Shown: piece after piece, positions 1-64,000 of the stretch
How the letters are laid out: every line of letters starts with the position of its first letter
How positions within the stretch are numbered: the first letter of the stretch is position 1
NCBI RefSeq assembly: GCF_964355755.1
Contig: NC_092677.1
Location: 4,717,001-4,781,000, forward strand
Direction of reading: 5' to 3'
DNA length: 64,000 nucleotides
Origin: Antedon mediterranea
Lineage: Eukaryota > Echinodermata > Crinoidea > Comatulida > Antedonidae
Translations under genes and position numbers: made by a program
Notes under the pieces: model-generated
The model's database searches: none
What the model saw: only the letters and a program-made list of their open reading frames with translations
What the model was told of the DNA's origin: nothing

Positions 1-1884
1 ACGTTATATCTACTTCTTACATTGATCGTAGTTCATAGATTTATTTTTTATTATTTCCAATCGATTAAAAGACCTTTTCATATCACAAACAATGATCGTG
101 TGCGTGGTCCAAAACAAGAACTTAAATAAAATAAACTATAGGCTATGCATACTGGAAAATTATATCAAGGCCTATACCTGCTTTACAGTTCTCAAGTGTT
201 GCTGTTTGTTTTAGCTTTCCATTCTCTGCATAACACGTAATATTTGGTTTACATATCTCATCATTAATTTCTATAGTTGCTGTATTGTCTGCTTTTACAA
301 CCACTTCTCCATCTTTTAATATCAATACTGATGTTGGCTTGGGATGGCCCTCTGCTGTACAAGTTGCAATACCATCTCCAAATGCAAAAGTAACATGAAT
401 AGCTAAAAAAATAATAATACAATCGGCATTATAGGCTACGGTTGATGCAACTCGATTCGTAATGACCATTTGTTTTTAGCATTTGGGTAAAATATATTAG
501 TTAGAAGAATTGGTGTAGAGGCGGGTGGGGGCGGGGGGGGGGGGAGGGGGTCCAAAAGGGAAAGGTTTATACTGATATTGTCCAAATAAGATCAATATTA
601 ATTTGACATACTATAAACAAGTATGTTCATCTGTTTTCCCAAAAGGGAAAGGTTTATACTGATATTGTCCAAATAAGATCAATATTAATTTGACATACTA
701 TAAACAAGTATGTTCATCTGTTTTCCAACACTTGTTTTAGCATCCTCGCCTTTAAACTGATCACTTTCTGCTTTACATGTATATCTCCCACCATCTTCTT
801 GAGTAGCTGATTTTATTTCAAGAACTGACTCTGTACTGTTATTGGTAATCTCATATCTAGAAGGGTTGTTGGTGTTGACTGTCTGTCCATCTTTATACCA
901 AGTAATGTGAGGAATAGAATCACCATCAGGTTTACTACAGGTAAAGGTCACTGATTGACCTTCATAGACACTACTTGATGAGGCATCAAGAAGTGGTTGA
1001 TCTAAATCTGAAGAAAAATAAGACGCTAGATTACTGGGCTTGCCATATTCAACACCTGTAAACAGGTGGACTGAGAAATCTGTGATCATCAACAAGAAAA
1101 CTAAAAACGAAAATATCCTTTAGCAGATTCTTTGCTATTTAAGAGAATTTAATCTGTGTTACTCACAGTATACAGTTAGAATAGATGGATTTGAGCCTCT
1201 AATTATCCCCTCCGTTGTTCGTATTTCACACTGAAATGTTCGTCCAGAATCAGATCTCATTGGCTGTGACATCACCAAGTCAGCTTTCTCGGGTGTTGTA
1301 TTTAATGTAAAACGCCCGTTTTTAATCTTAATATCATTAACAAGGTTAATAGTAGATCCATCTTCATTTAGTTCATTCCATTCTATTGCAACAGGTCTAG
1401 TAGAAGTAAATTGTGAATAATCACAAGTTATCACTACTTCAACATCACCTTCTTTGGCTGTCTGGTCAGACGTTGTCACCAATTGACCACGTGATTCTAA
1501 AGATTAAGAATGCAAAACGTTACTCTCTTGCTTATGCATAAATTTATAGGCTATTATTATGGAAAACTATAAGCAATATAGCCTTTTCCGTTTTTTAAAA
1601 CTTTAAGTAACATGATTGATGAATTGATACATTTTCTGATAATAAAGTATAAGTTATAAAGCAAAGAAGTAATCATGTATACATAACAACATTTATTCGT
1701 CCAATTGTGTCCTGTTTTAGATTTAACATTCATTTGTCTTTTTTTTAAACAGATACAAATTATAATGCATGCGTCTGGCTGAACATTGATTATCAATTGA
1801 AGACTATTACTGGCATATTACTCTGAATTAGTTTACCGAATAAAGAGTGTATAACAATTAACAGCACCAACCATACAGCCATAT
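1..1884 (-). CDS. IgR1: Ig-superfamily receptor, 3' part outside window
   Basis: Four coding exons can be read on the minus strand. The signal-peptide exon is 1884-1837, with ATG at 1882-1880, peptide MAVWLVLLIVIHSLF and donor GTAAAC. The V-type Ig exon is 1496-1167, with the ITCDYSQ and FQCEI cysteines. The I-set-like Ig exon is 1007-699, with TFTCSKP, ITWYKDG and GRYTCKAES. The small third Ig exon is 402-178, with CTAEGHPKP and LTCYAEN-like strands (ITCYAEN here). Exon junctions are phase 1-1, the usual arrangement for Ig modules, and splice dinucleotides fit at each edge. The transmembrane and tail exons expected from IgR3 lie left of base 1. The protein should be a secreted-pathway cell-surface receptor; the ligand is unknown. 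It is closest to IgR3, whose block at 13.3-16.3 kb is nearly the same sequence. An 87-bp duplication copies the donor of the I-set exon. Confidence 0.8.
552..725. repeat. 87-bp tandem direct duplication over a splice donor
   Basis: Copies at 552-638 and 639-725 are almost identical. The right copy holds the last codons and the GTATGT donor of the IgR1 I-set exon. The left copy repeats the same exon end and donor downstream in the intron. A G-rich run (about 524-550) lies immediately left. The equivalent site in IgR3 (13,920-13,960) has one copy only, so the duplication is recent. Confidence 0.9.
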
Positions 1885-2360
1885 CTGAGGGGAAATGATA
1901 ATATTTACATTCAATAGCATAAATTAATCTTGAAGTTCACATATATCATTGATGTAGTGTATGCCTTATCTGTTTCACTATTGTTACTATCAATAGGCCT
2001 AATTAATAAATAGAATGTAAATAATAAAGTGTACAAAGAAAAGTACTGTAACTATATAAACAAAGCTAACAGTTATAAACTCATATTAAACATAATATAC
2101 ATTGAGGACACTACATCTGTATTCGATACTCATGTCGATTGGTTAGAAAGTGTATAATAATAAAAACAACAGATATGTAACATTTCTTGTCGTCCGCGGC
2201 TAACGTAATCCCAGTAACTTATTGATAACGTCATTAAATATATCAATGTCAACAACACGCTCCTACGTTACCCACTTAAAATACGATTATCTTTCTTGGT
2301 CATTTTGTAACCATTTAATAATTATCAGTTATCATAATAATCAGTTACATTAATTACTCA

Positions 2361-2385
2361 CCTCTATCTCTGTGTACTTGCATCT
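2361..2385 (-). other. Conserved 5' non-coding exon (3' end) of the receptor array
   Basis: The reverse strand reads AGATAGAG followed by the donor GTGAGTAA, with the exon ending at 2361. The same sequence and donor recur upstream of the other signal-peptide exons, ending at 8268 (IgR2), 15614 (IgR3), 20304 (IgR4), 22388 (IgR5) and 26961 (IgR6). I did not find it for IgR7. Each signal-peptide exon has an acceptor (CAG) two bases before its ATG, so a separate upstream leader exon is expected, and this conserved donor is the best candidate. The 5' limit of the exon and the transcription start cannot be set from sequence alone. Confidence 0.5.
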
Positions 2386-2992
2386 CTGTGTTTTTAATTT
2401 TACGCAATAAGATATACATATACAATCGTAGATATATATGTAATTTATTTGTTTCGATCTCGTAAAAAGAAGTCATTATAATCTCGCTTTTTAAACTAAC
2501 TTTTCGGAGACAAGTAGTTAATACGTTCAATCACATTGCTTCTTGTTTTCCAGTTAAAATTATTATTTCTGCTACCCGGAAAAGTGTATTGTTTAATTAT
2601 TCAAATAGTGTAGTAAAAAGATACTGGTCACAAATGTATTGTTGATTGTTGTTAATATCAGGCAACACTGTGATTTCACTCTGCAGCTGTGTCAGTTATT
2701 TCCAGCCTACTTATTATAAACATGTTGCTGCTTTATGTATTTTATACGGCGATGATATAACTAATTACACTTCATTTCATAAATATAATAATAGTCAACT
2801 CACAACACTATTTGCCACACCGTTTATTTTTAGTTATTGTCTTAAAATGCCTCTCTATAAAATATTTGTATACAAAAATGGTATCTCACTGGGTAATGTA
2901 AACAATCCCCGTTCTTATTGAAATAAAAACGTATAGCACAAACAATAATCCTCCAAAAACACCAAGGAACTATAATAGATTGACTATTAGAA

Positions 2993-3940
2993 TATATTAC
3001 ATAGCCTATGTAAATACGCGAACGTGATTGGTTGAAACTGCATCACATGACTACCGCTGCGAGGATCGTAAATCGTATATATTCTCGAGAACGATGATAT
3101 TGACTGTGTAATTTTCGCGTAATTATCGTGTCCCCTGTCATTAAACATATAGATTCTCGAGTACGATGATATTGACTGTGTAATTTTCGTGTGCCAACAC
3201 TCGCGTTGCCGATAAATAAACAAAAGTCATCTACTCGATCTTGAACTCGGGTGGAATTGTTACTCCATCGCAAGACAACGCTTCAACCGCTGGGCCACGG
3301 AAGTTGCTTGAAGAAATTAATCTTCTAAACTATTTAAGCTATGCATACATAGCGCCCTCATTTGTTATAAGTCCACCCTAAATGTGATGAAACACCGTTT
3401 ATGATTGGTCAATACTCACGGTAGTAACCTAGTAACTAGTACGCGCTGAACATCCGGTGATTCGGCTCCTCGAAGATCGAGAAGACGACGAATTGTTTAT
3501 TCGGCCTACCTGATTATAATATTATTATTAATAGGCTTATTGATGGAAATTCTTCTGTTAATTTAAACGACCTAGGCCTAAGTGAATATTTTATTGCCAA
3601 GGAATCATTAATTAGTAATTATCTGTATATTATTCTTCGCAAGGTAAGGTGTCTAGGCAGTACAATACAATAAGGAGGCCTAGGCCCTACAGTAGCTAGC
3701 CTATCTTCACCCAACCCAGCAGACTTGTTCTTGGCTATATAATATAACAGATATTGCCTTTTATATCGGTTAAATATAAGATTTGACATCCCCTCGGGAA
3801 TGATATTAAGTTCTCGGGGAATATATATTTCCCTCAGCTGGCGCTTCGGGAAATATATATTCCCTCGAACTTAATATCATTCCCTCGGGGATGTCAAATC
3901 TTATATTTAACCTCTAAGCAGTCAATATCTGTATAATAAT
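2993..3940. mobile_element. About 950-bp insertion absent from the paralogous block
   Basis: Sequence on both sides (to about 2992 and from about 3941) is continuous in the duplicate block at about 16,257-16,265, which lacks everything between. The insert contains a 37-bp direct repeat (3081-3117 and 3153-3189), a tRNA-like piece on the minus strand near 3236-3300 (A-box-like GGCCCAGCGG and B-box-like GAGTTCAAG), an AGGCCT-rich stretch and a large fold-back (3747-3932). It may be one composite element or nested insertions. A deletion in the other block is the alternative. No coding sequence was recognised. Confidence 0.6.
3747..3932. repeat. Long fold-back palindrome (MITE-like)
   Basis: The inner arms at 3768-3837 and 3843-3912 are near-perfect reverse complements. 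They contain GGTTAAATATAAGATTTGAC on the left and its complement on the right, with a short CAGCTGGCGC-like loop region. The outer arms ACAGATATTG (3747-3756) and CAATATCTGT (3923-3932) extend the stem past small bulges. Nothing in it looks coding. It resembles a fold-back MITE or a hairpin left by one. Confidence 0.85.
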
Positions 3941-4449
3941 TGGTACATTTTTTGCTGTATATAAACTACGCGAGAAAAGCAGTACAATTAAGAATAAACT
4001 ATAACTACACACATTTAAGTATAAACATTTCTACCTATTTTACAATGCTCTAATTACATTAGTAGGCCTAGTCCCTTAGATGATAATAACGAGAATAAAC
4101 AGAACTTATTGTATACATAAATTACGCTTAAGCAGCTTCCAATTGTTATTGTACTGTAGGCCTATATTATACTTAAGTTTTTGTTATGACTCTCGTATAC
4201 TCATAAACAATTGGATAAACTCTCGCTTAGAGCAAGGTTTCATTTCCTCGTTAACCATTTATTTTATGTGTTTGTTATTAATTTCCGTCATGCAGAATAA
4301 TATAACAATTTGTGTTTGTATTTATTAAGTTATATATTTAATTATAGAACTGTTGAGAATAATGTAGTTCTAGAGCCTTTCCCGTTTGTGACGTACTAGT
4401 AACACTATCACGTGACACATCCTTCGTACTGGGGATTCTGACATTTTAT

Positions 4450-7400
4450 CTAAATCTTTCCTCCTGTTTTCTGAAGAAAAAAAATATAACAATATTGATT
4501 ATTATCGAGATTAATTGATTTTTAAAACTCAAAACAAATAATAATGTTTTTATGGACTTTGACATTATATAAAATATTAATATCAATGCTATTACAAACC
4601 AGTGCACATCCTTTTCCTAAACAAAATTAGAGTTCCAAGTTTGTTAATTAGTTTAAATTAGGTCAAACGTCTTGTGTGGCGATGTCCGGTAATGTTATGG
4701 TGACATAGCCCTACGTTTATTATTGTTCGTTTAATATGTTTACTTGTACTTTTGAAATACATACTATTATTGACGCAGGCATGACATATCCCTCGTCATC
4801 TTCGATATCAGAGTTTGCTGAAACTTTCAATTCTTGGTAGTGATGGTCTTGACATTCGACTTTTACTTCTCTCTGTTAAACAATAGATGGTATTTATTTA
4901 ATCAAGTTTAGTTTTTGTGTGAAATAAGAAAATGTAAATGAACTGTAATTATTTGTTGAGTTTAAATTGTGTTACTTGAATTTACTCTCCACTTTTGAGA
5001 TACATACTTCTTTATCAGACATAGGCCTAACATATTCCTCGTCATCATTGTCAACATCAGTGTTTGCCGAAACTTGTAAATCTTCATATTGGTGACTTTG
5101 ACGTTCTATTTCTCTTACTTCTCTCTGTTAAACAATAGAGACGGTGTTTTGTAGTAAACATACTTTTAAGGTCAATTTAAACAGACGAGCTTAACTTAAA
5201 TTTTACCCGTATTCCTGTCCTTGATCTTTGTTTATTTGTCGTCCCGGTAACAGCAGACTCCATGGGTTCTTTCTTTAGCCATTTGTAATCCTCAGAATTT
5301 GAAGAAAATTGCAATGCTTGATACTGAGACTTTTGGCACTTGGAAAGGATTTTTTTTATTTGTTTAACCTTATAAAAGAGAAAAGTAACGATAACTCATA
5401 ACAAATTACCTCCGCCAAAGTTATATTTTCACCCATGATTGTGTATGTTAGTGTGTTTCATTTTCAAATCTCACCAAACTCGGAGACAAAGATCTACAGG
5501 TATGACTCAATTCTCACCGGAGGGGGTTAGATGTTATGTAGGGGAATTACTGTAGGTGGATGTATGCATTCTTAGATTAGCCTCTAGTGTATATCTGAAT
5601 TATATTTGAATTTGAAATATTTCTTAATGAACCTAAAAATACTTACATAGATATGACGGGTTATTATAAACGTCAGGACAACGCATAGAATTGCCGTTAT
5701 TGCTATTGTTAGCACTGTACTTATTGCATGCGAACAACCACCTAAAAGGTACAAAGTAACATGTTGAAATTGACCTCTGCATTCACCAGCACACACCAAC
5801 ACTCATACATTCAAACAATGAACAAGCGCTGTATCCAAAATGTATCAAGCCACCGTGTGCATAACAAAATACTCAATGTTATCTTTTCGACCATTACAAC
5901 CCTAGGTTAAATTATATATGCATTTTCTATAATCTAATTCTTTCTTGGTTAAATACATTTGATGACATGCTCTTAAGTCAAATTACCTGCGTTACAGTTC
6001 TCTAGAATAGCTGTATTACTCATTTTTTCATTCTCTGCATAACATGTAAGACTTGACTGACATATCTCATCATTAATGCCCAAGGTTACTGAATTTTCTC
6101 CTTTTATAACCAATTCTCCATCTTGTAAGATCAATATTGTTGTTGAAAGTTTGGGATAGCCCTTAGCTGTACAAGTTGCAAAACCATTTTTAGGTTTAAA
6201 TGTCACAGTGATATCTAAACAAGTTAGAATAGAAATGTAGCTTATTAATTGTGGGACAACTCTCTGGAATTGAAAAATAAGTTGTATACCTGTTAGCATT
6301 CATTAAAAAACTGTTTATTTAAACCACCATAAAAAGCCTGCCAAAGCTTCGGAAGGCAATTAAAATGTAGACAACCAATGCAAACAAACATTCTGAACCG
6401 TTTATCTTTTATCGAAAGCATCAAAAGCTTCGAATCAATGCTTTATAGGTTGGCAGGACCAATGTAGAGTGAAGTTGTAATCACTCTTACCTGGCAAAAC
6501 ATTTTAGGCCTATTGAAGATTGTACATTTACATACGGTATATATCCAATTGTTTTTCAACACTTGTTTTAGCATCATCTCCTTTTAAACTGATCACTTTC
6601 TGCTTTACATGTGTATCTCCCACCATCTTCTTCAGTAGCTGATTTAATCTTAAGAACTGACACTGTACTGTTATTTGTAATGTCATATCTAGATGGGTTG
6701 ATATTTATTCTGCATCCATCTTTAAACCACGTTAGGTCAGGAATAGGGTCTCCATCAGGTTTACTGCATGTAAATGTTACTGTTTCGTTTTTGAAGATAT
6801 TGGATGCGGAAGCACGAATAAGAGGTCTCTCTAAATCTGAGAAAACATATGGAAGAGACTACAATATTAGAGATAGTATAATTGGTTGTTTGCCTAATGT
6901 CTAGCAGATTGTATATTTAGTTAATGTGCGCATGATTTTTATAATCTGTTTAAACCATAAATTATTATTATAGGTCTATTTAATGATTTTGGTACTCACA
7001 ATACACAGTTAGAACAGATGGATTAGATAAGTGATCTAATCCATATGTTGTTTGTATCTCGCACCGAAATCTTCGCTGAGAATCATTTCTCGTTGGCTGT
7101 AACATCACCAAGTTAGCTCTCACAGATGTTATGTTCAATTCAAAACGACCATTTTCTAACACCTTATCATTTACAAAACCAGGAGTAGTGACTACGCCAT
7201 CTTCATTTAATTCATCCCATTGTACTGTATTAGATGTAGTAGAAGTAAATTGTGAATAATCACAAGTTATCACCACTTCAGCATCACCTTCTTTAGCTAT
7301 CTGGTCAGATGTTGTCACCGAATGACCATGTGATTCTAAAGATAAGGATACTATACTTATTTATTCAGTAAAACATAGGATATTAATTATGGAAAACTAT

Positions 7401-7724
7401 TGCAACCGGATTGAGCCTTTATATTTCAATTGCACTATTATTGTATAGATATTTTTTTTAATTGTCTCTTAATAAGTTAAGTTGGAGATAACGTGTCTTG
7501 GTGGTAAAGGAAAGAATCAAAAAGTAGTAACAGGCGTCTACTTGTGTCTTTTTTTTTATTTAAAATGTCTTTGTCTTTTATTTAAACAGATACAAGTTGT
7601 AATGCATCTAGCATGCAGAACATATATATTATTACTTAAAAACTACCAATAGGTAGTGTGTTACTAAATTGGTTACCGGGTAAAGAGTGTATAACAACTA
7701 ACAGCGGCAACCATAACACCATAT
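4450..7724 (-). CDS. IgR2: type-B Ig receptor with tyrosine-motif tail, frameshifted
   Basis: Exons on the minus strand: signal peptide 7724-7677 (ATG 7722-7720, MVLWLPLLVVIHSL), V-type Ig 7335-7000, I-set-like Ig 6836-6536, third Ig 6214-5987, transmembrane 5741-5647 (ISTVLTIAITAILCVVLTFI), and tail exons 5368-5207, 5124-5008, 4872-4765 and 4470-4450. Tail motifs are SQYQAL (fits SxYxxL), QYEDL, DDEEYVRP, HYQEL and DDEGYVMP. The last exon meets an in-frame TAG after seven codons, losing the final tyrosines kept in IgR7. The I-set exon has one extra base in the lysine run near 6585 (AAAA where paralogues have AAA), giving an early TGA and an exon of 301 rather than 300 nt. The gene is therefore either a recent pseudogene or carries a sequencing error. 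Type-I receptor by topology; ligand unknown. Confidence 0.7.
5404..5588. repeat. Copy of the CCTCCGCCAA repeat family
   Basis: It begins TTACCTCCGCCAAAG and ends CCTCTAGT, matching the two ends of the longer copy at 44,646-45,208, with the internal CACCAAACT-type stretch conserved. It lies in the intron after the IgR2 transmembrane exon. In IgR4 (17,723-17,822) the same repeat is truncated at exactly the place where the transmembrane exon has been lost, suggesting it took part in that deletion. Confidence 0.65.
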
Positions 7725-7975
7725 CTGAAAAAAATAAGGATTTTTACATTCAATAGATTAATTAATATCTACCGTTGATGTTGTTATAATCAACACTTAG
7801 TTCATTCACGGCCTAAAAATGTCATTATATCAACATTTCTGTCGTTGTCTTGTTGTTGCCAACCTCACATCGCCATTGATAACCTAATAACCGTAATAAA
7901 AGAATGAGATGATTCTAAATCACCGACTTCTTCTGCGAATTTCGAAGTAATGGCAACATGCTCCTGCTCATAAGA

Positions 7976-8148
7976 CCAATTCAGACAGCTTCGTACGACG
8001 AGTCGTCTCGTTGGGAGAAAATAAACATGTTTGAATTTCTCCCGACACACCAGGCAAGACGACTCGTCTCGTCGGAATTCAACTCAGACAGCACCGACGG
8101 GTCAAGAAGTTTTGGTGGGGCCTCGTCGTACAACGCTGTCTGAGTTGG
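7976..8148. mobile_element. Short inverted-repeat element (MITE), copy 1
   Basis: The ends CCAATTCAGACAGC and GCTGTCTGAGTTGG are inverted repeats extending through GTACGACGAG on both sides. The interior has further CGTCTCGTCG inverted pairs. It sits in the intron between the leader exon and signal-peptide exon of IgR2. Copies at 20,019-20,190 (IgR4) and 22,097-22,268 (IgR5) are in the same intron position, so they spread with the gene duplication rather than by separate insertions. Confidence 0.7.
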
Positions 8149-8832
8149 CCTTACACGTTTACACATAAATATAATATATGGATTACAGTCATCGTCGAAC
8201 ACCAATCAACAAGGGCTTAAAAACTTATGATTTTATAAATTTTATTTAAATGATATTTATTACTCACCTCTATCTCTAGGCCTATACCTGCTTATCCGCG
8301 TTTTCGATTTGTACGTATAAATAAGATATAAAGGCAATATTTGATATATATGTAATTTATTTTTTCAGAACAATTGATGATGCTAAAAAGCTAAGCGTTA
8401 GTTTCAATTATGTTATATCTAAATCTACAAACTTCTTTGTACAGTACAGTAGACTCTCGAATCAGATCGACTGATTTGTTGTTCCCCGAAAACATGAAAA
8501 ATGAAGATTAATAATATAAAAAAATCAGACTTTCCATTTGGCATTTCAAATAAAGTTATTCACTTCCGTAGACAAACGAACATAAATAATGATTTTACTT
8601 ATGAAAATACAATAAAAAACGGCTAGGCCTATATTTCAGGTAAATAATTAGTGAATAAAAAATATGTGAAATTAAAATGGCATTTTTAACAAAACAATGT
8701 GTTTTAAATATATTTTCTAAGGAGACAATATGCCTATCTTTAATCAAAACTGTAGTAAAAATACAATAAATACGCAATTTTCCTTGCTAATTTATTTTCT
8801 TTAAAGTTAAAATAAATGTACGTGAAAACGAC

Positions 8833-11800
8833 TTATGTATTCCGAATGTTAGAATAATGTGATTCTCCTCCTAAAACGTTTCCCTTATTTGACAACGTAC
8901 TGACAACACATTTCCCCTCACTTAGGTTCGGCTCTTCGTAAATGGCAGCACTTTCCGAATCTTTCACTTCTTGATATTGATTATTACTTTCGATTTCTCT
9001 TACCCGTCTCTGCACCCGTCGATGCGCCTGCTTGAAACAAATATGTATTTATATATTAACAATGATAAAGATATGCACACTGAATTTGTTACTAAAGGAA
9101 TACCGTATATAAATAAAAAACATGAATATAGAAATAAAGATGCAACCTGTCCCGATCTATCATAGGGATAACCGGTATGGTTCACTAAAATATTTATATT
9201 TCTAGTTTCTGTAGAAGCAACCACACGTGTTATTATCAGTGTTGCTTCTGATCACACAACTTTGTTTATGGAGGACGTAAGCGTAACGTAAAGCTCTGTC
9301 TATTCTAACAAACTTTATGTGATAAAAAAATGATGTAATATCACTACCATATTTGAGCATATCACTACCATATTTGGGCACATCACACTTTTTTTGCAAA
9401 ACTAGTTTGATAGTGTAGACAGAGCTTAATTGATTTGGCCAATCACAAGCGATGGATTATTTTAACTTTCACTTGTCATTGATCAATTCGCATGTGTTGC
9501 GTCTAAACAAAAGAAGTTAAAGCGTGGTTCCCACTAGCGACGCATCACAAGGATGTAACGCAACGCAAGTTAATTGACCAATCACAAGCGATGGCTTATT
9601 CGCTTGTGATTGCTAAAGGCCGGTGCACACCAAACGCGAAGCCGCGAATTTCGCGTTAAAAAGTGACGCACGCGGCAGGCGACGGACGCTTCCAGTGTGA
9701 ACATACAAGCGAACAGTGTACGATAGTCGAATTTCAACTTCAACGCGTTGAAAACGACAGCCGCGAAGGCTTCGCACGCGAATTTTCAAAAGTTGAACCT
9801 TGGTCAACTTTTTGAGGCGTCGCGAGCGCGGTTTGCGTTCGTCAACCAATCAGAAGTCAGGAATATCTCTCAATCGACGACACCGACGGCAAAAAAATGG
9901 TGGCTGACGAGCGAGGTCTTTATGGAAATACTTACCCTTCTTGTCTTTACGATAAGGGAAGTAAGTCATACACAGACAGAAACATAAGGATTAATGCATG
10001 AAGACAATAATTTCAGACAAACATCTGTGTAGAAGAATGCCAGAAAAACTAGGCCTAAAACGCGTCAGAGATCAATTTGTAAAGTGAGTTGACAAGCCTA
10101 TTTCTAGCCTAGGCCTAGGCCCTAGGCCTACCTAGGTTTAGGCAATACTAGGGCCTAGCTAGGCCTACCTAGCCTAGGCTACATATACCCTAGTAGGCTA
10201 GGCCATGCCAAGTAGTACTTATAGGCCTACATAATACTTACTAATCCCTACTAGTCTATGTGCTAGGCCAGGCCTAGCCTAGGTTAAGCCTACTACTAAA
10301 TATGAGTACAGTACCTAGCCTACTTATTATTATTAATTAATATTTATAGGCCTAATATTTAGTTGATTTAGTGTTGTAAGGCTAGGATAGGCCTAGTAGT
10401 AGTAATATTAATACATAAATACTGTTGTTTTTTTTAGGTCAATTAGATGAACATTGATAAATGGGATCCTTCAGGCTATTACCAGCGTTACAAACTCCAC
10501 CAATGACCAAGCTAGTAGTTTAAGCGGCCAGTATTATTATTGCCATGGAATTAAGAGCAATTGCTCCTCAAAAACGTGGACTGGCAATTATGAGGCTGAT
10601 ACAGGTTTGTATAGACTTTTTTCAAATGGGTATGTCAGTTGGTGACATACATTGGCCAGAAAAAAATGATTTGAGCAATATGCCTTACTATAGCAATTTT
10701 TTAATACTTGTTTCATTTTTTTTTTAATAGAAAATGGAAGAGATTAAGGAGGAGTTGGACTGTAACTAGTATTTATTAAGTGGTTATAGAAGGAAAGCTG
10801 AACTGAATGTCTTTTTTTAGCAATAGAGAACACATGGAAATATATGTATATGTTTTGTTATACTCCAATACTAAAAAAATAGTCAAATTGGCTGCCAGCT
10901 AATGGAATGTTTTTCATTTTATAAGTGAAAACATAAGTTTTGTTGGGTTTTTTCTATGTAAGTGATCTTAACTTCTATAATTTAAAATTTTTTTTATTTC
11001 TCTATTTTATGTACTTTCACTATTATATATTCATATTTTAGTCTACTCTGTAGCAATGTTAGTATACTTAGGCATACGGGAGTCACGACTTAAAGTTCAG
11101 TGAACTTACTGTGACTTCCATCCACCCACATTTAATATATTATGTTATGTAAATGTAAATGATATATATATAATATATAAGTGAGTGGAAAAAATAAATA
11201 AACGAAACGAAACGAAACGAAACTTTGTTAAAACTACAAAATGGCCTATTCAAATTTGATTTTAATCATCTTCATTTTTCATGATTCTATGGGACAATAC
11301 ATCTTTAAGTTTAGTGTCATTTTTTGGAAAAGATATATTGTCTTCCTGAAAATATAATTTAAAACATTTTCGTTGTGTGTAATACAGTATAACACTTTAG
11401 GGTTAGTTATTCACTTTTAACAATAATAATATTTCTTCAATTTTCATTTTTTTTGGGATGATACATTTTAAATTTATTATTTTGATATTATTTTGCAAAA
11501 GTATTCAGGAGTAGTAAAAAAGAAAATCTGGTTGATATTTAATGATACCTTTAAAAACAATGATTCACTATTTCAATAAGTGTATTTATGTGAAAAAAAA
11601 GTCATAAGATAATAAATACAGTGTAAATATGAGTTTGGGACATTTATTACATTTAATCAAATGAGAATAAAACTGTATGTTTTGTCATGAATAATATAAT
11701 ATTTAATAATAATTAGAAAATAAATGTGAAAACTTTACATTAATATATAGGCATATAGTTTATATTTTTAAAGTGACAAACCCATGAAGATTCCCAGTTC

Positions 11801-14800
11801 GTGTTTATATGAAATGTTTTATATGGTTATAATAACCTCTGTTGAAAGATATTTGTAACACCACTAATAAATACAGTCAGCAGATCACATGTACGTGTAA
11901 TCAACATGCAATAAATGCTTTAATTCTTGTAACTGTATTGATATTGGATACATCTTCTTCTGTCCTTGTTATATATACATACAATCATGCACATTTCAGG
12001 CTTTGGAAAAGGATAACATTTTCCCACCAAAACCAAACACTGTGATTGGTGTAACCAGGGAAGAGTTAAATTACATTTTAATTTAACTCTTCTCTGGTTA
12101 AACTTACATAGGAAATACTTCAGAGTCATCTTCTCTGATTATTTTAAATGTAGCATTGTATTATTGGCCAACCCACTATCTCCTAGGCCTAGCAATCGCG
12201 ACGAATCAGCACATCGTGACGCGTTTAGTGGGAACCGACAAGAAAAACTAATAGACGCATGACAATTCAACTTTCAAAGCGATCCGTCGAGTGACGCATG
12301 ACGCTTCGCTTGTCATTGGTTAAAACGCTTGCGTTGCGTTTACGTCCTTGCGTTACGTTCTAGTGGGAACCAAGCTTTAACGAGGGTTAATCAAAGATTA
12401 CATGTAATAGTAGTTTATTTGTACCTCGTGTTCTTTAGAAGATGCTTTACGTGACGTAGTTCTGGCCCTGCGTCCATCATATACTGAAGTATCTTTGCTG
12501 AGTTCTTGGTAAACACCAGAACCACTTGATGCAAACTGCAGTGCTTGATACTGAGAATGTTGACATTTTGATTTCATTTCTCTTATTCGTCTTTCCTAAA
12601 GAAACAATAGCAAGATACCATTGGGTGACATTTTATTTGAAATATTAATATTAGATATTTATACATTTAGTATGGTTTTTAAATCATGTGTACAAATCCT
12701 AAAATAATGGGTTTAAATAGCGACTCTATTATAGACCACACCAAGATTGTACTCGTGTGAATAGGCCTAATAATGATATAAATATGAGACTTAATGACCT
12801 TTCTATATTCTGTAATTGTCGAAACGAAATAATTAAAATACTATTTTTAATCACTTACATTAAAGGAAATTATAAAGACAACATTTTAAAATCTGACCTA
12901 CTCTATGTTGGTACCGTATTTATAGTAAGATCTTTAAAAAAGGTTTCTTCCTCTCTTTTAACCTTCTTATTATCTGTATGATCCCTCTATAATCAACTAC
13001 ATTTGGTTAAATGTCTTTCATGTTAAAATATATGCGTGTTTGTTAATAATCGTAGAGTCTATACTTACATAAATATAACGGGTTGTTATAAAGGTAGGAA
13101 CAGAGCCGAGAAAAAGCGCAGTTGCTATAATTGCTACAGTTAGTACTGTAAATGTTGGACACGATTCACCTGGAAATATAATACATTTTAACATATGAAT
13201 ACCATTATTATAATGTTTAGGGCATTCAAAATCTTCATCCGCCACCCTGATATGCTTGTTATACACCAAATAGAAACATAGCTTGCAATTATTTTATTGG
13301 TGATTTTATAAGAAAACTTAATGTTAATAAAAATACGTTATATCTTCTTCTTACATTGATCATAGTTCATAGATTTATTTGGTTTTATTTCCAATCGATT
13401 AAAAGACCTTTTCACATCACAAACTATGATCATGTGCGTGGTCCTACTTTTAAAACAAGAACTTACATAAAATAAACTATACGCTATGCATACTGGGCAA
13501 TTATATCAAGGCCTATACCTGCTTTACAGTTCCCAAGTGTTGCTGTTTGTTTTAGCTTTCCATTCTCTGCACAACATGTAAGATTTGATTGACATATCTC
13601 ATCATTAATTTCTATAGTTGCTGTATTTTCTCCTTTCTTAACCACTTCTCCATCTTGTAATATCAATACTGATGATGGCTTGGGATGACCCTCTGCTGTA
13701 CAGGTCGCAACACCATCTCCAAATGTAAAAGTAACATGAATATCTAAAAAAACACAATAATACATTCGGCATTAGGCTACGGTTGATGCAACTCGATTCG
13801 TAATGACCATTTGTTTTTAGCATTTGGGTAAAATAAATTAGGTTTTTAAGAAGAATTGTAGAGGGGGAGAGTGAAAGCGGGGTGGTGTTGGTGATGGTGA
13901 TGGTAGTGGTGAGGGAGTTTATAAATGTTTATTTTACATACTATAAACAATTATGGTTAGCTGTTTTCCAACACTTGTTTTAGCATCCTCTCCTTTATAC
14001 TGATCACTTTCTGCTCTACATGAATATCTCCCACCATCTTCTTCAGTAGCTGATTTTATTTCAAGAACTGACTCTGTACTATTATTGGTAATCTCATATC
14101 TACAATGACTGTTAGTGTTGACTGTTTGTCCATCTTTATACCAAGTAATGTAAGGAATAGGATTACCTTCAGGTTTACTACATGTGAAAGTCACTGATTG
14201 ACCTTCATAGACAATACTTTCTGCCGCAGAAAGAAGTGGTTGATCTAAATCTGAAGAAAAATAAGACACTGTAGATTACTGTGCTTACTACATTCAACAC
14301 CTGTAAACAGGTGGACTGAGAGATCTGTGATCATAAACAAGAAAACTAAAAACGAGATCCTTTAGCAGATTCTTTGCTATTTAAGAGAATTATTGTTATA
14401 TAATAAGTTATTGAAATTTAATCTGTGTTACTCACAATATACAGTTAGAATAGATGGATTTGATCTTGCAATATCTCCATCTGTTGTTCGTATCTCACAT
14501 TGAAATGTACGTTGATAATCAGATCTCATTGGCTGTGACATCACCAGTTCAACTTTCTCATGTTTTATGTTAAATGTAAAACGTCCATGTTCTATCTTCT
14601 TATCATTTACAATGTTAATGGTATATCCATCTTCATATACTTCATCCCATTGTATTACATCAGGTGTAGTAGAAGTAAATTGTGAATAATCACAAGTTAT
14701 GACCACTTCAGCATCACCTTCTTTGGCTGTCTGGTCAGACGTTGTCAACAATTGACCACGTGATTCTAAAGATTAAGAATGCAAAACGTTACTGTCTTGC

Positions 14801-15132
14801 TTATGCATAAATTTATATACTATTATTATGGAAAACTATTGTAAGCAATATAGGGGTTTCCATTTTTTAAAACTTTAATTAAAATTATTGATAATAAAGT
14901 ATAAGTTATAAAGCAAAGATATAATCATACATAACAACATTTGTTCGTCTAATTGTGTCCTGTTTTCGATTTAACATTCATTTGTCTTTTTTTTAAACAG
15001 ATACAAATTATAATGCATGCGTCTGGCAGAACATTGATTATCAATTGAAGACTATTACTGGCATATTACTCTGAATTAGTTTACCGAATAAAGAGTGTAT
15101 AACAATTAACAGCACCAACCATACAGCCATAT
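8833..15132 (-). CDS. IgR3: type-A Ig receptor with ITIM-like tail, intact
   Basis: A complete reading on the minus strand. Exons: signal peptide 15132-15085 (ATG 15130-15128, MAVWLVLLIVIHSLF), V-type Ig 14765-14436, I-set-like Ig 14250-13942, third Ig 13743-13519, transmembrane 13169-13069 (FTVLTVAIIATALFLG core, then TRYIY), tail exon 1 12595-12425, tail exon 2 9027-8833 ending in TAA. All splice sites and phases agree. Tail exon 1 holds SQYQAL, VYQEL and SVYDG; tail exon 2 holds NQYQEV, AIYEEP and SHYSNI. SQYQAL and SHYSNI fit the ITIM pattern (S/I/V/L)xYxx(L/I/V), so recruitment of SH2 phosphatases is a reasonable inference. The transmembrane segment has no charged residue, so pairing with an adaptor through the membrane is not suggested. 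A 2.86 kb transposon separates the two tail exons. Confidence 0.85.
10090..10290. repeat. AGGCCT/CCTAGG palindromic-word-rich stretch
   Basis: About 200 bp composed largely of AGGCCT, CCTAGG, TAGGCC and CTAGGC words in irregular order. Shorter runs of the same words occur at about 34,980-35,050 and 40,515-40,555. It is low-complexity sequence typical of this genome, with no gene signal. Confidence 0.6.
12047..12098. repeat. Hairpin inside the TTAA element
   Basis: AACCAGGGAAGAGTTAAATT pairs with AATTTAACTCTTCTCTGGTT across a short ACATTTT-type loop. It is probably the pair of ends of a small nested MITE. Confidence 0.7.
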
Positions 15133-16782
15133 CTGAGGGGAAATGATAATATTTACATTCAATAGCATAAATTAATCTTGAAGTTCACATATATCATTGA
15201 TGTAGTGTATGCCTTATCTGTTTCACTATTGTTACTATCAATAGGCCTAATTAATAAATAGAATATAAATAATAAAGTGTACAAAGAAAAGTACTGTAAC
15301 TATATAAACAAAGCTAACAGTTATAAACTCATATTAAACATAATATACATTAAGGACACTACATCTGTATTCGATACTCATGTCGATTGGTTAGAAAGTG
15401 TATAATAATAAAAACAACAGATATGTAACATTTCTTGTCGTCCGCGGCTAACGTAATCCCAATAACTTATCATTGATAACGTCATTAAAAATATCAATGT
15501 CAACAACACGCTCCTCCGTTACCCACTTACAATACAATTATCTTTCTTGGTTATAATTGTAACCATTTAATAATTATCAGTTATCATAATAATCAGTTAC
15601 ATTAATTACTCACCTCTATCTCTGTGTACTTGCATCTCTGTGTTTTTAATTTTACGCAATAAGATATACATATACAATCGTAGATATATATGTAATTTAT
15701 TTGTTTCGATCTCGTAAAAAGAAGTCATTAAAATCTCGCTTTTTAAACTAACTTTTCGGAGACAAGTAGTTAATACGTTCAATCACATTGCTTCTTGTTT
15801 TCCAGTTAAAATTATTATTTCTGCTACCCGGAAAAGTGTATTGTTTAATTATTCAAATAGTGTAGTAAAAAGATACTGGTCACAAATGTATTGTTGATTG
15901 TTGTTAATATCAGGGAACACTGTGATTTCACTCTTCCTTGCAGCTGTGTCAGTTATTTCCAGGGCCTACTTATTATAAACATGTTGCTGCTTTATGTATT
16001 TTATACGGAAATGATATGACTAATTACAGTTCATTTCATAAATATAATAATAGTCAACTCACAACACTATTTGCCACACCGTTTATTTTTAGTTATTGTC
16101 TTAAAATGCCTCTCTATAAAATATTTGTATACAAAAATTGTATCTCACTGGGTAATTTAAACAATCCCCGTTCTTATTGAAATAAAAACGTATAGCACAA
16201 ACAATAATCCTCCAAAAATTGTGAAAGACAAAGGAACTATAATAGATTGACTATTAGAATATAATTGATACATTTTTTGCTGTACATTTAAACTACGCGA
16301 GAAAAACAGTACAATTGAGAATAAACTATAACTACACAAATTTAAGTATAAACATTTCTACCTATTTTACAATGCTCTAATTACATTAGTAATAGTATGC
16401 CTAGTCCCTTAGATGATAATAACGAGAATAAACAGAACTTATTGTATACATAAATTACGCTTAAGCAGCTTCCAATTGTTATTGTACTGTAGGCCTATAT
16501 TATACTTACGTTTTTGTTATGACTCTCGTATACTCATAAACAATTGGATAAACTCTCGCTTAGAGCAAGGTTGCATTTCCTCGTTAATTATCTATTTTAT
16601 GTGTTTGTTATTAATTTCCGTCATTCAGAATAATATAACAATTTGTGTTTGTATTTATTAAGTTATATATTTAGTTATAGAACTGTTGAGAATAATGTAG
16701 TTCTAGAGCCTTTCCCGTTTGTGACGTACTAGTAACACTATCACGTGACACATCCTTCGTACTGGGGATTCTGACATTTTAT

Positions 16783-19764
16783 CTAAATCTTTCCTCCTGT
16801 TTTCTGAAGAAAAAAAATATAACAATATTGATTATTATCGAGATTAATTGATTTTTAAAACTCAAAACAAATAATAATGTTTTTATGGACTTTGACATTA
16901 TATAAAATATTAATATCAATGCTATTACAAACCAGTGCACATCCTTTTCCTAAACAAAATTAGAGTTCCAAGTTTGTTAATTAGTTTAAATCAGGTCAAA
17001 CGTCTTGTGTGGCGATGTCCGGTAATGTTATGGTGACATACGTTTATTATTGTTCATTTAATATGTTTACTTGTACTTTTGAAATACATACTATTATTGA
17101 AGCAGGCATGACATATCCCTCGTCATCTTCAATATCCGAGTTTGCTGAAACTTTCAATTCTTGGTAGTGATGGTCTTGACATTCTCTCTGTTAATACAAT
17201 AGATGGTATTTATTTAATCAAGTTTAGTTTTTGTGTGAAATAAGAAAATGTAAATGAACTGTAATTATTTGTTGAGTTTAAATTTTGTTACTTGAATTTA
17301 CTCTCCACTTTTGAGATACATACTTCTTTATCAGACGTAGGCCTAACATATTCCTCGTCATCATTGTCAACATCAGTGTTTGCCGAAACTTGTAAATCTT
17401 CATATTGGTGACTTTGACGTTCTATTTCTCTTACTTCTCTCTGTTAAACAATAGAGACGGTATTTTGTAGTAAACATACTTTTAAGGTCAATTTAAACAG
17501 ACGAGCTTAACTTAAATTTTACCCGTATTCCTGTCCTGGATCTTTGTTTATTTGTCGTCCCGGTAACAGCAGACTCCATGGGTTCTTTCTTTAGCCATTT
17601 GTAATCCTCAGAATTTGAAGAAAATTGCAATGCTTGATACTGAGACTTTTGGCACTTGGAAAGGATTTTTTTTATTTGTTTAACCTTATAAAAGAGAAAA
17701 GTAACGATAACTCATAACAAATTACCTCCGCCAAAGTTATATTTTCACCCATGATTGTGTATGTTAATGTGTTTAATTTTCAAATCTCACCAAACTCGGA
17801 GACAAAGATCTACAGGTATGACTAAAAGGTACAAAGTAACATGTTGAAATTGACCTCTGCATTCACCAGCATACACCAACACTCATACATTCAAACAATG
17901 AACAAGCGCTGTATCCCAAATGTATCAAACCACCGTGTGCATAAAAAAATACTAAATGTTATCTTTTCGACCACTACAACCCTAAGTTAAAATATATATT
18001 ATGCATTTTCTATAATCTAATTCTTTCTTGGTTAAATACATTTGATGACATGCTCTTAAGTCAAATTACCTGCGTTACAGTTCTCTAGAATAGCTGTATT
18101 ACTCATTTTTTCATTCTCTGCATAACATGTAAGACTTGACTGACATATCTCATCATTAATGCCCAAGGTTACTGAATTTTCTCCTTTTATAACCAATTCT
18201 CCATCTTGTAAGATCAATATTGTTGTTGAAAGTTTGGGATACCAACCATTTTTAGGTTTAAATGTCACAGTGATATCTAAACAAGTTAGAATAGAAATGT
18301 AGCTTATTAATTGTGGGACAACTCTCTGGAATTGAAAAACAAGTTGTATACCTGCTTGTATTCATTAAAAAACTGCTTATTTAAACCATCATAAAAAGCC
18401 TGATAAAGCTTCGGAAGGCAATTAAAATGTAGACAACCAATGCAAACAAACATTCTGAACCGTTTATCTTTTATCGAAAGCATCAAAAGCTTCGAATCAA
18501 TGCTTAATAGGTTGGCAGGACCAAGGAAGAGTGAAGTTGTAATCACTCTTACCTGGCAAAACATTTTAGGCCTATTGAAGATTGTACATTTACATACGGT
18601 ATATATCCAATTGTTTTTCAACACTTGTTTTAGCATCATCTCCTTTAAACTGATCACTTTCTGCTTTACATGTATATCTCCCACCGTCTTCTTCAGTAGC
18701 TGATTTAATCTTAAGAACTGACACTGTACTGTTATTTGTAATGTTTATATCTAGATGGGTTGATATTTATTCTGCATCCATCTTTATACCACGTTAGGTC
18801 AGGAATAGGGTCTCCATCAGGTTTACTGTATGTAAATGTTACTGTTTCGTTTTTGAAGGTATTGGATGCGGAAGCACGAATAAGAGGTTTCTCTAAGTCT
18901 GAGAAAACAGATGGAAGAGACTACAATATTAGAGATAGTATAATTGGTTGTTTGCCTAATGTCTAGCAGATTGTCTATTTAGTTATTGTGCGCATGATTT
19001 TTATAATCTGTTTAAACCATAAATTATTGTAGGTCTATTTAATGATTTTGGTACTCACAATACACAGTTAGAACAGAGGGATTAGATAAGTGATCTAATC
19101 CATATGTTGTTTGTATCTCGCACCGAAATCTTCACTGAGAATCATTTCTCGTTGGCTGTAACATCACCAAGTTAGCTCTCACAGATGTTATGTTCAATTT
19201 AAAACGACCATTTTCTAACACCTTATCATTAACAAAACCAGGAGTAGTGACTACGCCATCTTCATTTAATTCATCCCATTGTACTGTATTAGATGTAGTA
19301 GAAGTAAATTGTGAATAATCACAAGTTATCACCACTTCAGCATCACCTTCTTTAGCTATCTGGTCAGATGTTGTCACCGAATGACCATGTGATTCTAAAG
19401 ATAAGGATACTATACTTATTTATTCAGTAAAACATAGGATATTAATTATGGAAAACTATTGCAACCGGATTGAGCCTTTATATTTCAATTGCACTATTAT
19501 TGTATAGATATTTTTTTTAATTGTCTCTTAATAAGTTAAGTTGGAGATAACGTGTCTTGGTAGTAAAGGAAAGAATCAAGAAGTAGTAACAGGCGTCTAC
19601 TTGCGTCTTTTTTCGATTTAAAATGTCTTTGTCTTTTATTTAAACAGATACAAGTTTTAATGCATCTAGCATGCAGAACATATATATTATTACTTAAAAA
19701 CTACCAATAGGTAGGTTGTTACTAAATTGGTTTACCGAGTTTACAGCGGCAACCATAACACCAT
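16783..19764 (-). pseudogene. IgR4: type-B Ig receptor pseudogene with multiple lesions
   Basis: A paralogue of IgR2 read on the minus strand. The signal exon starts ATG at 19764-19762, but about 20 bases are missing (compare 21,798-21,845), so it stops after seven codons (MVLWLPL then TAA). The V exon (19394-19059) has CGA changed to TGA at 19134-19132. The I-set exon (18898-18598) has its first Ig cysteine changed to Tyr (TFTYSKP) and one extra base near 18,748. The third Ig exon has lost 21 bases (the CTAKG segment and its cysteine). The transmembrane exon is deleted: sequence jumps near 17,822 from the intron repeat to the far side. Tail exons remain at 17684-17523, 17440-17324, 17187-17092 and 16803-16783. 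The sum of lesions makes a functional receptor very unlikely. Confidence 0.88.
17723..17822. repeat. Truncated CCTCCGCCAA repeat at the IgR4 deletion breakpoint
   Basis: Matches the left half of 5404-5588, then jumps at about 17,822 (CTACAGGTATGACTAAAAGG) to sequence that in IgR2 lies beyond the transmembrane exon. The missing segment corresponds to about 5506-5746 of the first block. Confidence 0.7.
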
Positions 19765-20018
19765 ATCTGAAAAAAATTAAGGATTTTTACATTCAATAGA
19801 TTAATTAATATCTACCGTTGATGTTGTTATAATCAACACTTAGTTCATTCACGGCCTAAAAATGTCATTATATCAACATTTCTGTCGTTGTCTTGTTGTT
19901 GCCAACCTCACATCGCCATTGATAACGTAATAACCGTAATAAAAGAATGAGATGATTCTAAATCACCGACTTCTTCTGCGCATTTCGAAGTAATGGCAAC
20001 ATGCTCCTGCTCATGAGA

Positions 20019-20190
20019 CCAATTCAGACAGCTTCGTACGATGAGTCGTCTCGTCGGGAGAAAATAAACATGTTTGAATTTCTCCTGACACGCCGGGCAA
20101 GACGACTCGTCTCGTCGGGATTCAACTCAGACAGCACCGACGAGTCAAGAAGTTTCGTGGGGCCTCGTCGTACAACGCTGTCTGAGTTGG
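20019..20190. mobile_element. Short inverted-repeat element (MITE), copy 2
   Basis: Same element and same intron position as 7976-8148, in the IgR4 leader intron, with small substitutions. Its ends are CCAATTCAGACAGC and GCTGTCTGAGTTGG. Confidence 0.7.
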
Positions 20191-20857
20191 CCTTACACGT
20201 TTACACATAAATATAATATATGGATTACAGTCATTGTCGAACACCAATCAACAAGGGCTTAAAAACTTTTATAAATTTTATTTAAATCATATTTATTACT
20301 CACCTCTATCTCTAGGCCTATACATGCTTATCAGCGTTTTCGATTTTTACGTATAAATAAGATATAAAGACAATATTTGATATATATGTAATTTATTTTT
20401 TCAGAACAATTGATGATGCTAAGAAGCTAAGCGTTAGTTTCAATTATGTTATATCTAAATCTACAAACTTCTTTGTACAGTACAGTAGACTCTCGAATCA
20501 GATTGACTGATGTCTTGTTCCCCGAAAACATGAAAAATGAAGATTAATATAAAAAAAATCAGACTTTCCATTTGGCATTTCAAATAAAGTTATTCACTTC
20601 CGTAGACAAAAAACGAACATAAATAATGATTTCACACAAAAAAACGGATAGGCCTATATTTCAGGTAAATAATTAGTGAATAAAAAATATGTGAAATTAA
20701 AATGGCATTTTCAACAAATCAATGTGTTTTAAATATATTTTCTAAGGAGACAATATGCCTATCTTTAATCAAAACTGTAGTAAAAATACAATAAATACGC
20801 AATTTTCCTTGCTAATTTAGTTTCTTTAAAGTTAAAATAAATGTACGTGAAAACGAC

Positions 20858-21845
20858 TTATGTATTCCGAATGTTAGAATAATGTGATTCTCCTCCTAAA
20901 ACGTTTCCCTTATTTGACAACGTACTGACAACACATTTCCCCTCACTTAGGTTCGGCTCTTCGTAAATGGCAAGACTTTCCGAATCTTTCACTTCTTGGT
21001 ATTGATTGTTACTTTCGATTTCTATTACCCGTCTCTGCACCCGTCTATGCGCCTGCTTGAAACAAATATGTATTTATATATTAACAATGATAAAGATATG
21101 CACACTGAATTTGTTATTAAAAGAATACCGTATATAAATAAAGAACATAAATATAGAAATAAAGATGCAACCTGTCCCGATCTATCATAGATAGGGAAAT
21201 GATAATATTTACATTCAATAGCATAAATTAATCTTGAAGTTCACATATATCATTGATGTAGTGTATGCCTTATCTGTTTCACTATCATTAACAAAACCAG
21301 GAGTAGTGACTACGCCATCTTCATTTAATTCATCCCATTGTACTGTATTAGATGTAGTAGAAGTAAATTGTGAATAATAACAAGTTATCACCACTTCAGC
21401 ATCACCTTCTTTAGCTATCTGGTCAGATGTTGTCACCGAATGACCATGTGATTCTAAAGATAAGGATACTATACTTATTTATTCAGTAAAACATAGGATA
21501 TTAATTATGGAAAACTATTGCCAACCGGATTGAGCCTTTAAATTTCAATTGCACTATTATTGTATAGATATTTTTTTTAATTGTCTCTTAATAAGTTAAG
21601 TGTGAGATAACGTGTCTTGGTGGTAAAGGAAAGAATCAAAAAGTAGTAACAGGCGTCTACTTGTGTCTTTTTTCGATTTAAAATGTCTTTGTCTTTTATT
21701 TAAACAGATACAAGTTGTAATGCATCTAGCATGCAGAACATATATATATTATTACTTAAAAACTACCAATAGGTAGTGTGTTACTAAATCGGTTTACCGA
21801 GTAAAGAGTGTATAACAACTAACAGCGGCAACCATAACACCATAT
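20858..21845 (-). pseudogene. IgR5: deletion chimera (signal peptide, half V exon, type-A last exon)
   Basis: The signal exon 21845-21798 is intact (ATG 21843-21841, MVLWLPLLVVIHSL). The V-type exon begins at 21453 but stops matching IgR2 near 21,286, after PGFVND. From there to about 21,190 the sequence is instead first-intron sequence of a type-A gene (compare 1885-1980 and 15,130-15,240). At about 21,190 it joins the intron next to a type-A last exon, which follows at 21052-20858 (QYQEV, IYEEP, SHYSNI, then TAA). I-set, third Ig, transmembrane and first tail exons are absent. The V cysteine context is altered too (ITCYYSQ). At least two recombination junctions are needed. It might still yield a small secreted fragment, but I treat it as a pseudogene. 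Confidence 0.8.
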
Positions 21846-22096
21846 CTGAAAAAAATAAGGATTTTTACATTCAATAGATTAATTAATATCTACCGTTGAT
21901 GTTGTTATAATCAACACTTAGTTCATTCACGGCCTAAAAATGTCATTATATCAACATTTCTGTCGTTGTCTTGTTGTTGCCAACCTCACATCGCCATTGA
22001 TAACCTAATAACCGTAATAAAAGAATGAGATGATTCTAAATCACCGACTTCTTCTGCGCATTTCGAAGTAATGGCAACATGCTCCTGCTCATAAGA

Positions 22097-22268
22097 CCAA
22101 TTCAGACAGCTTCGTACGACGAGTCGTCTCGTTGGGAGAAAATAAACATGTTTGAATTTCTCCCGACACACCAGGCAAGACGACTCGTCTCGTCGGAATT
22201 CAACTCAGACAGCACCGACGAGTCAAGAAGTTTCGTGGGGCCTCGTCGTACAACGCTGTCTGAGTTGG
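22097..22268. mobile_element. Short inverted-repeat element (MITE), copy 3
   Basis: Same element and same intron position as the copies at 7976 and 20,019, here in the leader intron of the IgR5 remnant. Confidence 0.7.
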
Positions 22269-22951
22269 CCTTACACGTTTACACATAAATATAATATATG
22301 GATTACAGTCATCGTCGAACACCAATCAACAAGGGCTTAAAAACTTATGATTTTATAAATTTTATTTAAATTATATTTATTACTCACCTCTATCTCTAGG
22401 CCTATACCTGCTTATCTGCGTTTTCGATTTGTACGTATAAATAAGATATAAAGACAATATTTGATATATATGTAATTTATTTTTTCAGAACAATTGATGA
22501 TGCTAAAAAGCTAAGCGTTAGTTTCAATTATGTTATATCTAAATCTACAAACTTCTTTGTACAGTACAGTAGACTCTCGAATCAGATCGACTGATTTGTT
22601 GTTCCCCGAAAACATGAAAAATGAAGATTAATAATAAAAAAAATCAGACTTTCCATTTGGCATTTCAAATAAAGTTATTCACTTCCGTAGACAAACGAAC
22701 ATAAATAATGATTTTACTTATGAAAATACAATAAAAAACGGCTAGGCCTATATTTCAGGTAAATAATTAGTGAATAAAAAATATGTGAAATTAAAATGGC
22801 ATTTTTAACAAAACAATGTGTTTTAAATATATTTTCTAAGGAGACAATATGCCTATCTTTAATCAAAACTGTAGTAAAAATACAATAAATACGCAATTTT
22901 CCTTGCTAATTTATTTTCTTTAAAGTTAAAATAAATGTACGTGAAAACGAC

Positions 22952-25900
22952 TTATGTATTCCGAATGTTAGAATAATGTGATTCTCCTCCTAAAACGTTT
23001 CCCTTATTTGACAACGTACTGACAACACATTTCCCCTCACTTAGGTTCGGCTCTTCGTAAATGGCAGCACTTTCCGAATCTTTCACTTCTTGATATTGAT
23101 TGTTACTTTCGATTTCTATTACCCGTCTCTGCACCCGACGATGCGCCTGCTTGAAACAAATATGTATTTATATATTAACAATGATAAAGATATGCACACT
23201 GAATTTGTTACTAAAGGAATACCGTATTAATAAAAACATAAATATAGAAATAAAGATGCAACCTGTCCCGATCTATCATAGGGATAACCGGTATGGTTCA
23301 CTAAAATATTTATATTTCTAGTTTCTGTAGAAGCAACCACACGTTTTATTATCAGTGTTGCTTCTGATCACACATCTTTGTTTATGGAGGACGTAAGCGT
23401 AACGTAAAGCTCTGTCTATTCTAACAAACTTCATGTGACAACAAAATGTGATGTACCCTTATGGACACGATGATGTCATATCACTACCATATTTGAGCAT
23501 ATCACTACCATATTTGGGCACATCACATATTTTTTGCCAAACTAGTTTGATGGCGTAGATAGAGCTTAAGTGATTTGACCAATCACAAGCGATGGATTAT
23601 TCCAACTTTCGCTTGTCTTTGATCATGCGTTGCGTCTAAACAAAAGAAGTTAAACGAGGGTTAATCAAAGATTACATGAAATAGTAGTTTATTGGTACCT
23701 CGTGTTCTTTAGAAGATGCTTTACGTGACGTAGTTCTGGCCCTGCGTCCATCATTTACTGAAGTATCTTTGCTGAGTTCTTGGTAAACACCAGAACCACT
23801 TGATGCAAACTGCAGTGCTTGATACTGAGAATGTTGACATTTTGATTTCATTTCTCGTATTCGTCTTTCCTAAAGAAACAATAGCAAGATACCATTGGGT
23901 GACATTCTATTTGAAATATTAATATTAGATATTTATACATTTAGTATGGTTTTTAAATCATGTGACTGTGTACAAATCCTAAAATAATGGGTTTAAATAG
24001 CGACTCTATTATAGACCACACCAAGATTGTACTCGTGTGAATAGGCTTAAGAAGAATATAAATATGAGACTTAACGACCTTCCTATATGTTGTAATTGTC
24101 GAAACGAAATAATTAAAATACTAATTTAAATCACATTAAAGGAAATAATAAAGACAACATTTTAATAATCTGACCTACTGTATGTTGGTACCGTATATAA
24201 TAAGATCTTTAAACAAATTAATTCCTCCCGTATTATCTGTATTTTAAATTTATAATCAATTACATTTGTTAAATGTCGTTAAATTATATGTCTGTGTGTT
24301 CGTAGAGTTTATACTTACATAAATATAACGGGTTGTAATAAAGGTAGGAACAGAGCCGAGGAAAAGCGCAGTTACTATAATTGCTACAGTTAGTACTGTA
24401 AATGTTGGACACGATTCACCTGGAAATATAATAATTGTCAACATATGAATACTATTATTACAATGTTCAGGCCATACCCTCCCCTATGTCAAAATCTTCA
24501 CCCGCCACCCTGCTATGCTTGTTATACACCAAATAGAAACATAGCTTGCAATTATTGTATTGGTGATTTGATAAGAAAACTTTATGTTACATTGATCATA
24601 GTTCATAGATTTATTTGTTATTATTTCCAATCGATTAAAAGACCTCTTTTACATCCCAAACAATGCTCGTGTGCGTGGTCCTACTTTTAAAACAAGAAAT
24701 TAAATAAAATAAACTATACGCTATGCATACTGGACAATTATATCAAGGCCTATACCTGCTTTACAGTTCAAAAGTGTTGCTGTTTTATTTAGCTTTCCAT
24801 TCTCTGCATAACATGTAAGATTTGGTTTACATATCTCATCATTAATTTCTATAGTTGCTGTATTTTCTCCTTTCTCAACCACTTCTCCATCTTGTAATAT
24901 CAATATTGATAATGGCTTGGGATGGCCCTCTGCTGTACATGTTGCAATACCATCTTCATATGTAAAAGTAACATGAATAGCTAAAAAAAAAAAAAATAAT
25001 ACAATCAGCATTATAGGCTACGGTTGATGCAACTCGATTCGTAATGACCATTTGTTTTTAGCATTTGGGTAAAATAAATTAGCTTTTTAAGAAGAATTGT
25101 AGAGGGAGGAGGGGTGAAAGCGGAGTGGTGGTGATGATGATGGTAGTGGTGAGTACGGGAGGGAGTTTATAAATGTTTATTTTACATACTATAAACAAGT
25201 ATGTTCATCTGTTTTCCAACACTTGTTTTAGCATCCTCTCCTTTAAACTGATCACTTTCTGCTTTACATGTATAATTCCCACCATCTTCTTCAGTAGCTG
25301 ATATAATCTTAAGAACTGACTCTGTACTGTTATTTGCAATCTCATATCTAGAAGGGTTGTTGGTGTTGACTGTCTGTCCATCTTTATACCAAGTAATGTA
25401 AGGAATAGGATCACCATAAGTTTTACTACAGGTAAAAGTCACTGATTGACCTTCGTATACAGTGCTTTCTGAGGTAGAAAGAAGTGGTTGATCTAAATCT
25501 GAAGAAAAATAATACGATAGATTACTGTGCTTGCTACATTCAACGATGTTGTGTCGAGATCTGTGATCATCAACAAGAAAACTAAAAACGTAAGATCCTT
25601 TTGCAGATTCTTCGCTATTTTAGAAAATTGTTGTTATATAATAAGTTATTGAAATTGAATCTGTGTTACTCACAGTATACAGTTAGAATAGATAGATTTG
25701 ATCTTGCAATATATCCATCTGTTGTTCGTATCACACACCTAAATATTCGTTGAGAATCATTTCTCATTGGCTGTGACATCACCAAGTCAGCTTTCCCAGG
25801 TTTTATGTTTAATTTAAAACGTACATTTTGTATCTTCTTATCATCTACAAGGTTTATTTTAGATCTATCTTTATACAGTTCATCCCATTGTATTTGAGGT

Positions 25901-26374
25901 GTAGTACTAGTAGTAATTACTTGTGAATAATCACAAGTTATCACCACTTCAGCATCACCCTCCTTGGCTGTCTGGTCAGATGTTGTCACTAATTGGCATC
26001 GTGATTCTATAAAGAGTATCAAACGTCTAGTCTTTATTAGACAGTAATAGGCTATTAATTGAAAACTGTATATAAGTTGTTTTTTTTTTAAACTTCAATT
26101 GAAATTATTTATGAATTCATTCATATATTTAAAAAAATATATTTTGAGATAAAGTTTCTTGATAAAGCAATAATCATACATAACAACATTAAAACGTCCA
26201 CGTGTTCTTTTTTTGGATTTAACATTCATTTGTCTGTAATTTTAAACAGATACAAATTATAATGCCTTTATCAGACCATATTCTATCGCTTAAAAACTAT
26301 CATTAGTTAGTACTGAATTAGTTTACCGAATAAAGAGTGTATAACAATTAACAGCACCAACCATACAGTCATAT
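22952..26374 (-). CDS. IgR6: type-A Ig receptor with ITIM-like tail, intact
   Basis: Exons on the minus strand: signal peptide 26374-26327 (ATG 26372-26370, MTVWLVLLIVIHSLF), V-type Ig 26006-25674, I-set-like Ig 25498-25190, third Ig 24980-24756, transmembrane 24419-24319, tail exon 1 23869-23699, tail exon 2 23146-22952 with TAA. All phases match IgR3, exon for exon. The tail has SQYQAL, VYQEL, NQYQEV, IYEEP and SHYSNI; the SVYDG tyrosine of IgR3 is Asn here (SVNDG). The V domain is slightly longer in the C-C' region (ITTSTTPQIQW) and has an extra Cys near its start (ESRCQL). The short intron between tail exons (about 550 bp) is the empty site for the transposon seen in IgR3. The complete open reading suggests a functional gene. 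Confidence 0.85.
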
Positions 26375-28084
26375 CTGAGGGAAAATAATAATATTTACAT
26401 TAAATAGGCTTAATTAATCTTTAAGTTCTTATCTATCATGGATGTAGTGTATGCCTTATCTGTTTCACTATTTCACTATCAATAGGCCTAAACAAAAATA
26501 AATACAACAGGTATCAGCATCGTCGTTTTTGTCTTCCGCGGCTCACGTAATAATTTCACTACGGTAACTTATCATCATTGATAACGTCTTTAAAAATATA
26601 AATGTCGACAACGCGCTCCTCCGTTCCTCTTTCACATAAACAAAATTTAGATTACAATTTTTCATTAGAAACCAATCAATAAGCGCCTAAAACCATTATT
26701 ACTATTTGAAATTATTTCACCTGAGTTCTACGTGCCATCATAATTAAACCAGTCGACTACTTTAATCGAATTTCAAAGAGTTTTTCAAAGTTAACAAGTA
26801 TTTTTATCGTCATCGTCATCATCAATCACCATCAGTTTATCAACGTTATTATCAAGATAGCAATCATAATCAAATCACACCTTTTGTTATTTGCTGATCC
26901 CTTTGTCGTCAACATCAGAATGTTATTATGGTCATATTGTAAATTACATTAATTACTCACCTCTATCTCTGTATACTAGTCCTGCATGTCTGCGTTTTAA
27001 CTTTTTACGTAATAAGTTAATAATTACATATACAATCTTTGATATGTAATTTATTTGTTTCGATCTCGTGAAGAAGATAGTTTCAATTATGCTATATCGT
27101 ATTATCACTGATTTGATTTAATTGGTTACCACACAAAAATAACAACTTTTGTAAACAGTAAACAATAATAGTCTTTATTTATCAAGTCATTTTAATCTTG
27201 CTTTGAAACTAACATTTATGAGACAGGTTACTAAGTTCGATCACATAACTCGTTTCCATATATTATATATATATTTCTTCTACCCGAAAAGAGTATTGTT
27301 ATAAGTTTATTGCTTAAATAGTAGATGGAAAAGAAACTCACTCCACAATTATTGTTGATGGTCTATATACTTGGGTAGGCCTGCGATTCTACAACATGCT
27401 TCTGCTTATGTATTATATTTTATACAGCAATATGTGTGTTATGAAATGATAAATACTATAAATAAACTTTATTTCAGCAATAAACACCAACAACTAAAAA
27501 GTTATATACCTTTAACATTACAGTCTTTAAAAATGTCTCTCCATATAAAACATTTGTATACAAAAGGGATCTCATTGGCTAATTTGAACTATCCCTTTGG
27601 CTTTACTGTTTGTGCTTATATTAAATAAAAATCGTGTAGCACAAAAATAATCCTATATTATGAAACACAAGGGAACTATTGATTGGTTATTATTATATAT
27701 ATATATATTATATATATATATTTTTTTGCTGTACATGGCCTTTAAACTACGCAAGAAAAACAGTACAATTGAGAATAAACTACTTATGTCTACCTATTTT
27801 ACAATACTCTAATTCCATTAGTAGGCCTAGTCTATAGATGATAATAACGAGAATAAACAAAACATATTTTATACATAAATTACGCTTAAGCAGCTTTCAA
27901 TTGTTATTGTACTGTAGTCCTATATTATACTTTTGTTTTCGTTATGACTCTCATATAATTGGATACACTCTCGATTAGAGCAAGGTTGCATTTCCTAGTT
28001 TAGCATCTATTTTATGTTTTTGTTATTAATTTCAGTCGTGCAGAATAATATAACAATTTGTGTTTGTATTTATTAAGTTATATT
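26375..28084. other. Interval between IgR6 and IgR7
   Basis: This holds the IgR6 leader intron and leader exon (donor at 26,961/26,960), a TCATCATC-rich stretch near 26,810-26,835, a TA-rich run near 27,693-27,722 and the 3' flank of IgR7. Parts are recognisably paralogous to 2,300-4,350 and 15,560-16,680. No further gene was recognised. Confidence 0.5.
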
Positions 28085-30088
28085 TTAGTTATAGAACTTT
28101 TGAGAATAATGTGGTTCTTGAGTCTTTCTTTTTTGTGACGTACTAGTAACACTATCACGTGACATATGTCCTTCGTACTGGGGATTTTGAGATTCTATTT
28201 CAATCCTTTCTCCTCTTTTCTGAAAACAATAACATTATTGATTATTATTTTGATTAATTGATTTTTAAGTCAAAGCAAATAAGTAAAAATCTTGACAGTA
28301 TATAAAATAAAATATCAATTTCATTTCATCAAACCCAAAAGACATTTACAATCAATTAATTGTTAAATCAGTTAGTATCACACTCCAATTACTGTAGGCC
28401 CACCTCGTCGTTTCAGAATTATTAATTTATAGTGAAATTAAAAATGTTAACCTCTAGTTTGCGCACTTCTTTCTTTGACGCCTTAACGTGTTTATCTTTT
28501 TTTCTGTGTTTATTAGAAACTCCATGCAGTCCTTGGTATTGAGGATTTTTTACTTCTATTTCCTAAAAAAATAAGTTAACGTTAGTTGTTTCTGAATATT
28601 TTAGGTGATGATGGTGAGGTTAACTTAAATTCGTATTACCCCTATGAAATGAAATACATAATATCCCAATTTATTTATTTTTTAATACATACTACTTTAT
28701 TAGACGTAGGCTTGGTATATCCATCATCGTCCACGCAAGAGCTTGCTGACTCTTTCACACCTTGGTACTGAGGATTTTTGCATTCGATTTCTATGACTTC
28801 TTTTTCCTAAAAAATTAGTTCCTAATCGTTAATTATAAAGGTATTGTTAAATATGTGGCGATGCCCAGTGACGTTATGGTTCGTTTAAAATGTTTAATTG
28901 TACTTTTGAAATACATACTATTTTAGACGTAGGCTTGACATATCCCTCGTCATCTATGTCAACACCAGGGACTGCTGAAACTTGCAGTCCTTGGTACTGA
29001 TGATGTTGACTTTTGAATTCTCTTTCTCTCTGTTAAACAATAGATGGTCATGATCGTTAGGCCCAAACATAAATAATTTGTATATTTTGCTTTCAAAGGT
29101 GTATCTTCTTAAAAGTGTCTTAGAAATACGAAAATAACTAAACTAAATTTTAACTTGACTTGGTTAAAGTTAGGAACTCACTATTGACCTTAACTACGAT
29201 TCTGATTTCAACTCACTCAACTACACATCAATTTGTAGCCAGGGAATGGTAACCATTTTCGTTGATCACCCATGTTTCTATTAGTGACTTTTCGATACAT
29301 ACTACCTTATTAGACGTGGGTCTAACATATCCCTCGTCATCTAAGTCGACATCATTGTTTCCCGAATTAACTTGCAGATCTTGGTACTGATGACGTTCAG
29401 GCTCGCTTAATCCTCTCTGATAAATAAATGGTTTGTGTTAGTATTATTGATGTTTAGTTGTGGTATTTGTATATATAATTATGAGGAAAAAAAATTTAAA
29501 TAGCACAATTGACTTTAAGATACAATTTTACTTCCCGCTCTCATTTACACATACTGTAACTTTTTCTGTAACGCTTTGATCGGTCATGTGGATATTAGGG
29601 ACTATAAGTTGAAATAGTGTCACTTAAGTACTAAAACGCTGTGATGATACCTCAATGGCCTTGGTGTATCCTTCGTCATCTATGTCGACATCACAGTTTG
29701 CCGAAACCTGCAGATCTTTGTACTGATGGTGTTGAAGTTCGATTTCTCTTACCTCTTTCTGTTAAACAATAGATGTTGCTTGTGTAAATATTGATGTTTA
29801 GTTTTATATACTCTGCATGACATGTATATGGAATAATAAGTAACTAAACTAGTGAACGTGACTTCACAAAAGCTATCAAATGGGTTGTTTGTTGTTAGGC
29901 CTACATAGAAAGTTTACCTGTATTCTTGTCCTGGATCTTGCTTTATTTGACGTCCTGGCAGCACTAGCCTCCACTGTAGGACCTTTGTTGAGCTCTTTGT
30001 AATCTCCAGAATTTGCAGAAAATTGCAATGCTTGATATTGTTGAGGAATTTGAGATTTTGAAAGGATGTCTTCTTTTATTCGTTTTAG
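28085..30088 (-). CDS. IgR7 cytoplasmic exon array (repeated tyrosine modules)
   Basis: Seven consecutive phase 0-0 exons of 108-171 nt (last 135 nt with stop). In order, the motifs are: QQYQAL and DYKEL; HQYKDL and DDEGYTKA; HQYQDL and DDEGYVRP; HQYQGL and DDEGYVKP; PQYQGV and DDDGYTKP; PQYQGL with a Lys-rich end; PQYEGH and PHYSQKFYN. Exons 2-5 are clear tandem duplicates at the protein level. IgR2 and IgR4 keep only two such modules. YxxP after an acidic DDEG resembles SH2-binding sites of the Crk/Nck type, and the acidic context resembles Src/Syk substrates; these are inferences from motif shape. Confidence 0.82.
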
Positions 30089-33000
30089 CTATACAAATAT
30101 CGGTAAACACAGATACTATCTAATTAAAGTTTATCTGTGCTTTCAATTATTATAAGTTTCAAGAAAGTATTTCATAAAAATTTAAAAGTACTTACATAGA
30201 TATATCGGGTTATTATAAACGTAGGCACAGAGCAAAGAATTGCAGTTATTGCTAAAGTTATCAATATACTAATTGCATACGAACAACCACCTGTAAATGT
30301 CAATGTAAAATTTTGAAATAATGTTATCCACCAAAAAATGTTATACTTCAGAAACAATTACAAACGAAATCACACAATTTCATACATGCAACGTGCATCA
30401 ACGTGCACAATATTCATCTAAAGTAATTTAATATTAAATTAAAACATTATTCTTCAACGAAGCAAGTGGGAGTTAGAGTTTGTCATATTGTTATTACTTT
30501 CGTCGTGGTCGTCGGCGTGTTGTCATTAACAAAGAAATTACACTCGATAGGGTGTGTTGTAATTAAAATTACCTGCTGTGTTTTTTTCATTTTCTGCATA
30601 AAATGTAAAACTTGTTTGACATATTTTATTAGTTCCTAAAGATGATGAATTTTGTATTATCAGTACTGCTGGCGGTTTCGGATAGTCCTCTGCTGTACAT
30701 GTTACAAGATCATCTTCAGGTTTAAATGTTACAATGATATCTAAACAAAACGAGTAATATAACCTTGAGTACTGTTAATGTTCTTTATTCTTTATTTAGG
30801 GTCCCAAAAATATATTATTGAATTATTGTATATTTTATGAACTTTATATACCATATATATACAACTGTCTTCCTTCACTTGTTTTAGCATCATCTCCTTT
30901 AAACTGATCACTTTCTGCTTTACATGTATATCTGCCACCATCTTCTTCAGTAGCTGATTTAATCTTAAGAACTGACTCTGTACTGTTATTTGCAATATCA
31001 TATCTAGAAGGGTTGTTGGTGTTGACTGTATGTCCATCTTTATACCAAGTAATGTAAGGAATAGGATCACCATCATGTTTAATACAGGTAAAGGTCACTG
31101 ATTGACATTCATTGATGACATTTGCTGACGCAGAAAGAAGTGGTTGATCCAAGTCTGAGAAAAATTTAATAAAGTATCCATGTTACAAACTTGTTCTAAA
31201 TGTTTGTAACAATATACTTACTTATTTGTTTCTAGTTTTACATATCTTCGATCTTACTTTTTACATACAATATATACCGTAATTTTAGAAATAAATACAT
31301 GTATCTATATGATAATTTGGGTTTGTTATTGTAAAACTCGTTAGTGGGTGAATGGATGACGCCCTATAAATATCACAATGTGTATTAGATGTAGTTCCAT
31401 GTAAACCTTTTGATTTCGTTTTTAAAGCGGTTTTAATTTTTCTATAAAATACATTTTACAAAATACAAATTAATGAATGAGCTCACGCTATTCCACCTGG
31501 TATAGTACATTCTTCCGGCAAGAGAGACACGTTCGACAATCATTCAACGTTCAGTCCGTAAGTACCACCATTGTTCAATGCTTATTTCTGATATCACAAT
31601 TAACCCTACCCCTCCCCACCTCCTGTTTTATGTGTAACACTTTAAATAAGATTCATGCACGGTTTTATTAGGTTATAGAATTGTAATGTAGGCCTACTAT
31701 AGGTAGTAGAAACTCTCGTTACAAGTTACATCGGCACGCCTTCTCCCCCTAATTGAATTTTGTGCCAATTTCTGATATACAACAAATCCGCAACGCTTGT
31801 TTAATGTTACAAACGATAGACCTAGATTCGCGTAGGCCTACTGTATTAATATTAGGCTTTTGGGTAACAAATGTCAGCACCCAAATCCAAGTATTCGAGT
31901 CATGTGAAAGTTACTGGTACTGGTAGCGAATTGTGTACATATTTCTTTAAGGTACACTTTTTATAACAACATTCATGTACTGCATACAGTATTCTTACTT
32001 TTACAACAGAAGCCATGGCCTAGGCTCAATCAGACACGATTGTCATTGCATCCAAATCCACTTTCAATTTGGGTAATTATACTGGCACTTCACCATATTC
32101 AACTTTGTGCATATTTTAAAAATATATATAACCCGCCTCATTTGTGTGTAACAATTTATTAACATTCATGTACAATAAAAGTATAAATATATAAATTATG
32201 TACTAAATTGTGTATTTTTTTCTATCATTAATCAGACAGAAATGACAAACGAAAATCAAGCTAGAATTGATAAGGCAATAAAGGATTTCGGAAATGTGTC
32301 GAGATACAACAACATGTACTAAACAAAATCTCATATAACCAAGAAAAAATGTTCCCTTTTTAAAACTCTTTATACTCTCTCCAATCCAATGATTCCTCTT
32401 AACTGATTGAAACATTGTAGGCCTAGATTCAGTACTGAATTACTTATAATAAATAATAAGTATATGTAGTTGGCATATTTGATTTGTGTTAATAAAAAAC
32501 CATCATTATGTTTTTCATTGTACAATAATAATAAAAATACTGTATATATAATATATATATTTTTTTAATGTATATATTTATATGTAAAGAATTGATTATA
32601 TTCTACTAAATTTATAATATAATAAGGATTGAGGGAGATACTCGTTGTGCATTATTCATATAAAGGAAGTTATGTGTTAACTTACAATATACAGTTAGTA
32701 TAGATGGATTTGATCTTTTAATTTCACCATCTATTGTTTGTATCTCGCACTGAAATGTTCGTTGAGAATCATCTCTGATTGGTAGTGACATCACTAAGTC
32801 TGCTTTCCCAGGTTTTATGTTTAATTTAAAACGCCCATTTACTAGCTTCTTATCATTCACAAGGTTATATGTAGATCCATCTTCATCTAATGCATCCCAT
32901 TGTATTGCAGCAGGTGTAGGAGTAACTCTTGAATGATTACAACTTAATACCACTTTAGTATCACCTTCTTTGGCTTCCTGGTTAGATGTCAGTTGACCAT

Positions 33001-33321
33001 GTGATTCTAACAAAATAAATTGTGTTTATTATTGTTTTGGTCCGTTTATGCGAACTACAAACATACCACGATGGTATCATTTTAAGTTGAAATTCATTCT
33101 CATTCATTCGTTCGTTCTTGTCGTCTCACATTATAAGTGGTCAACGTAATGAAGATAACGTTTTCTGGCATATGCACAACTTTACCTACCAGTTTGTCAT
33201 GGTTAAAATTAATTAATTACAATTAATAAATAGGCATATCAATACATTTAGCGTTTTATACTATAATTAATTTACCGTCAAATGAATGTATAACAATTAG
33301 CAGCGTCAACCATAATGTCAT
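28085..33321 (-). CDS. IgR7: type-B Ig receptor with seven-exon tyrosine-motif tail
   Basis: Exons on the minus strand: signal peptide to 33276 (ATG 33321-33319, MTLWLTLLIVIHSF), V-type Ig 33006-32686, I-set-like Ig 31154-30852, third Ig 30740-30573, transmembrane 30290-30196 (ISILITLAITAILCSV core), tail exons 30088-29918, 29758-29651, 29416-29303, 29029-28919, 28806-28693, 28562-28452 and 28219-28085 (TAA). All are open and phase-compatible. Four tail exons repeat one module: YxxL/V, about 12-15 residues, then DDEGYVxP or a variant. The third Ig is shortened, and its second cysteine is Phe (FTFYAEN). The acceptor before the signal exon reads CAA where all others read CAG, so the leader may be spliced differently. 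The cytoplasmic part looks like a scaffold for several SH2 proteins. Confidence 0.85.
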
Positions 33322-35064
33322 TTGAAAAAAATGACGATCTGAAAATCTGAAACGATGTCTACCCTCCTTCCAACCTTTTACTTAACACCCTCCTCATCTC
33401 TTCTGTTTCCCAACTGAGCTCTTAACAGCCCCCGCTAAACGTTATTTCTTCAAATTGGCTGCTTTGCCTACCAAACTTCCACCAATGCCGTTCCTGATAA
33501 TATCAGTTGTATATTGTCAGAACTCAGCACGGAGGTGGTCTATGAAATACGCGATTTTCTACTAAAGGTAAGGACAATTAAATTATTTTGTTCCTCGACC
33601 TTTCTTTCAATTTTTAAACAATGTTATAGTTAGAAAGCGCCTACGTTTACTTTAACAAAATTCCCAATTACATAATATGTTATGTTGATATGTATAAACT
33701 CTTTTAAATTAAACTTCAACTCAAACGATTTATTGCTAGTAGATAGGCCTAAATAAGTTTTTTTTTTACCATTTTAACGATTTTATTTTATTTTTTATTT
33801 GAACAATATTTAATTTATACACTTAACTTGTTCTGAATATTCATATTTTATGTGTTTGTATTTATATGTTTTATGGAGAGTCCTTAATGAAAAATTCCTT
33901 TACTAGAACTGGATAGGCTACCCTCATTAAAGATGGTAATAGATAAGTAAATGCAAATAATGAAAGGACGTGTCTGTAATAGTAATAATAAAAGAAATAG
34001 GCTAAACAAGACGAATGATGGCTTACATACCCTTTATAAAATAAGAATAAAAAACAACTTACATTCTTGGTCTAGGCGCAACCTATGTCTATAGCTATCA
34101 TCAATTGCTTTATTATTCAACAGAGACTAGAACTTGATGTCGATCAGCTTTTCGGTGAAAACAAGTGGAAATTACTGAAATTTATAGAGGGCAGCAACCA
34201 AAAGTATGATCATTATTTTGAGAGAGGTATATCAAAGAACTTATAACACAAGAATCTCCTGTTCTTCAATTTGCATTCAAAACACAGTATCGGAAGTACA
34301 GGGTTAAAAGGTCAAACTGGGCGACGCCTTTTCACAGCATGGAGCAGCGCCCCCTCCAAACTAGGAAGTCAATTACTCTACCCCCACTAGAGTATTAGCA
34401 GATCCCCTCTATGATTTTGACTTTCTAATTTGATGCGGGCGCCCTACTCCTCAGTCAATTACTCTATCCCCCCTAGAGCATTAGCAGATCCCCTCTATGA
34501 TTTTGACTTTCTAATTTGATGCGGGCGCCCTACTCCATGGCTCACATCAATGGCGCCACCCATAGCTCTATTCTATCCCACAATGCCTTTCGAAATTGTT
34601 ACGCGCTTCGGACGAACAGGAGATTCTTGTGTTATAAGTTCTTTGGGTATATTCAAAGATATTCAAAGCGTCATTTCGACGACACCGCCACACCCCTTAG
34701 TTACGCTTCCCTGCACACAGCATTGTTTTGTATGATTCAACAATGATCGAAAGATGTCTTCCATTTGGTGAAAAAGGCGTCTGCTAGCTAGGATATTATG
34801 GCAGTAATTGGTAGTAGTAGGAGGCAGCCTTGGTCTAGGTATAAAGTGAGTGGATTATTGAACATCATCATCATTTTATCTTTTTAGGGTGCTAGGCCAA
34901 AAACAGGATCTCCTAAAAACATTCTGCGCGACGGTCGGCGGTGATGATGAGAGGCGACCATGCAGAACCTCTGTTTGATAGTAGGCCTAGGCCTAGTCTA
35001 GATTAGGCCTTCTACTAGTACTAGGGCTAGGCTTAGCTACGTACTAGGCTAATAGAGGGTGTGT
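33322..35064. other. Interval between oppositely oriented genes, no gene recognised
   Basis: Contains an approximately 86-bp tandem duplication (34,367-34,538), an AGGCCT-rich run near 34,980-35,050 and short open frames without recognisable domains. TCCCACAATGCC at 34,576-34,587 resembles half of the vertebrate Staf/ZNF143 site. The likely IgR7 promoter lies here, but no start site can be assigned. Confidence 0.4.
34367..34538. repeat. 86-bp tandem duplication
   Basis: AGTCAATTACTCTA begins copies at 34,367 and 34,453. Both contain TTAGCAGATCCCCTCTATGA and end GCGGGCGCCCTACTCC. A few substitutions separate them. Confidence 0.85.
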
Positions 35065-38012
35065 GACCAAAACGGCCGCCGACTGCAACGGCCGCCAACT
35101 GCAACGGCCGCCAACATTTTCTATGGGACGCCAATCAATACCGCCTGGCCTATCTATACTAACTGTATGACCGGTTGGGCCGCCGACAGGTTGAGCCGCC
35201 GCTAGTTTCTATGAAACGCCCAACGCGTCTTTTACTATGGCCTATATAATGCAATGATTACAAATACAAACGTGCAAAAAAGTAACGTATAACATTTGGC
35301 GCCTAACATTTTATTGTTTTTCAAGGTTTTAACAGTTAATCTAATACAATCTAAATGTATAATTACATACTGTAGGCCTACTTCATTTTGTTGTTTTTAT
35401 CAAAGTAACGTATACAAGTTTATTGTTTTTACCAGTTAATCTAATACAATAAAATATATAAAATTATGTAATTAATGTACAATTTCGTTTTTTTATCATA
35501 GCAAAGTAAGTATACAATTTACAAAAAGGTTCAAATAGTTAATCTACAATCAAATACATAACTACTTAACCTACAATTGTGTTGTTTTTATCATAGAATA
35601 ATATAAATTTATTATAAATACTGTAATGATGATATATTATTTTTCACAATTTCTTATTTTCTAGCTACAGTACTTTAATCATACATACAAGTTTTACACA
35701 AGTTCAAGACCTGAAGATTTGTTGTGGTATCGGTGGTACTTTAACATGTTCCAACATTTCAATTTACAAAAGAATTGCTTTACCTGATTAGGGAACCCTA
35801 ACCCTATATTGTATTTTATATATATAAACATTATTTCAATTTTAATTTTATTTCCACAATATAATAAAATACATAGATAAATGCAATGAAGTGATTATGT
35901 GGGTGAGTCATATAACAACTTTAAGTTTGACCCACCCCGAAATATAACATTGAATACGAAAAAGAAAAAAAATATACATAAACTAATAATAAATAAAAGA
36001 AAACAAAACTACAATTTCTATTTAAACCATATTATTCAATCTTAACTGGTATATTTATTTATTTATGGTGGGATAGAGACTGAAAATTCATCATTAAAAC
36101 ATAAAAATTCTTGACTTAAATCATAATCAACATTATTGTAAATATAATTAATTACATAAAACAAAGATAATTACATTGATATTGTTAATTGTTATAAAAA
36201 TGTTTCAGGCAACCCCCTATCCTATGTCCCGATCGTACATCTTCAATTTTATGATCGCTGTATATATTTGATAACAGGACTTTTGTTATCGAAAATATTG
36301 TAAAAAGTTAGTTAATCATGATTTCATGCGATTATATTCTTCGAAATACATCTCTACATAAAAATCTCAAACTTTAAAGTTTTTGTTTGGAAAAAGCTTG
36401 TCCCGCAGTTTTGTGTCATTTCCGTCACATAATTTAAATGTGCCCCGTCTACAGTTTAATGAACGGCGGGGAAAAACTTGACTGTGCATTGTAAACATGC
36501 GAAGATATTGAAATAAAACTAGCAGCACATCATTTTCAATAAAAGAGGAAAAAAGCTAATAAAACGAGGTTTTAGAAAAATTACAGTTGCGTACCTTTAT
36601 TGAATGTCATATCCGAACGGTATAGAACTCATTAAATAATTATAATTTCTGGTTTTTTTTCAACTGGAAGTACAAGTTATTCATGGTATCTAGAAGTATG
36701 CAATCCGTCTCCGCTGTCAGACATGCCTACGATGTGATCCTAGGCTGTCCAATGCTAAATACATCATCTCCGTCACGGTCAGCTCCGTCACATTTCCCAA
36801 TGTTTCGTTGTGACGGAGATGACGGCCCGTGACGGATATGACTTTTTGTTATTGCCAGGGCCTTTTTTGTTGTACATTTGTTTTGTATATCTTTGTTATG
36901 TTATTACATTGTATATCTATGTGACTCTGGTCAATAAACATAATCAAATCATATCTTAAAGTCATCTCCTTCACATGATTTTTTAAGTTCGTCATATCCG
37001 TCACGGTTTCATCTCCGTCACATGGATATTTTATCCTTTTAAATCCTGAAATATTTAAGTAATGAACGCAATTATGTGGTATATTGAAATATAAACAATA
37101 TTCTTCTACTATGTCAATGGATAGTAATATTAGTTCAACAGAATTTTGTAAAACATCAGTGACAGTCATACTATTTTTTGAAAATTATTATTTTTTGGAA
37201 TAGTAAATGGTTTTGAACGTATAACATCATACTAATAAATGTTAAAACAATCATTTTGTTATTAATAGAGACAAAAATAATATATAGTATCAAAGAATTA
37301 ATAATGGAAATAATTTTATATTTCCTAAACCGTTATTTTTTCTATCTTTGTATATTCCATAAATGTGACGGAAATGACAGTAACATTGAACCATGTATTT
37401 ATAAATACGAATAAAATACGAAATATATAATAAAGATTGCGCCAAACACACGCTTGCCATGTAATACATGTTCATTTATCTAAATAAACTTTAAAAATTT
37501 AAAAAATGCAAATTTTAAAATCGATTTTTTATAAACCTGAAATTAGACACTTACTGAAGAATGACCCATATAGGCCCTATATATATATAAATTATCTATT
37601 ATCTTATTTACAGAATTAAAATTAAATTTAATATTTATAAATATAATGAAACAATCACGATTTTTAATCCCGTTATTTAATTTTGGTTACACAGTATTAT
37701 TTAAAAAAAAATATCTCTGTACTATATATACCGTAGTACAGGGATTTATTTATATGACAAACATTAGTATTTCAATGACACAAGTTTAAGAATATTTAAT
37801 TTTAACAATTAGACAGACCTACTTTACATACAGTACTTTCACAATGTGTCGAACATCACTATTAAACTTGTTAGGTCGTAAATTATAATATAAAACAACG
37901 AGCACCGCCGATAGCGCGCAATTGGCGTTTCATAGAAAATAATGTTTTTCTGGCGGCAGCTCAACTTGGTGGCAGCTCAACTTGGTGGCGGCTCAACTTG
38001 GCCTAATCCGTT
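35065..38012. mobile_element. About 2.9 kb element with inverted repeat-rich ends
   Basis: The left end carries repeated GGCCGCC(A/G)ACTGCAAC units, then TTTCTATGGGACGCCAAT, and a second TTGAGCCGCC...TTTCTATGAAACGCC set to about 35,222. The right end, read in reverse, has GGCCAAGTTGAGCCGCC units followed by TTTTCTATGAAACGCCAAT. This is inverted terminal structure typical of a non-autonomous DNA transposon. The exact ends and target duplication are not clear. The interior is A+T rich with no transposase recognised, but it holds the GTCATNTCCGTCAC cluster (36,415-37,377). Confidence 0.6.
36415..37377. repeat. Dispersed GTCATNTCCGTCAC motif cluster
   Basis: The 8-mer TCCGTCAC or its complement begins at 36421, 36769, 36784, 36810, 36829, 36997, 37014 and 37365: eight copies in under 1 kb of A+T-rich DNA, five on plus and three on minus. 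Most extend to GTCAT[A/C/T]TCCGTCAC. A minus-strand open frame (37169-36849) spans part of the cluster but has no recognised domain. Confidence 0.75.
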
Positions 38013-38997
38013 TGTAGGCCTTGGCCCTAAGGCCCACCCTAGAGTGTAATCTAGGCCTGCACTACGGTACTACAAAATTACTACAAGGGCTGGCCTATAG
38101 AAACGTGTAAACTGACTAATTTTTGCAGATTAATAATTCAATAAAACTGTTCTATTTCAGTGTTTTGTAGCTGTGTATTATTTTGTAATCTATTTTGCTA
38201 CGGTAAATGGTAAGATCATGATTGTTATTAAAAATTTTTATTTTTTTTTTAATTTCTTTTGTTTTATTTAGAAAAAAATGCGTATTATCTATTTATCGTC
38301 ACCGTCCTATACTAGTGTAAACAGGCATTTACAAAGAATTTTGTTTCAAAATTGCATGAAACAAATAGTTTATAGTCAACTCTATTATACACAGTAGTTA
38401 AAAAACATCCGTTAGGCAAAAACAGCTTGATGTCCGACAACCATTTTTAATGTATATAATGTATATATATCTAAATTACAGACTTCTAAGGCATTTTTTC
38501 TTCAGGTTACAGTACGCCATTTATTAGTATATTTTTGTATTAAAAATAAGTGCAATTTCCATGAACCTAGCATGGTGGGTCTGAGGTAAACACCCCATCA
38601 CACCTCCAAATATTTATGATACTTTCCAAAACTGCGTGATTCGTGAACAGATTTCTACTAGAATGTAATTTACAATAAAAAAAACAAATACCGGTAGCTA
38701 AAAACTCATTTTTCACAAGCATTTTTTCATTTATTTTCAAAAAGTAAAAATGACTTTGCATGCATAATAAGTTAAAACAGGCCAACAAAACCCAACTACA
38801 GTAATAATTAATAGTGGGTGTGCAAAATTTGTCCAGTTTGAATGAGCATTTTTTTTACTCTAAATTAATCATAATTCTTTGCTGTTCCTAACTGTATTTT
38901 CACTCTAATTATTATTTAACATACCATGTACAGTAGGCAAGCCCATCAACCATCTAGAAGTGTATTGTTAAATAAACTCATGATTTGGTATTTTCAG

Positions 38998-41900
38998 AAG
39001 CTCATGGTCAGTTGGTGACAACTTCTGACCAGATAGCCAAGGAAGGTGATGCTGAAGTAGTGATAACTTGTGATTATTCACAATTTACTTCTACTGCACC
39101 ACTTGCAGTACAATGGGATGAACTAGATGAAAATGGAACAAGCACTAACATTGTAAATTATCTGAAGATAGAAAATGGCCGTTTTAAATTAAACAAAACA
39201 CATGAGAAAGCCGAATTGCTGATCTCACAGCCAATGCGATCTGATTCTAAACGAATATTTAAGTGCGAAGTACAAGAAAAATATGGGAATATTGAACCAT
39301 CAAATCCAGCAACTCTAACTGTATATTGTGAGTTTAACAGGTTAAATTTATATACTCGTACATTAATGACACCTATGCTTGTTTTTTAATTGGTTGATTT
39401 TTTGTCTTTTTATTTTAATGTTAATTTTAGTTCCATTCTAATAGAAAAATTATCTTCAATACTTCTATCCAACATAAGCATAGAGAGCATACTCTTCATT
39501 GCTTTGTTCCATTGCCAAAATCTAAAATCTTTTGCATACATTAATTATGAGGAAATACCTCGTATAAATTTTCTTTATACATTTCATTCAGCACATACAT
39601 ACTGAATGTGAGTATTTATCTGGTGTTAGACTCAAACTAAATCACTGTTGAAGTTACTGTAACAAAATAATGTATTATTTTTAACTTAAAGTTAAATAGC
39701 CTGTGAAAAACACTATATTCACAGTCGGCCACAAACAGTACATGGCATTTTGTGTATGATATCTTGCAAGGATGAATATGTCTTTTACACGTTCATTTAT
39801 GTACAATGTTTTTCTCAGACTTAGGGCGCGTTTATACAACACACTATTACACGCATATTCAACATGCCTACGAGAAGTGTGTTGTATAACACCGAAGAGA
39901 TTCCGTGTAATGAGATTTTAATTGCAAAAAAGGCTACTTGGCTGAATCCTAAAATGTTGTGGATTCTCGGTTGTTGTTGGCGTGTTGGAAGTGTCCTCAG
40001 TGTATTGTTTTGACCTCTCGTTAAATATAAGTATGTGCTGTGAAAATGTTGACCAAATCTAGTAGATAATTGTGCTTTTTTTGCATTTTAACTGATTTAG
40101 CACTTAAAGCCCCATTCCCTACGTTTTTTAGATTTAATTTAAGATCACAAACTATATTTAATGTAAAAATAATACTATATGGTCCTATTGCGATAACTTT
40201 TTTCGTCTTTAAACGGTTAAAAATGTGAAAAATAAGTCGATTCTAATAATTATAGCGGCCCGCTATAAATCCCAAAATGCATTGCGCGCGGATTGATATT
40301 TTTGTTTTTCACCTGTAATTCGCCCACTTTTCGATCGATCGTGAGGCCAAAACAAATGGAAGACTCCTAACTTTTCAGCGAAAATACCGGGTTTTCCCCA
40401 ATTTGTATCAACGGAGTCTGGCAAAAATAGAAAGACAATTAATGCAGCAACTATACAACGTCAGGCTAGGTATATAGCTAGCGTACGATGTTCGTACGTT
40501 ACCGATGTTTACCAGCTAGGCCTACAAAACTAAGCCTAGCTAGGCTAGGCCTAAGACCGTCCACGAGAGGTCGATCGCCGCGAGCTACTTAGGTAGTGCA
40601 TTGTTTTTCACTTTTTATCATAATTTACCATAAAACGTACATTTAAGACAAGGAATGACATGGTTTAATGTTTTTAAAGTGATATATATGTATTATTTTC
40701 CAAAAAACGTCCAAAATTGCAGGGAAGGGGTCTTTAACATTAACGCTAATTAATGTTGGCATAATTTGGAAAAATGTAGTTTTATCCTAATTCTAAAACA
40801 TTATTTTTTTTATTTCAAAAGCAGATTTAAAAAATCAATAACTGAATAAACTGAATTTTAAACGAAATCATCCATTTTATTAAAATCCTTAATAAACTAA
40901 TATTAATTCATTTTGCATGCGATTATCTACATATAAATTTACGTAAGGGCAAAATTCGGTAAATCTCGGTTTATTTCTAGAATTTCTACTCGATGGTATA
41001 TAAAGTTGGTTCATACTTTCGGTACTGATTTTAACCATCTGATGTAACCCTGTTTACTAATTAAATTGAGTTAGGTAATTAGTTATTGACGATTAAAACG
41101 AATTTAGGTTCAACGATTTGCCCCAAATAGGGGTGTTTTCCGATCGTGGTATACACTGTCTAATGGATGTCCATCTTGAAAAATACCCGCCACAAAAATA
41201 CGAGGAGGCTTCGCATTTTCCTATCTCCTCCTACGATAATTGTTTTTAATAGCTGAAAACTGGTTGAACAGCTAGAGTACAGCATCATAATGTTGAAGAC
41301 AGGCCGATTTTCTTAAAAAAATACTATTTTGATAGATATAATATACGATTATACAAATGTATTGATTTGCGATGAATGGAACATTCCAATCTCTGTTTCA
41401 CAAGTGTCTATTCCCTCAGGCGTCGTAAAGGCAAGTACAGCACTGTATACTCGAAATTCGATCCATTTTTGTTTTCAATCTGTGCTGCAGAGGTTGGATA
41501 TAATTTTTTTTAAACGGATAATGAGCTAGCGTTTTCACTCGCCGTATATTATGTACAAATCTTTATTATTGCAGTTAAACCACCCACATCATCACCTTTC
41601 CCTCACTGGCATGAGTAGCGTTGTAAAACCAGTAGAGAATAGGCCTACGGTACATCACATGCCCTAAACGCAGAACAACTTTGGTGGGTAGGGTAGGAAC
41701 CAACTTAAGTATGAATTGGCTCTAAGAAACAATTGAAAACCATTAGGCCTACTAATTAAGTTGAGTTAGATAATTTAATATTTATTGACGATTAAATCGA
41801 ATTTATGATTTTCCCCGAGTAGAGGTGGTTTTCACAAATTGTTTTACATTATATTATAAACATATACACGTCGTAGTGATGTATCGTTACATGTGCTGTA

Positions 41901-44900
41901 CTATTTCAATCGACTAGGACGGTGATAGTTTCAACAAAGTATTACATCGCAATGTTTTACTGTGTTTAGTGGTATATTATTTGTAAAACATGAAAGCAAT
42001 TAATATTTCGTTACTAAATGGATAAAGAATATATTTTAACATTGTTCCTCTTTGCACCCATCCTCTTCCCCATCCCTCAACCCTAATGTTACATACAAAA
42101 CACAAATTAAGTTTGTTTAAATTTGACTTAAACAATTGGTCTTATTTTGTGACAAGTTTCTCTTTCGGAAGTAATAGGGTGCTAATTTTAGTTGAGTACA
42201 TAAATCACAGTGTCTATTTATTCGTTCCTGTACACGACATGTATTATTGTCCTGCGGTACGTACATTTGAAATCGCCAGTTTTTTAACGCTGAAATTATT
42301 ATGTATTCGAGAACCATCTGTGGGCACGACCTAGATGGTACGCGAGCGTACCATCTAGTATATACAACTTAGGATTATGGTATAACACGGTATTACGATT
42401 TAATGTATTACTGCAAGGTTTTTGTGGGGTTGACCTTGGCCCGTGCAACACGCTAAAAATTAAAGACGTGTTCAAATTGAGGGTGTTGTATAAACACAGC
42501 CTTAGAGGATCCGAGTCTGTTTGCCTCAACAAGCACTGTCTATGAAGGTCAATCAGTGACCTTTACCTGTAGTAAATCTGCATAAAAGAATAAATATATA
42601 CATACAATGATTTAAAAACATGAATTTCACTTAATATGGTCAAATACAAAATTTGGCAAAATTCTTCCATAAAAACCAGGAAGACTTTTTTCAGTAGTTA
42701 GGTAGTTAACCTAATGTAATAACATGTTGGTGACTCCCTAGATGGTGAAAAAAGATGGTGGATATATGGTGGAGAATTTTTGCTATAGCATGAAAATAAA
42801 AATCTGAAGTTGAATAAAAATATCAGAAATGTAATATTCAAGTTATATTACCTATATTTAGTCATCTGATAACATTTTTTACCACACCGTTTATTTTTCA
42901 TAGCTTTTTAAAATGCCTCTCTATTTACAAAATGTGTGCACAAACGAATAGAGATTTTACTGTGTAATTTGAACTATCCCCCCACTGATAAGAAAGTGCT
43001 TATTTTCAACAAACTTGTGTAACACAAATAAAATCCCAAACATTATGAAACATAGGGGAAACTATAGATCGATAATTATTGGAATGTATGATCAATAGAA
43101 ATTTTTTGCCCGCACCTGGCCTTTAACAACATTTATGATTTTTACTCTGGAAAATCTATTCTTAAAATACAATTTATATTTTCTTCCTTTTAATAATCAG
43201 ACTTGGATCAACCACTTCTTGATGCCTCAGCAAGTACTGTCTATGAAGGTCAATCAGTGACCTTTACCTGTAGTATACCTGATGGTGATCCTATTCCTCA
43301 CATTACTTGGTATATAGATGGACAGACAGTCAACACCAACAACCCTTCTAGATATGAGATTACCAATAATAGTACAGGGTCAATTCTTAAGATTAAATCA
43401 GTTACTGGAGAGGATGATGCAGGGAGATATACATGTAAAGCAGAAAGTGATCAGTTTAAAGGAGAGGATGCTAAAACAAGTGGAGGAAAAGGCTTGAATA
43501 TAATTGTATATTGTATGTACAAAGTTAACTTTGGAGAATAAATCAATAATTTATCAATATTAAATCAATATTATTTTCATATGAATGATACACACATGCA
43601 TTATGTGGTCAATATTACTACAAAAAATGGTTTTATGACAACATTGTTATCATATCTAGTGTCTGCTATAAAACAATCATTCAATCAATGTAAAATTGTT
43701 TAATTTATGTCTTTTTTAGATATTAATGTTACATATGAATATAAAAGTGGATTTGCAACCTGTACAGCAGAGGGCCATCCTAAGCCATCATCAGTATTGA
43801 TATTACAAGATGGAGAAGAGGTTAAGAAAGAAAATAACACAGCAACTATAGAAATTAATGATGAGATATGTCAATCAAATCTTACATGTTATGCAGAGAA
43901 TGGAAATCTTAATAAAACAATGACACTAGAGAACTGTACAGAAGGTATACCAATTGTTTTACAGATAGTTTAGATATTTACTTTATTAATGTTCCTCAAT
44001 TTAAAAACTGAGACTTTGACTCATAGCATCTTTTAAATTCTTCTGCAAATAAGCTTCCGTCTAGGTTCAAATTTAGATCTAAGTAATCTTTTTGCACTGA
44101 TAAAGTCCCATAACATTAGGGCTTGACATAATGTGTAATTCTGTTGATTCAAATATTTGTGTTAAATCATCAAATGGCAATCTAACATGGTTGACAACAG
44201 TTTAGCTGGTGGTGTAATATATGTAGCATAGTAAAATTACTTTATAGTAGTTTAAGGGAGGAAGATGTTAAAAATATTATTACCAAGCTTCCTAACAAGA
44301 CCAGTCCCTTAGATCCCATTCCCACATGGATATTAAAGAGTTGTTCTGACGTTTTATTGCCGGTCATCAACTCTTTTGTAAATAATTATTTAAGTAAAGG
44401 GCCATTTCCAAAAATTCTTTGATTAAGAAATCAAAATTAAATCCAATGTTTTAAAGAATTATCGTCCAGTCTCTAACCTTCCTACCTTATGTAAGATTAT
44501 AGAGTATCCAGCCATTTCCTGCTTTATATGAGACGCATTGTGCCTCGATGGTGGAATTGCCTACATGATTGGGTTCGTGAGGCTTCTATTTTTGCAATAT
44601 TTTAGGAAACAACTTAAAACGCATCTTTTTCCAAAACTTTTGTAATTACCTCCGCCAAGGAGGTTATGTTTTCACCCCTGTATGTTTGGGTGTGTGTGTC
44701 TGTGAACAGCCTGGAGGCCACAGTTTTCATCCGAATCTGGCCAAATTTGGCCTCAACAGCTCGGACGAGTTCTATTGTGAAGGGGAAAGGTCATAGTTCA
44801 AGGTCACAGTTCAAGGTCACAACTAACAAAAACTATTTTACTGCCTAGAGACCACAGTTTTTATCCGATTCTCACCAAACTTAGCCACAATCATCAATGA

Positions 44901-47869
44901 CTCATCATATAACTGTAGTTAAACTGTGAAGGGTCAGGGTCAAAGATCAAGGTCCACAAAAAAAAACGAAAAAAAAGAAATAAAAAAAAAAAACCTCAGC
45001 AGGACTTGAACCAGCGATCTCAACTGTGAGAGGCTGGATAAATTACCATTGCACCAAACTCTCATCCACTTATTTGTAGTGTGCAGTTAGCCTATTTACA
45101 CTTAAAACTAAAAAAAAAATATTAAAAAATATATATTTTTTCCGGGGACATTTTATGTAGGGGAATTTTACAGTAGCGGAGGTTTGTACTCTCGGAGTAC
45201 CCTCTAGTTTGCAGATATATTAGACACACCCTAGGAAAATAATTTTAACCAGTGTCTATAAAAATCATATTGCTAGACTGTATGAGAGTATGTTTTTAGA
45301 AATATCATATCTAATTCAGTTACAATTTGAATAATGGTTTTTTTAAATTCAAGCAATAGTTTACTTCCAAAGAAACATTTCTTATACAACTTTAATGAAT
45401 ATAATAATGGAAGTGTAAATCATTTTATTAGGTATTTCAGAAGATTCAGGATCATTGTACATCATCCTAGTTGTTTTGATTGTTTGTCTGTTACTATGGA
45501 TACTGCTTCTTGTTTGTAAGTAAAATATCTTATCCCTAAATTATTATTTTAATTAGTTTACGTCTTTTTGAATAGCAAAGACAAATTCCATGGTATTCAA
45601 ATGTAAATTTATTATATTTTTAATTGCCCTTTACATTACTTTTTATGAATGTTGCTTCTCCTCTTAGAAAACATAAGACTATGTGTAAGGATAGAAGATA
45701 CAGATTATAATTTGATATGTAATTTATTTTTAGATTTTATGTATTACAAGAATATTGAGTGGAACAATACAGATATTAATACAGTGACAGTTGAAGGTGG
45801 TGAACCAGTTATGATGAGTTGGAAATACCGTCCAAGTATTGCAAGATTCAAGACTTTTGAAATAACAAAAGAAGACAAAGTGCTTGGTTCAAATCAAAAG
45901 CAATTCAGTAGTTGTAAAACCGTCTGTCAGTTTGTCTGTTATTGCTGTGCTTACTTTTGTGGATTCTTTTGTATTGAATACTGTGACAAATCATGTAAGT
46001 TATTACATATTTTTTATTTATCCTAAAGAAAGTATATTATTATTATTATATCATACCATTTTATTTGATGGGGTTTTTTTTCCATCATCATTTGAATAAT
46101 GTAATTATTAGTTTTTATTGTAATTGTTTTGACAATAATAAGATGTAATTTGTAAATAATGATTTTATATTCAATTTTCAATTAATTTAATTATTTTCCT
46201 TTTTAATGAAATGTTTTAGGTACAGTTTATACAATTCACTTTGTAGTAACATCTAGGGCATTTTAACAACGAGAGAAAATTGATTTGATTCTTAAAAACC
46301 CCAGCTGTATTTGTCCGATTTAATATATTCTATTAATAGTTAATACATTATACTCTTTTGTTTCATGTCATAGTTGAATACAACATTAAAGATAAAATGA
46401 AACATTTAAGCAGGTGAGTTTAGGTTTTTTCACCATTGTAACATGATGATAAGAAGTTGGTTTTCCAAGTGGTTAGGACACTTGACTGTCATATAGAGAG
46501 ACCTGGGTTCAATTCCCGACAACTCCCAGTTTACTCAGCTGTAAATGAGTACCTGGTTGAAAATACTAGAGAGGATAAGGCGGCGTGGAAAGAAACTGGC
46601 CACCCTACCACATAATGCCGAGGCTTAGTAAAATGAGCTCCTAACAGCTCATTCTTCTACGTTCAGAACCAAATACTGAACTTACCTTTTACCTAACATG
46701 ATTACATACATTATTTTTACTTTTTTAAATCTTAATATGAAAAAATCTCACAATATAGTATCAGATGAATGAAAGAGAATGTGCAGAAGTCTTGTAGTTT
46801 AATATTATTATCTTGTATTTCGTTCCCTATAGCAGTGGAAGTGGGGAAGAGTATTGGATGATGGTCACTGAAAGAGAACGTCCTGATGGTGCAGAGGTCC
46901 CTGCTGTTGTAATCAAATCAAGTTTACCTAAGCAGACTGCAGGAACTGAAGAAACTGCTGCACTTCCTAAATCTGGAGAGATAACAAAGGTTGGTAATAT
47001 GAGAGTAGTATAAAACTATTATTTGATTTTCAACTAACTTGAAAAGAATGAATAATTATCTATTGCATATCATATTGGTATATCTATCGTATATAAATAT
47101 CTACTTCCAAACTGTACTCTTAATTAAAATGCCATTATGTTGAAAAACAGTATATTAATATATCATAAATATAGCATTATCAAGTGCTTAAAAGTTTATG
47201 CCTAGCTATCTTGTCATGTACATTACATTTTCTGAATGTACAATTAGTCAAATTATCAAATTGGAACAACTGCCAAGGCAAGAAATTACCTACCACATGA
47301 TACAACCAACAATCAATATTTAAATTCTATGTATTTTACTGGGTTATTTATACATTATTTTAAAACATTCTTAAATGTAAAATCTGTTTCAATTTTGTTT
47401 TCAAAGACAAATACTGTTGATGAAGGTAGTGAACTTTTAGCAGAACATCAAGAAACATCTGGTGGGTATAAACTTTGCTATTTATTTATTCTCGTGATTA
47501 CTTCAGGTGGAACATGAATAGTTTATTTTTTACTTGATATGCATTCCAAAAAGTCCTGTTTCAGTAGAATTGAATGTATATCTCTTACTTCAATCAATCA
47601 ATCAATCAACTTAATTAATTTGTTTAGGTTGGTCTTACTCTTTTGTAGAATTTGTTTTTAATTGATTGTTACAGTAAACATTAACATTAACTATTCTGTC
47701 TCGGAAATTAAATTATTGTATTGTTGAAATTGCTAATGAAGTACAGGTTTATTTATTTTTTTATTTATTAGAAGTTATTAAGTTATTAATATTACAATAT
47801 CTATGTTGTTCTATCTTTATTTAAGGAGGACACTTCAACATCGGTCATACAGTAAGAATCTTTATTTAA
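38998..47869 (+). CDS. IgR8: Ig receptor with YxxM tail
   Basis: Plus-strand exons: V-type Ig 38998-39327, I-set-like Ig 43201-43512 (TFTCSIP, ITWYIDG, GRYTCKAES), third Ig 43720-43944 (CTAEGHPKP, LTCYAEN), transmembrane 45441-45515 (YIILVVLIVCLLLWILLLV), an uncertain exon 45734-45994, then tail exons 46374-46413, 46833-46989, 47407-47461 and a possible last exon 47826-47869 with TAA. Phases chain correctly (1-1 Ig exons; tail 1-2, 2-0, 0-1, 1-stop). The ectodomain is clearly homologous to IgR1-IgR7, but the transmembrane and tail are not. The tail has EEYWMM, a YxxM motif of the kind bound by PI3K p85, and no ITIM-like site. I could not identify the signal-peptide exon upstream of 38,998. 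The gene faces away from IgR7. Confidence 0.75.
40108..40733. mobile_element. Nested TTAA-flanked MITE
   Basis: TTAA at 40,104-40,107 and 40,734-40,737 flanks ends AGCCCCATTCCCTACG and (reversed) AGACCCCTTCCCTGCA. The interior holds a G+C-rich patch with TCCCAAAATGCATTGCGCG (40,270-40,288) and AGGCCT words. No coding capacity. Confidence 0.65.
42331..42358. repeat. Perfect 13-bp-arm palindrome
   Basis: CTAGATGGTACGC, two bases GA, then GCGTACCATCTAG, located close to the right end of the 39,834-42,501 transposon. Confidence 0.9.
42505..42582 (+). pseudogene. Relic I-set Ig exon
   Basis: It encodes a recognisable I-set start (STVYEGQSVTFTCSK) matching 43,230-43,275, then ends in TAA after three more codons and fades into intron. 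Its own acceptor and first five bases lie at 39,819-39,833, on the other side of a 2.7 kb transposon. It was therefore an additional I-set exon of IgR8, lying before the functional one at 43,201. Confidence 0.85.
44250..44645 (+). mobile_element. Non-LTR retrotransposon fragment (CR1/L2-like reverse transcriptase)
   Basis: The frame from 44,258 reads like the N-terminal part of a LINE reverse transcriptase (SPLDPIPTWILK), stops at 44,420, and resumes in another frame with KNYRPVSNLP near 44,455. The last 100 bases resemble the usual C-terminal end (KQLKTHLF) before 44,640. Large internal loss and frameshifts make it a dead fragment in the intron after the IgR8 third Ig exon. Confidence 0.75.
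44646..45208. mobile_element. CCTCCGCCAA repeat carrying a minus-strand tRNA-like part
   Basis: It starts TTACCTCCGCCAAGGAGG and ends with a CGGAGG...CCTCTAGT segment of opposite sense. On the minus strand, 45,064-44,996 has an A-box-like TGGTGCAATGG and the B-box GGTTCAAGTCC. Repeated TCAAGGTCA words lie near 44,795-44,820. It is a SINE-like or composite repeat; shorter relatives occur at 5404 and 17,723. Confidence 0.65.
45734..45994 (+). CDS. Uncertain IgR8 exon: part-Ig followed by Cys-rich hydrophobic stretch
   Basis: Open in phase 1-1 with acceptor TTTTTAG and donor GTAAGT, so it would splice to the same tail exon (46,374) as the transmembrane exon does. The first half resembles the start of the 59,150 Ig exon (TVEGGEPV against TVEGGNAR). 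The second half has eight cysteines in about 26 mostly hydrophobic residues (VCQFVCYCCAYFCGFFC). It could be an alternative membrane exon, or a decayed Ig plus membrane exon read out of its original frame. Confidence 0.4.
46456..46692 (+). mobile_element. tRNA-derived SINE
   Basis: The head resembles tRNA-Asp: CCAAGTGGTTAGGACAC (A box), TGTC in the anticodon region and the B box GGGTTCAATTCC. The body continues CAGCTGTAAATGAGTACCTG to about 46,690. It lies in an IgR8 tail intron on the same strand. Confidence 0.75.
47583..47611. repeat. (TCAA)n microsatellite
   Basis: Perfect or near-perfect TCAA repeats of about 20 bases after TTACTTC. Confidence 0.7.
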
Positions 47870-50800
47870 AAACTTTAAAAGCGCAGTAGCATGCACAAAA
47901 AAATGTTTGAATATTGTTATAGCTATTAAGTTATGCAATCACAATTTCTATGACAATAATTGTGTAAAGACATATACATCAATTCTGAAGCATTTATAGA
48001 AAATATAATCTGTGTCTATCTAGATTCCAGTATTAAAATTAAGTTTTTAAACATGTGAATATAATAATCCAAGCAATGTTGATTGAAGTGGTTATGGGCT
48101 GAGTGTAAGGCCGGTGTGCCGCAAAATAAAATATGTTCTTCATTGGTAAGAATTAGTCTTCTTGGACTGGATGTCCTGTTTACAAACCTGGTTTGTGAGA
48201 ACCCAGTGCATCCCAGTAGTGGTTACCCCATTGTACTTGGCCATCTACCCCTGTTTCACTTGTACACAATTTAGCCCAGTTACGCTGCAAGCTGGTATTT
48301 AGCACTTAGAGGTTTCATGACATCAGGCGCTTTATTAGTCCAGGATATTATTAAAATTTATTAAAAAGTCCCTCCAACCAAGATTTGAACCCGGACTACT
48401 GGGGCTTTTATGGTATTGTTCAAACCCCATTGGATAGCGACTCTTTCACTCTTGGTGTGGTACAGCCGAACAGCACTAGTCCTTAAATTGTACTCACCAG
48501 AGATCAAATTGATATTCCCTCATCTTTCAGTATTTTAAAGCAGGAACAATTTTTTTTTTCATTTTTGTTCTATATAATTTTGGAGATCATATGATGCTAA
48601 TGTGTTTTCTCTTAATTTTCAGCTTTTTACTTTTAAACCTATTTCTGTTGTGCAAGCTGGCTATAGTGATTCATACAGATGAACTAATATTGAATTTGTA
48701 TTATTATATAGTCTGTTTTAATCATTTGTTTGTGATCAACACTTTCATGAAAACATTTACAGTTATAGTACTCTTTATGGTTCTATATTTTCTAAAGGTT
48801 GTTGATTGATTGATTGAACAAAAATGTAATGTTGGCATAGAAGAAGTATCAATATTGTATAAACATAAATTTATAATATTTTTATTTATAAATTAAGATT
48901 ACGTATGTATTAGGTATAGTTAAAACAAAGACAATGACCACTCAAACTCCAAACTGTACAGTATAGTTTTGTTTTTTGCTATACCATCATCACAGCTGTA
49001 TTGTCTAAGTGTTGTATTATTTTTCACTGTTATGATGAATTTTCATAAAAAATTGACTTTATAAATGGGAAGACCGACTAAAATTACATCAGAAGTATAA
49101 TTTTACAAAAGTAATTGATATGGTTAATGATAACGAGTCGTCGGAAGATGGACCATTTCACGAATTTCCTATTTTGTAACCACAGTGTGATTTTGCCGTA
49201 GCTGCACTTGTAATCTGGCCTGATTTCACAGCCTTCTTTCTGCTTCACTGGGCGCTTATATTAATTGAAACTTTTACCGTTAAAGAGACAAACAAATATA
49301 TTTTACATTTTTAACTATTCATTTTAAACCCGGAACCCCCCTTTAAGTGTTGTATTATTTTTTATTTAATGTTCTAGCTAAAGACTTGAATGAAAGGTAA
49401 TGTTTTTCGGTATTTGATATTTATTTATTGGGATTTTTTTATGTTAAAGATATGTACTGCCAGCAAATCTCTTTTTTTGTCCATTTACCCATTATTATGC
49501 AAAATTACACAAATAACCTTTCACTAACATATAAAACTTCATTTATTATATGAAGTATTTCATGCTATGTGACCAAAGATTTACTACAGCCATTTCTATT
49601 TCTTTCACTAATTTAAAACCTCTCTGGGTATGTACAACACATCTACATCCATGCAAAGCTAGTGAAATGCTCATAGTTTTTTTCCTCTATGAGAATTGCC
49701 ACAACCTTACATGACACCAAACCCTTTTATAATTTACAAGCCATGAATAATGGAGAATTTCAGATTCTTCAGATCAGCAAAAAAAACCCCAAAATAACAT
49801 AATGTGAATAAGATTCTTCTATGCTTAATTCATGTGCATGCTTTTTTACAAAACATTTTATGCGCCAATGTTGAAGAACAGCCAATGAGCAACCTTTTTT
49901 TCTCTTCTTTGGCAAACAATTGTGTTTAGTTTTTTAGTTGTTTTTGTTTTTTTGTGGCAATTTATCTTTATCGGTTTTAGGGTTTGCCTGACTAATTTGG
50001 TAGTTTACCTTTTTCCTTTAATTTTCAACTGTTGCTAATAATATTTTACATACTTGGTTTGCTATATACTTACCATAGATTATATACTGTCCTTACTGTA
50101 TATCCTGTCTGTGTTTGTGCTTTGGTTGCAGTCTTAATCTACAAAATACACAATTTGTTTACATTGATAGAGTATACACATTGCCATTCACTTGCTTCAT
50201 TCTGCCCTTTTATATTACTTCTAATATGATTAATTGTCATATTCAGAATCATGTATTATCATATACATTTCTTCAGTAGTTTGCCATTATCTGTATCTGT
50301 TATATTATTTGATTCAAAACTCATTACCATATTATTACATTGAATATTATTTTATATTACATTTTTTTTATAACTTTAATTGGGTATTGCTAGCTTGGTG
50401 CATCTTATTTTCTTCTGTATTTTAAACACAAACTTTGCTTTTATTGTATAAAACCTCATTAAAATAGTATCTACAGTATATATACATTTACATAAGGGCA
50501 AAATTAGTATACAAATAATGTTTATGAATGGGGAGAATTTCTTGTATCGCATGTTAAACTAAATAGATAATTTTGAAATAAATAATTATATTTCATTTTT
50601 CACTTTATTAAAGATAAAATGTGTATGATTTCAAGTTGTCATCCATTAATTGGACAAGCAAAAAGAAATATAATTAAATTATTCTTTTATTTACACCTTT
50701 CTTGAAAGCTGTTATATGTACATTTATATGTCAAAAGATCAACTTATATCATTTATTATAATTGTAATTTGCAATTTAAATTGTTCAAAATTACCTGTTA

Positions 50801-51673
50801 TATGACCACAACAGAAATGAATAAATAATACATTTTTATTCCTTATTTTACATAATCATTGGTTTAATTTGTAACTTTCGACTGATTGATAGAATTAGTC
50901 AAATTTACATACATAGAAATTATTTAGTTTAAAAGTTATATATATAGTAGATCATATCACTACTTTCACTGTCAGTCCATTTAGCTGAAACTTTTTTTTT
51001 CATAAAATGTTAATGTTAACATTCATTGTGACTTTTAAAAAAAATATTATTTATTCAATTATGTAGTCTACTTAATGTGTAACATTTATCATTACAAATA
51101 ATAATAAATCAGTTAGATTGTAGAGTGAAAGATCAATGAACTCGTTTCAGCATCATTTCTAAATCCTATATTTTTCCCTGATTTATTATAATGTGTATTT
51201 GGTTTTTTTTCAGATCTAAAACTTCTTACTCAGGTAAGTAACATTATTTTTTTTTTAATGCAATTTTGTTTTACTATTGTACAATACTAGATTTACCTTC
51301 ATTGTGACACTACTTCATTTACATAATGCATATGCCCAAAGTAATTATTAAATACACAAATTAGATGCATTTAAATGAATTATTTGTTTTTTCAAAAAAA
51401 ATAAATTAAAAAATGTTTTCTATTAAAGTAATATTTCTGAAAGCCATCATATTAATGAACTTACTTTTAGAAGAGAAATTATAAAATGAAACTCTTGACA
51501 CACTGAAGGGCCATTCATACAATTTCAGTGAAATGGTGAATGTACTGATGTATAGACAACATCAATTAACCATTTTTTTTTTTTACTTTTACAATTAAAA
51601 GTACTAAAATGAAGAAATTAAATTTTAGATGACTTTATTTAATGATATTTTGTTTGTTTTTGTGTTTTTTAAG
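47870..51673. other. Interval between IgR8 and the Ig-sialidase gene
   Basis: A 3.8 kb A+T-rich stretch. It contains a weak tRNA-like piece on the minus strand at about 48,470-48,369 (GGGTTCAAATCT B box) and possible tiny exons, for example 51,213-51,233 between CAG and GTAAGT. No promoter or signal peptide for the downstream gene could be assigned, so its 5' exons may be here unrecognised, or it may be joined to IgR8. Confidence 0.4.
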
Positions 51674-51805
51674 TGGCTACAAATGGTAGAGGAAGAATCA
51701 GCCTAACGGTTTCAAATCCTGTGAGATCTGATTCAGGAGAGTACAACTGCAATATAGAGGGCAGTAGACAGCAGTATACAGGTGTCAACAATTTATCTGT
51801 TTATT
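51674..51805 (+). CDS. Half-Ig exon (C-terminal strands of a V-type domain)
   Basis: It begins at [10 protein letters not shown] and runs through [11 protein letters not shown] to NLSVYC, matching only the second half of the V-type exon of the IgR family (NGRFKLNI...FQCEI...LTVYC). It is 132 nt, phase 1-1, donor GTAAGT. The first cysteine and the Trp strand are absent. It is either a remnant of a full V exon or a split exon whose first half was not found. Confidence 0.55.
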
Positions 51806-54800
51806 GTAAGTTTTATTTTGAATTTAAATTAAATAGGTTTTTTTTTTCATTGAGATCCAGCTACTGATACAGCGTTGTCAATTTTGTTTAGTAATTTGCC
51901 TGTGTATTTATTGTATTAGTAGGCTATACATAATATAAATTAACACGCACAGAATAAATCTTAAACTGCCTGGTGAAAATTTAATTAATTTGAAAAGATA
52001 AAGATGAGAAAATCTGTAATAATAAGAAAAATGTTGCCCCAACCGTAGTACAACAGGCCCGTAGCCGGGGGGGGGGGGGGGGGGGGGGGGGGGTTTGATA
52101 GTTCGGGCGAACCCTCTTTTACAGAGAACTCCCTTAAACCGACTACGAACCCCCATCCCCAACATGCCCAATACACCCATCTCTGAAAATCCTCCAAATA
52201 CGTGCCCCACTGTACAAAAGGTTATTTGTAAATTAAAAAATTTGTAAACTCGTTCGTGAATAACTCGTACCTCCTTCTGTATGAGTATATGTCGATCGAG
52301 CGATACGTGTCTCCAAATTTCAATTTTTTTTATTTTTTTTTTTACCTGAAAAATAAATATGAATTTTCTGTCACTGGATACAACGAGCTAGGCCATGAAC
52401 GATTCGTACAATTTCACCACCAAAAAACCGCGTACCTATTGTTTAGATTACTGGCAGTCAGCATGCATAAAGTATATAGCCTTCCGACGTACATCAAAAT
52501 GCTGCGGTTAGCTACAGTATTTGTGTGTGGCTATGAAGTATAGTGTGTCATCATCAACTATATCAATACCACCTCTTTACATTGATATATTTAATTTCCG
52601 CAACAAATTGCTGTAAATAAATATAGCTAGAGCTGTGCATTGAATGCCTTCTTACCCAAAATGTTCTTTTTCAGAGCTTCCCCTAGATGCATTGACTGGA
52701 AAAAAATACAGAGTGAACGATCAAACAATCTGACCAACAATCGGCGGTTCCACACAGAACACATGCATCCAACATACGGCAACAAAATGTTATCGTCCAT
52801 GCTATGTTGCATGAGAGTGTCCAATTATCATGAATTTTATGTGCAAAAGAGTACCATTTTTGGCCATCTAGGGGTGTCATGTAACAAAATTCGCTAAGTG
52901 ACCCAAATACTTAGTGTCCGAATCCCCCCCCCCCCCCCACCTTGACAGATCCTCGCTACGGCCCTGTACAACATTATATTATACTTGTCATATTCATTAA
53001 ATTAATATTTGTACTATATATATTTTTTAAGGGATTGAGATGGTAGCTCCCAAGTACTCAACAAAACGTGATGTCAGTAATGTTGAAATGAAGTGCAGAT
53101 ATGGACCATCAGATATGCCATTAATATGTTACAAGTGGAAGAAGATTAGGAAAGATGGCACAACAGAGATTGAGGATTGTGAAAAAGATTCTAGATTTGA
53201 AGTAACAAGTTGCCAAAATAACATTCTGTCTTTGAAGATAAAGAATGTTATACTTGGTGATGCTGGGATGTATCAATGTGAAGTGAAGCCAGTTAATGGA
53301 GGACAAATACTGAAAGATACTACACATCTGACAGTGAAGGAAGGTAATTTGTGTTTATTTACATTTACCACAGCCTCCCAATTTTGTGTGTGAATTAAAT
53401 TGTTCAGTTAAAATGATAAGTTAGTTAATGTTACAATTTTACCATCATTTCAAACATCTAAGGGTGTGTGTGAAAAAATAAAAGAATTTTTTCAGGTATC
53501 CAAATGTTTCTTGGGTTGGTGCAAAATTGAGATTTTTGAGTAGAAGTTCCATGTGTAGAAGGCTTTGCATGTGGGTGTCCCAGTCCACCTCCACACAGGG
53601 CAGTAAAACTGATCACTTGTTTTAATCAATAGAAAAGTACACATATTTTTGAGAATCTTTATTTTTATTAATCTACTTTTATTATAAACAATTGCTTTTG
53701 AAGAATTATTATCTCTGTCTTGTTTTTATAGATGCCATCAAAATTGACATTCCTGATGTTATTACCAATGAAAGTTTGAATGTTAAATTATTCTTAAACC
53801 TAACATATGTTGATGATTCTGCTGCAATATCCAATGTCACGTGGTATAAGCATTTTGAGGATGAAGCAAAGGAGCGGCTGACATCATTACAGCCACCATA
53901 TTCAACACCACGCTGTCAAAGCGCATATGAGGACAAGAGTAAGGTGTACCTTAAGATCAACAATGTTGAATCTGAAGATGCAAGAAAATACACATGCGAA
54001 GTGCAAGTTGAAGGAAGACAGAAAATATACAAGTGTTTTGGGAGGTTAGAAGTTCAAGGTAATATACTACAATATTATCATTATTGTAACTGCCCTAAAA
54101 ATAATGCGAGTGATATTCGTTATTCAAGTCCAACACCCAAGGTGCTCCTTTATTCCTGTTTCTTGAATGTGAACCAGATTACTAAAACAAAACATAACAA
54201 CGACCTATAAATGCATGTCTAGCAATATATGTGGCTCCTCAAGCGTCAAACTGAAAAGTTTTGTATTTAAGTTAAAACAAACAATATAAAAGACGATCCC
54301 TTAAACTAATTAAAAATGCAAAACCGTGTCGTCATAGCAACGGATAACAAAATCCTTGCGGTTAACTCCTCCTACAACGACGCGACACCTACATGCTAAA
54401 AACATTGCCATTGTACAGCTATACGTAAATCAATTAAAATGATCACATGAACTATAAAGTTTTGCGAAGATTATCATAACTATAGTATCCAGGTGCTTAA
54501 TGCAATGCAGTAACTTTAACAATGAATTATTAATACTAATACTTAGTAAATGATTAAATTAAGATACAACAGGTCAAAGCCATATCTCATCAATATATAT
54601 ACAGTAGGCCTAGGCCTAGCTAGGTAACATAACCGAAATTAATGGCGTCTCAATAGAACTTTGCCTAATAACATTAAATCTGTATGAGTTATTGATCAAT
54701 AAATGTAGCGGAATGCAGCTTACCAAAAATAGCAAAGTCACCCGCTATCTGCAGTACATAAACAATTCAGGTAAATATCAAAATTTAAACAATGTATGTC

Positions 54801-57800
54801 AATATCCTATAATTAAAGTCACTAGCTGTGATCATACATCCTCTGCTCTCTAATGCAAGATACCTCCTCACATGGTCCTAAAATGACGTCATTTTCTTAA
54901 TAATGCGCCCTCTCTAAATATTTAAAACTAGTTTGGGACCAAACATCCCGGCCCCTCTATTGCTATACTGAATTAAGGCATTAGCAAACATAGTTAACAA
55001 TTTAACAATAAATAAATTAATGTAACAACAATTTAACAATCTATTAAACAGCATCTGAACTACTGACTCTGCCTCCAGAATCACAACCAACTTCGTGATG
55101 GGCCGTACCAGTTCAGCGCTTGCAGTTCTCAGCTTAACCGATCTCACCAGTCCTCTTGCATCCTTATAAACTTCCAACACTCTTGCCATTGGCCACTGTC
55201 CTCTTGAGGAATTCTCCGCAATTATAACAATGTCTTCTACATCCACATTTCTACGCTCTTTAAACCATTTCTGACGCTCCATCAATGTTGCCAAATACTC
55301 CTTCCTCCATCTTTTCCAGAATACATTAACTCAGGTATTGCGCCTGTCTCCATCTCTTACGATATACATCTGCCTCACTGAATATACCTGGAGCAGGTAT
55401 ATAATCTGCTTGTGCCAGTAACAGGTGATTCGGCGTTAGTGGGCGATCTTCCTTAGGATCATCAGACAGCATTGTCAATGGCCGTCCGTTAACAATCGCC
55501 TCCACCTCACAAAACAATGTCCTCAGACCTTCATCATTTAGTTTTATTGTCTGCTCCTTTAACAATCCATATAACACCTTTCTTTTATCGATCTGATCAT
55601 TCTTTCCCAGACTCCCCCTTGGTGGGAGGCAGCTGGAGGATTAAATCTCCAATCTATTCCGTCTCGTCTTAATACTGTGTGAATCTGTGTGTTGTTCCAT
55701 TCTTTCATTCCCTTTCTTAGCTCCTTGTCGGCTCCTACTAAATTGGTTCTGTTGTCCGACAGCATGTATCTTACAGCACCTCGTCTGGCAATAAATCGCC
55801 TTACAGCATTTATACAGGAGTCCGTATCTAGCGAATCAGCCATTTCTAGATGAATCGCTCGTGTATTGAATTGAAGCATGTGAACACAACTCCGTACCGT
55901 TTTAAGACTGTCCTTCCTCTTTTGATTTCTATTGGACCAAAGTAGTCAACTCCAGATCTGGTAAACGGCTTCTCTCCGCTCATTAATCTTAAGCTTTGGT
56001 AATTCAGACATTTTCTGGGTCTCCAAACGTCCATTATACCTACGACAAGTAACACACCTTGAGAGAATACTCTTTGTCAACTTAAGTGCTCTTGTCACCC
56101 AATACTTCTCTCTGAATCTTGCTAGTACGGCATTCCTTCCTACATGACCCATGCGTTGGTGAATATCATTGATTATTATACCAGCAACTATGGATGTTTT
56201 TAGAAGCAATATTGGGTGTTTAGCTTCTAATGGTATAGATGCTCCTGCTATTCTTCCACCCACTCTGATGATTCCCTTTTCATCCTTAAAGGGGTCCAAC
56301 TTAAATGTGTCTTTGCCCATAGGTAGTTTTGAAGTTTCCAACTGCAGATATCTTATTATTTCTGTCTCAGCGGCATCAAGCTCTGAGCTTGTTATTGGCT
56401 CAATCCTTCTTACTCTTCCCTTTGGTGGTGTACGGGTTTTGCAACGTTGCATTAAATTACCCTTGACTCGAAGCATCCAAGCGACAAACACCTTTAACCG
56501 GCTCCAACTAGAAAATCTTCCAAACAATGATTCAATATAATGACATGAATTAACTGTTGCTGCTGCTGCATATTTTACATCTGGGTCACTTATTGACAGC
56601 AAAGCCATTCCTAGGTTTCCCTTGTCTTCTTGGTTTCTTAAGAACACCGGCCCCTTTAGCCACATTTCAACCTCCACCTTCTTGCTTAAGTGCATACCTC
56701 GTGAAGCTATGTCTGCAGGATTATTTGCAGTATCCACGTGTCTCCACTGCTCGCACTCACTTCCTTCGTGAATGATTGATCACCTATTTGCTGCAAAGGT
56801 GCTAAATCTTGTTTTGTTGTTTCTTATGTAGTTTATAACTAGCATGCTATCGGTCCAGAATATTACTCTTTTGAATGTGGTGTCAACTTCTTCTCGAACT
56901 AGACTTGCACATTTAACTGCTAGAGTTGCAGCGGTTAATTCTAGTCTGGGAATCGTCATCTTCTTAAGAGGTGCCACTCTTGATCGTCCATAAAGTATGT
57001 TACTGTCGATCGTTTCTCCTACCTGCGACCGCACATATATAGCAACTCCATAACCATTTTCGCTTGCGTCCGCAAACACGTGAAGTTCTTGGTCGGTTCT
57101 AAGTTTACATGTAATAAACCTGGGCACACGCAATTCCTCAACTAGAGGTAAGCTCTCTAGCCAGCGTTTCCACCTACGTAATTCATTTCCCTCCAACTGG
57201 ATTATTCCAATTCTTGCCTTTCTTGATTAGTTCTTGAAGAAGAATCTTAGGTGTTAACATCACGGGCGATGCCAGTCCCATAGGATCAAACACCGAGCTT
57301 ATTGTAGATAATATGCCCCTTCGGGTACATGGCTGCTCTGTGATACTGGAAAGCTGATAACATAGACAGTCACTCATTGGGTCCCATTGCACTCCAAGTG
57401 CCCTTTCGCTTGGAATTCCTTCTTCCTTAAATGCTAGGGCTTGTAGTTCCTTTGATCTGTTCTCTACTGGAACAGAGTTGATGACATCTCGTCTGTTACT
57501 GGTCCATTTACCTAGATTAAACCCGCCTTTTGCACAGAGTTCCTTAAGGTTTTTTACCATATTTATACCATCAGATGTTGATCCAACTGACTTTAAGCAA
57601 TCATCAACATAGAAGTTGCGTAGTAACGTCTGCGAGACTTCATCTTCTGTACTTGGTCTATTGTCTAAAGCTGTTTGTCTTAAAAACAATATATTGGCGC
57701 AAGCAGGAGAAGACGCTGCTCCAAACAAATGTGCTGTCTTTCTATACTCCACTGGTTGCTGGTTGACATCTCCTTCTGCCACCAGAAAAATCTCATATAG

Positions 57801-59020
57801 TCTCTATCTTTCACTGGCACCTTCACTTGGTGAAACATGGCCTCAATGTCGGCCATTATAGCGACTGGGTCTTCTCGAAACCTCAGTAAGACTCCTACTA
57901 AACTGTTTGTCATATTAGGTCCTGGGAGTAATAGATTGTTGAGAGATGTTCCCTGAAATTCGGCTGCACAATCGAAGACAACACGTATCTTCCCTGGTTT
58001 GTGTGGGTTATATACTCCATGATGTGGTATGTACCAGGTCTTTCCTATCGTCGGTTCGATATTGTCTACCTTTTCAGCAAATCCTTTCTGTATAAGTTTT
58101 CTCATAAACTCTTGGTAGTCGTATTGGAACTCCTGGTTTCGACGCAGTTTTTTTTTCAAGCATTCCAGTCTCTTAACTGCCATAAACCTATTATTGAGAA
58201 GTATTGGCGTTTCTTCTCTAAATGGCAGATCGATGTGGTAGTGTCCATTAATGAGACGGATGCTATTGTTGACCTTTGAAACGAACAACTTATCCTCTCT
58301 CGACGGTTGTTTTGCAGGAAAATCTAGTTCAGTGTCCTGAGGGGCGGATCCAGACATTTTTGAGAGGGGGGGGGGGGGGGTCCGCCGATAAAAAGGGCAC
58401 ATCAGATATTGAGTATTTGAGCCACAGCCCCCCCCCCCCATGGTGGGGGTTGTGGCGAAGCGAATTTTGTTACAGGACACACTATGGCGCAATTTGTTTA
58501 CAACGTTCGTGGCTAAAAACGATCATTTTCGGAAATGTTTTAGACCCTATATTTCGAAAACTACAAGTCAGATTTTCGTAATTCTTTCTTTATTGGAATA
58601 TTGAAACAAAATACCAACAGATAATGTTTAAATTGGTTGAAAAATAACAACTTTTAATTTTGCATCGTTATCCCTGCTAATAAAGTGTCATTTCCGGCGA
58701 ACTAGAAAGGTGCCATTTATCATAGATTTTGCGTGCGAGAGTGCCATTTCCGGCCATCTAAGTGTATCTGGTGGGTGAAAATCTGTGATAATACCATACA
58801 TGGCTCTGTGGTCTAGTGGTATGATACTCGCCCTGTAAGCGAGAGGTTGCAGGTTCGAATCCAGCCAGAGACATTTTTTCATACAACTAAAAAATATGGA
58901 ACTTTCGCCAATGAGCTATGCTCGACGCGATTATGAGATCATGTTCCGAATATGAGCACTGTTTCTATAATTTACAGTATGATTTATATATAATTTACAC
59001 AGTGCTACGCAACATCATTG

Positions 59021-59054
<34 letters not shown>

Positions 59055-62000
59055 TTTCAGTATATTTGATCTGAATATTCTAGCTTTACAAGTGTGCAAA
59101 AAAAAAAATGTAGAGGCTCTCTACTTGAAACGCTGTTTATATATTACAGGTCCAGTTTTAACAATGGAAAATAAAGAACTGCACACTGTTGAAGGAGGAA
59201 ATGCAAGAATTCCTTTTTATGTCTCGCCAATACAAAAACAAATTAACAAATTTATTTTTTATAAATTTGAAAAGGAAATTGCTGATAGTCTTACAATTTT
59301 TCGGAGATTTAAAATTAAATATAGTGAGGACAAGCTGACAGGTTTCCTTGAAATTTCTAATGTTAAATCTTCTGATGCTGGTGACTACCGTTGCAAATGT
59401 GTGATAGAAGGAAAGGATGTTTACTCTACAAAAAGCAGGTTGGAAGTTACCAAAGCCTGTAAGTATATAATATTAGGCCAAACAAAGATTTGTTTGCCCA
59501 CCATTCTTGAAAATTGTTCAAAGGATTGGTTGGGGAGGGGGAATTTTTTCTCCGTAATTGAGGACTTCTCATAAATTGTCAAACAAAATAAACATAAATA
59601 AATAAATAAATCATTTTGTTTGACAAATCCAAAAGAAATTACTCACATTCTTTAGCTTTCACCATCTTGGCTGATGGCTTGATCATCATCATAATTCATC
59701 AGTTCAGTCTGTCGTTCTGTGCTGTGTACACATGGGTAAGAGTGAAGTGATGGATCAATTGCGACTGACATGTAAGCGTTTCAGAATCAAAATATGAGAA
59801 GCGTACTGAATATTTCTAATCAATGCAATTCTTTATAGACCTAATAATATTATTCTGGCCCTTGACTTTCTGTGTGTGTGCGTGTGTGTGTGAATAGAAG
59901 TAGGGGGTGGTTCCAAATGAGTTATAAAGAATTAGCATCACCTTGCTTTATCTTGTGTTTTCTTCAAAGTATGAAATCTTTTACCAAAATTCATAATCAG
60001 AAATTAAAAACATTTTATACTACGGTATATCTTTATTGTTAATTTGTTTAATTTATTGCACTATAGCAGCACCTATGATATGCTAAGTACGTTAAGTTTG
60101 TTTTTAGTCAACTGAAGTTCTGTATTTTAAATAATGAAATACATCTTTACATCTTGCATGCCCGGTACAAAAAGACATTATTACCTGATAAACTTCTTTT
60201 TTGTCTGAAAATAATATTAATTCATATATTTTAATCACCAATAAGAAATACACATTCAAATATTACTTTTATATCATGATATTTGTTTTTGTTTTTTTCT
60301 GTTGAAATGTTTTGGTACTATTGTATAATATTATTGTGATAGTAATTCCATCTAAAATATACTATTTCTACTTTTAGATATAAGACTCAATGATGGTCTT
60401 GTGATGAATGGGGAAAAGGCAGTTTTAACTTGCAAGTATGGACTTGACAATCAAGTGAAATATGTCAATTGGTATAAAAAGACTGGTGATGAATCTCAAG
60501 AGGAGAAGATAGAAAAAGTACCAGAAAGATGTAAAGTAACTCATGATAGGCTTAATCAAACAAGCTTAGAGTTCCAAGAAGTGACATTGGCTGATGCTGG
60601 GGAGTACATATGTGAACTTACAACTGCTACAGAAATAACCAAAGGCAAACTTTCAGAAACACATACATCATCTGCACACCTGCATGTACAGTGTAAGTAA
60701 AAATTGTGTATTTAAGCTGGTTATTAAACAATCGAATTGTGTAAAGCAGGTAGTAGTTTCACCTAATATAGTGTAATTGGCTTTTCTCTATGCTTTGGTA
60801 ATATCAGGGAAGAATACAGTATATTCAATTTTCTTAAATACCCAAACGATAGTCGGCCTACAGGAACTATTTTGTTTGGATATTCCATAATGAATATTGT
60901 CATATGATTTCAAACTGTTAATAAATTCATTGTATAATATTGTTACCGTATGTGTATATTGTAAACTGATTTCATCAAAACACCTTTAGATATTAAACTG
61001 AATGATTGTCTTGCGACACATGGAGATAAAGCTGTTTTAACTTGCAAGTATGGAATTGAAAATCAAGTAAAATATGTCAATTGGTATAAGAAGACTGCTG
61101 ATCAAGACATAATGATATTTACTTCTGATAAGTCTCAAGAGAAGAAGATAAAAAAAGCACCAGAAGGATGTAAAGCAATTTTTAAAGAAAATGAATCAAG
61201 CTTAGTGTTTGAGCAAGTTTCGTTAGCTGATGCTGGAGAGTACATGTGTAAAGTGAAGGAAAAACTTCCATCACATACAGCATCAGCACACTTGCATGTA
61301 CAGTGTAAGTTGATTTCTACATAATATGCATTTTAAAATTGATATTAAAACAATTGATTGACTTGATGAATATAGTTAAAAATACCTATGTTGATCTGAA
61401 GGAAATATGATATCTCTCAGATGAATTACTGTAATTGTAGGGTATAGTTTGATTAATTGAATGTTGTTTCCAACTTTGATGTACTGTATAATCCACAGTT
61501 AATTGTAAAGACTTGAAAAAAGTTATCATGTTGGACGTCAACCTTCAGATCACTAACCTGGAACTCGTACCTTTAGCTCACATAGCTTGCACATATAATC
61601 ATTGTTTATGAGTTGTCAAAATAATTTACTTTATTCAAGTAGGGAGTTGTAATTACAATTTAATAATGATTTTTGTGATGTTTTCAAGAGGGGGTCGAAC
61701 ATGATTTAATTCCATGATTCAAGGAAATATATACATTATTTTAGTAGATTTAATTGTTATTCAATTAATGTTGAAAGCTAGGCTGATGCAACATTTGGTA
61801 CTTTCTTTTCGACTGGTGGAGTAGGAAAATTGAACTGGGTTAGTATTGGAATTCATAACAAATTATGACACCTAGCTTGTATTTCATTTTCATTCCCTTA
61901 TTTTTATAGGCGATGTGTTTACTGAACAAGTTAAAACAAGGTAAATTGATTTCCATTCAAAAAAAAAAAATGTTTTTCTATTTTAATTTTGAAAGTCAAG

Positions 62001-63879
62001 GTTTGAATTTGACTTTAAAATAACTTCTTGAGTTGAGAGAATTATCTTGAAATTGTACTGAAATTTATCTTTTTAGACACCCTGCGGTAGTCTTTATAAA
62101 TTCTCACTTTATCATCTTTTGTGAAGAAAACAACTCAGATGTGATAATGAGAAGAGGAAAATTGAATGGCAAGAGTTTGATTGAATGGAAAAAAGCAAAA
62201 ATAATTTTTAATGAAAAGGAGACATGGTAATTAGTATTGTGTTGACCGACATTGGCAAACATTGTTTGCTGGTTATAATGTTTCTAGTACATTTAGATAA
62301 GTAATCAATTATTCATTTTGTTTCATTTTCTATGATATTACCATTGACATTAATATCAAAGAACATTTGTAAATTGTATTTAGAAACAATGACGGTACAA
62401 AAGATGTCTCCAAAAAGTGGACAAAGTTGATTGTAAAAATGTAAAACATTTTTTTAATAATTCTACAAATTTACTATACAGCTTTCAGAATCTAGTACCA
62501 ATTGTGACAGATAAGGAAAATGGAAAAATGACTCTAATGTGTGTTAGACAAAATAACAACACAAAAGAGAGGAAGATAATAAGGATGAAATCTGATGATA
62601 ATGGAGTCAACTGGACAGAACCAGAAGATGTACAATTGGATTTGAAAGGCTTACCCATATATTTTATAAGTTAGTATAAGTTAATTAGTTTTTATTGAAG
62701 TTGATATTAAATATCTGAGCTGTACATCATGGTTTTGAATATGAATTAGTCATATTCAAAACCATTATGTTAGTTTTTTCTGTTATTTAAATTTTTTCTA
62801 ATGTCAGTACAAGTATTACCATTTACATTATAAACCCATTTACTGATACCATACACAAGAAGCAACAATTTAAACAACCAATTTTACACAAATGTTTTAT
62901 GTACTTACCAAAATACTGATTTGTTATAGGGTTTTTTTTTGTTTAAAGTTTTTTAATAAACATTTGTATAAAGAAAATGTTTACTTTTATCTATCTTGAT
63001 TTTAATATATATATGTTTTACTTTATGTAGTAAACAGTATAAATGTACTGCAGTAATCAATGTGTAATTATATGTATAAATTGTTTTTCAGGCCTTGGTG
63101 ATGGTGTATGCTTACATTCAGGAAAATTGGTTGTTGCAGGAGTTTGGACGCTAAAGGATAATGAAAGCATAGAAAGTAATTTATTTAAATGATCTTTATA
63201 GAATTAAGAAGGTGCTCAAATATTTATTATGTACATAAGGTGATCGTTCGGTTCCTTAAATGAATATATTTGTTTTGGATATGTCAAAGATCTTTGAACT
63301 CCTCAAGTCTCTCACTTGAATTGTGTCATATGTGAACCATGCATTAAATCTTAATTTGAATTCAATAAAAATGCATCACAATGACCCAAGAACAGCAGTT
63401 GATCTAAACATTTGTTTCTGTTTATAAAGTCCAGTACTATAGCAATCTGCATGGGGAGATAATAGCTAACTAAAATGCGTTTTTCATGTTTATGGTTTCA
63501 AGTTGGCCATGTTATTTTTATTGTTAATATTTGTTTATTTTTCAGAAAAACTGTTTGTGATGACTGGTACTAATGATGGTGACACCTGGGATATTGTTAC
63601 TGCTGTTAAATCACCCTATGCTACTTTAGGAGGACACACACAAGTAAGAAACTTATAAATGCCCAGGGTTTCATTTCTAATGATCATATTTCAGTGCCAT
63701 TTTGTCATACAGTAATGTAATTTGTTTATTAGGTTTTTGAATATGCAAATGACAATGTTTACATCAGCTGTTCATTGGAGGACTGTAAACAACGTTTCCG
63801 TGTGTACGGTGATGAAGGATTTAGAACGTTTAATGTCAAGACTGAGGATGCACAATTAGAGACAAATCCAGAGTGCCAG
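51674..63879 (+). CDS. Multi-Ig sialidase (NEU family), 3' end outside window
   Basis: Exons in order: half-Ig 51674-51805; Ig 53032-53343; Ig 53732-54058; Ig 59150-59458; Ig 60378-60692; Ig 60990-61304; linker 61910-61940; sialidase exons 62077-62226, 62482-62669, 63092-63175, 63546-63643 and 63733-63879, with donor GTATTC after the last. The Ig exons are phase 1-1, and the linker and catalytic exons chain 1-2, 2-2, 2-1, 1-1, 1-0, 0-0 without a stop. The sialidase part shows RHP (the RIP/FRIP position), MRRG, the Asp boxes SDDNGVNW and TNDGDTW, and TQVFEY at the position of the conserved catalytic Glu of animal NEU enzymes. Exo-sialidases cleave terminal sialic acid; multiple Ig domains would tether or target it. 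The remaining catalytic Arg and Tyr should lie beyond base 64,000. Whether the half-Ig exon belongs is uncertain. Confidence 0.78.
52055..52965. mobile_element. DNA transposon with AGGCCCGTAGCC ends and poly-G/poly-C
   Basis: AGGCCCGTAGCC at the left and GCTACGGCCCT at the right are inverted, flanked by the 7-bp direct repeat GTACAAC (52,048-52,054 and 52,966-52,972). A pure G run of about 25 follows the left end and a C run of about 14 precedes the right end. It lies in an intron of the Ig-sialidase gene. No transposase was recognised. Confidence 0.75.
53032..53343 (+). CDS. Ig exon 1 of the Ig-sialidase gene
   Basis: Phase 1-1 exon. Ig landmarks are [14 protein letters not shown] and DAGMYQCEV, with additional cysteines (DCEKD, TSCQN) that could form a second disulfide. 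Acceptor TTTTTAAG, donor GTAATT. Confidence 0.82.
53732..54058 (+). CDS. Ig exon 2 of the Ig-sialidase gene
   Basis: Phase 1-1 exon with VTWYKH and [10 protein letters not shown]. The canonical first cysteine is replaced (KLFLNLTY), while extra cysteines RCQSAY and YKCFG are present, so the usual disulfide cannot form as in a standard Ig. Confidence 0.8.
55060..56737 (-). pseudogene. BEL/Pao integrase region, broken into four frames
   Basis: 56,737-55,946 carries the zinc-binding HxnH (HQRMGH) and CVTC pairs. About 55,985-55,880 has GVDYFGPI with the first catalytic Asp. 55,879-55,559 has the second Asp in LSDNRTN, where Arg replaces the usual Gly, and the Glu in HQGGVWERM. 55,577-55,326 and 55,294-55,060 carry the C-terminal part with NGRPLT and GQWPMARV. 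Several frameshifts. Confidence 0.85.
56780..57196 (-). pseudogene. BEL/Pao RNase H segment
   Basis: Contains [12 protein letters not shown] (the first catalytic Asp context of RNase H), RLELTAA and FWTDSMLV. It is separated by frame from the reverse transcriptase and from the following segment. Confidence 0.85.
57183..58337 (-). pseudogene. BEL/Pao reverse transcriptase, frameshifted
   Basis: An upstream segment (58,337 to about 57,785) holds the fingers region with YIPHHGVY and RVVFDCAA. A second frame (57,782-57,183) holds the palm with FYVDD. The break falls near 57,785. Confidence 0.85.
58338..58770. mobile_element. CTGAGGGGCGGATCC repeat with poly-G, right boundary unclear
   Basis: It starts CTGAGGGGCGGATCCAGAC, has a G run of about 15 and a C run of about 9, then shares a GTGCCATTTCCGGCCATCTA-like stretch with the element at 52,055-52,965 (compare TTTTGGCCATCTAG near 52,860). 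It abuts the broken 5' end of the BEL/Pao element. Confidence 0.5.
58802..58873 (+). tRNA. tRNA-like gene, anticodon TGT position but C33
   Basis: A 72-nt cloverleaf can be drawn. The acceptor GGCTCTG/CAGAGAC has 6 of 7 pairs, the anticodon stem CTCGC/GCGAG has 5 of 5 with loop CCTGTAA, and the T arm GCAGG TTCGAAT CCAGC has 4 of 5. A TTTTTT Pol III terminator follows at 58,874-58,879. The loop would place TGT (Thr) at 34-36 but has C instead of the near-universal T at position 33. The body resembles tRNA-Pro (TGGTCTAG, GGTATGAT). It could be a functional variant, a recent pseudogene or a SINE head. Confidence 0.6.
59024..59050. repeat. (AT)n microsatellite
   Basis: About 13 AT units just upstream of the Ig exon at 59,150. 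Confidence 0.85.
59150..59458 (+). CDS. Ig exon 3 of the Ig-sialidase gene
   Basis: Phase 1-1, acceptor ATATTACAG, donor [17 protein letters not shown] and DAGDYRCKC give the Ig pattern. The first cysteine and Trp are replaced, so the domain is divergent. Part of it resembles the uncertain IgR8 exon at 45,734. Confidence 0.78.
60378..60692 (+). CDS. Ig exon 4 of the Ig-sialidase gene
   Basis: Canonical landmarks [15 protein letters not shown] and DAGEYICEL, ending SAHLHVQC. Phase 1-1 with donor GTAAGT. Closely related to the next exon. Confidence 0.88.
60990..61304 (+). CDS. Ig exon 5 of the Ig-sialidase gene (tandem duplicate of exon 4)
   Basis: [24 protein letters not shown] and SAHLHVQC match exon 4 closely, and both are 315 nt. 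This copy has an insertion-like stretch after the C strand ([10 protein letters not shown]) and a shorter F-G region. It is a recent single-exon duplication. Confidence 0.88.
61910..63879 (+). CDS. Sialidase catalytic module (partial)
   Basis: Linker 61910-61940, then 62077-62226 (RHPAVVF, MRRG), 62482-62669 (two-strand blade, Asp box SDDNGVNW), 63092-63175 ([13 protein letters not shown], which aligns with the conserved GPGH...Q.GRL strand of NEU proteins), 63546-63643 (Asp box TNDGDTW) and 63733-63879 (TQVFEY, NPECQ at the place of the conserved GCQGS). The YREW-type segment that carries another conserved Glu in animal NEU enzymes is not seen between 62,640 and 63,100. About half of a normal NEU domain lies in view. 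Confidence 0.75.
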
Positions 63880-64000
63880 GTATTCTCTACAATATAATTT
63901 TTTTTTTATTTGTTGAAGTGTTGAATGTTCTTGAGTTGTAAACTCGGCCCTAAGGCCGTTTTTGACTTACTTTAGTATCCACATATAAACAAACTAAATT

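Follow-up and report, generated by a model that had tools for sequence, protein, structure and literature searches.

In vertebrates, immunoglobulin-superfamily (IgSF) receptors whose tails carry ITIMs or ITAMs form clusters that duplicate (KIR, LILR, Siglec, CEACAM), and receptors of a similar kind are already known in Botryllus, Hydractinia and the oyster. The fish NILT receptors are likewise clustered, duplicating IgSF proteins with ITIM or ITAM tails (PMC3022915). The Botryllus fester co-receptors (FcoR) are described as a multigene group of type I IgSF receptors that have a V-type domain outside the cell and, in their tails, an ITIM, a hemITAM or a core YxxL; they also carry a sushi domain, have SH2 domains at many loci, and are paired with fester genes (PMC12065747). 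Hydractinia is reported to have 41 Alr genes, a clustered IgSF family in which V-set and I-set domains occur and some candidates carry ITAM/ITIM (PMC11999971, PMC12065747), and oyster CgIgIT2 is an invertebrate IgSF receptor with an ITAM and five Ig domains (PMC11999971). Among echinoderms, models of sea urchin V-type Ig transmembrane receptors combine a V-set with a C1-set domain (PMC3308324). A 2026 review presents echinoderm receptor diversity as Toll-like, NOD-like and scavenger receptors together with Sp185/333 effectors, and the words ITAM or ITIM are absent from its main text (PMC13428168). Crinoids are the sister group to all other living echinoderms (PMC11336682), and it has been proposed that recognition systems converge on one tyrosine code (PMC12065747); if crinoids have a germline family of Ig receptors whose tails are of the ITAM/ITIM type, they would be a further deuterostome lineage in that proposed convergence.

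In the crinoid Antedon mediterranea, we analysed a window of 64,000 nucleotides (the whole stretch of DNA under study), in which seven related minus-strand units lie within 1-33321 (approx. 33 kb). The unit plan is signal peptide (SP), V-type Ig (D1), I-set Ig (D2), third Ig (D3), transmembrane (TM) segment and phase-0 tail exons. The seven units of the earlier note exist, with the intact and dead neighbours that it described, although the full exon set is not common to all of them, as U4 and U5 are incomplete and U2 is damaged. The array is also not confined to 1-33321, since an eighth unit with another tail type starts on the plus strand at 38998, which means that the cluster extends further. 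The features are:

178..1882, minus strand: U1, with signal peptide 1882-1837, V-type D1 1496-1167, I-set D2 1007-699 and D3 402-178; TM and tail fall past the window edge.
4765..7722, minus strand: U2, dead through a one-base frameshift in D2, exon set recognisable; the last tail exon (near 4490-4340) is degenerate.
8833..15130, minus strand: U3, intact, 458 uninterrupted residues; SP 15130-15085, D1 14765-14436, D2 14250-13942, D3 13743-13519, TM 13169-13069, tail exons 12595-12425 and 9027-8833.
17039..19809, minus strand: U4, a dead copy of U2 in which D1 contains a stop, D2 is frameshifted and the signal exon is truncated; no TM exon was found.
20861..21887, minus strand: U5, a fragment with a signal exon, half of D1, a piece of another 5' region and a copy of the final tail exon.
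22952..26372, minus strand: U6, intact, 459 uninterrupted residues; SP 26372-26327, D1 26006-25674, D2 25498-25190, D3 24980-24756, TM 24419-24319, tail exons 23869-23699 and 23146-22952.
28085..33321, minus strand: U7, intact, 596 uninterrupted residues; SP 33321-33276, D1 33006-32686, D2 31154-30852, short D3 30740-30573, TM 30290-30196, and seven phase-0 tail exons 30088-29918, 29758-29651, 29416-29306, 29029-28919, 28806-28696, 28562-28452 and 28219-28085.
38998..45993, plus strand: U8, with D1 38998-39327, relic D2 42502-42600, D2 43201-43512, D3 43720-43944, TM 45441-45515 and a match to the class II membrane-tail exon at 45736-45993 (KYRPSIARF, Cys-rich); the signal exon has three weak candidates, none convincing.
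51673..63879, plus strand: further Ig-coding stretches 51673-51804, 53034-53351, 53719-54060, 59242-59448, 60380-60691 and 60950-61318, with BNR-like pieces at 62072-63879.

Exon models were built for five units (U1, U2, U3, U6 and U7); their introns are GT-AG, the exons of the ectodomain meet in phase 1, and the junction from the TM exon to the tail is phase 0 in U3, U6 and U7. The identical phases claimed earlier stand for the three intact units, but not for U2, where the D2 frameshift displaces them. The exon chain agrees with the deposited protein models P0001 (U6 from D2, the last 332 residues to the stop being identical), P0002 (a paralogue) and P0009 (U7 D1-D3). Recent duplication is confirmed by two pairs, 5742-9165 against 17822-21190 (95.6%) and 678-2996 against 13921-16263 (91.6%). 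Between U3 and U6, dS equals 0.24 in D1, 0.24 in D2, 0.06 in D3, 0.08 in TM, and 0.03 and 0.05 in the tail exons, and this unevenness along the exons means mosaic ages in one gene. Several pieces of 51673..63879 match the paralogue P0026 in order, and 53719-54060 and 59242-59448 match P0019; the region belongs either to one long gene together with U8 or to a neighbouring gene. The C-terminal part of P0026 gave weak matches to solved structures, the best being a sialidase-like protein (E 0.18).

As the earlier note had proposed, the tails are rich in tyrosine motifs. The first tail exon of U3, U6 and U7 holds an ITAM-spaced YxxL pair (YxxL/I-x(6-12)-YxxL/I in the cytoplasmic tail), U3 and U6 also have ITIM-type motifs ([SIVL]xYxx[LIV] in the cytoplasmic tail), and U7 has six additional tail exons with YxxL, YxxP and NPxY sites. 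When judged against composition shuffles (16 related tails and 7 motifs, p values uncorrected), YxxL/I/V occurs four times in both U3 and U6 against 0.81 and 0.74 expected (p 0.002) and seven times in U7 against 2.18 (p 0.003), with p values for the ITAM-spaced pair of 0.008, 0.006 and 0.032 in U3, U6 and U7, respectively. NPxY occurs three times in U7 (0.03 expected, 0/5000 shuffles) and is absent from the tails of U3 and U6. Motif excess was found in U3, U6, U7, P0002 and P0018, and ITIM-pattern excess in P0006. Six of the ten Antedon first tail exons compared have the ITAM-spaced pair: those of U3, U6, U7 and P0002, plus two from dead units, U2 and U4. P0011, P0012, P0031, P0032 and P0025 lack the ITAM pattern in this exon. 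The ITIM pattern occurs twice each in U3, U6, P0002 and P0006 and once each in P0012 and P0032, with none in U7 and the other nine of the 16 tails, and those of P0006 (VTYADL/IKYVDL) were searched for in U8 and not found. Against reading the family as signalling receptors, the first YxxL is lost in P0011 and P0012, the tails of P0003, P0005 and P0026 have no YxxL/I/V, and its excess is not significant in P0011, P0012, P0032, P0025, P0014, P0017 and P0016.

The earlier note likened the two tail classes to activating/inhibitory families, but the two tail types on the minus strand do not make a clean pair of this sort, because each opens with two YxxL motifs at ITAM spacing and the TM core is uncharged in U3, U6 and U7 (K, R, D, E and H are all absent). 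The activating member of a vertebrate receptor pair uses a charged residue in its TM to engage an ITAM adaptor, a residue which these three units lack, and, unlike in the vertebrate clusters, in U7 the tail exons multiply within one gene.

In Pfam, I-set and Ig_3 are well over the curated cut-off in U6 and U7 (best stretch D2), which places them in the IgSF, and D1 of U8 alone reaches V-set 21.6, under its cut-off of 26. For the family member P0004, which lies outside the window, the predicted structure has Ig folds in D1-D3 and a TM helix at 317-346 (mean pLDDT 78.8; blocks of 84-94 over residues 41-130). VCBPs are defined as secreted and have a chitin-binding domain, whereas U6 and U7 have no chitin-binding match and P0004 has its predicted TM helix. 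FcoRs, as described, resemble the crinoid family in the multigene IgSF type I plan, the V-type domain and the YxxL-type tails. However, instead of a sushi domain between Ig domains, Pfam lists only Ig families in U6, U7, P0006, P0016, P0018 and P0025, with no sushi or SH2 match in these six, and no FcoR sequence link was found among the matches listed. The published Alr descriptions share clustered IgSF genes with ITAM/ITIM candidates, but Alr is cnidarian, and no Hydractinia protein was among the matches listed in a word-limited search of a database that may not include Alr. CgIgIT2 is reported with five Ig domains, compared with three and a clustered family in the crinoid, and the published sea urchin models, also echinoderm TM proteins with a V-type Ig, have V-set plus C1-set as their own combination.

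The profile search, which scored the 8000 candidates with the most words in common, gave 83 matches, 27 of them crinoid (15 from Antedon, including the isoforms P0005 and P0006, and 12 from Anneissia). Of the 56 non-crinoid matches, those with a name are generic Ig proteins, and the 12 without one may include an echinoderm; the best E among the 56 is 7e-30, across 12% of the query. Among the matches listed there was no named family member outside Antedon and Anneissia, no named sea urchin protein and no close vertebrate relative, in line with the earlier note, which could name no invertebrate family with this exact plan. With U7 residues 280-596 as the query, only P0011 and P0012 were found at E up to 10 among 7999 candidates scored; TM and tail are also present in the Anneissia relatives. 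Judged by sequence, the family appears to be crinoid-specific as far as the searches reached, among the matches listed, and there is no published report of it among the literature matches listed.

The ectodomain tree has one clade per genus (support 100/100), yet two tail types, class I and class II, are common to both genera (class I segment of U6 against Anneissia P0025, z 16; class II P0006 against P0016, z 34). Tail-class clades were rejected by the AU test, for class II with p 3e-72 (four rows; P0029, whose tail has KYRPSIARF, was in the tree and outside that test) and for class I with p 2e-4. Class II had been noted before the tree was made, but the grouping of class I with P0025 was chosen once the tree had been seen, and this weakens the class I value. 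The tree leaves aside eight of the 27 crinoid proteins: P0001 and P0009 (window loci), P0005 (isoform of P0006), P0008, P0018, P0019, P0031 and P0032. The tail type of Anneissia P0014/P0017, shared by P0018, was in neither AU test. No Antedon tail matches it clearly: in a comparison without P0017 the best z was 4.0, no better than the class I against class II pair (z 4.6), and this counts against the reading favoured below. Ectodomain clades per genus together with tail types shared between genera fit a recognition family.

We consider it reasonably likely that this is a crinoid family of tandemly duplicated type I membrane receptors with phosphotyrosine signalling, most plausibly with a role in innate immunity or self/non-self recognition; the family is probably immune. 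Outside the cell, the V-type D1 and two further Ig domains would bind ligand, and inside it kinases may phosphorylate the YxxL-type tyrosines and so recruit SH2 proteins. The first tail exon would provide ITAM-like, Syk-type signalling, to which U3 and U6 may add ITIM-type sites and U7 YxxP and NPxY docking. The exon lengths indicate that tails lengthen by copying phase-0 exons, and since these are phase 0, modules could be added or skipped in splicing with the frame kept. Ectodomains are presumably renewed in each lineage by duplication and exchange as the tail types persist, and the likeliest site of action would be coelomocytes or epithelia. A bolder version, which we hold to be speculative, is a crinoid-evolved self/non-self or immune locus using the ITAM/ITIM code, in which the number of phase-0 tail exons carried or spliced sets signal strength and ectodomains are exchanged between tails, as an independent counterpart of the vertebrate paired receptors. 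The tail of repeated exons offers a direct test here, from motif number to signal strength.

It is less probable that the genes serve adhesion or wiring, as a family particular to this lineage and comparable to JAM, nectin or Dpr/DIP, homophilic or heterophilic, acting in tissue patterning, nerve or regeneration with tail tyrosines that anchor scaffolds. The best two-domain fold matches include CEACAM1, CD166, Dpr-DIP and JAM, whose Z values differ by about one unit (13.3-14.4; rmsd 4.0-8.3), and the comparison singled out no one family, and CEACAM itself includes immune receptors. Deposited names also suggest adhesion molecules (hemicentin, JAM-like, lachesin-like) and count against an immune receptor; however, a conserved adhesion family would not be expected to form a young, clustered array in which some copies are dead and the ectodomains of each genus make up a clade of their own. 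Engulfment or scavenger receptors, in which U7 would multiply NPxY and YxxL sites so that PTB and SH2 adaptors bind and drive phagocytosis, seem improbable: the tails of CED-1/Draper/MEGF10 combine NPxY with YxxL, as the U7 tail does, but the ectodomain here is Ig and not EGF-repeat, and U3 and U6 are without NPxY. It is very improbable that the array is in decay, most of its genes being relics and only a few copies still functional, with soluble decoys among the products, since, despite two dead units of seven, one fragment, and P0009, which differs from U7 D1-D3 in one residue and then ends at DEYCAR without TM, there are three complete chains, the Anneissia relatives keep TM and tail, and the U3-U6 tail dN/dS of 0.28 and 0.14 suggests constraint, with few changes available.

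For the favoured immune or recognition reading, selection on D1 counts against: dN/dS was 0.49-1.04 over 15 pairs, which are paralogues of one genome and not alleles, and is not clearly above 1, and the loop excess was not significant (21/300 permutations), so there is no clear positive selection in D1. In favour of this reading, variability in D1 exceeds that in D2 by a factor of approx. 1.8 (0.91 versus 0.51 bits, 12 sequences), with 0.78 versus 0.43 bits for 10 sequences when leader residues, U2 and U8 are left out.

The minus-strand units U1–U7 form an array of immunoglobulin (Ig) receptor genes, and in the splice models of the intact ones (U3, U6 and U7) the exon order is signal peptide, V-type Ig domain (D1), I-set Ig domain (D2), third Ig domain (D3), transmembrane segment (TM) and tail, with GT-AG introns, phase 1 at the ectodomain borders and phase 0 at the junction between TM and tail. 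The earlier note had described seven units with a common exon set, and intact copies beside dead ones; the second point stands, while the first applies in full to U3, U6 and U7, as U2, U4 and U5 are broken and U1 continues past the window edge. Self-comparison of the window gave duplicated blocks 95.6–96.8% identical and approximately 12–14 kb apart, an additional block copy (95.7% identical) approximately 2 kb away, and older duplicate pairs with 88–92% identity.

The models agree with proteins deposited for Antedon mediterranea: the spliced U6 protein is 100% identical to P0001 over 332 residues (D2 to the stop), P0009 differs at one position from the first 279 residues of U7, and D2, D3, TM and tail are joined in P0001 and the deposited relative P0002 in the same way as in our models. 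The U6 and U7 identities place the window in this feather star or in a near-identical source. After D3, P0009 ends in DEYCAR, encoded via an alternative acceptor (first base 30417, minus strand); it is possibly a soluble form of U7.

Two tail exons are present in U3 and in U6, and seven in U7 (171, 108, 111, 111, 111, 111 and 135 bases), all of them phase 0 and multiples of three, so that skipping any of the internal modules would preserve the reading frame. The first tail exon of U2, U3, U4, U6, U7 and P0002 contains the ITAM-spaced YQAL-x(8-9)-Y(Q/K)(E/W)L, such a pair being present in 6 of the 10 Antedon first tail exons compared. ITIM-pattern matches occur in U3 and U6 (SQYQAL, SHYSNI), while the six further U7 modules carry YxxL/V (five), YxxP (three) and NPQY (three). 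For the tyrosine-motif tails proposed earlier, shuffles supported motif enrichment in U3, U6, U7, P0002 and P0018, and ITIM-pattern enrichment in P0006 (all p uncorrected). The YxxL/I/V excess was not significant in P0011, P0012, P0016, P0032, P0025, P0014 and P0017 (shuffles, uncorrected), and the motif is absent from the tails of P0003, P0005 and P0026. In P0018 of Anneissia a different module is repeated four times, with HTYQGL in one copy, HTYQDL in the other three and TAYVN after each, therefore tail amplification took place in Anneissia as well. The isoform X2 tail of P0006 (Antedon, outside the window) contains VTYADL and IKYVDL, both ITIM-pattern, in an insert missing from isoform X3 (P0005).

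Ectodomain and tail have different histories. A tree built from 24 ectodomains, those of 5 window units and of 19 of 27 crinoid proteins, separates Antedon from Anneissia with support 100/100, whereas two membrane-tail types are common to both genera: class I (U6 versus P0025, 25/70 identical, z 16) and class II (P0006 versus P0016, 42/106 identical, z 34). None of 200 shuffles scored as high as either pair, and the class I–class II pair U6–P0006, a yardstick for any two membrane segments, gave z 4.6. Single clades of class II ectodomains (p = 3e-72, 4 rows) and of class I ectodomains (p = 2e-4, 8 rows) were rejected. Judging from these sequences, the simplest account would be that both tail classes are older than the Antedon/Anneissia split, with ectodomains replaced or homogenised in each lineage. 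In agreement with separate histories, dS between U3 and U6 is 0.24 for both D1 and D2 and falls to 0.03–0.08 from D3 through the tail. For a third tail type (Anneissia P0014 and P0018), the tail comparison found no clear Antedon partner.

Positive selection is not supported by dN/dS of D1–D3 or by D1 loop permutations. Whole-domain dN/dS was 0.49–1.04 in D1 (15 pairs) and 0.36–0.99 in D2 (10 pairs), and exceeded 1 in two D3 pairs (U1–U6 1.46, U3–U6 1.26) with very few changes (dS 0.06). Among six D1 sequences, dead U2 included, pN/pS was 0.97 in loops versus 0.65 in strands and the FG loop gave 0.322 versus 0.276; the excess in three distal loops was not significant (21/300 permutations).

The structure model of the relative P0004, built with an alignment to 20 relatives, shows three Ig folds together with a TM helix. 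The best-predicted ectodomain part, D1, superposes on antibody V domains over 97–101 residues at 2.0–2.2 Å. Among the re-examined Foldseek candidates, to which fold comparison was limited, the top D1–D2 matches (CEACAM1, CD166, Dpr/DIP and JAM pairs) lie within about one Z unit, with rmsd of at least 4 Å.

The family is present in crinoids: sequence and profile searches gave at least 27 crinoid relatives among matches sharing most words (at least 15 from Antedon, at least 12 from Anneissia japonica), and, in both searches (a profile search had been suggested earlier), named family members among the matches listed were crinoid only, the rest being generic Ig proteins where named. Deposited names conflict among relatives (hemicentin-1-like, JAM-like, lachesin-like, neogenin-like). 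Fourteen of the 15 Antedon relatives found are consistent with one chromosome, and P0031 lies on a different contig. Among the titles and abstract starts listed, mostly of open-access papers, on crinoid immunity, crinoid ITIM/ITAM and echinoderm ITIM, there is no account of this family, and none of those listed on ITAM or the Ig superfamily in sea urchins describes it; Botryllus FcoR and Hydractinia Alr are nearest in kind within the literature listed. We infer that the receptors are expressed at the surface and signal through phosphotyrosine in their tails, and they probably have an immune or self/non-self role.

In the rest of the window, the exons of the plus-strand unit U8, later Ig stretches and BNR-like pieces (38998–63879) match P0026, mostly colinearly. 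This relative (1166 aa) has three Ig domains, TM, a Cys-rich stretch, more Ig domains and BNR_2 (E 1.5e-15); the window ORF at 62393–62674 scored under the BNR_2 cut-off. The Cys-rich stretch might cross the membrane a second time; alternatively, two genes may have been merged in the models. Long minus-strand ORFs at 54914–58522 resemble a BEL/Pao-type retroelement. The palindrome TAGGCCTA occurs in 39 copies in 64 kb (0.6 expected from base composition). Minor features are as follows:

552–726: two-copy tandem repeat, 87 bases, 100% match
34367–34536: two-copy tandem repeat, 86 bases, 96% match
42502–42600: relic D2 exon, first part, with a stop at its end, between D1 and D2 of U8
58801–58874: tRNA-Thr (TGT) gene

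Follow-up and report, generated by a model that had tools for sequence, protein, structure and literature searches.

Invertebrates fuse immunoglobulin (Ig) domains to lectin-type domains in expandable recognition proteins. Siglecs and the amphioxus VCBPs, Ig proteins of V type, have links to glycan recognition or immunity, and to our knowledge none of them carries a sialidase-fold domain. In the snail Biomphalaria, FREPs combine Ig with a fibrinogen lectin domain, and 39 of the 73 FReD genes are FREPs (PMC7588048). In sialidases, three arginines, a tyrosine/glutamate pair and an aspartate are strictly essential and highly conserved; the survey of metazoan sialidases that states this, with two sea urchins included, does not contain the word immunoglobulin (PMC3431349). 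A fold of sialidase type can also serve a non-enzymatic role, as in CyRPA of Plasmodium, which is six-bladed and has no catalytic residues (PMC5349852). A search of the open literature retrieved no report of a protein composed of Ig and sialidase domains. As this search was partial, the novelty of the Ig-sialidase architecture described below is provisional.

The window, a stretch of 64,000 nucleotides from the crinoid Antedon mediterranea (bases 4,717,001-4,781,000 of contig C8), was read on the plus strand together with 19 kb of downstream sequence, and the whole genome (354 Mb in 18 contigs) was searched. An earlier note on this DNA had described Ig exons that run in continuous phase into the exons of a sialidase. 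All exons named there were recovered by a splice-site search, in a frame of 15 exons that stays open for about 980 codons, from Ig1 to the stop codon of the sialidase part, with AG/GT borders throughout (Table 1). The search gave eight near-identical variants, which differ from one another only in the choice among alternative splice sites of the Ig exons. The Ig part consists of five complete Ig exons, each entered two bases into a codon and exited one base into the next, and of an exon coding for the 3' half of an Ig domain; from here the phase remains open into seven sialidase exons. The seventh of them, E7 (locus L005), lies just beyond the window end and terminates with TAA.

Comparison of the window copy with Pfam returned BNR_2 (E=1.4e-14 over 259 residues) and, in the same continuous reading frame, V-set in the Ig adjoining the sialidase part (E=4.1e-10), with more Ig matches further upstream. 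Cysteine pairs are retained in Ig2, Ig5 and Ig6. The sialidase motifs reported for this copy are all present: the RxP arginine, whose codon is split across 61940/62077 (R|HP), the MRRG sequence and two Asp boxes (SDDNGVNW and TNDGDTW), to which E7 adds a third, SEDGCKTW. The intron between Ig3 and Ig4 (54059-59149) harbors a degenerate BEL/Pao-type retroelement at 55000-58400 (-), with Pfam matches to Peptidase_A17 (E=8.9e-12) and Integrase_H2C2 (E=1.9e-8); beside it lies a tRNA-like sequence, 58801-58873 (+), read by eye only.

Table 1. Exons of the window copy and of the module upstream of it, numbered from the first base of the window.
Feature	Position	Strand	Remarks
IgA exon, upstream three-Ig module	38997..39332	+	tblastn to paralogous IgA exons, translation; same gene uncertain
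IgB exon, upstream module	43197..43517	+	
IgC exon, upstream module	43704..43940	+	limits approximate
Transmembrane exon SLYIILVVLIVCLLLWILLLVC	45434..45516	+	hydropathy 3.65
Candidate signal-peptide exon, doubtful	45590..45650	+	in phase
Ig1a (Ig1 5' half)	45734..45994	+	conserved donors at 45908 and 45995
Short acidic exon, conserved, tail-like	46833..46980	+	limits approximate
Short exon, conserved, dileucine-type motif	47407..47466	+	limits approximate
Candidate micro-exon, conserved	49378..49396	+	19 nt
Candidate micro-exon, conserved	51214..51233	+	20 nt
Ig1b (Ig1 3' half)	51674..51805	+	half-domain exon, splice model
Ig2	53032..53343	+	splice model
Ig3	53732..54058	+	splice model
Ig4	59150..59458	+	splice model
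Ig5	60378..60692	+	splice model
Ig6	60990..61304	+	Pfam, splice model
E1, linker exon	61910..61940	+	ends with first two bases of the R|HP Arg codon; conserved in 11 copies
E2, sialidase exon	62077..62226	+	HPAVV...MRRG
E3, sialidase exon	62482..62669	+	Asp box 1
E4, sialidase exon	63092..63175	+	
E5, sialidase exon	63546..63643	+	Asp box 2; ends HTQ, His at catalytic Glu position
E6, sialidase exon	63733..63879	+	Ser at second catalytic Arg position
E7, last sialidase exon	64469-64768		beyond window; stop codon

Protein search of the genome produced 86 exon matches. Nineteen of these are terminal exons: one belongs to C3, and the other 18 fall within 4.78-5.76 Mb of C8, distributed over both strands. 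Seventeen regions and four upstream extensions were taken for exon modelling. E2 was modelled in 14 copies besides that of the window, and every one of them is preceded by Ig exons on its own strand; the order of Ig followed by sialidase was found in nearly every readable copy. Ig1a occurs 19 times genome-wide, and in most copies it alternates along the chromosome with the terminal sialidase exon. Conservation of the E1 linker extends to 11 copies, all of which have the split AGA codon of the arginine in identical position. Since the genome contains the Ig-sialidase exon set about 19 times, the set is not a product of chance, and since its order recurs in nearly every readable copy, the fusion presents a conserved, tandemly expanded architecture. 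The unusual architecture that had been noticed in one copy thus stands on firmer ground than a single locus could give. Both the spliceable open frame and its repetition across the cluster were computed directly from the sequence, and we regard the repeated exon order as the strongest support, short of cDNA, for one putative Ig-sialidase transcript.

For the sialidase exons no start codon of their own was found; the earlier note had named one as an observation that would speak against the fusion. An in-frame stop is situated 22-58 nt upstream of E1 in each of the 11 copies checked, so translation through E1 cannot begin far upstream of it in the unspliced frame. The stretch between this stop and E1 contains no in-frame ATG in eight copies, among them the window copy, where the stop lies at 37 nt; an ATG is present in the remaining three. 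A terminal exon between 61,304 and 61,910, which would likewise separate the two parts, is conceivable short of cDNA, but the linker that follows it would then be hard to match with its conservation in 11 copies.

Several relatives depart from this plan. In L027, L031 and L032, E5 is split and an extra Asp-box-like sequence, STDNLNSWELL, appears, which is possibly an additional propeller strand or loop. A copy of Ig1a, Ig1b and Ig2 is located at C4:12,706,711-12,716,215, with no sialidase exons detected on C4; it may be an Ig-only relative, or its sialidase part may be too diverged. About 40 Ig2-type exons are densely arrayed at C8:5,088,031-5,090,377 (+) and 5,120,984-5,142,002 (-). They seem to repeat at intervals of roughly 3.2 kb, and their frames are mostly open; no sialidase exons were detected near them on that strand. 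The array could represent a giant Ig gene, a set of alternative exons, a recent amplification or an effect of assembly.

A family alignment and profile were built from ten assembled sialidase-domain proteins. Among solved sialidases the profile matches NanI (E=1.3e-6) and Sialidase-2 (NEU2; E=3.2e-5), and its match to CyRPA is weak (E about 0.011). The C-terminal domain matched only BNR_2 and BNR_3 in Pfam, and for this reason the family is not FREP. Like the animal NEU sialidases (GH33; NEU1-NEU5), it has the Asp-box propeller signature, the first arginine and the nucleophilic tyrosine; unlike them, it is fused to Ig domains, exists in about 19 copies and is devoid of the aspartate, the glutamate and two arginines. 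Canonical NEU1-type genes of the same genome, located on C5, were used as alignment reference. A phase-0 intron placed directly after a conserved glutamine is common to these genes and to the family, and the alignment anchored on it equates E-V-Q|IVEL...NAR of NEU1 with H-T-Q|VFEY...SCS of the family. As the intron is shared, the columns of the Glu to His and Arg to Ser replacements are fixed.

The former active site is preserved only in part. The first arginine of the triad (RIP motif) is kept in 11 copies, encoded by the split AGA codon, with IP changed to HP in most, and the nucleophilic tyrosine is invariant in the family alignment. In the copies aligned, the catalytic glutamate is replaced by an invariant histidine, three residues from the shared intron. 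In the copies read, the second arginine is replaced by serine, threonine or leucine (NAR becoming SCS, ICT, RCL and related sequences), and no arginine stands at the site of the third when they are aligned with the NEU1-type genes. The loop that bears the acid/base aspartate is 7-8 residues shorter than in NEU1 by alignment, where a case could be made for a remaining SD. Of the catalytic tyrosine and arginine that had been expected past base 64,000, the tyrosine is there and the arginine is absent. The domain therefore looks like a pseudo-sialidase, as judged from aligned residues, with the propeller apparently kept as a binding module. CyRPA offers a precedent for such a loss; it differs in having no Ig domains and in its unrelated organism, and it and the family probably lost activity independently.

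The earlier note had gone further and suggested an active, Ig-tethered enzyme, with sialic acids of self or of microbes as the possible target of its editing. The sialidase-like profile, the first arginine, the tyrosine and the Asp boxes are what one would expect of such an enzyme. Against it stand the shortened aspartate loop, the histidine in place of glutamate and the lack of two of the three GH33/NEU arginines in the copies read; because these are the residues described as essential (PMC3431349), we reject activity as the leading reading and consider it very unlikely. With the residues for cutting gone, the domain is more likely to recognise some ligand than to cut sialic acid, and the invariant histidine and tyrosine of the former active site could perform an altered chemistry instead of none. 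Scarcely probable, too, is that the cluster consists of decaying pseudogenes left after gene duplication. Some copies are indeed broken or partial (L022, L023, L024, which is without E4, and the second copy at L034), but in about ten the sialidase frames are fully open and the splice sites conserved at dS of 0.1-0.5. Pairwise dN/dS in the sialidase exons ranges from 0.48 to 0.71 in 11 of 12 comparisons and reaches 0.91 in one very recent pair. From dN/dS below 1 and the absence of stops in about ten copies it follows that the proteins are maintained. E7 is unusually uniform among paralogs, with a median identity to the window copy of 84% (50-65% for E2-E6) and low dS, which suggests gene conversion as the likely cause.

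The protein model of the window copy has no TM-like segment after its first 30 residues; its signal exon is not conserved and the transmembrane exon lies upstream. The Ig1a block is conserved in 12 copies and ends exactly at GTAAGT; when its proximal donor is joined to Ig1b, a V-set match spans the junction (E=1.3e-5, just under the Pfam cut-off). A strongly hydrophobic (transmembrane) exon upstream of Ig1a is conserved in 11 of the 12 copies compared, and in the C3 copy, as in most of those on C8, Ig1a is preceded on its strand by an IgB/IgC pair. The small acidic exons and micro-exons that follow Ig1a look like a cytoplasmic tail. The exon at 45590, tried as a source of the signal peptide, fits the phase but is unrecognisable in other copies, which makes it doubtful. 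The conserved Ig module, the transmembrane exon and the short tail-like exons that precede the copies may therefore belong to a membrane-bound isoform or to a receptor gene that was duplicated along with them.

Standalone three-Ig receptors, in which IgA-IgB-IgC is followed by a transmembrane exon of another kind, fill the window, where their family is interleaved at 688-31182 (-) and 38997-43949 (+). Further members lie past the window end at 70.3-71.3 kb (-) and at 81.3-82.0 kb (+). C8 contains many additional copies between 4.70 and 5.78 Mb, and more weakly matching relatives at 1.08-1.66 Mb.

The limits of the gene can be drawn in two ways. To one of them we give slightly less than even chances: two co-duplicated genes, an upstream IgA-IgB-IgC-TM-tail receptor and a separate Ig-sialidase gene starting at 45.5-51.7 kb. 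A receptor-like exon series precedes most copies and standalone three-Ig receptors are present in the window, both in agreement with this division, though no conserved start or signal-peptide exon occurs between the transmembrane exon and Ig1b, the candidate at 45590 being unconserved. The other, which we hold to be a real, if minority, possibility, is a single long gene that reaches from IgA to E7 and by alternative splicing produces either a membrane receptor or, by skipping of the transmembrane and tail exons, an Ig-sialidase isoform. Skipping is permitted by the phase 1-1 Ig and transmembrane exons, the modules pair one to one in the C3 copy and in most of those on C8, and Ig1a has two conserved donors; the tail-like exons, however, are not all of phase 1-1. 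Either arrangement is compatible with a recognition protein built on a pseudo-sialidase.

We therefore favor, as the probable explanation of this family, tandemly expanded genes that splice several extracellular Ig domains onto a C-terminal sialidase-fold propeller devoid of its active site, the whole putatively acting as a recognition protein. N-glycosylation sequons that recur in the sialidase-fold domain, together with cysteine pairs in three Ig domains, are consistent with an extracellular location. The propeller is predicted to be kept as a binding surface of pseudo-sialidase or lectin-like nature, for which the Ig array may provide reach or multimerisation. Duplication and the rapid change of the proteins (dN/dS of about 0.5-0.7 for most pairs) may diversify this surface. 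The position inside a dense Ig receptor cluster, the copy number and the rate of change point to a role in immune or self/non-self recognition. More tentatively, the family is a candidate for a hitherto undescribed class of diversified invertebrate recognition receptors, in which Ig arrays would bear a pseudo-sialidase as binding head and one locus would yield both membrane and soluble forms for immunity or allorecognition.

The nearest analogue in manner of working is presented by the snail FREPs, likewise a multigene family, in which Ig is placed N-terminally to a lectin-type domain; the crinoid family differs in its C-terminal sialidase-fold propeller, putatively lectin-like, which stands in place of fibrinogen, and in a possible membrane isoform. 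The Ig-lectin plan as such is already known, and the sialidase-fold head domain is, provisionally, the new part. If a sialidase-fold pseudoenzyme does serve as a recognition head, it would be an addition to the known binding scaffolds and an example of an enzyme that has become a receptor, for which the cluster, with about nineteen paralogs and comparable propeller faces, offers a direct test set.
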